64,000 nucleotides of DNA, taken from Calocera cornea HHB12733 (lineage: Eukaryota > Basidiomycota > Dacrymycetes > Dacrymycetales > Dacrymycetaceae). The position numbers were made by a program, and so were the translations under genes. The notes below the pieces were generated by a model that was given only the letters and a program-made list of their open reading frames with translations, was not told where the DNA came from and did not search any database. Shown in pieces: positions 1 through 64,000 of this stretch. Within the stretch, counting starts at the first letter, position 1, and every line of letters begins with the position of its first letter. The stretch is taken from contig KV423996.1 in NCBI GenBank assembly GCA_001632435.1, positions 1 through 64,000 on the forward strand, given 5' to 3'.

Positions 1-509
1 CACCGCCACAGGGGTCCAAGCCGCCGCGCCGCGCAGGCTCAGGCGCGCGGCAGACCCTGAGAGGGTTAGCTGCCGCCTTACGGTTTTGCTGATGTGTATC
101 ATACTAACTTGATATGATTTTTGGGACGTCGAACTCGAGCCGCACTCTCGCACAAGAGTGAAGAGTAGAATAGGTCCACTAGGGTAGTCTCCATACCATC
201 ACAGCAGGTTACACCGGATACCATATATCAACGAAGACATACTCTTTACCATAGTATACGCAGTGTACAGGGTGTAAGGCGGGGCGAGTTCAAGCGGACC
301 TCGGATGAGCCCAAGGGCAGCACTGCCACTTCCAAGGCAGGGCGCTGCACTCGCGCCCTCATGGCCGTTGGCAGATTCGTGGTCACCACCGACCTGCATC
401 GGCTTGGGCACGGGCCATATATGCCCTCCCACCCATACCTACCTAATGCCACCATCTTCTCCTCACCATCAAATATACACACACGTCGACGCACTTATAC
501 AACCCGTGA
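1..509. other. Left-edge stretch without a recognised gene
   Basis: No reading frame here resembles a known protein. The first 100 bases are GC-rich and could be the tail of a gene lying outside the window. The bases just before 510 are presumably the promoter and 5' leader of the next gene; I see no diagnostic element. Confidence 0.3.
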
Positions 510-1844
510 ATGTCGCTCAACCTCGAGCATGTCCTGCGGTCCGTCGCCTCCACCCTTGACACGCCCTCAAACGCCAATCTCCCACATCCATCATCAAGGC
601 ACCCGATCCCGCACGCACCCTGTCTCCCCGAACGACTACCAAACGAGGCCTTCCTCCAGAGAGAAGGCGAGCTCTCGGGCCCACGCGCAATCCTCGCCCA
701 GTTGCGCAGGTCGCCCTCTCCGAGCGAGCTGCAGGAGGCGCTCGAGACACCTCTGTCTCCAAACATACACCGCAGAGGAGGGAAGGGGGACGATGCAGGT
801 AAGAAGAGGGGAAAGGCACGAAAGGTTCAGAAACCGCCTGGATGGAAGGAGCCGCAGCCATTCGAGATCTTCCGCGCGGTCGAGAACAAGGACGTGATGT
901 TCCTGATGCAGGTCCGGGATCATGCTTTCCACGTGCGCACCCCTCTTTCCCCTCTCTGATCTTCCCACCTGATCCAAATCCAACATAGCTACTACTTAAG
1001 AAAACGGGCGACGCGACGCCCCTCGTGCACGCGATGCGCATCGGCAAGTCCCACCGGGACATCGCGATCATCCTCCTAGGCGCTATGAGCCGGTGGGTGA
1101 ACCACCTGGACGACGACGAGGTCGAGCTCCCGCAAACCAAGGCGATGCTCAAGGCCTTGCGGACGAACCTGAAGCTGGCGATCGACCACGGGCTCGCGAG
1201 CAGCCAGAACGACTTGATCCCTTCGTGTATGCGCGCCTGCTGTGCTTCATGGTCTGGGTATGGACGCTGATCAGCGAACAGTCATGCAGTGCCTCGTTAT
1301 GTCGGAGGGTGACCGCTGGGTGCGCGCCCAGACAGAGACAATCTCCCTCGCCCTGCGGCAAGGCACCGAAGGCCACCCAGTGACGACGGCCGACGCGGCC
1401 GTGCGCGCGTTCGCGACGCGCGAGCTGGGCAAGGCCGAGTTCATCGCCGCGCTCGAGGAGTAGTACGTCCCCTCTCCTGTCCCGTGGGTATGCACGCTGA
1501 TGTCAGAAAGTATTGCGAACGCGACGGGCGACTTGATCATGCTCGGCATCTGGTACCAGCTGTCGGAGGCGGACCCGGGCGCAGAGGTCATCCCCGCGTA
1601 CTATTTCGCGCGTGACGACCGGTGCGCACTTCTCACCCGTCTGCATGACTTCAGTGACTAACGCGGTCCTAGAATATTCCGCGCATGGGAAGAGCGCCTA
1701 CACAGCGCGAAGCTTTCAAAGGCTACGAAGCGACTACGATGGCAGATCAGGGTTGTGCAGAACGTGATGGAGGGACGGAACGCGAGCTATCGGCAGAAGG
1801 TGGAGGTGCTCAGAGGGGAGCTTGATGAGGGGCCGGGGGTCTAG
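510..1844 (+). CDS. Conserved fungal protein of unknown function
   Basis: Five exons fit without a break: 510-932, 989-1226, 1282-1462, 1511-1621 and 1673-1844, giving 374 residues. All junctions are GT-AG and the phases agree. The N-terminal 140 residues are low-complexity and basic (GKKRGKARK near residue 105). From about residue 142 the protein is compact and looks helical, with conserved-looking stretches such as HAMRIGKSHRDIAIILLG, MSEGDRWV, TRELGKAEFIAALEEYIANA and RWQIRVVQNVMEGR. I recall similar unnamed proteins from other Agaricomycetes but no assigned function. There is no signal peptide or membrane segment. The start was chosen because it is the first ATG of the frame that splices cleanly. 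The exon model is more certain than any role. Confidence 0.75.
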
Positions 1845-2331
1845 CCGCACTACAGGAAGGGGAGAAGTCTGGAAGGGCTGACTTGATATTTAACTGTGAG
1901 GATGCTGGATGGATCCGCGCGAGCCTGGGGGTGCGGAGTGCACACGATCCGAATTTGAAAGATAGACAAGCTATCGGTATGGGCGGACATACCAGATTGA
2001 ACCGTATACCGCATGTATTGTCACACGCCGGTTTAACGTGCTTGTGGCCCATTCAACTACTTATCCCTGAGCATTACGGTGATTATACATGCGGCGTTGC
2101 CCTTCGCACATGTTCGTGCGAGCTCGTCTATCCACGGGGTAAGGGGGCACACAGGAGTAGTGCGATTTTGCGGTCCCGGGTCTACACCCGGGCAATTACA
2201 TCCTCTACTACAGCATGCAGATGATTATCGTCCATAGATATCGTCCCCATTTCGCGACAGCTCGCGTCTATGAGGGTTTCACACCCACTGGCGGAGCCCA
2301 ATCCTGACAGCGCAAGCCCAGACGAAGCGAT
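1845..2331. other. Intergenic, convergent 3' ends
   Basis: This lies between the 3' end of the 374-residue protein gene and the 3' end of OXA1, which is on the other strand. No coding region or repeat is supported here; it should hold the two 3' untranslated regions. Confidence 0.4.
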
Positions 2332-4025
2332 CTACCGCATGTGCTTCCCCTTCGGTCGCTGTATCCTCCCCTCCTGCTTGATGGCGGTCCTGTTTGCTTT
2401 GATCGCCGCCTGATCCTTCGCCAGCCGGTCCCTCTCCAGCTGATGCACCTGGTGGTGTGCCTCCGCCGGCGAGCTCGGGTGCTTCACCTCCGACTTCCTG
2501 TGCTCCTGCATGAGCCGCTGCGCATCGGCCTGGTCAATCCACTTGATCGGCTCGCGCGGCCTCTGCACACGAGGGCGGTTTTGTTTCGGCTCCTCCGGAA
2601 CAGCCTTCATCATATCCTCGACCCACTTGCCGCTCACGAATCTCCGCACTTTGCTTGGGAAATCACGCCATCGGAACGGCTTGACAGGCGCTACTTCGGG
2701 CGCGGCATCTCGCGCGGGAATGCCAAAGTAGTCGCGGACGGGGCGTATGGAGAGGATCCAGCCTTGGAGGAGGAGCAGGAGGTTGTTAAGTAGGAAGTAA
2801 AGGCACACAGCCTGCGGCTGGGTGAGGGTGATGAAGCAGAACAGGATCACCATCCCCGAGGCGATCGAGCGCATGTTCTGCATTTGCATCGTCGCGGGAG
2901 CACCCATGTCACCACCGTACTACAGTTGCGCATCAGTAAGTGAAGGATGCACCTGAGGGAGGATGACGGACCTTGGCATTGACCCACATGGCTGCAGTGG
3001 CAGCCATTGGCAGACCCCACATCGCGTCTATCCCCAGCCACGTCCAGGGCGCCCACCAAATCGAGTGATCCGAGAAGATATGCGCAGCTTGGGTGAGGTC
3101 CTTGAACCACAGCGTGCCACCTTCGAGTAGCTGGGGCACAGGCGCGAGGGACATTTGGCGGAAGGCGAAGAAACACGAGATGCTGGTGATTCCCTGCGCG
3201 ACCGGATACATGAACGATTTGCCGAGCGAGACGTCGTGCGCCTTCATGATGGCCCTGATCTTTTGCTGTTCGAAGGCAGCCGCGACCTTGTCCCCAGACT
3301 TAAGCTTCGCCTTGACCGCCTCTTGGATTTCCTTCATCTGCGGCTGGATGTTGTTCAGCCTCGTGCTGTTGATCTGGGAGGGTATGACGAGTGGCAGAAG
3401 CGCAGCGCGGATCAGCACCGTGAGGACGAGGATGCTTGCCCACATCGGCAGGCCGGTGCTGGCAGCAACGATCTCGAATGCCTCCCGTGTCCAGGCAACG
3501 GGAGTGAAGCCCATTCCGAGACCTAGCGCGGAGAGATCGCCGAAATGCATCACGGGCCAAGAGGCAGCATCACTTGCTACTGAGGTGATGTCGGCGATGT
3601 CGTGAAGCACTTCGGGGATCGAAGGAGGGGGAGGGAGCGTCTCGGCGATGGGCGGAGGGGGGACCGCAGCGGCAGTATCAGCGACGGGGTCGGGAGTAGC
3701 AGTCGGTGAGGTTGCAGGGGAAGGTGCTCCAGATGTAGATGATGGCGAAGGTGTGGATAGCGGAGGCGGACGTGAGGAGGTGAAGGGCCACAGAGAGAAC
3801 GCTCTTGTCTCTGCTATACGGCGGAGGGTCGGCTGCGGTGCATACAGGGCAGTATGTAAGCGTGGAATTGTTAGGAACGACTGCCTTGTTATTAGTACGG
3901 TTCGCAAAGCGGAGTGAAGGGCGTACTGTTCGAGCAAGATGCAGCGAGCGCGCTTGTATGCTCGTCCGTGGAAGGGAGAGTGACGGGGTCAGAACACGCG
4001 TGCACGCGGCGCGTAGGGAGATCAT
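2332..4025 (-). CDS. OXA1: Mitochondrial inner-membrane insertase OXA1
   Basis: Exons on the minus strand are 4025-3927, 3880-2972 and 2919-2332, giving 531 residues in frame. The protein starts MISLRAACTRVLTPSLSLPR, an Arg/Ser-rich presequence typical of mitochondrial import. A Pro/Ser/Thr-rich linker follows. The YidC/Oxa1 core starts with a hydrophobic segment at GLPMWASILVLTVLIRAALLPLV, then the hydrophilic matrix loop (NIQPQMKEIQEAVKAKLKSG), SLAPVPQLLEGGTLWFKDLT and a later membrane hairpin (SGMVILFCFITLTQPQAV). The basic C-terminus (KANRTAIKQEGRIQRPKGKHMR) fits the ribosome-binding tail of Oxa1. Oxa1 inserts mitochondrially encoded and some imported proteins into the inner membrane. The first intron has a clear tactaat-like branch site just before its cag acceptor, which supports the upstream start at 4025 over a later ATG. 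Confidence 0.93.
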
Positions 4026-4409
4026 TTGCCGTCTTCCCGCCTACTTCTCCTGTCTCGAGGGCGAGAACCGACAGAGCGCGGAGGGTCTATGCGCAGACGG
4101 CGCCGAGGCGTGGTTGGACGGCGAGGTAAGGAAATTGGACGATGCCGAGAGGCTAGCCCAGGGTACCGCCAAAATTCGTGTCGAGGCGTTCGGCGATGAC
4201 GACGGAAGCAGATCTGTGGGAGATTCGGTTCTATTGGCTGCCTTCATCTCTCGCTGCCTCGATTGAAATGTACAGTACACCGTGTCTCTCAGCTGAAATG
4301 TCTGCCAAGCACCTCTTCGGAGACAAGAACTAGCTAATGCAACATGGCTCGCTATAGGTATACTGGTGCTGTTGGCGATTTGGCAGATCATCCCTCCTTC
4401 GATCTAACT
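4026..4409. other. OXA1 upstream region, left flank of the transposon
   Basis: The stretch holds the OXA1 promoter. Before the Harbinger element landed it was joined to the 3' end of ZPK1, now at 10619. Bases 4407-4409 (act) are the left copy of the 3-bp target duplication. Open frames on both strands here do not look like proteins. Confidence 0.5.
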
Positions 4410-4441
4410 GGATGACTTGCCGTAGACGTAGATACGTAGAT
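4410..4441 (+). repeat. Left terminal inverted repeat of the Harbinger element
   Basis: Thirty-two bases beginning GGATGACTTGCCG and rich in GTAGA words. The complement is present without mismatch at the right end. Preceded by the ACT target duplication. Confidence 0.93.
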
Positions 4442-4687
4442 GGAGGCATATTTCGGAAGCAAAGTCGTAAACTGCTTCCGGGCACGCAAACCGTAGGATG
4501 CGCGTTGGCCCCGTTGTAGATCGTAGATTCCTCACGTGCTTTACGCAGATCACGCAATTTGTTCCCGCTTTGCATGACGGGTGTCTGACAGGCTGCGCCC
4601 CCCCCCCCCGCATCCTCACCCTCGGCTCCCCACTGCCCCCGATCGCTCGCTCGCTGTCTCTCGGCATCCCCGATACCTCCGCCAGCA

Positions 4688-7418
4688 ATGTCCTCATTGG
4701 GGGGAGGGCCTCCCTCTCTTACCCATGGTACTTGCCATCGCCTCCTTACGAACACACTCGACAAGCGCAGCCTGCCTCACGTCCAGATCCTCGCGATCAT
4801 CGAGAAGACTCAGCCCACCGGACGCTCTCGGCACCCTCCCCTGTTCACGTGAGTACCTTTCAAACACGTGCAGGATGCGCATCCTGACGAAAAGACAGTG
4901 TCTGGATTAGCGATGGTGCCCAGAACATCCCCATGGTTGCTGGGCTCGATGTCATTTGGCAGATCCAGACGCAGCGTATCAAGACCTTCGACCAGGTGCG
5001 GATCATTGGGTACCAGACATGGTTCCCTCCCGGGGTCTCGAGGGACAACAAGTGCGCAGCCTGCCGTCTCCCCTTCTCTCTCTCCCAGGATGCGCTGACA
5101 GTCTATCCAGATCGCAGATCTCAATGCTGCTTTGGAACGTTGCACGTGTTTGTGCGCATCCTGCAAAGATTGGGCAGCCTGTGCAGCAGCGCCACATCAA
5201 CTTCATTCGCAACAACGCGTACGCCGAGCTGCGCGGCGATCCCAAGACATATGAATGGGTTCCTCCCATCCACCAACACCTCGTCACCCAAGGCCCTCCC
5301 CTACCCTGTGGCGCGGATGCGAACATCCCCATCCCACCCGACAATCCCAACGCCGCGCAGGTTGCGCCCCACCTGCTGAACGCTTTGCCCATGGGTGGAT
5401 GGGACTTCGCCGTGGGCGAACCCCTCCCGGCCTGGGCTCACCATATGATCCCTCCTGGCTGGACGCCCCTCGACGCTGACGGTCTCGTCCAGCAAGGTCT
5501 CCACTCGTGTCTGGACGTGCCGGGATGGGGTTATCGCTGGGGCGCCGACCCGTTATCCATACTCGCCCGTCAGGGTGCGCATCCTGACAACGCTGCGATG
5601 AACCCGGCGCATCCTGTCCCCCAGGGTGCGCCTCTCTTCCCCCCTGTGGTTTGGCCGCCCGGGTTTGTTCCCCCCAATGAGAATCACCCGGCGCATCCTG
5701 GCTGGGATCTCCTCAGCACCCTCGCTCCTGGCGATACCTGCAGCGTTTGGGTGCGGGTTACGCGTATCGACAACAAGGACAGCACGATCGACCTGGTCGT
5801 TCACGACCAAAACACCAAGATGGATGTCGTCGTTCGCCTGGAGCTGAAGGCCGAAGTCCTCAGGCTGCGCGAAGGTCGCTGTTATCAGCTTTTCAATGTC
5901 CCTGTCGTAGCCTCCGCGAAATGGTGCCGTACATTCCACCCCGGTCAGCTGTCCCTCGACAAACGTTGTAAGATCTATGAGGTGCGTCGCGCATCCTGTC
6001 AGGGTGCGCACCCTGCTGAACTTCATCGTTCTAGATGGAAGACCCGCGCATCCCCGCTCTGATCATCCGGCCGCGCCGTCTCAACCAGCTCGAACGGGGC
6101 TATGCGAACAAGTCCATTGGTAAGCGTGCGTGATCCAGGGTGCGCGCAGCCTGTGTTGATCGCGCCTATCAGATGTGTGGTGCGTCATCATGAATACCAG
6201 TGCGATCATTCCTGGGAAACCCAAGGGTCAGGCCACAAAGGTGAGCACCATCCACAGGATGCGCACCCTGTCTCACGCAATGCGACAGGGCTGGTCACAG
6301 CCTCCCAACCTCACTCGCTGCGAGTGTTGGGTGACCGACAAATCTCTCACCGCCTGCCGCCTGATGGCCTGGGACGAGTTCCCCGAACAGCTCTTTGGTC
6401 GGGATGGTGAAGTGGTGATGCTCCACAACATCCTCATGGACGATACACGGCGCGACGACATTTGCTTGAAGACGCACTCTGGGCTGACGGAGATTTGGCG
6501 CGGGCAGGATGCGCCACAGCTTGTAAACGCGTACAACGACATGATAAACTGGTGCGTTCAGCGCAGCCTGAGGGTGCGCTACCTCACAGGCTGCGCGCAT
6601 CCTGACACTCAACTCCAGGTGGAACACCGTCCTCACAAGCGACATTGAGTGGAACGTCCTCGCTTTGAGCTGCAGCGCTGAAGGATCAAAGGCGTTGAAG
6701 AAGTGGGGGGTTGGGACCCGTGCGCCCGTTCTTACCATTGCTCAGGTTGACCAACAACGTCTCGGCCGTGACCAAGCCCCGTCCCACTTCAAGATCGAAG
6801 GCACGATGCAGGTCATCAACCCGGGCTCGGTCACATACATTGGGTGTGCGAACGCCCACTGCAACAAGAAGGTGGAACGCGGAGACGAGATTCAGCCGGG
6901 CGTCTTTCGCTGTTCGCGCTGTGACCACAAGTTCTTGCAAGGATCCGCAAGGTATGTTAGGTTGCGCGCATCCTTAGGTTGCGCGCATCCTGAGCGTGCA
7001 CATCCTGTCCAGCCCAGCACTTACGTTCCCTTCAGGTACAAGCTACGCTTCCACATCATCGATCACAATGGAAACACACACGAGGCCGTGGCATTTGACA
7101 CTGCAACAAAGGGTGCGCTCAAGGTGTCGGCCAGTGTGATGCGTCAGCGTATGGACCTCACCTTAAATGATGTGAGTGCGCATCCTGTCAGGCTGCGCGT
7201 ACTGACAGTCATTAACCCTGACAGTACGAGCAATACAACCTTGCTCGCTGGGCTATCGATGAGATGCAGACGAAGGTATGGCTGTTCACCGTGGAAGCGC
7301 GAACGGAGAAGCATGGGCCGGTAAGTTTAGGAGGCTGCGCGCATCCTCCTATGTCTAACAGCTGAATTAGTGGAAAGGACGGAGCCAGTGGATTGTCACG
7401 GTGATACTGCAGAAGTAG
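4688..7418 (+). CDS. RPA1-like single-stranded-DNA-binding protein carried by the transposon
   Basis: Ten exons join in frame: 4688-4848, 4899-5051, 5111-5981, 6035-6119, 6173-6240, 6289-6551 (6301 is an alternative start), 6619-6951, 7036-7171, 7225-7320, 7371-7418; about 737 residues. The order follows the large subunit of replication protein A. First comes an N-terminal OB fold (SLPHVQILAIIEKTQ, then FTVWISDGAQNIPMVAGLDV and a KIGQPV linker), next a long Pro-rich insert. Then DBD-A (WVRVTRIDNKDSTIDLVVHD), DBD-B (DVWCVIMNTSAI ... VTDKSLTACRLMAWDEF), and DBD-C with the zinc ribbon C-x4-C-x16-C-x2-C around residues 560-590. The end is QWIVTVILQK. RPA1 coats single-stranded DNA in replication and repair. 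It lies 5' of and co-oriented with the transposase. The second intron junction (5052-5110) is the least certain. Confidence 0.82.
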
Positions 7419-7635
7419 AGAGGGGGACAGGGTTAGTAGCTGTGGCTGATGAATGTTTTGCTTTGACGTGACGCGTCGGGACGCGACGCGTCCGTAATGA
7501 ATGCTCATTTTGTTTGTGCCCCTAACCTCTTATGAATCTGAATCAACCAGGGGCGCATCCTGCGTGTTCCGTGCATCTCTACCGCACCGATGCACATCTC
7601 ACTACTACTCTGTATTCCACGTTTCGGGCGCCAGG

Positions 7636-9005
7636 ATGCACCCTCTGTGGCAAGAGAGGATGCGCGCATCCTCCCCAGCACCATCAAACACTTCATCGAA
7701 TGAAGATTCAGAGGACGACACATTCGAACTAGGCCAGGGCGCAGCCTTCCTTGTACTCGTCGACCACCAGGCTGCGATCCTTGAAGCCCAACATCGCCGA
7801 CCCCATAGGGCGTATCTTTCTCGCCCGGATCTCCTGAGGAACCCCAGGCTGCGCACCCCCTTCCAATCGGTCCTCACGGGGGAAGTGGATCGAGCTTACA
7901 TCTCCACCATGGGCCTCGATGTCCGAACCTTCCGGCGCATCCTGGACGCAGGGTTCGAAGACCTCTGGAACTCTGAGTCCATTCCTCGGGCAGATGTATC
8001 TGCCTGGGGCGAGCCAAGACCCTCCAAACGGTCTCTCAATGCTGCTGGCGGTCTTGGGCTGGTCCTGTACTGGCTCAACTCCACGATGCTTGACAAGTCG
8101 CTTGCTCAAATCTTCGCCCTCATTCCCTCCACAATTACTCGATACCGTGCATTTGGGCTGGACATCCTCTTGCGCACCCTGCGTGGCATTCCCGAAGGTC
8201 GAATCACCTGGCCTCAAGATGAAGACTTCCACGAGCTCTCCGACTTAGTTGTAGCAAGACATCCGTTGCTACAGGGTGCGTTCGGGTCTGTCGACGGGCT
8301 CAACTTGCCCACTGCAACTTCCAGCGACGAACGCTGGCAAAATGCCCAATATAATGGGTGGCTGCACGGGCACTTCACCAGCAACGTCTTGGCATTTTCT
8401 GCTCGAGGTAAGCCTCAGGATGCGCAACCTCAGGACGCGCAGCCTCAGGATGCACGCTAACGCTCTCCCCAGGCGAGCTCATTCATGCGGCCATCAATGC
8501 TCCTGGCAGCTGGCACGATGCGAAGGTCTCCAGTGGGATCTATACTCAGCTGGAAGAACGGACACCGGATGACTTCTACCTTGCGGCCGATACAGCCTTC
8601 CCGCACAACCGAGGTTCCCTGAAGAGCAAGATACGGACACCCGTGAAGAGCGGCTCCCGAACCACCCGCGAACATCTACGTTTCCTGGACCAGCTGGTGT
8701 CCTTCCGGCAATCAGCCGAGTGGGGCATGCGAGCCATTCAAGGCTCCTTTGGAAGGCTGCGCCTACCCCTGGATGCCAACGACGCGCATGCTCGGCACAG
8801 CCTGCTCGAGACTGTCTTTCGGCTGCATCAGATCAGGGTGCGCCTGGTGGGCATAAACCAGCTCCGGAACGTTTACGAGCCGATCTGGACAGAGACAAAG
8901 GAGCAGAAGCAGGTATGGGGGTCACTGCGCGACATGTTCTTCCCGGACATTCGAAAGGCTGACCGTGTGGCCAAATTCCATTACATTGCAGTGGAAGAGC
9001 TGTGA
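7636..9005 (+). CDS. Harbinger (HARBI1-like) DDE transposase
   Basis: Two exons, 7636-8407 and 8473-9005, give 434 residues. The DDE_Tnp_4-type core is intact. The first Asp is in GAFGSVDGLNLP and the second in NAPGSWHDAKV. A block ADTAFP follows, and the likely catalytic Glu is in SAEWGMRAIQGSFGRL. Upstream is a conserved helical region (STMGLDVRTFRRILDAGFEDLW, IFALIPSTITRYRAFGLDIL). The enzyme would cut at the 32-bp terminal repeats and make the 3-bp duplication seen. The intron is almost entirely made of the element's short repeated motif. I chose ATG 7636; an upstream ATG at 7501 is also in frame. The 3' end overlaps the convergent Myb-like gene by 25 bp. Confidence 0.88.
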
Positions 9006-10276
9006 GTATTTTCTGAACCTGACAGACTCATAGACTGCCCTATGAATTGACCCATGTTCCCCATTCCCATCAACATGGTGCGCATCCTCTCCTGCATCTC
9101 CAGCTTGGCATTCGCCACGTTGAGCTCACCCTGCACGGCAAGCAGGCTGCGCGCATCCTCGAGCAACTGCGTGCGCAACGACTCGATCAGCTTGTCCTTC
9201 TCCATGCTGACAGTCACCAGCTTGAATTGCTTGTCGCGAAGTTGACCCTGCAGGGAGGATATCTCACTCTGAAACAGGCTGCGCTCTGCCCGGATGGCTT
9301 CGCGCTGTTGAATACGCTCAGCCTGGGTGTCTGGGTCGAAAGCTCGGCTGACATTTGCCAGCAATGTTGACGTTTTCGATTGGCGAGTCGACTTGGATGC
9401 GGAAGTGACATGCCGGCGCTGCTTCACGAGAACATCGTCCGTTGCAGATGTGCTCGGGGTGTGTGACAAGCGCGCAGGCTGCGCCAGGGGACGAGCGCGC
9501 GGCGCATCCTCCCGGTCCGACGCCGACCATGGAATCTCCTCTTCTTCGGGTTCATTGGGGTTGTCATCGTCTTGCAGGTTGCCCATCTCAACATCATCTT
9601 GGATCTGCTTGTTGATGTCCTTTGCACGCCGGATACGGTCAGGCATCTCACCATCACCAGTGGGTTTGGGCTTGCGAGCCATCTGGGAAGAAGTCAGCTT
9701 GACAGGATGCGCAACCTGCGGAGTGGGCGCACCTCATTGAATTTCCGCTTCAGGCTGTCTGTCGTGCGGGGCTCTATGCCTTCCGTTGCCCAGTAGGTTG
9801 CCATCCCCGCCATAACCTCCTCCCAGCCATCTGGCCCAATGGGCCTGGCCCCTGCAACCAAGTCCAGCATGACATCCAACTCAGCATTGCCAAAATTCCG
9901 TGCCCCAGCACTCCGTCCATGACTGAGCCTTCTGGGCAGGCTCACCCTCCGGTGCAGCCTTCTTTGCCTTGCGCTTGCGGGTCACCAGGGGAGGCTGCGC
10001 ATCCTGCACGGGGGTGGCAGCAGGCTCGGAAGCGAGGGCGTAGCTGTGTAGATCGTCCAGGGTGCGCGGGAATCCATCGGCGTCCAGTTGAGGTGAGTGG
10101 GCGAGTGTGCTTGGGCTCCGGCTGTATGGGCTGCCCAAGCCCCATTGGGAAGCGTAGCCCGGGGCGGGAAAAGGTGCGGTGGTGGCCACATAGGTGGGCG
10201 AAGGCTGAGGAAAAGTTGAGGGGACATAAGAGGGAGTAGGCGTCGGAGAGGGTGCGCGTAACGATGAGCTGGACAT
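8981..10276 (-). CDS. Myb/SANT-like DNA-binding protein of the Harbinger element, probably frameshifted
   Basis: Minus-strand pieces are a first part from 10276 to about 9935, a second to 9733, and a last exon 9682-8981. The N-terminus is Pro/Ser-rich and ends in a nuclear-localisation-like stretch (TRKRKAKKAAPEG). Next is the Myb/SANT-like block (GRSAGARNFGNAELDVMLDL ... GIEPRTTDSLKRKFNE) continuing over an intron into KPKPTGDGEMPDRI, a hallmark sequence of this Agaricomycete family. An acidic region and a long coiled coil (RAERSLFQSEISSLQGQLRD and on) follow. Such proteins help the Harbinger transposase reach the nucleus and bind the ends. Between KKAAPEG and GRSAG the frame changes around 9925-9950 with no usable intron, so this copy may carry a one-base indel. 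Confidence 0.72.
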
Positions 10277-10443
10277 GGTGGTTGTCGTGGGCAGGATGCG
10301 CATTCTGCGGGGGATGCCTAATAGGGCCGGCCAAAGTGCAATGTAGCCAGGACGTCTCTGATTGGCGCATCCTGAGCGCCGCCGAGCTGGCCATGAAACA
10401 TCCGAGCCAAGATCACCTTCCGTGTGGGTTTACGAGCGTCGTA

Positions 10444-10520
10444 AAATCTACGTGAGGGGGGGGGACCCCTCACGCAGATTCAAGATCTACGACAGCCCGT
10501 CGTAAATCTACGACTGCGTC
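10444..10520. repeat. Subterminal hairpin and TCGTA repeats at the right end of the transposon
   Basis: The arms ctacgtgagggg and cccctcacgcag face each other across a G-rich loop near 10448-10482, followed by several tcgtaaatctacgac-type words. Similar words (tcacgtgctttacgcagatc) stand near 4530 in the left subterminal region. They are plausible binding sites for the element's own proteins. Confidence 0.5.
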
Positions 10521-10585
10521 GGAGTCTGAAAACTGACACCGGCAGCAGCTCGGCAGACCCTATGTGGCGCATCTACGACGACAAA

Positions 10586-10617
10586 ATCTACGTATCTACG
10601 TCTACGGCAAGTCATCC
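10586..10617 (-). repeat. Right terminal inverted repeat of the Harbinger element
   Basis: Exact complement of 4410-4441. Followed directly by the second ACT of the target duplication. Confidence 0.93.
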
Positions 10618-10618
10618 A

Positions 10619-11996
10619 CTACACTCGGCGGCTTTGCACGAAGCCCCGAACCTCTGACAAACTGGGACGATCTGCGATTTCAAATCCCCAGCACCGCTGC
10701 ATGAACTCCCACATCTCGTCATCCAGTGCAGGATGACAGTCGGGTGGTCGTTCCGGATTGATACCGCCGATTACATTACGCATGAGGTCCTACGGGGACC
10801 GAATGAAGTTGTAGTACGGTTCTCTGCCTGAGAGAACAGGCAATAGTAAGCACACGCAAGCGCAATAGTTACCTGAATTAACTTACTTCCAAGAAGGTCC
10901 GCATGAGCTGAAACACGTCACTTGACGGGGTATAGCCCTCTTCGGAATCGGCGAAGCCGAACATGGATGGGTCAACGAGTTCAAACGGAAGCCAGCGATA
11001 TGCAACTCCAGGGGCATCGTCCAATCCATCTTCGTATTCGGCTCCGTAATGCTGTTTCAGCCGCTCATGCCCGAAATCTCGAATGAGTGCTCGGGGCTGG
11101 CCGTGTGGTATCTCTATTAGGATGTTACTCTGTCAGATGGTACCGTATTCGTGAGTTACCTCCATTCGCGCGTAAAGAGATTCTCAAGCGACGTACACCC
11201 TTCAGGCCACCATGTATGATGGGCGGAGTACGAGAGTGCAGAAATTCAAGTGCTTTGATGACGTTCAGAAGATGCTGATGTTATCGCTCTGGACCGAACG
11301 AACCTACTAAGCGCACGTACCATGGCAAGTCGATCCGAGTTTGCTGCATGTTGGAGATACTGTATGATGTTGCCTTCCTCCATCCAGGCTGAAACGAGAC
11401 TGATGTGGTAACCTCCCCAACGGGTAAAGGGATAGTCCAGAATGTCAATTCCAAGAAATGGAACGATGTTTGGATGCTGAACATTGAAACACTTGCATGC
11501 TTCCCGAAGGCTCATCTGCACCTTTGTAAGTACCGTGTACGGAGGCAATTGAGGGGAAGCCACTACCCGATAAGCTGTCGCACCTGTCTTGTGAAATAGC
11601 GATTTCGATGCTACCAGGCCCCCATCCTTCAGCTCAACGCGATACACGGGTACATAACTGCCGCCTATACATGTCTTGCCAAGGTCATATGCCTGGATTC
11701 GATCATTGTATGTAGTTGCATTCCTTGGGAAACACATTGAACATGTCAGGCTCGGCGAGATCCCACTTGTAGCTGCACTGTCGGTGCTCTCTGGCTAGTA
11801 CAAAATGGGACCTATAAGCGACGTCGATAGTCTTACGACTGTCGAGGATGCAGTACAGGCGGATCAGGCCGGCTTCACTTCATCGCAATTGACAATGATC
11901 CTGCGAATAGGTGCATCAGCACCAATGACGCGATAAGCCTCATTTGTCTACTCACTTGACAGCACACGAGATACGTTGGGAGACGGCGTGAGACAT
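10619..11996 (-). pseudogene. ZPK1: broken Zn2Cys6-pseudokinase gene
   Basis: Reads from ATG 11996 leftwards to a stop at 10621-10619. The zinc-cluster exons are recognisable by alignment with ZPK5, but the first Cys is Arg and the codon where the fourth Cys should stand is TGA (11866-11864). A four-base insertion near 11708-11713 shifts the frame just after the CSYKWDL start of the kinase domain. A second in-frame stop (TAG, 10792-10790) lies in the C-lobe. Recognisable kinase blocks are GGLVASKSLF, NVQHPNIVPFLGI, SRTPPIIHGGLKG (catalytic Asp replaced by Gly), IRDFGHERL and the C-lobe ALDDEMWEFMQRCW. The transposon sits immediately 3' of its stop codon. The gene is dead; its nearest relative in the window is ZPK5. 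Confidence 0.85.
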
Positions 11997-12208
11997 TGAC
12001 ATTGTAGTGAACAGACATGAGATGGAACTCAAGAGGTCTCTAAACCTAGCTCAAAAAGGCAACTGCATAGCCTCGGGTGAACGCGTGCGTCTCGGGTTTC
12101 CGCGTCGTCAAAGCTTTAATTAGACGCTTGCACACACACCTCTCACATCTCCCTTCTGATCGTCCAGGGACATACACTCATTATAATACACAAGAATCGA
12201 TCAGGACG

Positions 12209-13593
12209 ATGGAGCCCGAAGCTCAAGTTGCTTGTATGAACTGTGTCGTTCGGTACGTGAGGTGGTCTATCAAGGGCGACGACGGCTCAGGACTGCTTTG
12301 TAGGGCGCGTGGATGCAATCGGGACGCCAGTACGTCCATTTGCCATCCATGCTCCAGCGAAGGGCTGGGATCGGTATGTATTACCTTGTATCACCTTGAT
12401 TGAGGGGATATCGATGATAACTCTTAACCCAAGTGCCGATATACCGAAGAGCGCTATTACGATGATCTCGGCGATATCCTGGAACCATCAATGAACTTCA
12501 ATGACCATCTCATGCCCTTCAACTGGGGCTCCATGGTCAAGTTCACTTATGGGTCAGTATATAGAGGTGATATGAAGGACGGCGGCATCGTCGCTGTCAA
12601 ATCTCTCTTCCGAGACGGTATGACGGGCGTTCTTGAAGTTCAAGTGCGTATCTCCCGTTGCCCCGAGCCGCCAAGAAGTACTGATTGCGATCCAGCTGGC
12701 CCTCAGGAACGCGTGGACCTGGTCGCACTTGGATCACCAGAATATTGTGCCTTTACTTGGCGTGGTTGACTATGCCAAGTGGTACCCTCCGCAAGTACCT
12801 CAACTCTGCCTCGTAACGACGTGGATGCCGGCTGGCAACATCATGGAATATCTGTCGAGCCATCCAGAAGCCGATAAGATCTCATTCGTAGGGCTGTATC
12901 CTGTGATTGTATGGGCACGAGCTAACCTCCCTCAGCTTCTGCATGCGGTTACGGGATTGGAATATTTGCATTCTCAGGTTCCGCCTGTCCTCCACGGCGG
13001 ACTCAAAGGAGTACGTTAATGTTCTCGAATCACACCAAAGCCTATGCTAATGAGCAGTAGAATAACATCTTGATTGATACCCAAACCGGCACTCCTCGGG
13101 CACGACTGAGAGACTTCGGTCATAGGCGGCTCCTCCAACAGTTCGTTGACAAACGAGAAAGAGAGTCCACATACCTACCTCCACTGGGAAATCCTCGCTG
13201 GATTGCCTTCGAACGTTTGAACCCCTGCAAATATGACATAGAGGAAGAATCAGATATCGAAAGTGTTCACAGCGATGTGTTTGAGCTGATGAGGACCACC
13301 TTAGAGGTAACTGCCGTCTTTCAGCAATTCCAAAGTACGGTTTTGACCATATCCAGGTTTTCACCGGACGTCGACCATTCTACGATGTTGATTCTGACCA
13401 CGCGGTGCTTCGCATGACGGACAAGGGTATCAACCCTGTCCGTCCACCAACAAACGAGACATCTCCCGAGGTTGATGACAGCATGTGGGAGCTCATGCAG
13501 CGTAGCTGGAACGGAGTCAGAAGCCAACGTCCCTCACTAAGTGAAATACGCGAAGCGCTGGAGTTGAGACTTGCGGGTGGCCACCTGGAGTGA
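12209..13593 (+). CDS. ZPK2: Zn2Cys6 zinc cluster fused to a pseudokinase
   Basis: From ATG 12209, the first exons give ACMNCVV, then ARGCNRDASTSICHPC, and the kinase exon begins CRYTEERYYDD. Together they make C-x2-C-x6-C-x8-C-x2-C-x7-C, within the Zn2Cys6 limits. The kinase part has a glycine-loop-like YGSVYRG, VAVKSLF (Lys kept), an alphaC block LRNAWTWSHLDHQNIVPLLG, and PPVLHGGLKG, where the catalytic Asp is Gly. It ends with RDFGHRRL and the C-lobe DDSMWELMQRSW. Introns interrupt HGGLKG/NNILI and the C-lobe as in the other copies. There is no C-terminal extension. I see no frameshift. It is probably a DNA-binding pseudokinase or a regulator of the active paralogues; that role is inference. 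Confidence 0.75.
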
Positions 13594-14254
13594 TGTCGAT
13601 GATATAGGGTGCCCTCCCGAGATTGGAAGAGTATGACAGAGACTTTCGGCGCCCGCAAAGGCGAGTCATTGGACTGTACATTGGGAGTGTGAGGTGCGAG
13701 GGAGCGGCGGTCTGGGAGGTTGGCAAGGAAGGACGGCCTTGCGACCGTCGACGGCGCATACATGTCGCATTGACCTAGATCGCCATATAGTACTACTAAG
13801 ACTAGAAAGCAGATATATTGGGAACCTTGATCCTAAGAGATGCAACGAGCACGCTTGTATCCTTGCCCGTGAAAGGCGATGCATGCCCTCGGCGCCGGCA
13901 GGAGCGCATATGGCTGGAGACACCGCTACAAGTATCGAAGAGTGCTGTTCCACTCAACACGCGGTACGTTCCTGGAAGAATAGCTATATATTTCGGTGTA
14001 ATCGGTATTGTTCATTCACTCACTTGACGGTGCATGCCATGCATTGCGACATGGTCGCTACTCGCAAGACAGGATCGCGCGAAAGAAGACGCGGGAAAGG
14101 AACTCAAATGGTAAGTGCACACAGCCTTTACGAACCCGCCTGTCCCCGTCATCGGGACTGATAATTAGTCAGAGCCTGTACGCACGCACACGCTACATTC
14201 TGTCTCATTCTACCATAGGCGCCGAGGCCTCTACTCAAATCTATTAACTGAAAA
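13594..14254. other. Intergenic with a relic of the OXA1 first exon
   Basis: Bases about 13836-13880 match 3942-3985, the first exon of OXA1, in the same orientation at roughly four of five positions (core agatgcaacgagcacgcttg). Neither start nor frame survives. The remainder up to ZPK3 shows no gene. Confidence 0.4.
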
Positions 14255-15652
14255 ATGGTGACAGAGGGTAAAGCATGTATGAATTGTGTTGTTCGGTAAG
14301 AGAGTAGCTTTCATGGGGAGCGGTACGAACTGAGGACGACTGCTTAGGATGCGCCCATGCAATACAAGCACTCCGTCTTGCACGCCGTGTTTGATTGATG
14401 ACCTCCGCTCAGTACCTGTCTTTCTCTCCTTTCAACTTTAATTAGGCTGATGTTGTGTGTCTGAATGAAGTGCCTATACGAGGCAGAGGGGTATCTCAGC
14501 GATCTCCACGATGTCCTGCCGCCGTCGGCAAACTTCAATGATCGGATTCTGCTTTTCAAAGACGGTTCGACCATCAATCGCCGATATGGTACCATGTATC
14601 GAGGCGATCTCAAGGATGGTGGCGTTGCTGCGGTTAAGGTTCTGTTTCGGGATGGGTCGAAAGGGGAGCTTGCAATTCAGGTCCGTGTGCCATCGCTCGC
14701 CCGTGAGACGCCCCGTCAACTGCACTTTAGCTCGTATTGAGAGCTGCTTGGGTCTGGTCACAATTGGACCACGTCAACATCGTGCCATTTCTCGGCGTCG
14801 TTGATTACGCCATACCCAGTCCTCGAAGAGCACATCAGCTTTGTATTGTTTCGACTTGGATGCCGGCAGGTGATATCAATTATCATGCACTATACATCGT
14901 GCAACTCAGAGTCTACGACGATGTCCCTCGTACGAATCTATCAGATGGCTGTAAGGGCATTAATCGATTTCCCTTAGCTGCTGGACACTGTGCGAGGACT
15001 TGAATATCTACATTCCCAAGTACCACCAATTCTCCATGGTGGTCTGAAAGGGGTATGTGTTCCATTCTCGATCCGAAAATAGATTATTTGAACCTCCGGT
15101 AGAGCAACGTGTTGATTGACACTCGAACGGGTTATCCGCGGGCCCGTCTGAGAGACTTTGGTCATAGACGGATTATTCAGCAGTTCGTCGAAGATCAAGA
15201 AGCGATGTCCTCATACATACCTCCGCTGGGAAATCCTCGCTGGCTTGCCTTCGAACGTCTGAAGCCATGGAAGTACGACATAGAGGAAGAGGGGGACATC
15301 GAAAGTGTGCACAGCGATGTTTTTGAGCTGATTAGGACATTCTTCGAGGTAATCAGTGCCTTTTCAGACTCTTCCAACGTCCATTTCTGACGATGTCTAG
15401 GTTTTGACCGGACATCCACCCTTCTTTGACGTTACCTCCGATCGTGCCGTGCTCCTCATGACCGACAATGGTCGAAATCCGGACAGACCACCTCCCAGCG
15501 AAGCTTCCCCGGAACTCGACGACGAGCTGTGGGAACTGATGCAGCGTGCTTGGAACCGAGACAGGAGCCAGCGTCCACCCCTGAGCGAGGTACGCGGAGT
15601 GCTGGAATCGAAGCTGGCGGCCGGCTGCTTGACTGAAACTGAAGTGGCTTGA
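14255..15652 (+). pseudogene. ZPK3: Zn2Cys6-pseudokinase gene with a frameshift
   Basis: A close relative of ZPK2. Exons from ATG 14255 give KACMNCVVR, MRPCNTSTPSCTPCLIDD and CLYEAEGYLSDL, so the cluster is C-x2-C-x6-C-x6-C-x2-C-x7-C. The kinase N-lobe is whole (YGTMYRGDLKDGGVAAVKVL, LDHVNIVPFLGVVDY, STWMPAGDI). Right after MPAGDI, at about 14870-14886, roughly seven extra bases shift the frame. The homologous sequence (IMHYTSCNSESTTMSL) resumes one frame over and joins the next exon LDTVRGLEYLHSQVPPILHG properly. The catalytic loop is HGGLKG, so it was a pseudokinase. The C-lobe to EVA at 15652 is intact. An unusual intron could rescue it, but I found none. Confidence 0.75.
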
Positions 15653-16004
15653 TTTTTGGGTTGTGTGGAGCGGGTTGCAGCGTTCTTAGCCGGGCAAATG
15701 CAAATCTCTGAATCTCACCGACTTGTGACTGTTGTAACTTATAATACCAAGACACCATTCCGGCAGTGCCATTATCCGTCCGCATCGCTGGCAGAGTAAG
15801 CACGTTAAATACTGTGAGGTAGATAGTGTGGAACAGCAGCTCCTGTCTTGGGCAATCGTCCTGGCCGTGTTCACCGTTCGCGCGCAATGATCAGGCGGAG
15901 CACCTGATTAGTTCGCACAAACGGTTGATCCGAGAGGCATGGGAATGACAATGGACAACGAGACAGTCTAGTCCCTCCAAAATAGCTGGACAACAGCGAC
16001 CATC
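15653..16004. other. Intergenic, upstream of the EthD gene
   Basis: No gene seen. The last 30 bases are shared with the duplicated copy upstream of 22147. Confidence 0.4.
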
Positions 16005-16473
16005 ATGCCGATCCTTCGAGGTCTACGTGCAACATTCCTGTTGACCAAGAAGGAGGGCATCACCGATGAGGAGTTCAAGAACCACTATCTCAACATCCAC
16101 GCGCCGATGAGTCTGGAGCTGATGAAGCGGCACGGGGTGATCTCGTACACGCATGTGCGTATCACAACGCTGTTGCAAGGTCGACAGAGTGCTGATACTG
16201 ATTGGGCTGTAGCAATACCTGAGCGCCTCCTCGAAAGCCGAGCTCAGCTCAGCGCTGGGCGGGCACACGCCACAAATTCCGTACGACGCCGTGACGACGA
16301 TCGGGTTCCCAAGCCTGGAGGCGTTCAAGGCATTCCTTGCGGACCCCGAGAACCTCGGGAGGCTGAGGGAGGATAGTAAGAACTATGCGCAGGCGGGGCC
16401 GGGGACGGTGCAGATTGGGTGGGGGGAGGAGTGGGTCGTTATTCATGAGGGTGATGTAGTAGGGGAGGCGTAG
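16005..16473 (+). CDS. EthD-domain protein, intact copy
   Basis: Exons 16005-16154 and 16213-16473 give 136 residues. The start MPILRGLRATFLLTKKEGIT, then EEFKNHYLNIHAPMSLELMK, is a typical EthD dimeric alpha/beta-barrel opening, with the conserved F-x2-H-Y-x4-H pattern. A second half, VTTIGFPSLEAFKAFLADPE ... YAQAGPGTVQIGWGEEW, closes the barrel. EthD proteins are small cytosolic ferredoxin-like folds, often enzymes or accessory factors of polyketide or ether metabolism; the substrate here is unknown. The gene is followed by a truncated copy of the helicase 5' end, and the pair is repeated at 22.1-23.6 kb, where this gene is broken. Confidence 0.82.
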
Positions 16474-16919
16474 AGGGGAGGGCGGAGAGGCGGGAAGAGT
16501 TGCGTTGCATGCTTGGTTGTGAATGTACGATCCCGCGGCCATGAGCTCCAGATACAAGATGTACGAGAAATGAGACGCCAGAGGCCGAGCTGCGATAGAG
16601 ATGCCGCGGGCGGGGCGTCCAGCGACAGAGGAACTGCCACTTCAAAGTCAATTGGAATCCCATCCTAGGTCTGGATAAGTACGATCCAGCACGCACGGGG
16701 CAAAAACTGGCGTGTAGAGAAGTTGAGGTGGCATAAACCCAAGGAGAAAGCCGAGCGGTGGTCGTCCGTCGCACGGACCGCCGGTGTCGGCGACTCCCCC
16801 GCCCCCGCGCGTCAGCATTCGGCTCATCAGGGCCTAATCGATCCACCTTCCTGGTCAAGATTTCAATCCTTCACCATTAGAACACTGTATCACTACCCAC
16901 TATCTACTCCCACAGATCC

Positions 16920-17405
16920 ATGCCGCCCCAAAAGTACATCGTCAAGTCCGGCAACGCAGGCAGCAGCAGCAAGCCCTCGCCGCTCCCATCCAAAGCGCCA
17001 GTCGACCCGCCAAAACCGTCCGACGCGCCCCCGCCGCTCTTTCCCCCGGGGGTGAAGACGCCCCTTGCACTGCTGTACGAGAGGTAGGAATGGTATTTTC
17101 GCTGATGTGGTGGGGCATGTGCTGAGGATGGACGGTAGATGTCAGAAGAACGGTTGGGAGAAGCCGTTTGTCGATCCTGTGCGCCCCCCTTCCATCCCCT
17201 GCCGTACATGGCATAGCGTACTGCACACCAACAATCCCCGCAGAAACAAGATAAAACAGGAACATTTGACTGCTTCATCACCGCCCGGAAGCGCAACATC
17301 AGGGACTCGGGGAGGATGGACAGAGTGGGCTGTATTCGAATCCTGCGCCGGAGGCTACATAAGACGGCGCAAGATGCCAAACACTGGGGTGCGACGTATG
17401 GTTAG
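16920..17405 (+). pseudogene. Truncated 5' copy of the DEAH helicase gene
   Basis: Exons at 16920-17083, 17139-17178 and about 17246-17405 match the first three exons of the helicase at 23089 (start MPPQKYIVKSGNAGSSSK, then CQKNGWEKPFVDP and TGTFDCFIT). The third exon has compensating indels (VGCIRILRRRL where the parent has TVVLHPIPPLE) and ends at TAG 17405. The homology stops shortly after. A short peptide of about 120 residues could be made but would lack every helicase motif. Confidence 0.8.
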
Positions 17406-17732
17406 CTCGTACTCGTCGTGTCCCGTCCCATTTGCTCCTTTACCTTCCCCGCTCGCCCTTCCCTCCCCCCTCCCCCTTTTCCCTCTTCCTCCCCACCATC
17501 AATCCTTCCCACCTCGAAAGCGGAGTCCGATGCTCTTGTGCGTTGGCTCACCGGCACTATACTTCACAACGGAGGTACTTGACGACAAGGCCTGCATTAC
17601 CACAACTAGCGAGTTGACTTCACCTGCCCTGCTAGACATCTGTGGGACTCGCGCGAATAGCGGGTTGAACTAAGAACAAGAAAGAGGTCATTTGGCTGTC
17701 AACCAAAGGGTAGGTACTACTGCGCATACACT
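17406..17732. other. Intergenic between helicase fragment and ZPK4
   Basis: Pyrimidine-rich stretch from the old helicase intron (17430-17520), then unique sequence. No gene. Confidence 0.4.
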
Positions 17733-19203
17733 TCAGGCTACACTATGAGCATTGCCGCCGACCACACGACCTGGAATGTGCTTTCCTTCCCTGAAGAAGC
17801 AGTCGATTTCGTGAAGGGAAGGACGCTCATTAGGGTTCCTCCATGCCTGCTCCATCAGCGCCCAAGCAGCATCATTAACGCCATACGCTGGCTGTGGTGG
17901 ATTTCTTTTGGACAGAAGCTCGTCCAGAAGACCACCGTTGGTTCGAATTGATGGGTACGGCACTTGACCCGAGAGTATCTGTCAATATGAACAATTTAGC
18001 TCTGAGCGGATATGCAGATGAAAGACGGATACTGGAATCAAAGTTCGCATTAACTCGAAGATGTCACTTTGAAACGTTCGGGCAGCGGGATTGTGACGGA
18101 ACCCGAAGGAACCAGGGTTTACCCGCTCGAAGGCAATATAGTGTGGATTTCCTCCGTAGGATGTTGGGGTGCTCTCCGAAATCGAGTCGTCATCTACCTC
18201 CCCGTACGAGAGGCCGAAGTCAGTCAGACAGGCTCGAGCACGTTGGCTGCTGACAGCCAAGTCAACGAGAATGTTGTTCTAAGCAATGATCGTTGGTACT
18301 ATCTCATAGGAAAGGCAGATGTATGGGCCGTATAGCTACTTACGGGCTTGAGGTCGGCGTGTACAATGTCATGAGCATGCAGGTACGTGAGACCAGCGAC
18401 AATGTCCAGAATCTACAGTGATCAATAAGTAATGCAATATAGCCAAGAGGAAATGTTTCAGTTACCAGCGGCGTCAGTGACACATCAGGATGTTGTTGCA
18501 TATAATCCGTGACTATTCCCCCTTCCATCCATTGCGAGACGAGGGCAATTGTTCCGGTCGGACACGATGAGCGATATGGATCATGTTTCACCACCTTGTC
18601 GAAGTTGGCAATCCCCAAGAAGGGGACAATATTCTCGTGATTGAGCTTCTTCCAAATCCACGCTTCACGGACGAACAGCTAGAGATTCACAAAGGTCAGC
18701 CCCACCTGTCTACGGAGTAAGGAAGATGTATTCGCCAGTGTGAGTCTCTGCCACTCGTCTCTGTACCGCTCGGTTCGTGAAGCACCAAGTTCAGTCCCTG
18801 CATAGGTTGCGGGTGGAGTGCTTGGAACTTTCATTGCAACTGCAAGCTGAGCATCAAGGATTCCTTCATGAATCAACCCCGCTGCTCCTCCCATATCGGG
18901 TCGTAGTCGGCCTTTGTACACCAAGCGTGTCGCCATGACCTCGCTCCCGGGTGGAAAGAGCTTGTCTAGAAGCGGACCAAGCTCCCAAGTATTTGTGCAG
19001 CCCAACTGGCTTTGGTCAGAAATACCAATCAGGCGTAATAACCTGCACACACCGGTTCATTCTGGCAGAAACCACATATGGGCTGTAAGGCGGTACGGTC
19101 ACATGTACGGCGTCTGAAATTCGGGGGTCAACCAGCAGAAGAGAACGAGTGACTGATTGGCTCACCGTAGTCCGCACGGGATGCACGGGAAATTTGTGGC
19201 CAT
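17733..19203 (-). CDS. ZPK4: Zn2Cys6 cluster fused to a kinase, catalytic residues kept
   Basis: From ATG 19203 the exons 19203-19166, 19113-19053 and 19005 onward give NFPCIPCGLR, RRTCDRTALQPICGFCQNEP and LGCTNTWELG. The pattern is C-x2-C-x6-C-x8-C-x2-C-x6-C with a basic linker. The kinase part is the most divergent of the set. It has LAVAMKVP (Lys), VREAWIWKKLNHENIVPFLG, VSQWMEGGIVTDYM and DIVHADLKP with Asp present. These are followed over an intron by NNILVDL, CLTDFGLSYG, a substrate-binding region HYIAFERVNPGSFGF and the C-lobe NDAAWALMEQAWRNPNERPS. HxDLK, Asn and DFG are all present, so activity is possible. The intron between VAMK and the alphaC exon (about 18680-18790) is uncertain. 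No C-terminal extension. Confidence 0.72.
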
Positions 19204-19561
19204 ACTAGTAGACGTGCAGGCTACTTCAGGGGAGGGATATTCACAACGCTGGCCGGGCTTGACCCTGTGTCTGAGCTGGTACCGGAGGGGCGAGATTACA
19301 TATACTGGGACGGGGGTTGAGATGTAGAACACGACCCAGAAGAAGAGATGAAAATGACATGTTTTCTCCCACATTCCCAAAGCGTCATAAAAACCTGACT
19401 GAGATGGGCACATGGAATTGGAATGATACTTGGAAGAAAGGGGACTTCCGGTGGAGCCAGCGATCAAGACAGATCGGCATAAGTGCGGCCCTTTTGTCAC
19501 GAGTGCGGTTGATTGGTGAATATATTGGGGCTTATGCAGCAAATTCGCCGCTTACGTTACA
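19204..19561. other. Intergenic between ZPK4 and ZPK5
   Basis: It contains the ZPK4 promoter and the ZPK5 3' end. No other gene seen. Confidence 0.4.
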
Positions 19562-20967
19562 TCAGGAAGGACGATCGGCGAAGACCTCTCTGTCCAGGGG
19601 TTGATAGCGCTGAAGGAACACCCGTACTTCGGACAAATCGGGACGGTCCGTCAATACTAGGCTCCATGCACGTTCCAGGAACAGCCACATGTTATCGTCC
19701 AACGCCGGATGACAGTCGGGTGGGCGCTGGGGATTGATGAGGCGAATAGACTTGATAATCGCATCTTGATCACGCCGCACATTGTAGTACGGCATGCGTT
19801 CCGAAAGAACCTGCGCGGCAGTGAGAATAGAATGTGCAAGTCAGTAACAGAGCGGATTTACCTCCAAACAAGTTCTCATGAGCTCAAAGACGTCGCTGGC
19901 CACAGTGTAGGTCTCTTCCCACTCAGTGAACCCAAATTTGGAAGGACAGCAGTGCTCGAAAGCCGCCCAGCGATAAGCAAGGCTGGGAGGAAATGGTGAT
20001 TGCAGCTCATATTCCGCCCCGTAATTGATTCTTGCACGCTCGTGTCCAAAGTCGGTCAGAAGAGCCCGCGGGTGACCGGACCGCACATCTATGAGGATAT
20101 TGCTCTGAGAAAGTCCCGTGGCATGTGAGCGCTTGTAATCACAGCAAAATCGGAACGGATCGCACCCCTTTGAGCGCACCATGTATGATCGGTGGCGTGC
20201 AGGAATGAAGAAACTGGAGCGCATCCACCGCATTCAAGAGCTTAAGACCGTGTCAAGGAGGGAGTGCCATGGCTGGGCAGCAATGTGACTTACAAATCCA
20301 ATACGGTCTGCCTTGGGATGGCGGATAAGGTACTGCATAATGTTTCCTTCCTCCATCCAGGTCGAAATGAGACACACTTGCTCGAGACCAGAATAAGTGA
20401 TATACCGGAAATCGGCAATTCCGAGAAAAGGAACGATGTTCGGGTGTCGCACATTGAACCAGATCCATGCTTCGCGAAGGCTTATCTGCATGCCTACATG
20501 AGAAGCGGCGCTGAGATAGTGTCTCATTGGACACACCAGATATGCCGTTGCTCCCACTTGTGGCTGATTGTGGAAGAGCGCTTTGAGTGCCACGCACCCT
20601 CCCTCTTTGAGCTTGACCCTGTGCATACTTCCGAATCGACCGCCGACCCAGTTGCTCATCTCGGGGAATGGCTGGATGCGGTCATTGTAATTGCATTGTT
20701 TGGGGAATGCATCAAAGATGTACGACTTGGTCAAGTCCCAGTCATAGCTGCACTGTGCCATATTAGGTTTTGAGCCAGGAACCTTCGGACAGGCAGCTCC
20801 GGTGACGTACGACATCTGATGACCCTTGGCAAGCCCCGCAAGTGGGCTTACCTTCGTCACACTGCAGATTCCTGTCGATAACAAATTCATGGGTCTAGTT
20901 GATACAAAGAAGTTGTTTCTACTCACTGGACGGCACATCGTATACATGGAGGGACAGCGTGAGACAT
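19562..20967 (-). CDS. ZPK5: Zn2Cys6 cluster fused to a pseudokinase
   Basis: ATG 20967 starts MSHAVPPCIRCAVQ; the second exon gives LQCDEGKPTCGACQGSSDV and the third begins CSYDWDLTKSYIFDAF. This makes C-x2-C-x6-C-x6-C-x2-C-x6-C. The kinase domain has GGRFGSMHRVKLKEGG, VALKALF, ISLREAWIWFNVRHPNIVPF and CTPPIIHGALKG, with the catalytic Asp replaced by Ala. It goes on to ILIDV, LLTDFGHERA and the C-lobe ALDDNMWLFLERAW. It ends at 19562 without an extension. DFG and Lys are kept but the proton acceptor is not, so nucleotide binding without transfer is likely. ZPK1 is its dead sister. No frameshift seen. Confidence 0.78.
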
Positions 20968-22146
20968 CTTGAGTAAGCAGAGGAGTAAGCGTTCCACGTC
21001 AGCTGTCGAGAGACTCTGACAATTGCACAGCCCCAAGATATAACTTCTCCGATATCCGGGATTGCATGAGCAGAAATGATCAGAAATGGAAGCATCAGAC
21101 CATCACCGACTCTTCACTCTCCCGGATATACAATCATCGTACATGGACACGACGAGCCGACGTGTGGCAAAGATGAAGGCCTATACTGTATACAATCATC
21201 AACAAGAGGAAAAGGAGCCGGATGCACCGTCAGGCAAGACACTGAGCCCGGGTGTAGTTGCAGCTCTGTTGGTCGCGGCATTGGTTCCAGCCATGAAGGG
21301 ATGTTCAGGGACCCGGCATCATGCTCCGATGTCAGTTATGGGCAGGAGGGGACCAGGTGGTCGCCGCTGCCATGGGATCTTGTCCACCTTCCTGCCCTAC
21401 CTTGCGCCGACAACGCTTTCCCGTGGTCGCACCTCAAAGATCCGGGCTCTCAGATCTGCCCATCCTTCGGATTGACTTCACCTTTGATCAGTCACACCGA
21501 ACCGGACTCCTGGGGCAGCATGCTGGTCGTCGCAGGAGAAATGGCGCCTGACCACGAGTGCTTCGGGGCTTTTCGGAAGTCCCAGACATGACTCCCATGG
21601 CGTCCATGCGATGCCTCGTGCCCCGGGAGACCCGCCGACGTCCCTAAGGAGATCTCTCGTGAACACTGTTGCCGCTAGTTGTGCACGCAGCGGCACTGGC
21701 AAGCGGGCGTAGTTCTTATCAAGCGGGACCAAGAAAACGATCGACACACAAAAGGTAGTGTGTTATCCCTCTGTGTAGTGTACTGTAAGAGGCACGACTC
21801 CTTCGCAGCACATGACCGAAGCGAATCACTAGCAAATACTCTCGAACATGGTGGATGGCTCGGCTGCGTCGCACCATGTCGCATTACAAAGAAGCGCTCA
21901 GGCGGACATCTGTTGGCATAGGCCGTTTATGAAACGCAGAAGAGCTACGTACCCTATGATCCCGTTGGAAGCAGCAGCAGCCAGTGTTTGCTGGTTCTCG
22001 CCCCGACATGTCCACCTGAGCGTGTAAACTGTTTGTGTAAGCTGATCATGCGCTCATCCTCGGTTTGACCTATACACCAGGGTACAAGATTCCAGCCCGA
22101 TCGTCTGGCGGAAATCGGTCGCACAACCAGAACAGGAACGACCACA
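20968..22146. other. Intergenic, 1.2 kb
   Basis: Open frames at 21076-21591 on the plus strand and 21478-21747 on the minus strand show no family resemblance and no consistent introns. I assign nothing. The last 25 bases join the duplicated segment. Confidence 0.35.
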
Positions 22147-23580
22147 ATGCCGATCCTTCGCGGTCTGGGGGCGACATTCCTGCTGAGGAAGAAGCAGGGC
22201 ATCACGACGAGGAGTTCAAGAGCCTCAGTTTGCACATCCACACGCCGATGAGTCTGGACTCGGAGCTCATGAAGCGGCACGGGGCGATCTCGTACATGCA
22301 TGTACGTATCATAACGCTATCAGGGGCTCGAAAAAGTGCTGATGCCGATTGGGTTGTAGCAATACCTGAGCGCCTCCTCAAAAGCTGAGCTCAGCTCAGC
22401 GTTGGGCGGACAGACGCCCCAAATCCCCTACGACGCCGTGACGACGCTCATGCTCCCAAACCTGGAGGTGTTCCAGGCGTTCCTGGCGGACCCCGAGAAC
22501 CTGGGGCCGCTGAGGGAGGACAGTAAGAGCTATGCGCAGGCGGGGCCGGGGATGGTGCAGATTGGGTGGGGGGAGGAGTCGGTAGTGGTCGATGGGCGTT
22601 AGGTTGTTGGGGAAGCGTGGGGCGGAGGGTAGAGGGCGGAGAGGCGGGAGACGTTGCGTTGCAGTCTTGGTTGTGAGTATACGACACAGTGTCCAGAAAC
22701 TCCAGATACAAGATCATGTAGGAAATGAGACGTCAGAGGCCGATTCGTTGGGATCCAGATGCCGCTGGCCCACATATGGGAAAACGTCCAGCGCCAGAGG
22801 AGGTTCCATTGCAAAGTCAATCAGAATCTCATACTAGTTCCGGAGAAGTACACCCCAGCACGTATGGGGCAAAAGCTAGTGTGTAGGAAAGGTACGCAGC
22901 AGGAGAGCAGTGTGTGCCAGTCGTCGTCGCGGTGACTCCCCGCGCGCGTCCCACTCAGGGCTCATCGGTCGTCCGCCCCGTCATGATCTCGTGTCAAGAT
23001 TTCAATCCTTCACCATTAGACCACTGTATCACTACCTACTATCTATTCCCCTTAGACTTCACCACTAGACTCAACCGTATACATCTCCATGCCACCGCGA
23101 AAGCACATTGTCAAGTCCGGCAACGCAGGCAACAGCAGCAAGTCCTCCCCGCTCCCATTCAAAGGGCCAGTCGACCAACCAAAACCGTCCGACGCGCCCC
23201 CGCCGCTCTTTCCACCAGGGGTGAAGACCCCCCTTGCGCTGCTGTATGAGAGGTGAGCATGGTATCTGCTCTCATGTGGTGGGTGTTGTGCTGAGGTTGG
23301 GCGGCAGATGTCAGAAGAACGGGTGGGAGAAGCCGTTTGTCGATCCTGTGCATCCCCCTTCCATCCCCTCGCCCTACATCGCATACCGTACTGCATACTA
23401 ACACTCCCCGCAGAAACAAAACAAGAAAGGCACATTCGACTGCTTTATTACCCTCCGCAAGCGCAACACGAAGGTGCCCGGGGGGATGGACACCGTGGTG
23501 CTGCATCCAATCCCTCCGCTGGAGGCGAAGACGGCGCAGGAGGCCAAGCACTGGGGCGCGACGTATGCGCTGCACCGGGT
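22120..23580 (+). repeat. Segmental duplication, copy B
   Basis: Matches 15980-17420 in order and orientation. Copy B keeps the helicase and loses EthD, the mirror of copy A. Confidence 0.8.
22147..22602 (+). pseudogene. EthD-domain gene, broken copy
   Basis: The start MPILRGLGATFLLRKKQGIT matches 16005. Then one base is missing (atcacgacgagg against atcaccgatgagg), so the frame is lost before the F-x2-H-Y motif. The second exon (DAVTTLMLPNLEVFQAFLAD to the stop at 22602) is still readable. This is copy B of the duplication. Confidence 0.82.
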
Positions 23581-26500
23581 TCGTCCCTACTCGTACTCTC
23601 CCGTCCTTCTCGCTCGCTCCTCTCCCCTCTCATCCTGCCTACCTCGAGATGCCGACTGATGCATGCAACAGTTCTCCAAAGATCGCGTATACCTCTTCCT
23701 CCCTCAAGGCCCGCGCGACTACTGGAACTCGCTACAATCATGGCGTGAAAAGCACGGCTCGGAGGCGCACCAGGAGTGGATGTGGTCCGCGGACCCGTTT
23801 ACCGCAGCGAGGGAGGTGGAGCAAAGGCAGGCGGTAGCGGAGAAGAAGCGGGATGCGCTGGCTCAGGGGGAGAAACGCGGCGGGGGTGTGGGCGGGACCG
23901 GGGCTGTCGGGGTAACGGGTGTGGGGGCTGTCGGTGATGGGAGTGCAAGGCCGAGGGGGAAAGGATGGAGGGAATGGGAGGAGGCCGTGGAAGTGCGCAT
24001 GGCTCCTGAGCTGCGGGTCATGGTCGAGAGCGCTATCAGATCTGTGCGCCCTCCCTCCTGTCCAGGTAGAGCCACCTGCTGACGTGCTGTAGATGTCCGA
24101 GCAGTACCCCAACCTGCTATCAAATACGGATGACCCTTCCCTTGCCGGTACCCCGGCCAACAGCCAGCTAGCCGAGCAGCTCCTGACACTCGGCTTCCCC
24201 GCCTCCCTCATTCCCCCCGCTGTCTCCTCCCCAGGCGCCACCCTCTCCAGCGCGTTGACACACCTCCTACTGAACACACCCGAACCGCTCCTCCCCCCCG
24301 CTTTCCGCCCCACCTTATCCTCACAACCGTTCATTACCTCCGCGCATTCGCACGCGGGGGAGGGAGACCTGCAGCGACGGTGGGCGGGGGAGAGGCTCGT
24401 GGAGATCGGCTGGCCGAGGGCTGGAGTGGAGGTACTCGAGAAGGGGTTGGAGGGCGTGCGGTGGGACGGGACGGTCGCGAATGGGCTGGAGGTTCTTAAT
24501 GCTCGGTTGTGCGAGGTGCTGGTCGAGGAGGCAGACGGGGAAGCGCCGACTGCAGCTACAGACCCGGGAGCGAAGGAGGAGGAGCTAGCAGTGCTCGAAA
24601 GCATGCATCCCGATCTGGTGCGAAACGAAGACGGGACGGAGTACGCGGTGCCCATCCCCGGGTCGCCCCTCCAGCTGTGCGTCCTCCTCCTACCACCGCA
24701 CCCCTACCCATCAGAAGGGAACACCCGTCTGCCGCCGTTCTATATCGCCCTCTCCCCCGACTCTTCTTCCCAGCTGACAGCCTGGGACCGCCTTGGACTG
24801 CAACAGAAGCTCTGCCTGACCGCCCGGGGGGAGTGGAGCGAGTTCCTCGAGGAAGGTCAAGGGGTCGTGAGCCTAATGACCGACTGGCTGGAGGCGAACT
24901 GGGAGGAGGAGGTCAAGCTCACTGACCCTGGTGCATTGGTCGAACTGCTGCTTCCCGAGCCGGCGCTGCTCCTACCGCCCAAGGCTACAAAGGCCACCCA
25001 GCCGGTTATGGACAAACGGCCTGCTCGTGGTTCCAGAGCCAGGAAGCTGGATGACGCGCGGGAGCGGGCGCTGTTCGCCCAGCTGCGGAAGGAGAGGCAG
25101 TACGCGGAGATGGAGGCGCAGAGAAGGAAGCTTCCGGCGTTTGGCATGCAGCGGGAGATTGTGGATGTTGTGGGGAGGCATGGGGTGACTGTTGTTGTGG
25201 GCGAGACGGGGTGCGGGAAGACGACGCAGTGTACGTATTGATTGCTGTCGAGTAGAGGGCATGCTGACCTTTTCGCAGTACCACAGTTCCTGCTCGACGC
25301 AGCTCTCCTATCCGACACACCATCATATGAACCTATCTCTATCCTCATCACCCAGCCCCGCCGATTATCAGCGCTCGGTGTCGCCGGGCGCGTTGCTGCC
25401 GAACGATGTGAATCACGGCCTGGCATTGGCACAGTCGGTTATGCCATACGTGGTGAGAGCAGATCGTGCGACCGGACTCGTTTGCTCTTTGTCACGACTG
25501 GTGTTGCTCTGCGGATGTTGACGAACGAGGAGGGACTGAAGGGGTTCACGCATGTTATCGTTGATGAAGTAAGTCCGCCGTCTCCCACAGCATATTTTCC
25601 CTAACCTTTGCTTTCAGGTGCATGAACGATCCGTAGACTCCGATTTCTTGCTGTTAGAACTTAGAGAGCTTCTACGCCGAGGCTCAAAGGTCAAGGTGGT
25701 CTTGATGTCTGCGACCATCAACCAGGAAGTCTTTGTCAACTACTTCGACCACGCACCTGTCATCACTATACCCGGATTCACACACCCTGTTGCGGATCAG
25801 TCAGTATCACTCTTCCTTCAATTGAGACCGAACTAACGCGCATGTAGCTACCTGGAAGACATTATACCCAACATTTCATACCGACCACCATTTGTCAAGC
25901 CGAGAGGCAAGCAATCAGATGAACAGACATTGGCGTACCGCAAGCCGTATGCGGAAATGGGTCTGGACGAAGACCAAATTCGTGCGATCGAGAGCATCTC
26001 GCGCTCGGACCGCATAGATTATCAGGTACGCGACAGTGTTGTAGGCACGCATATCAAGCTGACACGTGTTGTAGCTCGTCGCCTCTGTTGTCGGGCACAT
26101 CGTCCGAACAACACCCGACGACGGCGCTATCCTCATATTCATGCCTGGTGTAGCAGAGATCAAGCAATGCATTACCTCCCTCAGTTCCATCCGACCAGCA
26201 TTGATCCTACCTCTCCACGCTAACCTCAGCCCTGCGGAGCAGAAGCTCGTCTTCCCGCCTCCTCCCAGAGGACAACGCAAGATTGTCGTCGCCACCAACG
26301 TTGCCGAGACGTCTATCACGATCCCAGACATCGTCCATGTCGTCGACGCCGGACGTGTAAAGGAGAACGAGTACGACCCCGAGTCGGGTTTGTCGCGCTT
26401 GGTCGAGAGCTGGGTGCCGAAAGCCGGCGCGAGGCAGCGCAGAGGTCGTGCGGGCCGGACACAGAAGGGCGACTGTTGGAAGATGTACACGCGGCGGATG

Positions 26501-27999
26501 GAGTCGGACTACATGCCGAGCTTTTCTGTGCCGGAGATGCTGCGCGTGCCTTTGGAGCGGCTGGTGCTGCAGGTCAAGGTGACCAAGGAGGACGAGGATG
26601 CCAAGGCAAGCCTATCGCCGTTGCCTATCCCGTGCATCTCCTAACAAGGCCGTTCTGTAGACGTTCTTGCTCAAAGCAATCAGCCCGCCGAAAATGTCCG
26701 CCCTGGATCAGGCATGGGTAGTATTGCACGAGCTGGGGGCGATCGACGCAGGCGATGGCTTGACGGCACTTGGTCGTCATTTGGTGCGCTGCTTTTTTTG
26801 AGACTGCCCTAATCGTCCCTAACGCCGAACTTCAGGCACTATTGCCGATGGACTTGCGGTTGGCAAAGGTGCAGTCTTCCATCATCGGTGCTTGTACTGC
26901 TTCTTACTGATTACCGTGATGCGTAGATGCTCATCCTGGCGACGATCTTCCGTTGCTTGGATCCGATCCTTACAGTCGTCGCATGTCTCTCGTCCAAGCC
27001 GCTGTTCAACAGCCCCATCGAGCAGCGGGACGAAGCCAAGCTGTATGCGCCTCCCATCACCCCTAGGATCACCGGCTGACTTCTGCTGCAGCGCCCGGAG
27101 CCGGTTTGTCACGGCGAACAGCGACCTGCTCACGGACGCGAACGCATATACGAAGTGCCGCGACCAAGGGAAGAGCCAGAGCCAGATCCGCTCCTTCTGC
27201 GAATCCGTGCGTCTTTCCTCCCCTTCGCACTCTCCATTTTGAGTCCTAACGCCAAGCAGTGCTTCATGTCCCCCTCAACCTTCCGGGACGTCACATCCCT
27301 GCGGCAAGACTTCCACGCAACGCTCTCCGACATCGGTTTCGTGCCCTTCTCCTCCTCGCCGACCACCACCTACCTGAACACCAACTCCTCCTCCCCAAAT
27401 CTGCTCAAAGCCATCATCCTCGGTGGCCTCTGGTCCCGTGTGGCGCGCATCGCCCTCCCGCGCGCGCAGTTCGAGCGCGTGCAGGGCGGGACGATCCAGA
27501 AGGACCACTCGGCGCGCGACCTGAAGTTCTTCGACTCGCGAGGGTCGCGCGTGTTCCTCCACCCGCAGTCGGCGCTTTTCTCTAGCGTTGGCTTCCGCTC
27601 CCCGTACGTGGCGTACTTCTCCAAGGCGCAGACGAGCAAGGTGTTTTTGCGCGACGCGACCGAGGTGCCGCTCTATGGGATACTGCTGTTTGGCGGAGAA
27701 GTAAGGAATGACCCGCTGCACGGGGGGTTGAGTGTGGACAGGTGGATCAAGATGAAGGCGTGGACGCGGATTGGGGTACTTGTTAACCAGCTCAGGTGCG
27801 TCCATCCGTCTCTCCCTAACCAGTTTCCACCCACACCTTGTGTTTTGCGGTACACTGATGACGGAGCAGGAGGTGCCTGGACGGGATTTTGGCAAAGACC
27901 ATCGAGGACGCGACCCTGCCTGACCTGTCGGCGGACCCGGTATGCACAGCGATACTGGCGCTGCTGGAGCGGGACGGGCTGGGCGTGGATAGTATCTAG
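23089..27999 (+). CDS. DEAH-box RNA helicase, DHX29/DHX57 type
   Basis: Fifteen exons sum to 4110 bp in frame, 1369 residues: 23089-23252, 23308-23347, 23414-23578, 23672-24043, 24093-25230, 25279-25568, 25618-25799, 25848-26025, 26075-26605, 26661-26783, 26836-26868, 26927-27042, 27092-27206, 27260-27795, 27873-27999. The intron after 26605 is GC-AG. The order is a Pro/Ser N-terminus, a UBA-like segment (LAEQLLTLGFPASLIPPA), an RWD domain (EELAVLESMHPDL) and then the helicase. Its motifs are Walker A GETGCGKTTQ, QPRR, DEVHE, MSATIN, a motif V segment ATNVAETSITIPDI and motif VI QRRGRAGR. HA2 and the OB-fold domain (LKAIILGGLWSRVARIALPR) follow. Family members act on structured mRNA or the ribosome. 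Its 5' end is duplicated at 16920. Confidence 0.93.
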
Positions 28000-28636
28000 C
28001 ACATTCACTCAGCACCATCTTGGTTGTAAGCTTCGGAGCTAACAATGACGGAAAGCAGGGAAGGGGGCAGGTGTCTAGATTGTGCAAATCCGACGCTAAG
28101 GAGTCACTGCATGCAGTGGATACATTGCGCCTATCGCGGACCCATTCCCCTGGTGGAGGGACACGCAGGGAGCAGCGAAAAAGTCACACGTTCCGACCCT
28201 GTTGCTACATATTCCTGTCGTCAACCGTCCCTCCGCTGAGTTTCAACAACGCCCGGTGTGGCGCGCTTGGCGCCCGTATTTGACGCGCGCACGGGAAAGC
28301 GGCTCGCCAGCTACCGGAAACCCTGTCACGCACAACACTCCCGCAAGTCTATGCAGGTGTTCCAGGCAAGGGCTCTGAGCTGGCGAGTCACGCGCACGGA
28401 CCGCGGGATGCTTCTAGTGGACCCTTGGCAGGGTCCGCGTCTCACACCTTCACGGACTTCCGAACCGTCATCAGAGCGCCCTGACCGCTGGCCCCTCATC
28501 ACGTCTAGCGCCTGACGTGGGGGCGCGGGGCACTTATCTACCCCGTCCTCTTCCCGTCCCTCTCAGGGCGCCTCTTCTCCCCCTTCCCCTCCTCTTCCGC
28601 ACATTCCAGTCTCACTCCCAAGTCTGAGCGCCTAAT
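28000..28636. other. Intergenic, promoter of the small Cys-rich gene
   Basis: No coding sequence recognised. A CT-rich tract (28540-28620) precedes the next start codon, as is common in fungal promoters. Confidence 0.4.
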
Positions 28637-29036
28637 ATGGACACGACGGCGAACGTCACCCAGCAGCCTAAGGCCGTCGAGGAGATGACGATGGACCCGC
28701 TGCGGTTGCGAGGAGGTTCGCCTTCCCTGCTCTCTACCACGTCTCTTGAAAGAACCCAGCTAATCTGCGGCGGCGGTGGCGCAGGGATCGCACTCGACTA
28801 CAACAGGAACTGGATCTCGTACTCCTTCGGCTCCTACTCGTGCCAGGTTGGGCCATTCCAGTGCGACACCTCGGGCGGGCAGACAGCGACCGGCATCGCT
28901 TGCTGCGTGTGTACTACCCGTGGGTCCTCCTCCCCCTCCTGCCTCGTTTGATGGCCTGAGACTGATGCGTTGGGCAGCATGCAACTGCTGTATTGGAGGA
29001 ATCTGGGGGCTGCTCACGTGCGGGAGGGGTTGCTGA
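28637..29036 (+). CDS. Small cysteine-rich protein with an LRLRGG motif
   Basis: A likely model is 28637-28715, 28786-28910 and 28979-29036. It gives a Gln/Thr N-terminus, then MTMDPLRLRGG, a middle with ALDYNRNWISYSFGSYSC, and a dense Cys tail (GIACCVSCNCCIGGIWGLL and TCGRGC at the end). The first intron is optional, since the frame is open through it. The double-Cys tail resembles small basidiomycete proteins thought to be palmitoylated or membrane-attached; no function is established. There is no signal peptide. LRLRGG equals the ubiquitin C-terminal tail, but no ubiquitin fold is encoded. Confidence 0.55.
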
Positions 29037-29936
29037 GCCGCAGGCGCCTCGCGTCACGTCTGAGGAGACTCTATCTGGTTCGCATGTTAATCACTCTCCA
29101 TACGGTGGGGAAATGGGCGCGGTATGGCCGCGGCTCTCTTTGGGTCTCTCATTGTTTTCGGTTACATCGGCGTTAATGATCAGTGTGTTCTCGCACGGCG
29201 TGCCGTACGAACCGTCGGCGATTAGCGCCCCAACGGCCATGTGGCCAGACCGGTGCCCTGCAGTTCCATTGCTCGCGCAGTTGCAGACAGAACAGCAGCT
29301 TGTCCCACAGAACGAACAGGCGTGACATGCATGCCTCCTGCTGGGAGAGAGAACGCCAATCAGGAGAGTCGACGGAAACAGATTTCGCCCCTTGCGCACG
29401 AACCGTCACCTTCATACAGTACCCGGGATGGTCGAGCGTCTTAGTACGACATTGGCATTCTGTAAGATGAGAAGAGAACACTGTCAGACGAATTGGTTCC
29501 CGATTGTCCGGCTGATCGCTCAGCAACGGGTTGAAAGCAGAGAGAATGGAGATGACGGCCGCCGATTCCGGAGATGCGGAAGCAAATCTGACAGTCTGCC
29601 ATGTAGCGGCTGGACTGAGCGAAGACGTGCGCGGTCAGTGGTGTCGAGCTATCTACGGAACGAGCAGTCCCTTGTTGGACTACAGACAGACAACGGATGA
29701 GACACTATCGACCCGAAGATTGACAGTAAAGTACCGACAGATCATCCGTGCCAGGATGTCGGGTCCCTGAATTCTGACAATGCGATGCAGAAGCCGTTCG
29801 GCGCGCGAGCACGGTCACCATGGCCTGTGCAGCCTATCCGCGTTCCACATCACTCCGGGTTCTGAATAGGCGCTGAGCATGACATGGTCGTGAGACCGAG
29901 GGGCCGATCTCATCCGCTTCATCTGCAATCCCTAAC
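29037..29936. other. Intergenic, 0.9 kb
   Basis: A Cys-rich minus-strand frame at 29091-29399 (CHACSFCGTSCCSVCNC) is the only notable content. It has no convincing start, so I do not call it. The end holds the ZPK6 promoter. Confidence 0.35.
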
Positions 29937-32875
29937 ATGACAGACTCTACACCCATGGGGTGTATCTGCTGCGGCGCAAGGTATGCCGTCGGTTCACGTA
30001 GCCCTGGCCTATTGTCCTGATTACGATCCAGACGGTTTCGATGTGATGGACTTCGTCCACAATGCGGCCGATGTCAAGAAGAACTACGCGTGGTCAGCAC
30101 CCACAACTTGTCAGTTCATCTCAAAGCATATATTCTCATTGTTTCCGCCGTAGTGCACGTACGCCTGGGTCCTTGGGGATGACATATTCAATCTGTTCCC
30201 GGCCAAGGCTAACCTGAACGAGGAAGTTCGACTGGATATGCAAGCGTCTCAAGCAGGCGGCGGCGGTTTTGGACGAGTTTATCGAACATCAACCAAAGCG
30301 GGTCAGGCGATTGCTGTCAAAGTCTTGTACGAAAACAAATGGACGCCCGTGCGCACACTGGAGGTAAGTCTCCCTTCCGCGATGCTTGGACTTTCTCATA
30401 TTTGCGCACTAGCTCTCCATTCGAGAAGCATGGACATGGTCACAGCTGGATCACCCAAATATTGTACCCTTCCTGGGTGTTGCCGACTATTCCGTTATAT
30501 GCAAAGGGGCAATCGCTCAACTTTGCTTGATATCACCATGGATGAACGAGGGCAACATCATGTCCTATATTGTCCAGAACCCAACCCAGGATCGCCTTCC
30601 ACTGGTCAGTGTATACTGCATTCAGTCTCTTGTGATGTTGATGATTGGTCGTACAGCTGGCCGGCTTAGCAAGAGGACTCGGCTATTTGCACTCCCATGG
30701 AACTTCACCCATCATTCATGGTGATATCAAAGGCGTATGTTCATACCATACATCATCGGTTCTGTACTTTCTGACCAGGTCTTGAAGAACAATGTTTTGG
30801 TTGAGTCGCGCGAGGGTCAGGTTGTTGCTCGTTTGACTGACTTCGGTTTGGCTCATGTGCGCGAGTCATTGGAAGAGCTTGGTCCTTCCACAACCAGTAC
30901 TTTAACGCAAGGGAATGTGCGATGGATGGCGATTGAGCGGCTCAACCCGGAGAAGTATGGTCTTCACAGCCATCGCGATGCTAAAACGACGAAGAGTGAT
31001 ATATTCGAACTAATGCGAACATTCTATGAGGTGGGTTTCTGAGGTTGCGGTAAACTGTTAACTCATGCCAGAAATTAGATTCTAACCGGGAAAATCCCGT
31101 TCCAGGAGCTGGGTGACATGACACTATTACGACGTTTTCATCGAGATTCGGAAGAGACTCCGGGTAGACCGACGGAGCCCGTTCCCGGATTGGATGACGA
31201 TATGTGGAAACTGATGTTGAGAGCATGGTCCTCGGACAGAGACAGTCGACCATTGCTGTCTGAGATCGTAGATTACCTCGATCCCATGACATTGTTCAAC
31301 AGTCTGGTGTGTATGCAGTGCTGTTTCAATGCGAATGCCGCTGACGGTCGTGGACAGGGAGATCACATGGATTTGTCGACGTTCCGCTACATCAGTAGCA
31401 CACCCATTCTGCGGCGGATGCTCCTTCGCAAACGACACCAGTTCTCTCGGATCTCACTGTCATTCACAGCCGACATTGCTGCAGAGCTCCAGAATATCCG
31501 CGAACTGGTTCAATTCCTCCCGCCTTCCCGATGGACGAGCGTCACTTTGCAGTGGCCGTCCGCCTGGGGCGTGGACAAATTGTGGTTCTCCCTATTCGGC
31601 GTTCACCAGCCACCGTTGGTCGCAGGGCAGTTGCAGTCGTTATTGCTGAACTCCTACGTACACCTGAACCAGGTGGCAGCAGGCGCACTGCTTGCTAATA
31701 GCATTCAGACCTTTGCTCCTGGCCTCAAACAGCTTATTGCAATCAACACCCCGATCTTCTGGCACAAGCTAGTGGCATGGGGCCTCGAAGAACTTCGGAT
31801 CGTGAATGATCCAATGTTCGGCTCTCAACGACCTCCCGCCTTGTCCGAACTACACGGCATCTTGGCTGCCTCACTGGAGCTCAAGCGCCTGTGCCTCATG
31901 TACGGTCTCGCCTCAATAGATCCCGCTGGATCGACTGACGATGTAATCCCCTTGAACCGCCTCACCATGCTATCAATCGATCAGGTGTACAAAGAGGATG
32001 TCGATCGGATTCTCGGACTTTTCAGTGCGGAGAATCTCGACTGCATGGTTCTCGGGCACATTCAAGAAAAGAGGCTGATTAACACCGATTACGTATGGGA
32101 AGAGGGGCGTATGAAGCTGCGAACAACCACGTACTCCGCCAAATTCCTCGACCCGTCATCGTGGTGGCCGATTATGGCGCACAGCAAGCTGAGGATGCTC
32201 TCTCTTGCAGCGCCGTATGTATCATCAAAGCTACTCTTACGCGTACTGGATCTTCCCCGCTTGGAGGTATTGGACATACTCGATGGAGTCTTCGTCGAAG
32301 TCGATGAGTTCGAACCCGATTCCCGTCCTTGCAGCCTAACGATACTGCGATCCGGCAACAGCAACATGGTGCACTCGATTGGAGAGTTGACCGGACAGTT
32401 CTTCGAGCCAGTACTCGGGCCGCTCGACGAGTTTCTCAACAGTGATTTCCCGGGGGTATCGATCTTGAAGAGATACCAGGAGTATCTACCAGTTGCCGAG
32501 AAGGCTATCTGGTACCACACACCGGCGGCAGCTCTTCCACCACTAAGTCGCGAGGACCGAGCGAAGTTCACGAGGATCTTCGACAACACCGGGCCGTACA
32601 TGGGTCTGTTGCCGGCAGGAAAAGCCCGAGGGGTCATGCTGAAGTCCCGGTTGCCGACCGAGACTGTCGACCGGATCCTAAGACTAGCCGACAGCCAGAG
32701 GCGAGATCACTTGGATCTCGCCGACTTCATTGTTGGCATGTACTTCGTGCAAGCGATGATGAACGACCGGCTGCCGAAGCTGCCCGCGACGCTGCCGGAG
32801 GAGCTGTATGCAAAGGCGGCTGTGAGTCGTTCTGATATCTCGTCACCGTCGTCTCCGTTTTCGCCCTTTTCATAA
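29937..32875 (+). CDS. ZPK6: Zn2Cys6 - kinase - LRR - EH-domain protein
   Basis: Exons 29937-29980, 30032-30092 and 30154 on give MGCICCGAR, RFRCDGLRPQCGRCQEELRV and CTYAWVLGDD: C-x2-C-x6-C-x6-C-x2-C-x6-C (x5 if the donor is three bases earlier). The kinase has GGGFGRVYRTSTKAGQ, IAVKVLYENKW, IIHGDIKG then NNVLVES, and RLTDFGLAHV, so catalytic Lys, Asp, Asn and DFG are present. One open frame (31118-32875) runs from the C-lobe (DDDMWKLMLRAW) through an F-box-type LRR region (INTPIFWHKLVAWGLEELRI, ILAASLELKRLCL). It ends in an EH domain (KFTRIFDNTGPYMGLLPAGK ... LPTETVDRILRLADSQRRDH, DLADFIVGMYFVQAMM). EH domains bind NPF motifs in endocytic proteins. The fusion of all parts is in one frame, so it is not a splice artefact. 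Confidence 0.85.
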
Positions 32876-33175
32876 TCATGTTATTGCGCATTCGTATTCT
32901 ATAGGATACCGTTGGGAGGCGGAGTGTATCACTGCTGTACCGGCATCCGGGAAGGACAATCAAAGGGACTGCTGTAGTAGATGTCGGCAGGGGACGTACA
33001 CTCCTAGCCAAGCTGTGCGCTGGCAACCCGTAGCCCGCCCGCCATAGCCCTTTGAGTATGAGCATTTGGTCCCGAGTGGACATGGTGCGATTCTGCTCTC
33101 AGGCACTTCGAAGTAGTATTGTCCCGATAACTACCCTAAGTGTTCTATTTCTCTTTGTGCGTGTACCATTCTCCC
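32876..33175. other. Intergenic between ZPK6 and ZPK7
   Basis: Three hundred bases with no gene; ZPK6 3' end and ZPK7 promoter. Confidence 0.4.
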
Positions 33176-35934
33176 ATGATGTCGCAAGGGAAACAATTAC
33201 GGTGCACCTTCTGCGCTGCAAGGTGAGTGCATTGTAATTTCATATGTCAACTCAGATTTAGTTACTGACGACTGAAACAGGCGACTTTTATGCGATAGGC
33301 TCCGGCCTGTCTGTACGCGCTGCAACCAAGAAGAGCGTAACGTGAGATTGAGCCATGTTGCTCTCTGTATCGCTCACCAATAAGCTCTATATGAAGTGCT
33401 CGTATACCTGGGACCTGGAGGAGGACATACTTGCCCCTTTCCCAATCGGCGCTAATTTGAACGATTACATTGCACTGGACCCACAAGCGCGTCCGGAGGG
33501 AAGAGGGGCATTTGGACAGGTGTACAAAACGACGACGATAAGTGGTCAGCTTGTCGCTGTCAAAGTTCTCTTTGAGAGACAGATCTGGGTGCCGTTGCGA
33601 GCTCTTGAGGTTTGGTTCCAGTGCCTCAGTCATGTCCTCCATTCACAGTACCTTATCAACTGGCAGTCCGAGTTGAACCACCCCAACATCGTCCCGTTCT
33701 TGGGTGTTGCCAACTACCGGAAGATTTGCCCTGGCGCCACTCCCCAGCTTTGTCTCATCTCGCCGTGGATGGCAATGGGAAATATTATGGACCTGGTTCG
33801 GCAGAAGCCCACCATGCCGAGGCTTCCACTGGTGCGTTATAGCTCCATACAGGCGAGGACCCGGCTGAGCTACTTTCGTAGCTGAGGGACTTGACGAGGG
33901 GCCTGGATTATCTTCACACTCATCAACCTTTCCCAATTGTTCATGGAGACATTCGTGGAGTAGGCGACAAGACCACCTCACACATTCTGGCACTGACACC
34001 TTGCAGTGCAATGTACTTATTGATTTACGTGGAACTGGCGATGAAGCAGTTATTTGGGCGCGCCTAACCGACTTCGGCTTGGCACACGTGGCCGAGTCTC
34101 TGGAAGAAGGTGTGGCAAGCACGAGCACGACCGGCGTCGGAAACGCACGGTGGATGGCTTTCGAGCGAATATCACCGGAAAAATATGGCATTCCCAGCGC
34201 CAAAGAAGCCAAGACAGAAAAAAGTGACATCTTTGAGCTGATGCGAACGTTTTATGAGGTGGCTGTTTTCACAAATTTTGATCGTCTGATGCTGATCCAC
34301 TCACCCAAAGGTTCTGACTGGTCATGTGCCATTCTACGATCTGACAGAATACTCCGTGATTCACTCCCTACACGAGGGAAAGAATCCAACGCGACCCAAG
34401 TCTGGAGCCGCCGAATTGGACGAGGATATGTGGCACTTAATGCAGCAGGCTTGGTCTGAAAGCCGAAGCTCACGTCCCCCGCTCTCCAAAATATTGGACT
34501 ACTTTGACATTATTGTCTACTTTTGACGACTGGTAAGAAGACCCAGGCTCATGTGTAGATATTTGTACTTACAACACATAGGAACGCGAAGGTAAAATCA
34601 CGTTGTCCATATCCGAACGGGCTATGATTGGTCGCACGGCGGCGCCAGCATCCCAGCTGCCGGGGTCGCTTCCCCGAGTGCTTCATGTGGACGGAATTAG
34701 CAGGAGTCTCACACCAGAGCTCCAAATTGAGGCGGCTACCAACTTCTTCCGATTGTCCGGCAGTATGCTCCTCCCTATTGGAGAGTTGTCATTGCGCCTT
34801 CTCGCCTATCAGCTCTTACCCAACTCGTCATCTCCCCCACTGGAGCCATCCTTTCAGATCAGTGCGACGTTCTACAATTCCCTGATGGCAAATGCCCTCG
34901 CCTTCCTGGGTCCAAATGCAGGCATCGCCGAAGGGATTGCTCGGAGCTTTGCTATTGCTGCCCAAGACATTGGCGCTCTTTTCACAAACACCAGCCTTGG
35001 CAATATCCTTGGACTGGGTCTTCTAGGAGAGTGGCATGCCAGACAGGACGAGCTCGAGGCCGGCTGGCAGTATGCCGGCATGTCAGCACGAATGATGCAG
35101 TCACTTGGACTGCACCTGGATTTCAGAAGAAACGACCTCGATCTCTCCTGGCGAGACCTCTCATCTGGCCAGAAGAAACTGAGACTGGACGTCTATTGGA
35201 TCACCTACATTCAGGACAAGCTGTGGTCCTTGTGGATGGGAAGGTCCGCTGCGGTGCATGACAATGAACGAGTGCCACTGCCGGAAGTGGAGAGGGAGAC
35301 GGACGAGCCGAGACTTGTTTTCCGCGCATATTGCCAACTTATGCGCGTGGCGGGCAAGATCTTGCCTACGGAAGACCCCACAGAACAGGGGCAGGGGAAA
35401 GCTGTCCTCGACGCGCATCAGCTCGCCCTGAACTCGTGGCTCAGCAATCAGCCATACCGGTTGAAACCGACGACGCATACCATGAAAACGGCCTCCCCAG
35501 CGATGAAGCATCTCCACTTGGTCTATCACTGGCTCAGAATCCTCCTCAATCGGCCCTTCTATAGGCAAGCCGAGCACCCCCTCGCGCAAGAGTCCGCGAT
35601 TATGCGCACAGACATAAGTCTGCGCGCTACGATGGATCTGCTCGCACCATGGGATCGCAAGGCTGATCACGGCGCACCAGGAAATCTCAGCCACATACCC
35701 GTCCCACTCCCGCTGACTCCTCAGCTGGCTCAAATGGTTCTGACAGCTGGCATCACTTGGATTCACTCCGCCGTCACTTGGAGTACGCATAGCCGGGAGC
35801 GGAAGAATGAGGGCGTCCACAACGCGGGGGTCTGCCTCCGTATCCTCCAAGAAGGTGGCCAGCGCAGCTTCTCCGCTATGCTTCACCGGCTGCTTGTGAT
35901 GTTGTCATGGCAAAGCGGTACTTCCATTGTATAG
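33176..35934 (+). CDS. ZPK7: Zn2Cys6 - kinase - Fungal_trans transcription-factor domain
   Basis: Exons 33176-33222, 33281-33341 and 33397 on give LRCTFCAA, RRLLCDRLRPVCTRCNQEERN and CSYTWDLEED, an exact C-x2-C-x6-C-x6-C-x2-C-x6-C cluster. The kinase has GRGAFGQVYK, VAVKVLFER, IVHGDIRG/CNVLIDL and RLTDFGLAHV. The alphaC exon is shorter than in ZPK8 and lacks the REAW Glu. From 34582 the sequence EREGKITLSISERAM leads into a Fungal_trans (middle homology) domain: EWHARQDELEAGWQYAGMSA, RMMQSLGLHLDF, LRLDVYWITYIQDKLWSLWM, RVPLPEV. At 34524-34526 the frame has TGA where ZPK10 has a sense codon, just before the donor; splicing at 34514 would avoid it. So this is a transcription factor with a kinase between its two usual domains, or a recent split. 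Confidence 0.78.
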
Positions 35935-36692
35935 ATAGGGATATGGGGGTTTGGATTAGAATGTACAATGCAGCGAACGGCCATTGGTGTAACGGTTTCT
36001 GCACGCGAGAATCAGACATGCCGCGAAGGAGGGAATCCGTATAAGCGCACCTGTCAACAATGTAGTATCCCGGAACAGTAGTCGCACCCCATCTTCCAGG
36101 TATCCACGGTAACAGTTCTCTCACAACGCGTATGCGGCCGTCGCGCTCAGCACGCTCCATCCCATCCCATTATATCCCAGCGCTCATGCCTGCGGTCCAC
36201 GGCGGAATCATGAGATAGTCCGGCATTACAAATCATTGAAAAAGTATGTTCGGCAGGTGTATACTGGATCGATAGTATCGTCAAAGGCCAGACCGACCAC
36301 ATTTCGTGCCGTACGCCAGCTGATGGTGAAGGGTTGGCGGAGGAGGGGCAAGTGCTTCCAAACGCCACTTTGAGCAGCCAGACGCACGTCCAGGAGGCGC
36401 GGCTCCGGCGCATCAGTCCCCTTGCTGCCGGACAATCACGTCGGACAGATCGTGGCACCGTCTCTGCGCCTTACAGCTGATTCTCTGGCTGTGCTGCTTT
36501 CCTACGAATCTAGACCCGATAACTACATATGCTGTACACCCGGACATACGCGACAATGCCTGATGACGTAGACGAGTGCACCGGGATTGCGCCTGCCTCT
36601 CCGCGGGAAATCCACTCGCATTGGCGAAAATCAGGACCCGTTCCAGGCTACATGGGCGTCTAAATCACGATATCGCTTTTTCTTCATGAACC
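35935..36692. other. Intergenic, 0.75 kb
   Basis: No gene supported. Promoter of ZPK8 at the right. Confidence 0.4.
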
Positions 36693-39414
36693 ATGACAAA
36701 CTCCGAGGCGCCTGGCTGTATATACTGCGCAGCACGGTACAGCGTAGTCCGCAATCCCCTCGATTGAGTGCGATCTGATTTTGGAGACAGGCAACTGCGA
36801 TGCGATGCTCGACCGCCAGAATGCAGCCGATGCAAGCAGGAGTGCCGTAAAGTAAGCTTCAATCATCTGCACAGCCGTCCATTAACGCAGTGACTACTTG
36901 TTCAGTGCTCGTACAGCTGGGTGCTCGGAGACGACATATTTGCTCTATTCCAACGAAGCGCTAATCAGAACAAGCAAGTCGTGCTCCATCCGCATGCGCG
37001 TCCAGAGGGCAAAGGTGGGTTTGGGCAGGTATACAAAGCATTATCAAAGAACGGCCAATACGTGGCTGTGAAGGTCCTTTTCGAGCGAGATGCACAGTTA
37101 CCATCGCGCGCTCTTGAGGTTGGTCTGTCGATCTTCAGCGACATGCGCTTGCTCATCATGAGAGCAGTTGGCGGTCCGGGAAGCCTGGACCTGGTCTCAG
37201 TTGAACCATCGCAATATCGTCCCCTTCCTTGGCATTGCGAACTATGAGAAGATCTGCCATGGTGCTCGAGCTCAGTTGTGCTTGATTTCGCCGTGGATCA
37301 ATTTGGGCAATATCATGGATGTTGTGCGGGCTGGCCCCACCGCGCCACGGCTCCCTCTGGTACGTCGCGTCATTTTTTGTTCTACACAACATTGACATGA
37401 TGAATAGCTACGCGATCTAACAGAAGGGCTCATGTATCTTCACACTCATAAGCCGTCTCCCATCGTGCACGGCGATATCCGCGGCGTGCGTGCATATCGA
37501 ACAGACAACGCTGGTCCTCTAACGCCTGATTTAGGGCAATGTCCTCATCGACGTCGTCGAAGGGCGGCGAGTCGCACGCCTAACCGATTTCGGCTTAGCC
37601 CATGTGGTGGAATCTGTTGAGGAGCAACGCACAAATAGCACCACCATGATGCGCGCTGGCAATGCGCGATGGCTAGCGTTCGAGCGAATGATGCCTGAGA
37701 AGTACAACTTGTCGAATCCTCGAGATGCCAAGTCCCCGAAGAGCGACATCTTTGAGCTCATGCGTACATTTTATGAGGTGTGGATAATCGCCTCTCTACC
37801 GTTTCTCCTTCTTAAGGCTTTGAAGGTGCTCATCGGACAAGCGCCATTCCATGGTTTGAATGACTTTGCCGCCATTGCTGCTGTTCAGGAGAAACAGAAC
37901 CCTGAACGGCCGGGGGAAGACCTCGCACCCGAGCTCGACGCAGAGATGTGGCGATTGATGGAGCAAGCCTGGTCCGTGAAGCGAAACGCCCGCCCGCGGC
38001 TTTCCGAAATATTGGATTATTTTGATTCTCGATCAGACATCCGAAAGATGGTCAGTCATACGTATCCACTCTCTTGCCAACGCTTCTGACCACAAGGTAG
38101 GATGTTGAGCGTGAAATGAATCTACAACTGTTTCAACGTGTTATGGATACTCCGGCAATGAAGCGTCGACTATTTCAACATTGGCAGCAAAATCGTCTCT
38201 GGAAGATTGCTATGACCTTGTCGTATCAAGACTATGCGGAAGAGGCCGCTGCATGGGAGCTTCTGTCGCGTGTCCCGCCCTCGCAGTGGGAAAGTTTAAC
38301 CCTGACAACCAACTATGCGGCCGCGATGTCACGAGTTTGGCTCCTGCTGGTGATGGGGACTCCACCTCACATGGCCCGAAAACTGCGTCGTCTTCATCTC
38401 TGCGTGGGCACTTGGGAGAACGCCTGGATCGGCTCTGGTGATGCAGCAGATGACTCGGATTCAAAGACAATACCTCCGCTTCTCGCCTCCACGATACAAG
38501 ACTTTGCTCCTCGCGTCGAAATTCTTCACCTCCTGAACACACCTGTTCGGTGGACGAATTTGGTTGAATGGCCATTATGGGAGCTGAGGCTCGATCACGA
38601 TCGCCAAGTGCCCGAAGCGGTTCCGACCATTCGGCAATGGATCGATCTGTCTCGCACATCGCCAAGGCTGGAGCTCCTGTTCATTGATGGGCAACCCTTC
38701 ATGGAGGACCATCAGACGGAGCTACAAGTAAAGAGCAAGCCGAACTTGTTCCGCTCACTGAAGATGTTATCCTTGTCATCAATGTCGGAAGAAGCCGCGC
38801 TCCAATTCCTCCGTGGCTTGAAGACTCCCGCCCTTCAATGCCTTATCCTCGCCTGCCGACTCTCGCGAACATCTCGACCGCTCTCCCAACAGATAGGAGG
38901 CGATCAATACGCTGCTAGGCTCACGTTGGGGAATACCGTGGCTCGATTCCGCCGGTTACACCCGTGGACGTCCAAGTTGACAATGTTGTCGCTAAAAGAG
39001 CCGGCCGCCGCCATCTCGGGCATTCTCTCTCTCCTCGAGGTACTTCCGTCTCTTGAAGTGCTAGACGCGTCGATCGTGCACTTTGAGGACTTCAAACAGG
39101 ACCCGAGCCAAACGTACTCGCCGCGCCTATCTGTGCTCCGAACTCGAAACACAAAGCTCGCCTGGCGGCTCGACGCGTGGACACAACGACAGTTCATCGA
39201 GATCTCGAAAGGACTGGAAGCGGTATTAGAGCTGCAACTTCCTGCAGTAACGATCTTGAAGGCATACCGGGACTATCTACCGGACTCGGACAGGGCTCTT
39301 TACTATGTTGCGCAACCCAGTCCTGACGGGAATGTCAGGCACAGACGATACTCCAACCCCTTGTCTCCACCAATACTGTTTGAGCCCTTGGGGCATGATC
39401 TCTTCAGCTGGTAG
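36693..39414 (+). CDS. ZPK8: Zn2Cys6 - kinase - LRR protein
   Basis: Exons 36693-36736, 36791-36851 and 36906 on encode PGCIYCAAR, QLRCDARPPECSRCKQECRK and CSYSWVLGDD: C-x2-C-x6-C-x6-C-x2-C-x6-C. The kinase is complete: GKGGFGQVYKALSKNGQ, VAVKVLFER, LAVREAWTWSQLNHRNIVPF, IVHGDIRG/GNVLIDV, RLTDFGLAHV, AEMWRLMEQAW. The usual Lys of HRDLK is Arg. A linker (DSRSDIRKM then DVEREMNLQLFQ) leads into about 430 residues of F-box-type LRR (VEILHLLNTPVRWTNLVEWP, LSRTSPRLELLFI, LPSLEVLDASIVHF). I see no frameshift. This is the cleanest intact member, together with ZPK10. A nuclear DNA-binding kinase with a protein-binding tail is inferred. Confidence 0.85.
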
Positions 39415-39625
39415 AGCAAGGCGACGGGTGTGCATGATGAAGCGTAACTTAGAGTATTGTAGAGCAGCACGTGTGTACGGTGCGGGCATGGGGCCCCGCG
39501 GGGGCCGCAAAATCGCAAATGATAATGATACATATAGAGATAAGGTACAGCATGACATTCGACCGAGTGCATAGATCGAGTCAAAATATCAGACGAGCAC
39601 AATCAAACAATAACAATCGCAGAGC

Positions 39626-40654
39626 TCAGCGTATCACATCCAATTCCCGCGCCTGCACCAGCTCGCCCACCAGCCTCTTCGCGACACTCTCGAGTGTCTC
39701 CATTCTGTCCCTCCCGATCTCCACCAGCACCTGACGCTTCCTCCCTCCCAGAGTGCGCACAAGCCCTACCTTCCTCTGCGAGAAGCTGACGCTTAGCTGG
39801 CGGAAAGGGATCCTATCGCCGCTCGAGTAGGTCGTCCCTACACTGATCACCCCTGCTCTCAGCGCGTACTTCCGGACCAGGTCCTCCGTCCGCGCGCGCG
39901 GCTGCATCAGCTCGAACAGATCCTTCACACCCTCGTGCCCGGCTTCGAGGTGCAGCTCCGACTCGTCCCGGAGCACGTTCTGCCGTACTTGAAAGGCGAT
40001 GAACATGTCGAGCACTGCCGTCTCGCGCTGTGCGTCCTCGGCGAGAGAGGGGGTGGATGGGCCGGCTGTGGAGGAGTAGGCTGCTGCGTATACGGAGGCG
40101 GGGGAGGAGAGCGGGTAGGGGTTTGCTGAGTAGGGTGGGCGGATGTGCGAGACGTACGCTGGGAGGTATGCGGAGCGAAGCACGTGCATACATGCTGCCG
40201 ATTCCGACATCGTATCAGCATTGATCCCAGATATTAGGGATTAAAGGAACGCACCGGTGTACCAGTTGCTCGACACCAATCGCAGGCTAACTGCGAGCCA
40301 GTACAAGCCCCATCGGTATTCCTCCTCCGGCAGGTCGGGGTCCACTATGGTGTATATGATCTGGAGCAGCACATGCTGCGGGAGGTCGTTGATCGTCGTC
40401 TTATGCCGCAGAGTACTGAACGGTGGTGGTGGTCCGCGCACGGAGGTCGGGGTGGGGAGGTCGGTGGCATACGCAGCGTATGGATTGCTGCTTGTGGGCG
40501 AGTCCGTTGTCGATGCGATCTCCACCGTCGTTATGGGCGAGAGTGGAGGGGGGTTCGCCCCGCCTGGAGTGGGTAGAGGCCGCTGACCCGCCGCATGCCG
40601 CGTGTAAGGCGGCGGGGGCGGGATGGGCATCTTCACAGGTCCGTCGATGATCAT
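39626..40654 (-). CDS. F-box-like conserved fungal protein
   Basis: Exons 40654-40255 and 40194-39626 give 322 residues. A Pro-rich N-terminus (MPIPPPPPYTRHAAGQRPLP) precedes an F-box-like helix pair (INDLPQHVLLQIIYTIVDPD ... LVSSNWYTACMHVLRSAYLP). The rest is a conserved fungal region with ETAVLDMFIAFQVRQNVLRD, ESELHLE, KDLFELMQPRARTEDLVRKY and SVSFSQRKVGLV. I know homologues in many Agaricomycetes but no named function. F-box proteins usually present substrates to SCF ubiquitin ligases. It sits between two zinc-cluster kinase genes but its sequence is unrelated to their LRR tails. Confidence 0.75.
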
Positions 40655-41340
40655 GTTGCGCGTGGGTTCTTGAAGGACGGATATATGCACTAGCAGCAGT
40701 AGAAGATCGTGGATGACGAGACAAAGATGAGGTCCTCGGTGTGTGTTGTGAATGTGCTGCGCAGAAGCCGGATCGACGATGCACGCTGTCTCCTGCTCGG
40801 TGAACGATGGCCCGGTATAAAAAGGTGCGTGGGTGCGCAGTGATGGGCGGCTGATAGCGGGTCGGACGTCGGCGTACACGAGGATGGGGAGGTGACCCCT
40901 GCGCAGGGCGGTGCATGCGCCACCTGGTGTGGGGTAGCTCGGCGCCAAGCGAGAGGATTTTGGCTCCGCAATTTCACGACATGCCGCGAGATACGCCGGG
41001 CACGCATCCATGGCCCGGCAGACCTGCAGATATATATTCCTGTTTGTGTTCGTGTTCGACAAGCACGTATTCTTGCAACAAATCATCAAAGACACGTTAC
41101 AGTTGATTGACTGCTACTATGTCGATGTCGACCCGTCCATCCAAACTTTCGTACCCCGCTTTCTCCGGCCGTTCACGATTTACTGTACCGTGTTCCGAAG
41201 CATCGCAACAAGAAGCGTCATGTTTCTTGACGGGGTCTTGTCGAGAAGTCCTGTACATGCAAGAAAACATACGGTGAGTAGGGACACGACACGACAACTT
41301 GCGAGGAAACCTCTGGTTTCTTACTTGTATTACCCAGGCT
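40655..41340. other. Intergenic, F-box gene upstream and ZPK9 3' end
   Basis: No gene supported. The long minus-strand frame continuing past 40654 is open but looks non-coding. Confidence 0.35.
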
Positions 41341-44000
41341 TCATGACTGTCTCGGTTTCACCAGCCTGTCCAGTTCCTTTGCCGTGAATATACCCCAGTC
41401 AGGCTCTAGGTCCTCCTTCTTCGGCTGGAAGCCCTTGCAAGGCTCGAACCATCCCAGCTCAAAATCCACATCCCAGAAAGCAGCGTCTACGAAGGGGGGT
41501 TTCCATATGTCGAGGGCAAAGTTTTTCCTTAGAAGAAGTCTCTGTATAGGCGGAAATCCTGCAGAGCGGCGCTGCTGGACGGAAGGCGAGGATGTCTTGG
41601 CCATTGGAAGTCCACTCGACCCGCAGTATCTTCAAGCTGGGAAGCAAGGTCAACTGCGCAGCCGCCAGCTCGATCGCGGGCACACGGTAGCATCGGAGAA
41701 CCTCAAGGGAGGAGGACAGTGTTTGCAGCAGGCCCACGGGATTGTCCTCCCAAGAGAAGCTGTCAAGGATCAGCATCTTGAGTCCGGGCCAGTAGTCTCC
41801 AGTCAACGAGTACAATGGATCGAGTCCGTCCGGGTAGCTATCGCACGGGCCACAAATCTCCATCAGCTTTGCATCAGACAGGAGCGTCATGACGGCCAGT
41901 GCCATGGGGGTCGTCCAAATGTGGATATGAAGGACCTTCAAATTGGAGGGCTGCAATGAGACGTTTTGGAGCTGCCGCAGGGTGAGATCATTTGTGGCTT
42001 CTCTTCTCAAAGCTCGATAGGCAGGACTCCAGATCTCATACGCAGTCATCCTCCCAACTTCCTTCTCTTCTACGACAAGCCGCTCCAGATGGGGAGACCT
42101 GTCTAGTACCACACAGAGTTGAAGTAGCTGCTGAGAAGGCGATAAATCAGGTCGATCTGATGTTTCCAAGTAAAACTGAAGGTTCCGTAGACTCCATGCT
42201 AGCAGTCCATGGAAGTTACCGAAGATGTGATCAAGGACCAGCGTGTGCAGATTGGGAATATAGTTCAGGTACGATGATCCCAGGGGAACAACTCCACGAT
42301 CTACGTCCTCTCTTTCGTCCCTCAATTTCAAGTACCGCAACTACGGCATGGCGGTAAATATCGATTGAAGAGCCAGAGACTCTTCTGGAGCGCCGGAAAG
42401 TTGTATATAGGCAGTATCCACATCAAGCTCGAATAAACGAAGAACCTCCAGGGATCCCCGGGGCAAGTAGGACCAGTCTGAGACGTTCAGTCGAACGGCC
42501 AATGTACGTTGCTTGTTATATAACACCTTCCTCCATACGGTTTGCGAGACAGAAAAGGCGGCATCCCATAATCGGGCTTCGTCCTCCTTTTAAGCATGTT
42601 GAATATCCTACCTCGTTGCTCAGTTGAACCGCTCACCAGAAGCTCCTCCACCGCTATACTGTCCATAACCATTTGTTTGATGGTTTTCAGAGACGGTCTT
42701 TCGTGTCGATTTGGTGACCATGCTTGGAGCATCGCATTCCACGTGTCATCATCCAATCCACAACAATATCCGGATGGGCGGTCTGGATTTTGACCTTGTC
42801 CAGCCGATATTGCCGCGCCGATGTCCGATTTTCCCTGGAACGGAACCATGCCGGTCAAGATCTGAATTACAACAACATTATCAGCCTAGTAGACTGCGAC
42901 ACTAGATCCCATACCTGGAAGAAGGTGCGCATCATCTCAAAGATGTCACTATATGTCGACTTTGCTTCGGACTGTCGCAATCCACTCGCAGCAGGATCGA
43001 GCCGCTCAATGGCTAGCCATCTCGCATTGCCTTGGAAAGTGGCACTAGTAGTTGCCATGTGCTCCCAGTGCATGGTGTATTCCGCGAGTTGAGACAAGCC
43101 AAAGTCCGTCAGATATGCAGTTGGCCGGTTTTGCGTGACCCCCACGAGGACATTATTCTGGTAATATGGTGTTCAATACTGAAAAACAGTATGGACAGAA
43201 CATGACGTACCCCTTTGAGATCGCCGTGAACAATGGGTCCCATTTGATGAAGGTAGGACACCGCATCGATAATATCCATCAGCTGTACCTCATCAGCTGA
43301 CCAAGCACTACACACAACGAAGAGCGTACAAAGTACAGCCGGTCATGCGAGGGGTTATCTCCAATGAAGTCCATGACATTTCCGTCTTTCATCCATGGCG
43401 AAACCATGCACAGCTGCGGACGAGCCATAGGCCCGCATACCACAGAGTAATCGGCGATACCCAAGAGAGGAATGATATTCTTGTGGTCGAGACTATACCA
43501 GAGGACCGCCTCACGCAAGGAGAGCTGCGGAGACCATGAGATGTGAGCTGCTACAGACCAACATGAATCACTCAGCGAACCTCGACCTCTCGTGGTGCCA
43601 ACCACTTGTTCACATAGAACACCTTCACAGCAACGAGCAAGCCACCGTTCAACCGTGTTTGATAGATTGTAGCAAACCCGCCGATGTTGTTCTGCCGAGC
43701 ACTGATGTCGAGATTGAAGCGCCGTTCAAGTTGGCGTACGCCGGGAACATTTGAAATACCCCTGGTCCCACCGCCCACTCGTAGGAGCACTGAAGATATT
43801 GGTGAGCGTGCATCAGGCAGCCGAGACTAAACATGCCGGCCAGTTCTCAAGGGTACAGCGAGCACAGACGGGACGGGTACGATTACATGACAATCTCCTG
43901 CGAATACGTATCGAATGAGCCCGGCAGTTGGTGGTTACAAAGGGGACGCGCACCTTATACCACAAGGTAGGCACCCGGAGGTCACTGCCAGTTCGCTCAT
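41341..44000 (-). pseudogene. ZPK9: Zn2Cys6 - kinase - LRR gene with a decayed tail
   Basis: From ATG 44000 the exons give SGCLPCGIR, RLSCNRTRPVCARCTLENWP and, after a GC-AG intron, CSYEWAVGPGVF: C-x2-C-x6-C-x6-C-x2-C-x6-C. The kinase part is complete: GGFATIYQTRLNGGLLVAVK, SLREAVLWYSLDHKNIIPLL, IVHGDLKG/NNVLVGV, YLTDFGLSQL, DDTWNAMLQAW. The tail is damaged. The frame changes near 42520 (YGGR/LYNKQRTLAVRL), an in-frame TAG at 42343-42341 interrupts FTAMP*LRYLKLRDE (probably once CAG), and one extra base near 41560-41585 moves the last 70 residues (FPPIQRLLLRKNFALDIWK ...) to another frame. A truncated zinc-cluster kinase could still be made. Its LRR tail is copied in the chimera at 52.1 kb. 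Confidence 0.75.
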
Positions 44001-44946
44001 GGAAGCAGAGGGAATGACAAGAGAGACGTACACTGCTGCAGCCCAGATGAGAAAGCCGTTATATCGCGCAGCACAGCCTTGATGGATGAAGCCAGAATGT
44101 CCAAGTGGAATCAAACGGGCACAGGACTTCCATCGGATCCCAGCCCGGTGAAGATGCTATGCAGTATAAATGTGCTGTGCATTTGCATGTGGCCTGTACA
44201 TATGTCGCGTACATCAAAGAGCCCGAACGAGAGGGATACGATTGAGCGATGCACGACAGAACTTCCTTGGAATCAACAACAAAAGTTGGATCCAGGAACC
44301 GTAATCGGTGGCGGTGCCGTTGCCATGAACCATGACGTCACCCCTCTGGAACGCGTCTGCTTGTCGGGTCTGGTCCTCGATACTGCTTGCTATCGTATCG
44401 GCATCGTATAGGGCGCGTACGGCATACAGACCCATGGCATGTCTCCCTGTGCTAGAGTTCAGAGCGCCGTCGAGCTCAGACGCAACAATGCGATATAGTG
44501 GTGTAAGAGCCGTATTGCCGGCCATCTGCTAATTGCTTGCACGGCAGGCGCCTCGGTTACAGTTCAAACCACATGAAGGAACTCGTCCGACCAATGCCTG
44601 GCATAGATGTCTCACCGGGGTTGTGCAGGACAGACAGGACAGCCCTGAGGACCAGTATCCTAGTGGCGCCGTACCTACGCGGACCAATGATTCTCGTGCG
44701 CGGAGTGACGAATGGGCCACAGGGAGATACACATGATTTGTACGGATCTTCTTTATACGAACAGGGAAGAAACTTGAAACACAAACCAGAAGACGATTGT
44801 AGAGGGCATTGTACGGTGACGTGGAATACATTCCGGGAACCGATTTGGCCGTGAGGACATAAGGGCCGGCGAGTCCTAGCCCGGCACGTAGGTTTACGCC
44901 TGTAATAATAGGTGAGCAGGAGCGAGCGGGCATAGACTTTGCGTAC
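44001..44946. other. Decayed segment, first of three related copies
   Basis: Shares words with 47500-47900 and 51180-51550 (for example catgacgtcacccctctgga at 44331 against aatgacgtcac at 47842 and 51479; gatgaagccagaatg at 44085). No open gene. It looks like a ZPK-family relic duplicated together with P1/P2. Confidence 0.45.
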
Positions 44947-46619
44947 TTAGACGAGGCCGATAGGCGGGACCTTCATTTGAACCGCGCCCACACAAGCTTT
45001 CAGAGATTTATTGAGATCATCACAGTCTTGCTCGGTCAGCTGCGATCCCGGTTCCACCATCTCGGGCCCTACAGCGTCCAGCATCGCCTTGTATTCAGGA
45101 GGGGTATTCTTGACCTTATGGGGAACACGTGAGATAGCAGCCCGTGCACAATTGAAAGGATCTCTTACGCTCAAAGGCGTGAAAATCTCGTCGAACCCTT
45201 GCTCATTCGCCAACTTAAGATAGACCTCTCGCAACGGGTCTTGGAGCAAACCAGCGCAGACGTTATGCACTTGTTCAACGAATGGCTACAGGAGGTCAGT
45301 TATGATGTCGGTGCTCATGGTAGTGCTGGTTCCTTACGTAGTTAGGGCCAGTTATCCCATCCGGATACGAGACGGGGTTGGGCGTGCCGGCGAATTGCGA
45401 GGCGACCTGGTTTTCATGTCAGCGATGATAGAAGAGAGTGATCGGTACAGGTCTCTGTACCGGTAGGTTGGCCTGTATCTCTTCCGCTGTCAAATTCCGC
45501 GTTGGGAGCTATGTTGGAATTACGTTGTCAGTAGGAGTCACTATATCAAACGAGAGGGGACGAACAGTCGGAGCGACGGCTGTAGATTGGTTGGTCTCGG
45601 TTTTTTTCGCGCCCCTCTGTTGGATTGCCAGCCAGAATGCAACGGCGACAGGGTTTGGTGGGTGGTCAGTAGTATTTCCAGAGTGGGGTATCTTTGCTCT
45701 GTCGAACGTGATTATCTTGGGGTTCTGTGATATTTGAAATCAGCTAATGCCAGCGATGAATCTACCGAGACAATCTTACGCTCTTGTCCTTCATGTCGTC
45801 CGACTTGAAGGCCGAGGCAGCGATACGCTGTCAGTACCAAGCAGGTTACCATCAGTTATGGCGAGTTCTGCAGACATTCAAAAGATTGAGCTGACCATGA
45901 GAGGCACAGTTACACAGTCCCACCACAAGATATAGGAAGGGGGAAGGTAGCGGTAGAACCACCACGTCCACTTCCTCTCGGTCGCGGTATTCTTGTACCA
46001 GGTGAAGAGATTGTAGTACACCGCAAGAGCATACCAATAGCAGTTCGCAGTCAACACATTATACTTCGGTTGGAGATCATGTAGAGCAGAAAGCAGCCAC
46101 ACGAATGTCTCGAGAGAGGGGCGAGTGTTGTTGAACTCCAAGGTGAGCAAGGCCAGAGGGTAGTTTGTGTCTCCATCTCCATCTGGTGGTGTGTCGCCTT
46201 CCTTCCATGCCTTCCATCTGCCGATAATGAGATGATCGTTGTCGGTCTGCCGTTCGGCGATGAGGCGGATAAGTTTGGAGGTGTCCGAGTCGCGAACGAT
46301 GACCTGGATGTACTCATGCCAGACCCAGTTCGCGAGGTCCTTGACGTGCGTGATCCGAACCACAGTGAAGCGGGTGAATGAGCTGGATGACGCCTCAATC
46401 TTCGTCTTCAGATCGCCGACATTCCACGTTTTCTTCTCATAGAGGATGTCTGCTGACATGGTGACACAGCGGTCTGGTGGAGCTGGCAGCTGTAGGAGTG
46501 CGAAGTCAAGAGTTACGAAGGATCCTGGAGAGAGGGGATTCAGCGTGAGGGGAAAGGGGGACAGTGGGTGTAGAGGAACTGTACCTCCTACGATATAGCT
46601 GTAGTCCATATAATTGCCT
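44947..46619 (-). CDS. P1: multi-exon protein with an NCYWYA motif, function unknown
   Basis: The first exon pair reads MDYSYIVGGS then FVTLDFALLQLP, and the main exon has TWNVGDLKTKIEASSSSFTR, VVRITHVKDLANWVWHEYIQ, DNDHLIIGRW, ALHDLQPKYNVLTANCYWYA and a hydrophobic stretch near WWFYRYLPPSYILWWDCVTV. Short exons follow, and the last (45270-44947, with an inner intron) contains QGFDEIFTPLS, KNTPPEYKAMLDAVGPEMVE and DCDDLNKSLKACVGAVQMK. The inner exon borders are not fully resolved. The family is known to me only as hypothetical basidiomycete proteins. The NC(Y/x)WYA block plus an upstream His recall NC-box cysteine hydrolases of the NlpC/P60-LRAT type; this is a guess. P2 is a tandem paralogue. 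Confidence 0.6.
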
Positions 46620-48607
46620 CTCTTATACACGCCCTATGTCGGCCCCCGCCCCCTCCTCGAACACTTGACCAGACCAAACGGGGAAACCCGAGAACGTCCG
46701 CGGACCTCATGTTCCCCCGACGCTTCTAGCGTTACTCTCGCCCGTTCTATCTCTGTTCCAATGTGATAACTCCTTCGTAAGGCGCCTATTGAGGAGGAAA
46801 TGGGAGAGCAATCCCAGCGGGGCTGCCATATGCGGACCGTGAGGTATTTTGCTTTGCTTCCGCCTTCCGCGCTACTGCAGGTACTGGTCGGCAGCCTGGC
46901 ACAACAAGCATTTCCAAGTCGCCATCATGGGCGGAGCTGAAATGGCTCGACAAGTACCAGAAGATATCATGCATACTTGTGTAATGTTACTGGATGTGGA
47001 CCGTGCTTATAGGTGGTTTCTACAAACGAAAGTTCAGTGGTCCATCGCAACATTAGAATCCTTTGACAAACATTTAGAGTCCCGTGGGCCGACGACTGGT
47101 CTTCGAGGAACACCTTCACAGCGACCGCCGAAGAAGTAAAACATCGACAGTCACAAATCCGCTGCCTAATCACATGTACCAGACAATTGTAGACTAGCGC
47201 GAATATGAATGAGGGATGCAGCACGACGCAGACCATGGCTGACAGTAGACGTACTCGTTGTCGGTCAGCAGGTGCATACATATGCATCCAGAACGCAAGG
47301 ACCAAGGTCGGCAAGATGTGCGAGAAGACGGCGTTCATACCGAGTTGTAGCTGCACGGGACAAGAACTGTTTCCATGGCCCTCTGGTCGGGATCCTAGGT
47401 TCCACAGCCCTGTTAGAGAAGAGAGAATGCCCAGGCATTATCAGTGGGCCGCGAGTATCCGGATACCCAGGCACCTGAAGACAATGCCGAGCATGCCCTT
47501 CCTTCGGGTTTGCAAGTTACCGACATGTGTGCCAAATGTAGCCGAAGCATGAGGGAAGGCTTCAGTCCCAGATCGAGGTTGCACAGCCGTGATAGATGAA
47601 GCAAGAATTTCGAGGAACCAGTCGCCAGTGAGTGATGTATGTTTCGTGCCTCTGAGCATGATGGGAAAGGTAAGCGAGTGCTATACATATACTTCATGCT
47701 GTCTTCAGTACTGTATGCCTAACGGGTCAAGTACAAGAGACCGACGAAGCTGCAAAGTGGGCCACATCGCCGTAGAGGACGGTAAACAAAAGCTGGACGC
47801 GTTTCAGGTTCACTGTCCGCGGTGGCGGTGCAGACCGGACAATGACGTCACCATCCTGGGACGCCAGCGTTCACAGTAGTCATCAGGGCTGCTCCCTATC
47901 TGCATTGTAGGGAAGGGATGGCGTACCAGCCCATGCCGGCCCAGGTGTACTCAAGCCAGGACCATAGTCGAGAAGACACCGGCAATGCGGCAATTTGCGA
48001 AATGCACGTAATACAGACAACCTCGGTTACACTTGAATCCACAGGCATGCCGTCTTCAAATCAACGCCCCAAGTTACTAGAGATATTCCCCAGTGTCGCG
48101 TTCAACAAGACAGGCATGCGGTCGAGGACCCATGACCTCGTACATGCGTGTGTAGGCACACGGTATGAGGGGACAAAGTGAAGTGCTATGGGAAGAGCGG
48201 GGAGAGAGAAACGCAGGTCCCTGAACGGTATTCTAGATTTTTGGGGAGCCGAGCGGTATTCTAGCTTTTTGAGTTTATCCGGACGGTATTCTAGACAATA
48301 ACTCGATTTCAGCTTATGGGGCTTTCTTCATAGAGACAAGTAAGAAGTTTGAACTACGAAATCTGGGGCAACCAAGATTTTCATGAAATTTGGATAAGGA
48401 GAGACAACCGCCTGAGAATGAGACGAAGAGAGCGGGAAGATTGGAGGGCCTGTTGAAGGCTTTGAACCCGGGATGTGGAACGGCCTCGCAATGGAAGGGT
48501 AGTGGCATGATGAGGCGGCAAGGACTGGGCTTTGGAAGCGCTTGTTTTCAGGTCGCACGCCTGTCATAGAGGTGAGGGAGGACAACTGAGCGTAAAGTTT
48601 ACATACG
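46620..48607. other. Decayed segment with a kinase beta-3 remnant
   Basis: On the minus strand at about 47130-47096 the frame still reads AVAVKVFLEDQS, the kinase beta-3 strand, and an upstream GCAGCTACAA (near 47350) matches the CSY start of kinase exons. Stops and frameshifts elsewhere. At 48225-48300 the word cggtattctag occurs three times. Nothing else is recognised. Confidence 0.5.
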
Positions 48608-50109
48608 CTAGACAGGCGACTGCTTCATCCGCACTGCACCAACGCAAGCTTTGACCGCTTTATTGAGGTCATCGCAATCCTTCTGCGTGAGCTGAGACCC
48701 GGGGTCCAGCATCTCGGGGCCCGCTGCGTCCAGCATCTCCTGATATTCCGGGGGGATATTCTTGACCTTGATAGAAACATGTCAATCGTCGTTCCATCTG
48801 CAGATGAAGGTTCTCCTACACTCAGAGGCGTAAAGATTTTATCGAACCCTTGCTCATCCGCCGCCTTGATATAGTCCTCTAGCAATGGGTCATCAAAAAA
48901 GACTTTGCATATGCTGTGGACTTGGTCCCTAAAGGGCTGTACAAGGTTAGCTTTCGTGTTGGTACACATAGTGTGCCTGGTGCCTTACGTAGCACTTGTC
49001 TGGTTCCCCATCCGGATGCGAGACGGGGTGGGGTATGCCGGAAAATTCAGACGGTTCCTGGTATTTTAATTAGTCATGGTGGGTTCAAGAGACACGGCGG
49101 TACAGGTCGCTTTACCGGAAGAGTCGCCGCAATGTCTTCGGCTGTCAAAGTCCCGGTTGGAAGCTGTGTTGGGAAACAAGCCTGTCAGTACGAGTTATGG
49201 CATCGCCGGATGGGCGACTAACCTCTGGGCTGCCAAGTGTAGAATGGTAGGACTCCGACTCTGCAGCAACCCTCTTCTGGACTCCCAGCCAAAAGTTAAC
49301 CGCAACACGGGCTGGCATGCTCTTGATGTCCTTTGCCGGATTCGCCTTGTCATCGGTTACATGGAACCCACTCATTTTGGGGTACTGTGAAATTTGTGAA
49401 CATGTTATCAGCAACAGAACATCGCATATGCCAAGATGACTTTACCTCCTTCTCCTTCATGTCGTCCTTCTTAAAGGCAGAAGCGGAGAGTTCCTGTCGG
49501 GTAGATCAGTATGCTAGTTCTTGAGAAGTCGAGAAATTCTCTGACCATCAAAGGAACGGTCACGAGATCCCACCAAGGGATAATAGAGGGCGGGAAGTAT
49601 CGATAGAACCACCACGACCACTTCCTCTCGGTTGCAGTATCCCAGTACAGCGAATAGATGCTGGAGTAGACGGTGAGAGCATACCAGTAGCAGTTCGCAG
49701 TGACTATATTATACTCCGGGCAAGAATCATGCACCGCGGAGAGCAGCCACGCAAACTGTCGGAGGGGCGGGCGATTCTTGTGGAACTCGAGGGTGAACAG
49801 GGCCAGAGGGTAGTCCGTGTCCCCATCTCCATTCGGTGGTGTAGTACCTTCCCTCCACGCATCCCACCTACCGATGACGACATGATCATTATCAGTCCGC
49901 CGCTCGGCGACAATGCGGATAAGGTTGGAGTTGTCCGAGTCGCGAAGAATGATCTGGAGGTACTCATGCCACAACCAGCTGTCAAGGTCCTTGACGTGCG
50001 TGATGCGAACCACACTGAAGCGAGTAAATGAGCTTGGTGACGCTTCAATCCTGTCCTTCAGATCGCCGACATTCCAGGTTCTCTTCTCATAAAGGATGTT
50101 TGCCGCCAT
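48608..50109 (-). CDS. P2: tandem paralogue of P1
   Basis: The main exon starts at MAANILYEKRTWNVGDLKDR and carries VVRITHVKDLDSWLWHEYLQ, DNDHVVIGRW, SCPEYNIVTANCYWYALTVY and WWFYRYFPPSIIPWWDLVTV. The 3' exons give FHVTDDKANPAKDIKSMPAR and end VKNIPPEYQEMLDAAGPEML ... ACVGAVRMKQSPV. An N-terminal exon equivalent to that of P1 (MGHDFVVAG at 50256) is followed by one extra base and a stop, so the product probably starts at 50109. Residue identity with P1 is high throughout. Function unknown, as for P1. Confidence 0.58.
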
Positions 50110-52081
50110 GTTGATTGGCTGGTCTTGTGGGAGCAATAGTGGTAGGAGTATGGTGTCAAGAGTTGTAGACCGAGCCTGGAGACAGGGCTCAGCCTGAGTA
50201 GATCGGGATTTGGGGAGTGTAGAGAGCTGTACCTGCTACAACAAAGTCGTGGCCCATCCAACTGACTCTGTTATATACGCGCCCGGCTGACCCTCGCCCC
50301 CTTTACCTCTACAGCTGCGGGCCCACTCGCCAAATGCCGGCCCAGACCAGAGGCGCAAGGCTGATAACGTCCGCGGCACCCATGGTATCCTGAGGCTTCT
50401 AGTCCGTCTCACTGTTTATAGCTCAGCTGCATTAGGTATAGTACCGGCCGCAGAAAGCGCCGACTGCAGAGATCGGCAAGGTGCTTTCTCTGCAGTTACC
50501 ATAGTTGCGCAGATCGCGTGGTGCTTTAGATCCGCCTTCCCGTGAGATCCGAGCGGATGGCTAGGCACAAGTGGAGCAACATACCTGCACATTCTGGGTC
50601 CAAGTTTGCACTCTGTGCCGCACGGAAATTGCTAGACGAGGAATAGCCCAAGTACTTGCGCTATGTTGCTTAAGATCGTACAGCTGCTTGCATCTACTAC
50701 CGACAAGAGTTCAATGGTCCGGTGCAACGTAAGAAGACTATAACGTACCTCAAGAATCTGGCTGGTTGACAACTTGTCTTCCAAGATTACGTTGAAAGCA
50801 ACATCAGTATATCTGAGTTATCAAGAGGTACAGATCTGTAGACTCCTCACAAGTACGAGACAACCGTGGAACTAGCGTGAATATCCATCCGCTGTGAAGC
50901 ACAGCAAAGAACATGGCCAGCAGTAAACTGAGTCCTTATCGCCAGCTGACAGGTATATCCCTACGCATGTGGAGTGAGGAGACTAAGGTCGGCAGGCTGT
51001 GGAAGAAGGCAAGGTGCACTTCCGAGTTGTTGGGTGAATCACATGCGCACGTCGTTGCGGTCAGGGTCCTATCTTCCATAGCCTTGATGGAGATAATGAG
51101 AATATCAACAGGACGCAAGTGTTGCATGTGCCACCGGTGCCTAGGAGCTTCATGGTGCCGGTATGTGTTGCGGATGTACACAAAGCACAGAGAGAAGACT
51201 TCAGTCCGGAACCGTGCTTGCATTGCCTTGATAGATGAATCACGAATATGGAGGAATGGAACCATGATATTGGAGGTACAGAGGCGCATATGCCCAAGAG
51301 CTTCCGCGCCCGCCTTCTATCTGATGTGGGTTCAATAGACGCCAAGGTCACATACGAGAGCAACGCAGCTCTAGACAGCAGTAAGTAGTAGTCGTACGTG
51401 TCGCACTCGAGCAAGGTCAACAAAAGCTGGACGCGTTTCAGGCACGCGCTTCGGTGGCAGTGCTGCTACCCGATGTCAATGACGTCACACCTCTTGGACG
51501 TGTTCGCTCGTGCCAGCTTTGATGCTCCCATCTCAAAGTACATACACATGGAAGTTGCTACTATGCATGGCCCCGTATTGGCACAGTCTTACAGTAATCA
51601 TAACCGCGCTGAAGAACGCCTCCGGGAAGTGATGTACGCGAGCGCGACGGCAGGCGGTGATCTCGCTCATCAATCCCTGGACGAGCAGACGGCACTACCC
51701 ATCGTGACCCCGCATCCATCTACTGCCGTTTGTTGTTCCACCGTCAGTCTGCACTATCTTACATCCGTACCACGCTCCGTACTTGGTTGTCTAACGTCAT
51801 GATATACAGGAGATGGTTGCACTGACGGGGAAATCGATGTCGGCCCATTCACGGAACCTCCGCTCTGACGTTCCCAGTCGTTCATGAGTTACGGAAGGAC
51901 ATCCTCTCCCTCCATGGAAATCGGCATATGAGCCAGAATAGTGTCTGTCAAAACGTTTGAATTAACAAGTTCCTTTTGGAAGACACATAATGAGCCCATA
52001 CCAAAACACAGACGCAGACAAGGTCACAGAATGATGTTTTTCGTGCCCGTCGCACTTCACCATTCTCTGGGTTGCACTACT
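50110..52081. other. Decayed segment, third copy, with a mutated kinase remnant
   Basis: Minus-strand 50802-50771 reads VAFNVILEDK where active copies read VAVKVLFE; the Lys is Asn. Further blocks align with 46850-47900 (caactcgg ... ctgccgaccttagtc against ctgccgaccttggtc). No intact gene. Confidence 0.45.
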
Positions 52082-53040
52082 TTAATTCAGCGCCTCCGTG
52101 GTGAAGAGTTTCCACTCTTGTCCAGGTCTTCCTGCTGGGGTCCGAATCCCTTGCAAGGGATGAACCAGCCCAGCTCGAACTCTACGTCCCGGAAAGCGGC
52201 GTCGAGTAGGGTTAGGTATATCCCACGTCCAGGGTAGAGAGTCTGTCCTTAGAAGTGTCTGTATGGGCGGAAGTCCTACGGAGCTGCGTTTAGGGAGAAA
52301 GGCGAGAATGTCGTTGCCATTGGAGCTTTTCCCGACCCTCAAGATCTTCAGGTTAGGGAGCAACATTGCGGGGTCAAGTTCCAGGTCGAAGTCTGGGAGC
52401 CAGTTGCATTCAAGAACCTCAATTGAGGAAAGTGTCCTCAGCAGGTCGAAGCTGGAATCCGCCGAATGGTTCGTCCTGAGGGTGAGCGACTCGAGTCCAG
52501 GCCAGTAGTCCTTAATTGGCAAGTACACTGCGGCACTGCCAGAGACGTCGTTGGTGAAGTTAGACCGTGAATACTCCCGAAGCTTTGCACGTGACAGAAG
52601 TGTCGTCAGCGCAATCGCCATGGGACTTATCCAGGTGTCAAGATATAAGACCTTCAGATTTGAAGGTCGCAATGAGACTTCTTTGAGCCCTGCCATAGAC
52701 TGTCGTTGACGGTCGTAGTCAGGTTGCGGATGTGCTTGATGTAGATGCGGCCCTTTAGCTGCAACATGCCCGTCCCTACAATACCCAAGTGCTTTCAGCA
52801 CACACAGCACAACGATAGAACACCCTGAAGCGTACCAGACAGCCACAGTGTGAGCACCTTCCTGTGGGGCTCATTGAAGCAGAGCAGCGCTTCCTCGAAG
52901 GGACACCCGTACAAGAAGCGCGTATCGGATCGGACCAACGGATCCTTGGCGAACGAACGGTGATGAGCTCACTGAGGAGGAGCGCTCCGAGCATCTCCAG
53001 CTGATGGCCTTTCCAGTCATTCACCCGTACCTTCAGTATA
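52082..53040 (-). pseudogene. Chimera: Cdc24-type PH fragment joined to a ZPK9-like LRR tail
   Basis: Reading leftwards, 53040-52720 encodes a degraded PH domain (ILKVRVNDWKGHQLEMLGAL, then after frame changes EEALLCFNEP and LQLKGRIYIKHIRNLTTTV). Directly after it, at about 52690, comes LKEVSLRPSNLKVLYLDTWI, which matches the ZPK9 tail (LQNVSLQPSNLKVLHIHIWT). It goes on through PNLKILRVGKSSNGNDILAF to PPIQTLLRTDSLPWTWDIPN before its own frameshift. So two unrelated domains are fused and then broken. It documents transfer of the LRR tail apart from its kinase. Confidence 0.7.
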
Positions 53041-53102
53041 GTCAGCACTTTCGGGTTGGGTGGTACACCAGGTTGATCGAGAAGCACACCGCCATCCTCG
53101 GC

Positions 53103-53601
53103 TCATGCGGTTCCCGCGGCTTCGCACTTGGTGTACAAGTGGTAAAGGCGCGGGGCCCATCTTTCCATCTGATCGGGGTGATCGAACTGCAGGGTCATGT
53201 CTTGGTTCAAGAATCCTAATGTTAGAGTGTTGATGTTGACATCGGCCGAAGTCGCGATGCTGCGGATGGTCTTGATGTAGATGCGGCCCTTCATCCGCAG
53301 CGGCGTGTCCCCTATGCAGGACCCGCAATAGCAAACGGACTCAGTATACAAAATTGAACGTCATCCAAAGTATCTGTAGAGACGCACCTAATAGGGAGGT
53401 AGCAGCACCCTCAGTCTTATCCTCCTTAAAGCAGAGCAGCGCCTGCGCAAACAGATGCACATAGAACCTGGTCGTCTCGCCGTTTGCGCGGCTGACCGTG
53501 AGCCAGTCGTGCAGCAGCAGCGCTCCCAGATCCTCCGCGCTCCAACCTTTCCAGTCCTGCACCCTCGTCTTCAGGTTCGTTACGGCATTTTGGAGGTCCA
53601 T
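53103..53601 (-). CDS. Small PH-domain protein, Cdc24/Scd1 type
   Basis: Exons 53601-53388 and 53311-53103 give 140 residues. The sequence MDLQNAVTNLKTRVQDWKGW, EDLGALLLHDWLTV, FYVHLFAQALLCFKEDK, then LRMKGRIYIKTIRS and LTLGFLNQDMTLQFDHPDQM is the PH domain of Cdc24-type guanine-nucleotide exchange factors, without the DH or PB1 domains. A minus-strand frame continues upstream to 53997 and includes a hydrophobic stretch (FPLKILLAVLVSVTL), so the true start may be earlier. A second, degraded copy lies just downstream in the chimera. It might be a stray domain, a decoy of the Cdc24 PH domain, or a dying fragment. Confidence 0.62.
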
Positions 53602-54535
53602 CGTGAATAGAGATAGGCGCCGAGAGAGAGTGACAGACACGAGCACTGCCAGAAGGATCTTCAAAGGAAACGTCGCGGTATGTGTCGGAGCAATGACGCG
53701 AAGGCAGGTCAGAGTCGGGATGGATGTAGCGGATTGCTGTACGATGAGCTGAAGCATGTTTCGAACGCGCACTTGACTATCAGAGGCAGAGAGATTGGCT
53801 GGATACCGACCGTCGGATATGCATATGACAATGTCACTGATTCCGGCACCTGTGCGACTCGGCGTTCCTCGTGGACGAGCGTGCCTGGTTGTACAGCAAC
53901 CTGTGCTGAGAATCTGGACTGCATTGTCGCCATGGTGTATAGTGGCATAGAAGAACAAAGCAATGTCGATGATACCAACAACGAAGTCGAGGACCACGAC
54001 GAATCACTAGAACCCGATGAAGATAAGTTGGGGAAGGCCGTGCGCGCACGGCAGAGCCCGCTACAGAGCGGACCCTTTTTGAGGTGATAGGTAGGTAATC
54101 AGCAAAGCCACAGAAGGTCAGTTGCATAATAGTAATTTCACTTGAAATGGAACCCGTGCCGCCGCCGGTCCATTTGGCCTTTGCTCGCTAACGCTCGCTC
54201 GGCACAAATGCACCTCCGGCGCACAGGCTGGGGAAGCAAGTGAGCAGATCACATGACTGGACATGTGACTTCATATTAGAATCCAATTGATGATACCACT
54301 TCATCCAGGTCTATATACACTTTTCAAAAGAATTGAAGGGAGTATAGATCAAGCAAAGAATACACTGAACTAGCTAAGTGTTCTCAGACACGTCTAACAA
54401 GAAAGTCGACGCGTCCTTGCCTCAGATCACATGAGAAAAGTCAGAAAAAGTCAAAAACTCGGAGGCATGTACATGAATAGCTTCCATCTAATGGTTTGCC
54501 AAAACGACGTCCCCTAGTGAACCCAACTACCCTAA
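53602..54535. other. Intergenic left of the MITE
   Basis: No gene supported apart from the possible 5' extension of the PH gene. Confidence 0.35.
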
Positions 54536-55070
54536 GAGCCCGTTCGGTAACGAGATTCAGGCTGTATCTTGGGGGTAAATCTGCAAAGATACTCCCATTC
54601 TGGTTCCGCAGATTTTGGCGCGTTCGGTAACAAGATACAGGCAAGATCGAGTTTCTGAATCCTCACCAAACTCGAGATACAGGTCTGGACCTGTATCTCG
54701 GACCTCAATCTCGATCTCGCATCCTCTTCTCTTTCAAATGGAAACAACCGTTTTCCACAAGCACGTGCCGGAGCCGCCGGCAGCTCGGCATGTTGTCATC
54801 TTTTGTATTTCCATGAAATTATCGCTACAGCCGTGATATTGCCACCTCCTTTCCACAGTTGTTCCATGGCATTTCCCGCTTACAAACCCCCGGGACTGGC
54901 CGCTCTGTCGGACAAAAGCGGCTCCCCAGATTGAGCTCCTCAGATCACGCTGTTGTCGAACGCGACAAACTCGCCCCAGATCACGACTTTGAGGAGATCG
55001 TATCTCGGGACCTGCGCAGGTACCCAGATCGTATCTTGCAGATTGCGCGATCTTTTTACCGAACGGGCTC
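54536..55070. mobile_element. Harbinger-like MITE, 535 bp
   Basis: Inverted ends GAGCCCGTTCGGTAA (54536-54550) and its complement (55056-55070), flanked by TAA on both sides (54533-54535, 55071-55073), a target duplication typical of Harbinger. It has no coding capacity. Inside is an inverted word, gagatacaggtc/gacctgtatctc, near 54672. The ends differ from those of the 6.2 kb element, so another transposase must have moved it. Confidence 0.85.
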
Positions 55071-55134
55071 TAAAGGGTAAAGGGCATCACCCCCGGCGGA
55101 AGCGCGCTGGCAATCAACGCCTCAGCCCTATCCG

Positions 55135-55690
55135 CCCCCCGCTAGTGTCACACACGCTATTTCCGTCCTCCTGCTCAAAGTACTGCCATCCTCTGAATAT
55201 GCCGTGAGATTCGACGAGGGCGAAGAGACCGCGACGTTACTGGGCATTAATGAGGCGGACAAAGGTGGTGCCGCAGGATATTTGGTGGGCGCCGGGGAGC
55301 GTGTCTGGGCTGACGGAAGGTTGCTCGGTCGGCAAGGAGGGGAACTACGGGCGCCGTTCGAGCTTCTGTGAGTATACCTCACTCGACCGTGATGAAGGCA
55401 TGCTTATCGCGTGGTTTAGCCCGTTCGGAGCCGCTGGTATGTCACGCACTGTCATTCTGAGGCGCCCGCCGCAGTAGCCGAACCCGTCTCCAGGCTGCCG
55501 CATGGCATGTCGACCACCCAGGACGGCGTCATCGAATAGCTGCAAGAGCTGGTCGAGGTCAAGGATGGGACGGGAGGTTCCTCGGGCAGGCGAAGGAGTG
55601 AAGGCCCGCGTTGGACGTCGTGCTGAGCAAGTTGGCCGACATGGCGATGAGGTATCTGGCCATGCGAGGAACGGCATTGCGATGATGATG
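55135..55690 (+). pseudogene. Unidentified decayed gene fragment
   Basis: Plus-strand frames look coding but are broken: HAISVLLLKVLPSSEYAVRF, GAAGYLVGAGERVWADGRLL, then after an intron-like gap EPVSRLPHGMSTTQDGVIE followed by TAG (perhaps once CAG) and LQELVEVKDG, then in another frame LDVVLSKLADMAMRYLAM. I do not recognise the family. The MITE ends 65 bp upstream. Confidence 0.4.
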
Positions 55691-56601
55691 ATTTGGAATG
55701 ACCACTCGAATCGTGCGTGTGCTACCTGCGTATGGTGCTCGTCATGCTGATCCGTTCACGCAGCGATGTCAGGTCGGCATCCTCCCTCGCATCGACCGGG
55801 CGGCGAAACCTATATCGGCCACAAGCCGCCTCATCTCGCATCGATCTCCTGCGATCATCCAACACATGGCCCCCATGTACGCAAGTGCATACATGGACAT
55901 CCTCCAGCTCTCAATCGTCTGCTTAACCTTGAGATCCGATGTCACGATTGCGACCGTGCCACCAAGCGCAGGAAGTGTATGATCGCCGGCACAGTCGGGA
56001 CGAATCTGCTCATAGGCATGGAGTAGCACGCAATCGCGCGCGTTCTACTGGATCGTCCCCCTTATCATACTTGTCTATGGTCACGAATCTGCCGCACAGC
56101 ACTCAGCTACAGTCACCCTGCTGGCTGAAGATGAACCAGGCGGGTATGCTGGGAGGGACATTGGGCGATACGAGGATGATGTAGGCAACCGCGATGCACC
56201 AGGCGAAGCTCGAGATGATGCACGATAGGCGAGGGAATGTGACGGGAAGGACAGACAAGCCTGGGGAGCATTTGTGACATTCTAGACGGGCGACTACTGT
56301 ACAGAGTTGGACTGCTCCGTATCGAAGAACGCTGTTTGCGCAAGTGACTGCACACTACTAGCCGCTCACCACAACAGCGTGCATCAGCAACAGAAACCCC
56401 AGTTTGCCTGGGATCACGCCGCGATTCAGCAATGACCAGCGAAGGAAGCACTGTTGTTCTCGACCATTGCATAGCGACGGGAACAATAGTTTAGAATCAG
56501 ACGAACTCCCCAAATTGGAAGGCGCTGCATAGCCATAAGCCTCATTGTACTCTTATCGCATTGAGCCACCTGCCAGTTCCCCACCACAGCGCTTCGCATC
56601 G
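55691..56601. other. Intergenic, 0.9 kb, before ZPK10
   Basis: A short plus-strand frame at 55930-55980 reads IRCHDCDRATKRRKC, which looks like part of a zinc cluster, but no exon structure supports a gene. Confidence 0.35.
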
Positions 56602-59274
56602 ATGTTGGCAATGCCCTCTCCACCAACAAGCTGCATCTGCTGCGGAGCAAGGTGTGCTGTATCTCATAATGGGAGAGCTGCTCGTCTGACATTTGCAGAC
56701 GTCTCCGATGCGATGGACGCCGTCCAAATTGCTCCCGATGCCAGCAGGAAGGACGAAATGTACATACCTCTAATTTCCATGTTATAACCGTCCCCCGGCT
56801 GACGGGGTCATGCAGTGCTCCTATGTGTGGGCGGTGGGAAGCGATATCTTCAGCCTCTTCCTGCCAGAGGCCAATTTGAATGATGAAATCCGGCTTCAGA
56901 TGTCTTCTCCAGACATAAGTGGCGGTGGGTTCGGCCGCGTATATCAAACAACGACGAGGAGCGGTGCCCTGGTAGCCGTTAAAGTTCTCTTCGAGAACAG
57001 GTGGGTCGCACAGAGAGCATTAGAGGTTTGTGATTGCTGCCAGAAGCGTTGGCTTGCTGATTCATTGTCATAGCTCTCCGTCCGTGAGGCCTGGACCTGG
57101 TCGACGCTATCCCATCCCAACATTGTACCCTTCCTAGGTGTTGCGAACTATGGACTGATTTGTACCGGAGCGTTGCCTCAGCTTTGCCTCATCTCACCTT
57201 GGATGGACGGCGGCAACATCAGGGAATACGTTTGTGAACATCCCTCTGTTGACCGCTTTCGGCTGGTATGTGAACTCTGGATACCATCGAAACCACATCT
57301 CAACAGAAGCTAACGAGGAGCGCCGTTAGCTATTGGATATGGCTAAGGGCCTCCAGTATCTGCACACTCGTTTCGCTTCACCCATCATTCACGGTGACAT
57401 CAAAGGAGTAAGTACATAGACTGCAGTCACTTCACGCAATCTTACACCAGCCATACTCAACTGTTTTCAGAGCAACGTCTTGATCGACACCCGCGGCCGC
57501 TCGGTGGTGGCACGTATCACAGACTTCGGGCTTGCGCACCTCAAGGAGGGATTAGGGGAAGATGGACAGGCGACCACGAGTACAACCTCACTGGGAAACC
57601 TACGATGGATGGCTTTTGAAAGGGTGCTTCCGGCAAACTATGGTATTCACTCCAATCGTGCTTCCTTGAGTCTGGAGAGCGACTATTTTGAGCTCATGCG
57701 TACGTTTTATGAGGCAAGATGGTACGACAGGTATTGGCGGAATTTTTGAGCTAATGAAGTGTTGCAGGTGCTGACTGGCAAAATACCTTTCCATGGCATG
57801 TCGGAGATGGCCGTCTTTGGCGCCCTTCAGCTAGGACAAAATCCCCCACGACAAGTGGATGGAAATACCCACATTGACGACGGCATGTGGGATCTTATGC
57901 AAAAGGCGTGGTGTTCGGACAGAGACAAGCGCGTACACATTCTACGTGAAGTTTTGGAGTACCTGGAAGGGGTCGTGTACTTCAATGCTCTCGTGAGTCC
58001 GGCAGTGCATCAGAGATCTTGCACTAATTCAAAGCTAGAGTGGAACCCTAGACTTGAATGAACACACCTCCAAACGATTACGGGATGTTGGAGGCTTGTG
58101 GATGCCGGCATTCTTCGAAAGACATGGTTCAAAATTTCAACACATCAGACTCTATTTCGACTCCAAAGTGGATGACGACCACTCCTATCCTTATGTACAT
58201 CTACTGCGACATGTTCCGCCTTTGCATTGGGAATCTCTGGAGCTTTTCATCTCTCCTGAAGGATTCGACAGGGCGCGGCGCCTGTTGAGGAGCTCAATTC
58301 CAACCACGGGCTGGACAGCAAGGGCATCCAAGATTGAACCTGCCCGACACTTGCAGTCTTTGCTACTGGCATATCGGGACTCGTTTGAACGGCCGGCCAA
58401 GGAACACCTTCCCTCCAAGATTGTACAGGCCTTCGCCCCCGGACTCAGTCAGCTTGTTCTTCTCAATTTCCCAATTACATGGGAAGGACTTGTTCCGTGG
58501 CCATTGACGGAGCTTCGGATCATCAACGATGGTCTGATACAAGGGTTGCGGCCGCCTACATTTGCTGAGCTTCACGCTATATTGGCTGCCTCTCCTGCCC
58601 TCCAACGCTTCTCTCTCGCAAATGGCCTTATATGTATGTCAGAGGACGGGAATCTCCCTGAAGAGCGACTAGGAGAACGTCCCTTGCGCATGCTCTCGTT
58701 TGACCATGTGCGCTATGGAGATGCGCTTCGCATTACGTCGCTCTTTGAAGCCCCTCAGCTGGAATGTCTTGTCCTTCTGCACATGAAGAACCGTCAGGCG
58801 GCCCTGAATGTTCGAGTAGACTGGAACGGCGGCCGCCTGATAGTACGGAACAACACTCTGGCTCAGGCAGTCACCAACGACCCGCCTACCGTGACCATCA
58901 TCTTCCGATATCAGCCCAGTATTCGGATGCTCTGCCTTGCTACTGAACACATTTCAGCAGTTTTCGTTGACACGATTTTGACTTTGGACGCCCTGCAAGT
59001 CCTCGACATCTCCGTGGACCAGTTCTTTGATGATGTCAATCAACCAGAGGTTGATCGCCCCCGGCACAACCTCACAGCTCACCCGTCCTTGTTGCGGGTA
59101 AACGACCGCGCCCTCCTCACCTACATCGAGAAGTGGCTTGGGGAAGACTTCAAGCCAATACCCTGCTCTTTTGAGGATTTACGGGAAGCAACCCACCCCA
59201 TTGTCTCGCTGATGCAGCGCTATGGAGAGTATCTGCCAGCGGGCGAGAAAGGGCAGTGGAGGACGACATTGTGA
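56602..59274 (+). CDS. ZPK10: Zn2Cys6 - kinase - LRR protein
   Basis: Exons 56602-56651, 56699-56759 and 56816 on encode SCICCGAR, RLRCDGRRPNCSRCQQEGRN and CSYVWAVGSDIF. This is a textbook C-x2-C-x6-C-x6-C-x2-C-x6-C cluster with the CDGxRP core of Gal4-type factors. The kinase has GGGFGRVYQTTTRSGA, LVAVKVLFENRW, SVREAWTWSTLSHPNIVPFL, IIHGDIKG/SNVLIDT, RITDFGLAHL, DDGMWDLMQKAW. After VYFNAL an intron leads to SGTLDLNEHTSKRL and an LRR region of about 400 residues (LVLLNFPITWEGLVPWPLTE, ILAASPALQRFSL) ending at TTL. All junctions are in phase and no lesion is seen. Active catalytic residues are all present apart from Gly in place of Arg in HRD, as across the family. Confidence 0.87.
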
Positions 59275-59786
59275 GCGCTTCTTCCTCGTAGTATTGTGCG
59301 CCTGTTCACATCATCCGGGATCCCAGGGATGCACAGGTCTTCGAGCCAAACCAGGGGGGCGACGATATTCCCGTACCCTTTCAGGAAGGCGTCTACCGCC
59401 GGGACTGAACCACTCCAAGCCTTTTCAGACAAGACCAACACCTGTTAAAACGGGCTGAACGTCTTGTCAGTGTCTAAAGTAAAGAGAGGAGGGGCAAGGG
59501 GGTGAAGGGGGGGAGGCGACTCTCACTTAAGAGTTGTCGAGTGACAACAAGCGTGTTGGTTCTCATGTTCTGTGCAGTAGTACCTAGGGGCAATCCCAAA
59601 CGTCCAGAATGTACATCTCCATAGTCTACAACGGCGCAAACATACCGCTAATAGCAACGACAACGGCCACAACAACAACACAAGCAATAAGATCCGCCGC
59701 AGCCAGTGTCCATTCCGCCCCACCCATCAACACATACCAACACACTCCCCCGCCCGGGATCCGACTCCCAGCACGCGGCGGGCAGG
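59275..59786. other. Intergenic, ZPK10 and BAR gene 3' ends
   Basis: Convergent 3' region; no gene seen. Confidence 0.4.
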
Positions 59787-62099
59787 CTACGCGTCACTCT
59801 CATCAGTCGTATCAAACGGGCTCCGCACATCCTCCACGGCCAGCTCCTCCCTCTTCCGCTGCACGGGCGTGCCCGCATAGCTCCCGTTCCTGCGGGGCGG
59901 TGTCGGCGGGGGCGGGGGCGGGGGCGCGCGAAAGCTGTTCATCCTCCTCGGGGGCAGGGCGGGCGCGCGGGCGGTACTGGCCGATAGGAGGGGGTCGGCG
60001 CGTTCCTCCGCGGGCGTCCGGGCGCCCCTGCCTCCCCCGCCTCCGGAGCCGTCCCCGCTGCCCAGCCCGAGCTCCGCATCGCTCCCCTCCGCGTCGTCGG
60101 AGTGCACAAGCCCAGAGTCAGACGCCGCCGCGTCGCTGTCGGTCTCCCCGCGCACCGGCCCGGCGTGCGGCTTGCGGCTCCTGCCCCCCGCGCCCGGGGT
60201 GAGCGGGCTGCCCCGCGGCCGCGCCGGCAGCGCGGGAAGGGCGGGGATCGACAGCTTGCCGAGCGAGGGGGGCCGGCGCGGGAGTTTGGGAGCGGGGGCA
60301 CGGGGGGCGGGAGGACCGTCCTCGTCCCCGTCCTCGTCCCCGTCCCCGTCCCCGTCCCCGNNNNNNNNNNNNNNNNNNNNNNNNNNNNNNNNNNNNNNNN
60401 NNNNNNNNNNNNNNNNNNNNNNNNNNNNNNNNNNNNNNNNNNNNNNNNNNNNNNNNNNNNTCGTCGTCCCCCCACCTATTCCGCTCCCGCCCGCGCTCCC
60501 GGTCCCGCGGGGAGAGCACTGACTCCTTGTCATCGTCCTCCCCCTCCCCCTCCCCCCCGCCCTCAGCAGCGGCAATCTCGCTCCACCCCCACTCGCCCCA
60601 GTGCCGGCCGCGGCTCATGGGGCTCGCCTGGCCGCGCGAGAGGGTGGACGCTTCGCGGCGCAGCTGGTGCTGGTGCTGGTGCGAGTGCGTGCGCGCGTGG
60701 CCCAGCGGGGACGGGCCGGTGCGCTCGCGCTCGCTCGCGGTCGCGGTGGAGTGCGAGTTGGACAGGGAGAGGGAGAGGGAGTGCAGCGAGCGCGCCGAGG
60801 GCCGCCGGGCGAAGGGCGCGCTGGAGAGCGAGCTGCGCGAGGCGCTTTTCGCCGGCGGGCGCGCCTTGGTCTCGGACCTGCCACACCCACACCCGCACCC
60901 CAGATGCACGTCAGTACGACGCCGAGGAGCCAGCAAAGGCCGACGCACGCGGTCCCGAGCTCCGCTTTCACACCCAACAGGACGTCCCGGTACGTGTTGA
61001 CGTACTCGAGCTCGTCCTCGACGAGCTGCACGGTCTGGGCGAGCAGGCCCCGCTCGTACTCCTCGATCTCGAGCACCCGGGACTGCACTTCTTCGAGCAT
61101 CGATTCGCTGCAGGGTGGGGTCAGCATCGCTGGGAGGTGGTGGGGATGGGGATGGGGATGGGGATGGGGATAGGGATGGAGCGGGTTGCAGGGAGAGCAT
61201 GGGAAAATGCGCGAGTGGACCGTTGCGGGGAGGGAGGGCAAGCGGGAAAGCGCTAGGGAGGTTTCCATGCGCAAAGGGGGAAGGGCAGTGGATAGGCCAA
61301 TTGCGCGGAGAGAGAGAGAGGGACGCACTAAGCCGCATACGCGCGCGCCACGTCCTCCTCCATCGCCTCTGCGTTCTTGTCGCTCTTCGCCCGCTGCAGC
61401 TTGTTGTAGCTCGCCTCGTGCGCCGCTCTGCGCACGCGGTGTCAGTCCGAGGCGCCCCCTGCGCCCTGGCCACGGGCAGCCAGGGGCACGTGTGCCCAGC
61501 CAGAGACGTACTTTTTCTTCTCGAGGCCCTTCCTCTGCGCCTGGACCTCCTTGACAACCCGCAGGGCGCCGTCGAGCGCCTCGTGCCACCGCTCATTGTA
61601 GCTCCTCCCAAACGCCCTCCACTCCTCCGCGACCCTGCACCGCGCCTCGCCGTACGCCCTGAGCCCGCGGCCGAACGGGACGTCGCCCAGCGCCTCGCCG
61701 TACGTCTGCATATGGAGGCCGAGGGCGTCCTGCACGTTGAGCTTCCTGACGCCCGAGGCGCGGGAGGGGTCGTCAAAGTCCTTGCGCTTGAAGAAGGCGC
61801 GGCCGTACGCGTCGGACACGGCGAGGAGGCGCTCGAGCCCGCGGCGGCGGAGGGACAGGTCCTCGTCGAGCGCCTTGAGGTCCGCGTCGAACGTGCTCCG
61901 CGGGTCGACGTCGGTGGGGTCGGGCCCCTTGAGGTCTTTGGCGAATCCTTTGCCCCACTGCGGGCGGGCGGGCGGTCAGCTGCGGCGGGGAGGAGGAGGA
62001 GGAGGAGGGGCGTACCATGCGTAGTTTCCCGAGCTGGGGCGGGGGCGTGAGTAGGGCTTTGGCGGGGGAGGGGAGGGGGCAGGGACGCACTTTGGACAT
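59787..62099 (-). CDS. BAR-domain protein with a Pro-rich tail
   Basis: From ATG 62099 tiny exons give MSK, LGKLRM, then WGKGFAKDLKGPDPTDVDPR. The BAR core continues DADLKALDEDLSLRRRGLER, AYGRAFFKRKDF, LHMQTYGEALG, CRVAEEWRAFGRSYNERWHE. Two more exons carry ESMLEEVQSRVLEIEEYERG and QLVEDELEYVNTYRDVLLGV. The tail is Ser/Arg/His-rich (HQHQHQLRREASTLSRGQAS), acidic, then crosses a 100-N gap and ends Pro-rich (APALPPRRMNSFRAPPPPPP) with DTTDESDA. BAR proteins form curved dimers that bind membranes in endocytosis and at actin patches, a fitting neighbour for ARPC5. The frame across the gap is unknown. Confidence 0.8.
60361..60460. other. Assembly gap, 100 N
   Basis: A run of 100 N, a conventional placeholder length, preceded by tandem ccccgt repeats (60325-60360). 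The true length is unknown and it lies within the BAR-protein tail. Confidence 0.98.
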
Positions 62100-62463
62100 T
62101 GCGGGTTTGTGGGAGTTGAGATGGTGTGCGGTGTGTGTGCTCGAGTGTTGAGCGGAGCCGGGGAGGGCAGGGAGAGCGAATGTGGGCAGGGAGTGCAAGG
62201 GCGGGGCAGGTGTGTATATACTCTTACTCTCCTCGTCGTCCTCCCAGAACGTGCGCCGATAACCATGAGTGCCCCTCTCCCGGACTCCCCCTCCGCACTC
62301 AATCAATCCCACCCACCACCCGGCCGACCCGGCGCCCTGAGCGACCGGCGGGGGACGCCATGTGCTAACTAGGGGCAGACGGAGGCTATTGCCGCGTGCG
62401 GCGGGGAGGGGCCAGTGCGCGCTTAGACCACTCACTCACTCATCTGCTCCACTCCTGCACACC
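62100..62463. promoter_or_regulatory. Shared divergent promoter region, BAR gene and ARPC5
   Basis: The 364 bp lie between two divergent start codons. Both products act at actin-membrane sites, so co-regulation is plausible but inferred. Confidence 0.5.
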
Positions 62464-63075
62464 ATGGACACCGCGTTCCGCAAGATAAACATAGACAAGT
62501 ACGACGAGGACATCCTCCTCCCCGCAGAGCTATACGACCCCGACCCGCGCACACCCGCACAGGTCCTCGCAGACGCCAGGCAGAAGAGCGCCGCCGTCAG
62601 GGCCTGCTTGACCAGGTACGCCCCGCCTGCCTCGCCCTCGCTGACCGCATGCCATGGGAACCAGCGCTCATCGACGGTCATGCAGGGGCGACATCGCCGG
62701 CGCGCTCGCCGTCGCCCTGGACCAGTACCCGTACGGCGAGGGCGTGGACGAGGCCAAGGTGCGCCTTTCCCCCGCTGTATCCTCTCCCAGCCTAGCCTGA
62801 CCAAGACTGACCCCCCCCAGGCCCTAACGCTCAGCACCGTCCTCCTCATCCTAAACAGCACCAAGACCGCCGACATCGGCCCCCTCGTCCGCACGCTCAC
62901 CCAGGACCAGCAGGACACGCTCATGAAGTACCTGTACAAGGGCATGGCCCTCCAGGCCACGGGCGACCAGGCAGACGTCACCGGCAGCGTCATGCTCGGC
63001 TGGCATGGCGGCTTGACGGACGTTGCGGGCGTGGGGTGTATTGGAAGGGTTATGACTGATCGGAGGACGGTTTGA
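62464..63075 (+). CDS. ARPC5: Arp2/3 complex subunit 5 (p16-Arc)
   Basis: Exons 62464-62615, 62686-62758 and 62821-63075 give 159 residues, the usual size. The start MDTAFRKINIDKYDEDILLP is the family signature, followed by VRACLTRGDIAGALAVALDQ, LLILNSTKTADIGPLVRTLT, DTLMKYLYKGMALQ and HGGLTDVAGVGCIGRVMTDR at the C-terminus. ARPC5 is a structural subunit of the seven-part Arp2/3 complex that nucleates branched actin filaments, for example at endocytic patches. Confidence is high; the exon phases agree and no lesion is seen. Confidence 0.95.
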   Translation: MDTAFRKINIDKYDEDILLPAELYDPDPRTPAQVLADARQKSAAVRACLTRYAPPASPSLTACHGNQRSSTVMQGRHRRRARRRPGPVPVRRGRGRGQGAPFPRCILSQPSLTKTDPPQALTLSTVLLILNSTKTADIGPLVRTLTQDQQDTLMKYLYKGMALQATGDQADVTGSVMLGWHGGLTDVAGVGCIGRVMTDRRTV

Positions 63076-64000
63076 GCGCGCGGGCACGGGGGGGGGGGGG
63101 AGGGGGGGGAGGGGACAGCGCGCAGCCCGAGCACTTAAGCGGGGCGAGCGCGCAGTGTATCCCGCGCCCGCGCCGTGCGGGGCGCAGAGGGCAGACAGAA
63201 CCGAGTACTACGGAGTTGCGAACTCTGATAATCGAGTCCGATAATCGAGTCCAAGTTCGAGTTCGAGTTCGAGCCCACATCGTCTCCTGCGGGACAGAGG
63301 CATCGCGCGAGCGGCGAGCGGCGAGCGACGCGCCCCGTCTCCCCTCCGCAGTACCCGCTACTGGCGCGCGGCCGGGATGGGATGGATAATGGTAATGGTA
63401 ATGGTAATGGTAATGGTAATGGATAATGGCCTCAACTGCCCGTGCTGTGCTGCGCGGCGCTGCTCTGCTCTGGGCTCCGCACGGCGAGCCACCGCGCCGC
63501 GCCGCGCCGTACAGCCGTCTCCCGCGCCCTCGCCCGTCAGCCGGGCCACCTTCCGCGCTCGCGCCGTCCAACTTCCCAAGTTCCAGCCCTCTGACCCAGC
63601 ACTGACTGCGACCGTGGACGCGGACGCCGAAGCCGGCCGCGCGCGCTCCCGCCGCCGACCCAGACTCCCAGTACAGTACCGTACGTCTCCTGCCCACTGC
63701 AGCAGGCCAGCACCGCGCACCCGCCCTGCAGCCCTCGGCGGGCGCGCGCACACCCATCCCCACCCCGGCGCCAGGCCCCGGCGCCGGCTCCCACGCTCCG
63801 CATGCACCGTACACTCCACTCCACCCAGTACGATGCGCTCCGTATGCAGCCACTATGTGGGATAGGACAGCCGGCCGCCTCCGGCTCCGGCCGCCTATTC
63901 CGGGACACCCGGGCGTTGGCCGAGCCTGAACTGCCCAGGGCGTTCGCCGTAATCGTACATGGTCGAGCTCGCCCGGTTATTTGGCTGCTGAGTTCTCCGG
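63076..64000. other. Right-edge stretch without a recognised gene
   Basis: GC-rich sequence with a poly-G run (63090-63110), short tandem words (gagttcgagttcgag at 63255), and the microsatellite at 63386-63424. Open frames look compositional. Confidence 0.4.
63386..63424. repeat. Microsatellite, (taatgg)n
   Basis: Six perfect or near-perfect taatgg units in tandem. Confidence 0.9.

Follow-up and report, generated by a model that had tools for sequence, protein, structure and literature searches.

Introduction

Zn2Cys6 zinc clusters, whose six cysteines are spaced C-x2-C-x6-C-x(5-12)-C-x2-C-x(6-8)-C, count among the most common domains that bind DNA in fungi, where they are known from regulators. 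Zinc is also contained in the WRKY domain. According to the passages cited here, Lys17 and Lys18 of Gal4 contact DNA (PMC3384613), Lys18 is linked to CGG, and AlcR is a known monomeric binder (PMC5559640). In the sections of PMC2838846 used here, TKL kinases are described as numerous in Laccaria bicolor, with a printed figure of 25, and Fungal_trans occurs once among 30 fungal kinomes, with species and gene unnamed; the word "zinc" is absent from the main text. In Arabidopsis, WRKY19 is printed as MITOGEN-ACTIVATED PROTEIN KINASE-WRKY19, with TIR, NB-ARC and LRR (excerpts of PMC7020509).

An initial annotation of the first 64,000 nucleotides of Calocera cornea HHB12733 contig KV423996.1 (the window) had claimed ten genes fusing a Zn2Cys6 cluster to a protein kinase, and knew of no described fusion of this kind. 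Likewise, targeted searches of an open-access library listed none, judged by titles and the starts of abstracts, and none occurs in excerpts from some of the papers that mention both Zn_clus and Pkinase. The single Fungal_trans kinome case is similar in pairing a kinase with a component of fungal transcription factors. WRKY19, which also has LRR, is similar in that its name implies one protein with both a kinase and a WRKY domain that binds DNA, but the DNA-binding domain, the domain order and the kingdom are different, and the likeness is drawn without a claim of homology. Here, we describe about two dozen genes of the C. cornea genome that join a Zn2Cys6 zinc cluster to a protein kinase and almost certainly constitute a genuine family.

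Results

Copies in the window and elsewhere in the genome

The genome was searched with a splice-aware scan for C-x2-C-x6-C-x(5-9)-C-x2-C-x(5-9)-C split across three exons. Nine matches were found in the window, each immediately 5' of a kinase exon (Table 1), while 60 same-length first-order Markov sequences, used as a chance control, gave a single match (mean 0.017 per random window). Twelve more copies with the strict three-exon cluster were located farther along the same contig and on two other contigs. The strict arrangement was present in 21 of 24 clade members, as detected by an imperfect scan that overlooked one family member. The annotated count of ten holds for nine window copies with the six-cysteine cluster, but ZPK1 is a broken copy, and ZPK9 combines an intact cluster with a frameshifted kinase exon. 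The kinase-like remainder of ZPK1 groups with ZPK5 in the kinase tree. The model of ZPK7 is unsure around REAW, where the motif is missing and the intron is just 39 nt.

Table 1. Features of the ZPK copies, numbered by their position in the window.
Feature	Position	Strand	Details
ZPK1, broken copy	10634..11996	-	Cys1 lost; two in-frame stops in best spliced alignment
ZPK2 zinc cluster	12209..12436	+	exon 1 12209-12252, exon 2 12304-12373, Cys6 codon 12434 (start of exon 3); spacing 2-6-8-2-7
ZPK2 kinase exons	12434..13593	+	catalytic Asp replaced (HGGLKGNN)
ZPK3 zinc cluster and kinase	14255..15652	+	cluster 14255-14295, 14348-14411, 14471; catalytic Asp replaced (HGGLKGSN); no full-length PF00172 match
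ZPK4 zinc cluster and divergent kinase	17733..19203	-	spacing 2-6-8-2-6; HADLKPNN
ZPK5 zinc cluster and kinase	19562..20967	-	PF00172 24.9 bits, over cut-off; catalytic Asp replaced (HGALKGSN)
ZPK6 zinc cluster	29937..30156	+	exon 1 29937-29980, exon 2 30032-30092, Cys6 30154; CDGLRPQC core
ZPK6 kinase	30154..31306	+	catalytic residues present
ZPK6 C-terminal LRR-like region	31358..32524	+	putative fold, from ZPK10 homologue
EH domain (PF12763), end of ZPK6 open frame	32543..32875	+	57% identity to C63:28027-28353
ZPK7 zinc cluster and kinase	33176..34526	+	cluster 33176-33222, 33281-33341, 33397; TGA 34524-34526
Fungal_trans (PF04082) open frame behind ZPK7	34582..35934	+	in phase with ZPK7 exon 7 but 3' of TGA
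ZPK8 zinc cluster and kinase	36693..38050	+	cluster 36693-36736, 36791-36851, 36906
ZPK8 C-terminal LRR-like region	38101..39414	+	tail identity 29-35% among ZPK6, 8, and 10
LRR-like open frame behind ZPK9	41459..42340	-	open frame
ZPK9 zinc cluster and kinase	42619..44000	-	cluster 44000-43954, 43897-43837, 43789; PF00172 32.3 bits (N-terminal 58 aa); frameshift in exon 3
ZPK10 zinc cluster	56602..56818	+	exon 1 56602-56651, exon 2 56699-56759, Cys6 56816; PF00172 23.0 bits, over cut-off
ZPK10 kinase	56816..57992	+	PF07714 E 1.9e-27; catalytic residues present
ZPK10 C-terminal LRR-like domain	58039..59274	+	AlphaFold2 mean pLDDT 73

Gene structure and constraint

Gene structure was compared among 20 open models, of which 8 lie inside the window and 12 outside it. 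As annotated, all 20 have Cys1 and Cys2 encoded by exon 1, Cys3 to Cys5 by exon 2, and Cys6 by the beginning of the kinase exon, with intron 1 always in phase 2 and intron 2 in phase 0. Intron length was 46-61 nt, with the exception of 1 of 69 introns. Without exons 1 and 2, five of the 20 copies would have no methionine ahead of the ATP-binding lysine, which speaks indirectly against transcripts that begin at the kinase exon, the other outcome that the initial annotation had set against its reading. Pooled pN/pS was 0.51 for the cluster, 0.50 for the kinase, and 0.84 for the leader before Cys1; the cluster value was 0.72 once the six cysteine columns were removed. Among the 14 closest pairs, cluster pN was lower than pS in all 14, and higher than kinase pN in 12 (for example, 0.30 vs. 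0.12 for L045/L048). Both the fusion, as seen in gene models, and the constraint on the cluster exons are observed directly. Exons 1 and 2 are short (33-49 codons), as they might be if ordinary kinases were preceded by distinct zinc-cluster mini-genes, or by 5' leaders that stay unspliced, and the fusion were a gene-model error, but this is extremely improbable given the placement of Cys6 on the kinase exon, the fixed phases, the constraint, the kinase exons lacking methionine, and the strict arrangement in most clade members. The first four of these also uphold the annotated view that the cluster cannot be a separate gene.

Homology of the zinc cluster

Of 21 N-termini, 20 matched PF00172 with an E of 0.1 or below (1.2e-8 for the strongest), compared to 2 and 1 of 21 for other families, consistent with the Zn2Cys6 identity first assigned; a complete lack of PF00172 matches, which the initial annotation had set against its own reading, was looked for and did not occur. 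When the eight full-length window models (ZPK2-8 and ZPK10) and the 58-aa N-terminus of ZPK9 were entered in a Pfam scan, both PF07714 and PF00069 matched all eight models. PF00172 was over the curated cut-off in two of the eight (ZPK5 and ZPK10) and in the ZPK9 N-terminus, was below it in ZPK4, 6, 7, and 8 (E 0.0017-0.01), and had no full-length match in ZPK2 and ZPK3. In a search of the family profile against PDB sequences, nothing ranked before RSC3 (1.5e-6), GAL4 (5.8e-6), HAP1 (7.1e-6), and Cep3 (8.6e-6), and 47 aa of ZPK10 by themselves matched HAP1 (E 1.8e-4). When all six frames of the genome were searched with PF00172, 24 places were listed, with none on the contig of the window, as expected since two introns cut the cluster.

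All 21 aligned N-termini contain the six cysteines, mostly spaced 2-6-6-2-6, a constancy partly due to selection since cysteine spacing was a scan condition. D or N follows Cys3 in 21/21, and Pro precedes Cys4 in 18/21. The spacing, the C[DN] at the third cysteine, a C-x-Y end, and the N-terminal place are shared with GAL4, HAP1, RSC3, and Cep3. The CDxxxP core with 2-6-6-2-6 spacing, annotated for ZPK7, 8, and 10, was present in these copies but not confined to them, being found in ZPK6 as well. Zinc binding by the cluster is presumed from these features. Although full-length PF00172 scores are weak or absent in ZPK2, 3, and 4, it is scarcely credible that the six cysteines arose by chance or convergence, unrelated to Zn2Cys6, when so few matches are expected per random window, four zinc-cluster proteins are foremost among PDB sequences, PF00172 is nearly universal among the N-termini, and the residues beside Cys3 and Cys4 are retained. 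The homology of the cluster is in this sense directly demonstrated.

Candidate sources of the cluster were also considered. No link is claimed to the regulator on C127 that resembles the Fungal_trans half behind ZPK7, since copies without that stretch have the cluster too, and on C127 the cluster has a different sequence and is encoded in a single open frame together with the Fungal_trans part. A scan for an intron position that ZPK shares with ordinary zinc-cluster genes found none in the C187 genes; judged by eye from three-frame translations, these are apparently interrupted at Cys2 rather than three residues later, at the Arg codon. A weak N-terminal match at C49:34488 (E 0.005) had no cluster in three-frame reading.

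DNA-contact positions and linker

Among the aligned N-termini, the third residue after Cys2 (+3) is basic in 20/21 and +4 in 17/21. These positions correspond to Gal4 Lys17 and Lys18, and in this the family is like GAL4-type clusters. Unlike them, basic residues are never found at +1 or +2 (0/21 each), and +5 and +6 are each basic in 5/21, compared to 5/6, 3/6, and 5/6 at +1, +2, and +6 in zinc-cluster proteins that this genome encodes, a small set representing 6 of the 24 PF00172 places. Mean net charge of the core was 2.5 (range -1 to 7) for ZPK and 3.7 (3 to 6) for those six proteins. Only ~33 residues separate Cys6 from the kinase glycine loop, leaving no space for the usual linker and dimerisation coil, and by this distance both are absent from the ZPK models. 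A further difference from Zn2Cys6 regulators is that the ZPK reading frame has no Fungal_trans part (none in the eight full-length models by Pfam scan). DNA binding by the cluster is half supported, in that two Gal4 contact positions stay basic and the others do not. The open copies without the catalytic Asp also lack the complete basic pair, yet keep all six cysteines; since they form one clade, loss of the Asp and of the basic pair may be one event.

Kinase domain and clade

The ATP-binding Lys and DFG were directly observed in all 20 open models, and the catalytic Asp in 17, the exceptions being ZPK2, ZPK3, and ZPK5. Four of the 20 kinases lack the REAW glutamate, and several have a degenerate glycine loop. 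Kinase activity is presumed, as are the substrates. The matches to PF07714/PF00069, the HGDxKGxN, VAVK, and DFG motifs, and the many copies are all features in common with the TKL kinases of L. bicolor. The solved kinases closest to the ZPK10 kinase are TNNI3K and mixed-lineage kinases, types that we take to belong to TKL. In contrast to ZPK, 10 other kinases of this genome had no zinc-cluster exons before them in the imperfect splice-aware scan. On kinase residues, 24 ZPK rows formed one clade separated from 10 other kinases with branch support 94/95, on a branch that was unstarred by the tree program. Because the 24 members group apart, a single fusion is favoured. Most likely, a Gal4-type cluster was placed once at the N-terminus of a TKL kinase and the gene multiplied afterwards, and the join looks both real and old. 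Broken and chimeric copies, and the clade without the catalytic Asp, show that the family is still changing.

C-terminal tails

In three pairs among ZPK6, 8, and 10, tail identity was 29-35%, compared to 53-58% for the zinc cluster and kinase. The AlphaFold2 model of the ZPK10 tail has an LRR-like fold, with NLRP2 and NLRP9 as best Foldseek matches, followed by TIR1, COI1, CD14, and TLR8, but query TM was low (≤0.41 among the 50 matches listed). This tail matches just 4 places in the genome. The LRR-like frame behind ZPK9 likely belongs to that copy. Assuming no further intron, 10 of the 12 copies outside the window reach a stop ≤38 codons past the aligned kinase end; at one of these, C83:75k, an LRR-like frame follows. 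The Fungal_trans frame behind ZPK7 shares 58% identity across 360 aa with a zinc-cluster regulator of the ordinary kind encoded on C127. NB or TIR parts were absent from the Pfam scan of window models. The LRR-like tails, the EH domain of ZPK6, the Fungal_trans frame, the broken copy, the copies lacking the catalytic Asp, and those outside the window all go beyond the initial annotation.

Discussion

DNA binding and a nuclear place for the ZPK proteins are conjectural, and we tentatively propose, at slightly less than even confidence, that a monomeric cluster keeps the kinase in the nucleus beside promoters. The conserved Arg-Arg/Lys pair would fit into the groove at a CGG-like half-site, or the cluster would sit on chromatin, holding the kinase where it could phosphorylate bound regulators or chromatin proteins. 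In copies with an LRR-like tail, an input or partner might come via the variable tail, whose role is likewise conjectural, and copies without the catalytic Asp might serve as competitors or scaffolds. Taken as a whole, the combination of fusion family and promoter-side mechanism is our best explanation, and we regard it as evenly balanced.

It is possible, though probably not the case, that the cluster is Zn2Cys6 by descent but no longer reads DNA, having become a zinc-stabilised N-lobe cap or a protein-docking or dimerisation module, acting via the Y-x-W ... F that follows Cys6. The conserved stretch does continue past Cys6 into the kinase (Y40, W42, and F52 in ≥90% of 21 N-termini), and a cap or docking module would fit the sparser basic residues, the short linker without coil, and the retention of all cysteines in ZPK2, 3, and 5 without the full basic pair. 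However, the basic residues at +3 and +4 are hard to explain from folding alone, and the invariant D/N after Cys3 is like that of DNA-binding clusters.

Compatible with either view of the cluster, but unlikely, is a receptor-like gene cluster with a logic resembling that of plant NLRs with integrated domains, in which a constant zinc-cluster-kinase body would carry fast-changing, sensing C-termini (LRR or the captured host domains EH and Fungal_trans) and the cluster would be the output. Ten copies within one window, tails less alike than the body in the pairs among ZPK6, 8, and 10, the LRR-like fold with its NLRP2 and NLRP9 matches, and the 57 and 58% identities of the EH and Fungal_trans stretches to ordinary C. 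cornea genes all point this way. On the other hand, NB and TIR parts were missing from the Pfam scan, an LRR-like tail is demonstrated in few copies, most copies outside the window stop early if no further intron is assumed, Fungal_trans sits 3' of a stop codon, and the Foldseek TM is low. By analogy, kinases reading DNA via a monomeric Gal4-type cluster, with C-termini swapped for LRR, EH, or the Fungal_trans half of a zinc-cluster regulator, might be a fungal counterpart of plant integrated-domain receptors, which we consider somewhat doubtful.

Returning to the proposed promoter-side kinase, if DNA is still read by the ZPK cluster, one protein would unite signalling by a kinase with the choice of promoter, and the promoter address would be readable by a simple binding assay. 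Part of the TKL expansion seen in some mushrooms, which is poorly understood, would then gain through the ZPK family a definite role that can be put to the test.

Zinc-cluster kinase genes in the window

The window lies on contig C83, one of the 302 contigs of a 32.1 Mb assembly. A splice-aware scan of the 64 kb found 9 three-exon clusters of the form C-x2-C-x6-C-x(5-9)-C-x2-C-x(5-9)-C, each followed directly by a kinase exon, while the Markov control gave 1 cluster in total over 60 sequences (mean 0.017). The initial annotation had counted ten copies (ZPK1-10, numbered by position); the nine clusters ahead of kinase exons bear out most of that count, although ZPK1 is a broken copy and the kinase exon of ZPK9 carries a frameshift. 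Spliced models were built for ZPK2-8 and ZPK10, which together with twelve copies from elsewhere in the genome make up 20 open models.

Cluster and kinase very probably form one gene

The partition of the six cysteines described in the initial annotation, with Cys1-2 on exon 1, Cys3-5 on exon 2 and Cys6 on exon 3, the kinase exon, recurred in all 20 open models, as did the phases of intron 1 (phase 2) and intron 2 (phase 0). The later introns, as modelled, are in phase 0 with one exception, in ZPK5. In 5/20 copies, the stretch from exon 2 to the ATP-binding lysine is free of Met, and therefore a start without exons 1-2 is possible in these only from another upstream exon.

Pooled pN/pS was 0.51 for the cluster, 0.50 for the kinase and 0.84 for the leader. 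Since the cysteines were a condition of the scan, the value of 0.72 obtained without the six Cys columns is the fairer figure for the cluster. Among the 14 closest pairs, cluster pN was below pS in every pair and exceeded kinase pN in 12. The cluster is under constraint, looser than that of the kinase.

Identity as a Zn2Cys6 cluster

The Pfam model of the Gal4-type cluster, PF00172, scored over the Pfam cut-off in the full-length models of ZPK5 and ZPK10 and in an N-terminal piece of ZPK9, and below the cut-off in full-length ZPK4, 6, 7 and 8; full-length ZPK2 and ZPK3 gave no Pfam match to it. Searching spliced models with PF00172, as had been proposed, thus did return matches, and when copies were scanned as N-termini, 20 of 21 matched at E<=0.1 (best 1.2e-8). 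A six-frame genome search with PF00172 lacked contig C83 among its matches because introns cut the cluster. Against solved structures, the first 47 residues of ZPK10 matched HAP1 (1.8e-4) and GAL4 (2.1e-3), and a 21-sequence profile matched RSC3, GAL4, HAP1 and Cep3 at 1.5e-6 to 8.6e-6, with the ten best rows holding only these four or extra GAL4/HAP1 chains. RSC3 and Cep3 are likewise Zn2Cys6 proteins.

Kinase and C-terminal regions

The ATP-binding lysine and DFG are present in 20/20 open models and the catalytic Asp in 17/20, with Gly or Ala in its place in ZPK2, 3 and 5. ZPK2, ZPK3, ZPK7 and the copy at C83:102k lack the REAW glutamate, and several copies have a degenerate glycine loop, so activity should not be taken for granted. 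Among solved kinases, TNNI3K, MLK4 and MAP3K9 are the closest in sequence.

ZPK6, 8 and 10 continue into a C-terminal region of about 390-437 aa, which itself has no Pfam match and is 29-35% identical among the three, vs 53-58% for cluster plus kinase. An AlphaFold2 model of the ZPK10 tail, made from five sequences, two of them partial, alternates strands and helices (mean pLDDT 73); Foldseek placed leucine-rich-repeat proteins on top with low TM-scores, and 2 matches reached E<=0.001. A genome search with this tail found four places: ZPK10, ZPK6, ZPK8 and behind the C83:75k copy. At its C-terminal end ZPK6 carries an EH domain that shares 57% identity with a stretch of contig C63.

Along 360 aa, the Fungal_trans frame behind ZPK7 shares 58% identity with an ordinary zinc-cluster regulator encoded on contig C127 (pN 0.30, pS 0.75). 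It corresponds to the Fungal_trans half of such a regulator, lacking a zinc cluster of its own and standing behind a zinc-cluster kinase; by eye, the residues ahead of the homology look like the start of the ZPK8 last exon.

Other features

Coordinates of further features in the window and at other loci
Position	Feature	Remarks
4700-10420	short, nearly palindromic repeats around CAGGATGCGCATCCTG	as many as 9 copies in a family; some ten perfect ATGCGCA sites; core word enriched over the window's first 11 kb
8412-9005	DDE_Tnp_4 transposase frame	repeats lie in and around it
15997-17400 / 22139-23567	duplicated block, 80-84% identity	small protein gene and 5' end of a putative DEAH-helicase-like gene; helicase-like copy at 16.9 kb seemingly a fragment only
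28638-29040	small Cys-rich frame, by eye	between helicase-like gene and ZPK6
34582-35934	Fungal_trans frame, 450 codons	behind ZPK7 TGA, in phase with ZPK7's last intron
44971-46632 / 48623-50280	duplicated stretch, 71-77% identity	
45878-46633	frame scanned from the stretch 44971-46632	no Pfam match
C11:137800-142200 (L054), minus strand	Cys-rich stretch CDGVPCTGCEERGVDVC, in three-frame translation	~1 kb before a non-family kinase; may be another gene
C187:8000-26000 (L009, L010)	group of ordinary-looking zinc-cluster genes	5 PF00172 matches in 8 kb

Copies across the genome and earlier reports

Searched with the ZPK10 kinase, the genome yielded at least 147 exon matches. Sixteen regions were fetched, and 11 of them, on C83, C158 and C164, contain 14 kinases of the ZPK clade, 12 with a strict cluster. 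At C83:109k, cluster pieces that neither scan accepts show in three-frame translation, and at C164:30k the clade kinase has a broken cluster. The scan found no cluster in ten other kinases of the genome, five from the 16 regions and five fetched separately. A single fusion event is favoured on the kinase sequences, because the 24 ZPK-family kinases share one side of a supported branch in a tree of kinase residues only (support 94/95; 92% of 200 bootstrap trees).

A targeted open-access literature search, mostly at title and abstract level, found no Zn2Cys6-kinase protein; database entries with the same architecture, unremarked, may well exist. A survey of kinases in 30 fungal species counts Fungal_trans once among them, puts the TKL kinases of Laccaria bicolor at 25, and does not use the word 'zinc' in its main text (PMC2838846).

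Possible DNA reading by the cluster

The sequences make it a serious possibility, if a little short of an even prospect, that the cluster tethers the kinase to DNA. In Gal4, Lys17 and Lys18 contact the target DNA (PMC3384613), Lys18 bonding the CGG guanines, and in Pho7 the position of Lys18 is taken by Asn (PMC5559640). These lysines correspond to positions +3 and +4 after Cys2, which are basic here in 20/21 and 17/21 copies. ZPK2, 3 and 5, the copies without the catalytic Asp, also lack the full basic pair, but they share one common ancestor in the tree. The rival view, that the cluster is a structural or docking cap, is a lesser but still tangible possibility: residues +1, +2 and +6 are basic in 0/21, 0/21 and 5/21 copies, vs 5/6, 3/6 and 5/6 in zinc-cluster proteins of the same genome, and the mean charge of the core is less positive than in those six proteins. 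Whereas Gal4 has a linker and coil after its cluster, only about 33 residues separate Cys6 from the glycine loop in the ZPK family, so both elements are absent. Tethering through DNA reading would need the cluster to act as a monomer, for which AlcR is a known precedent (PMC5559640).
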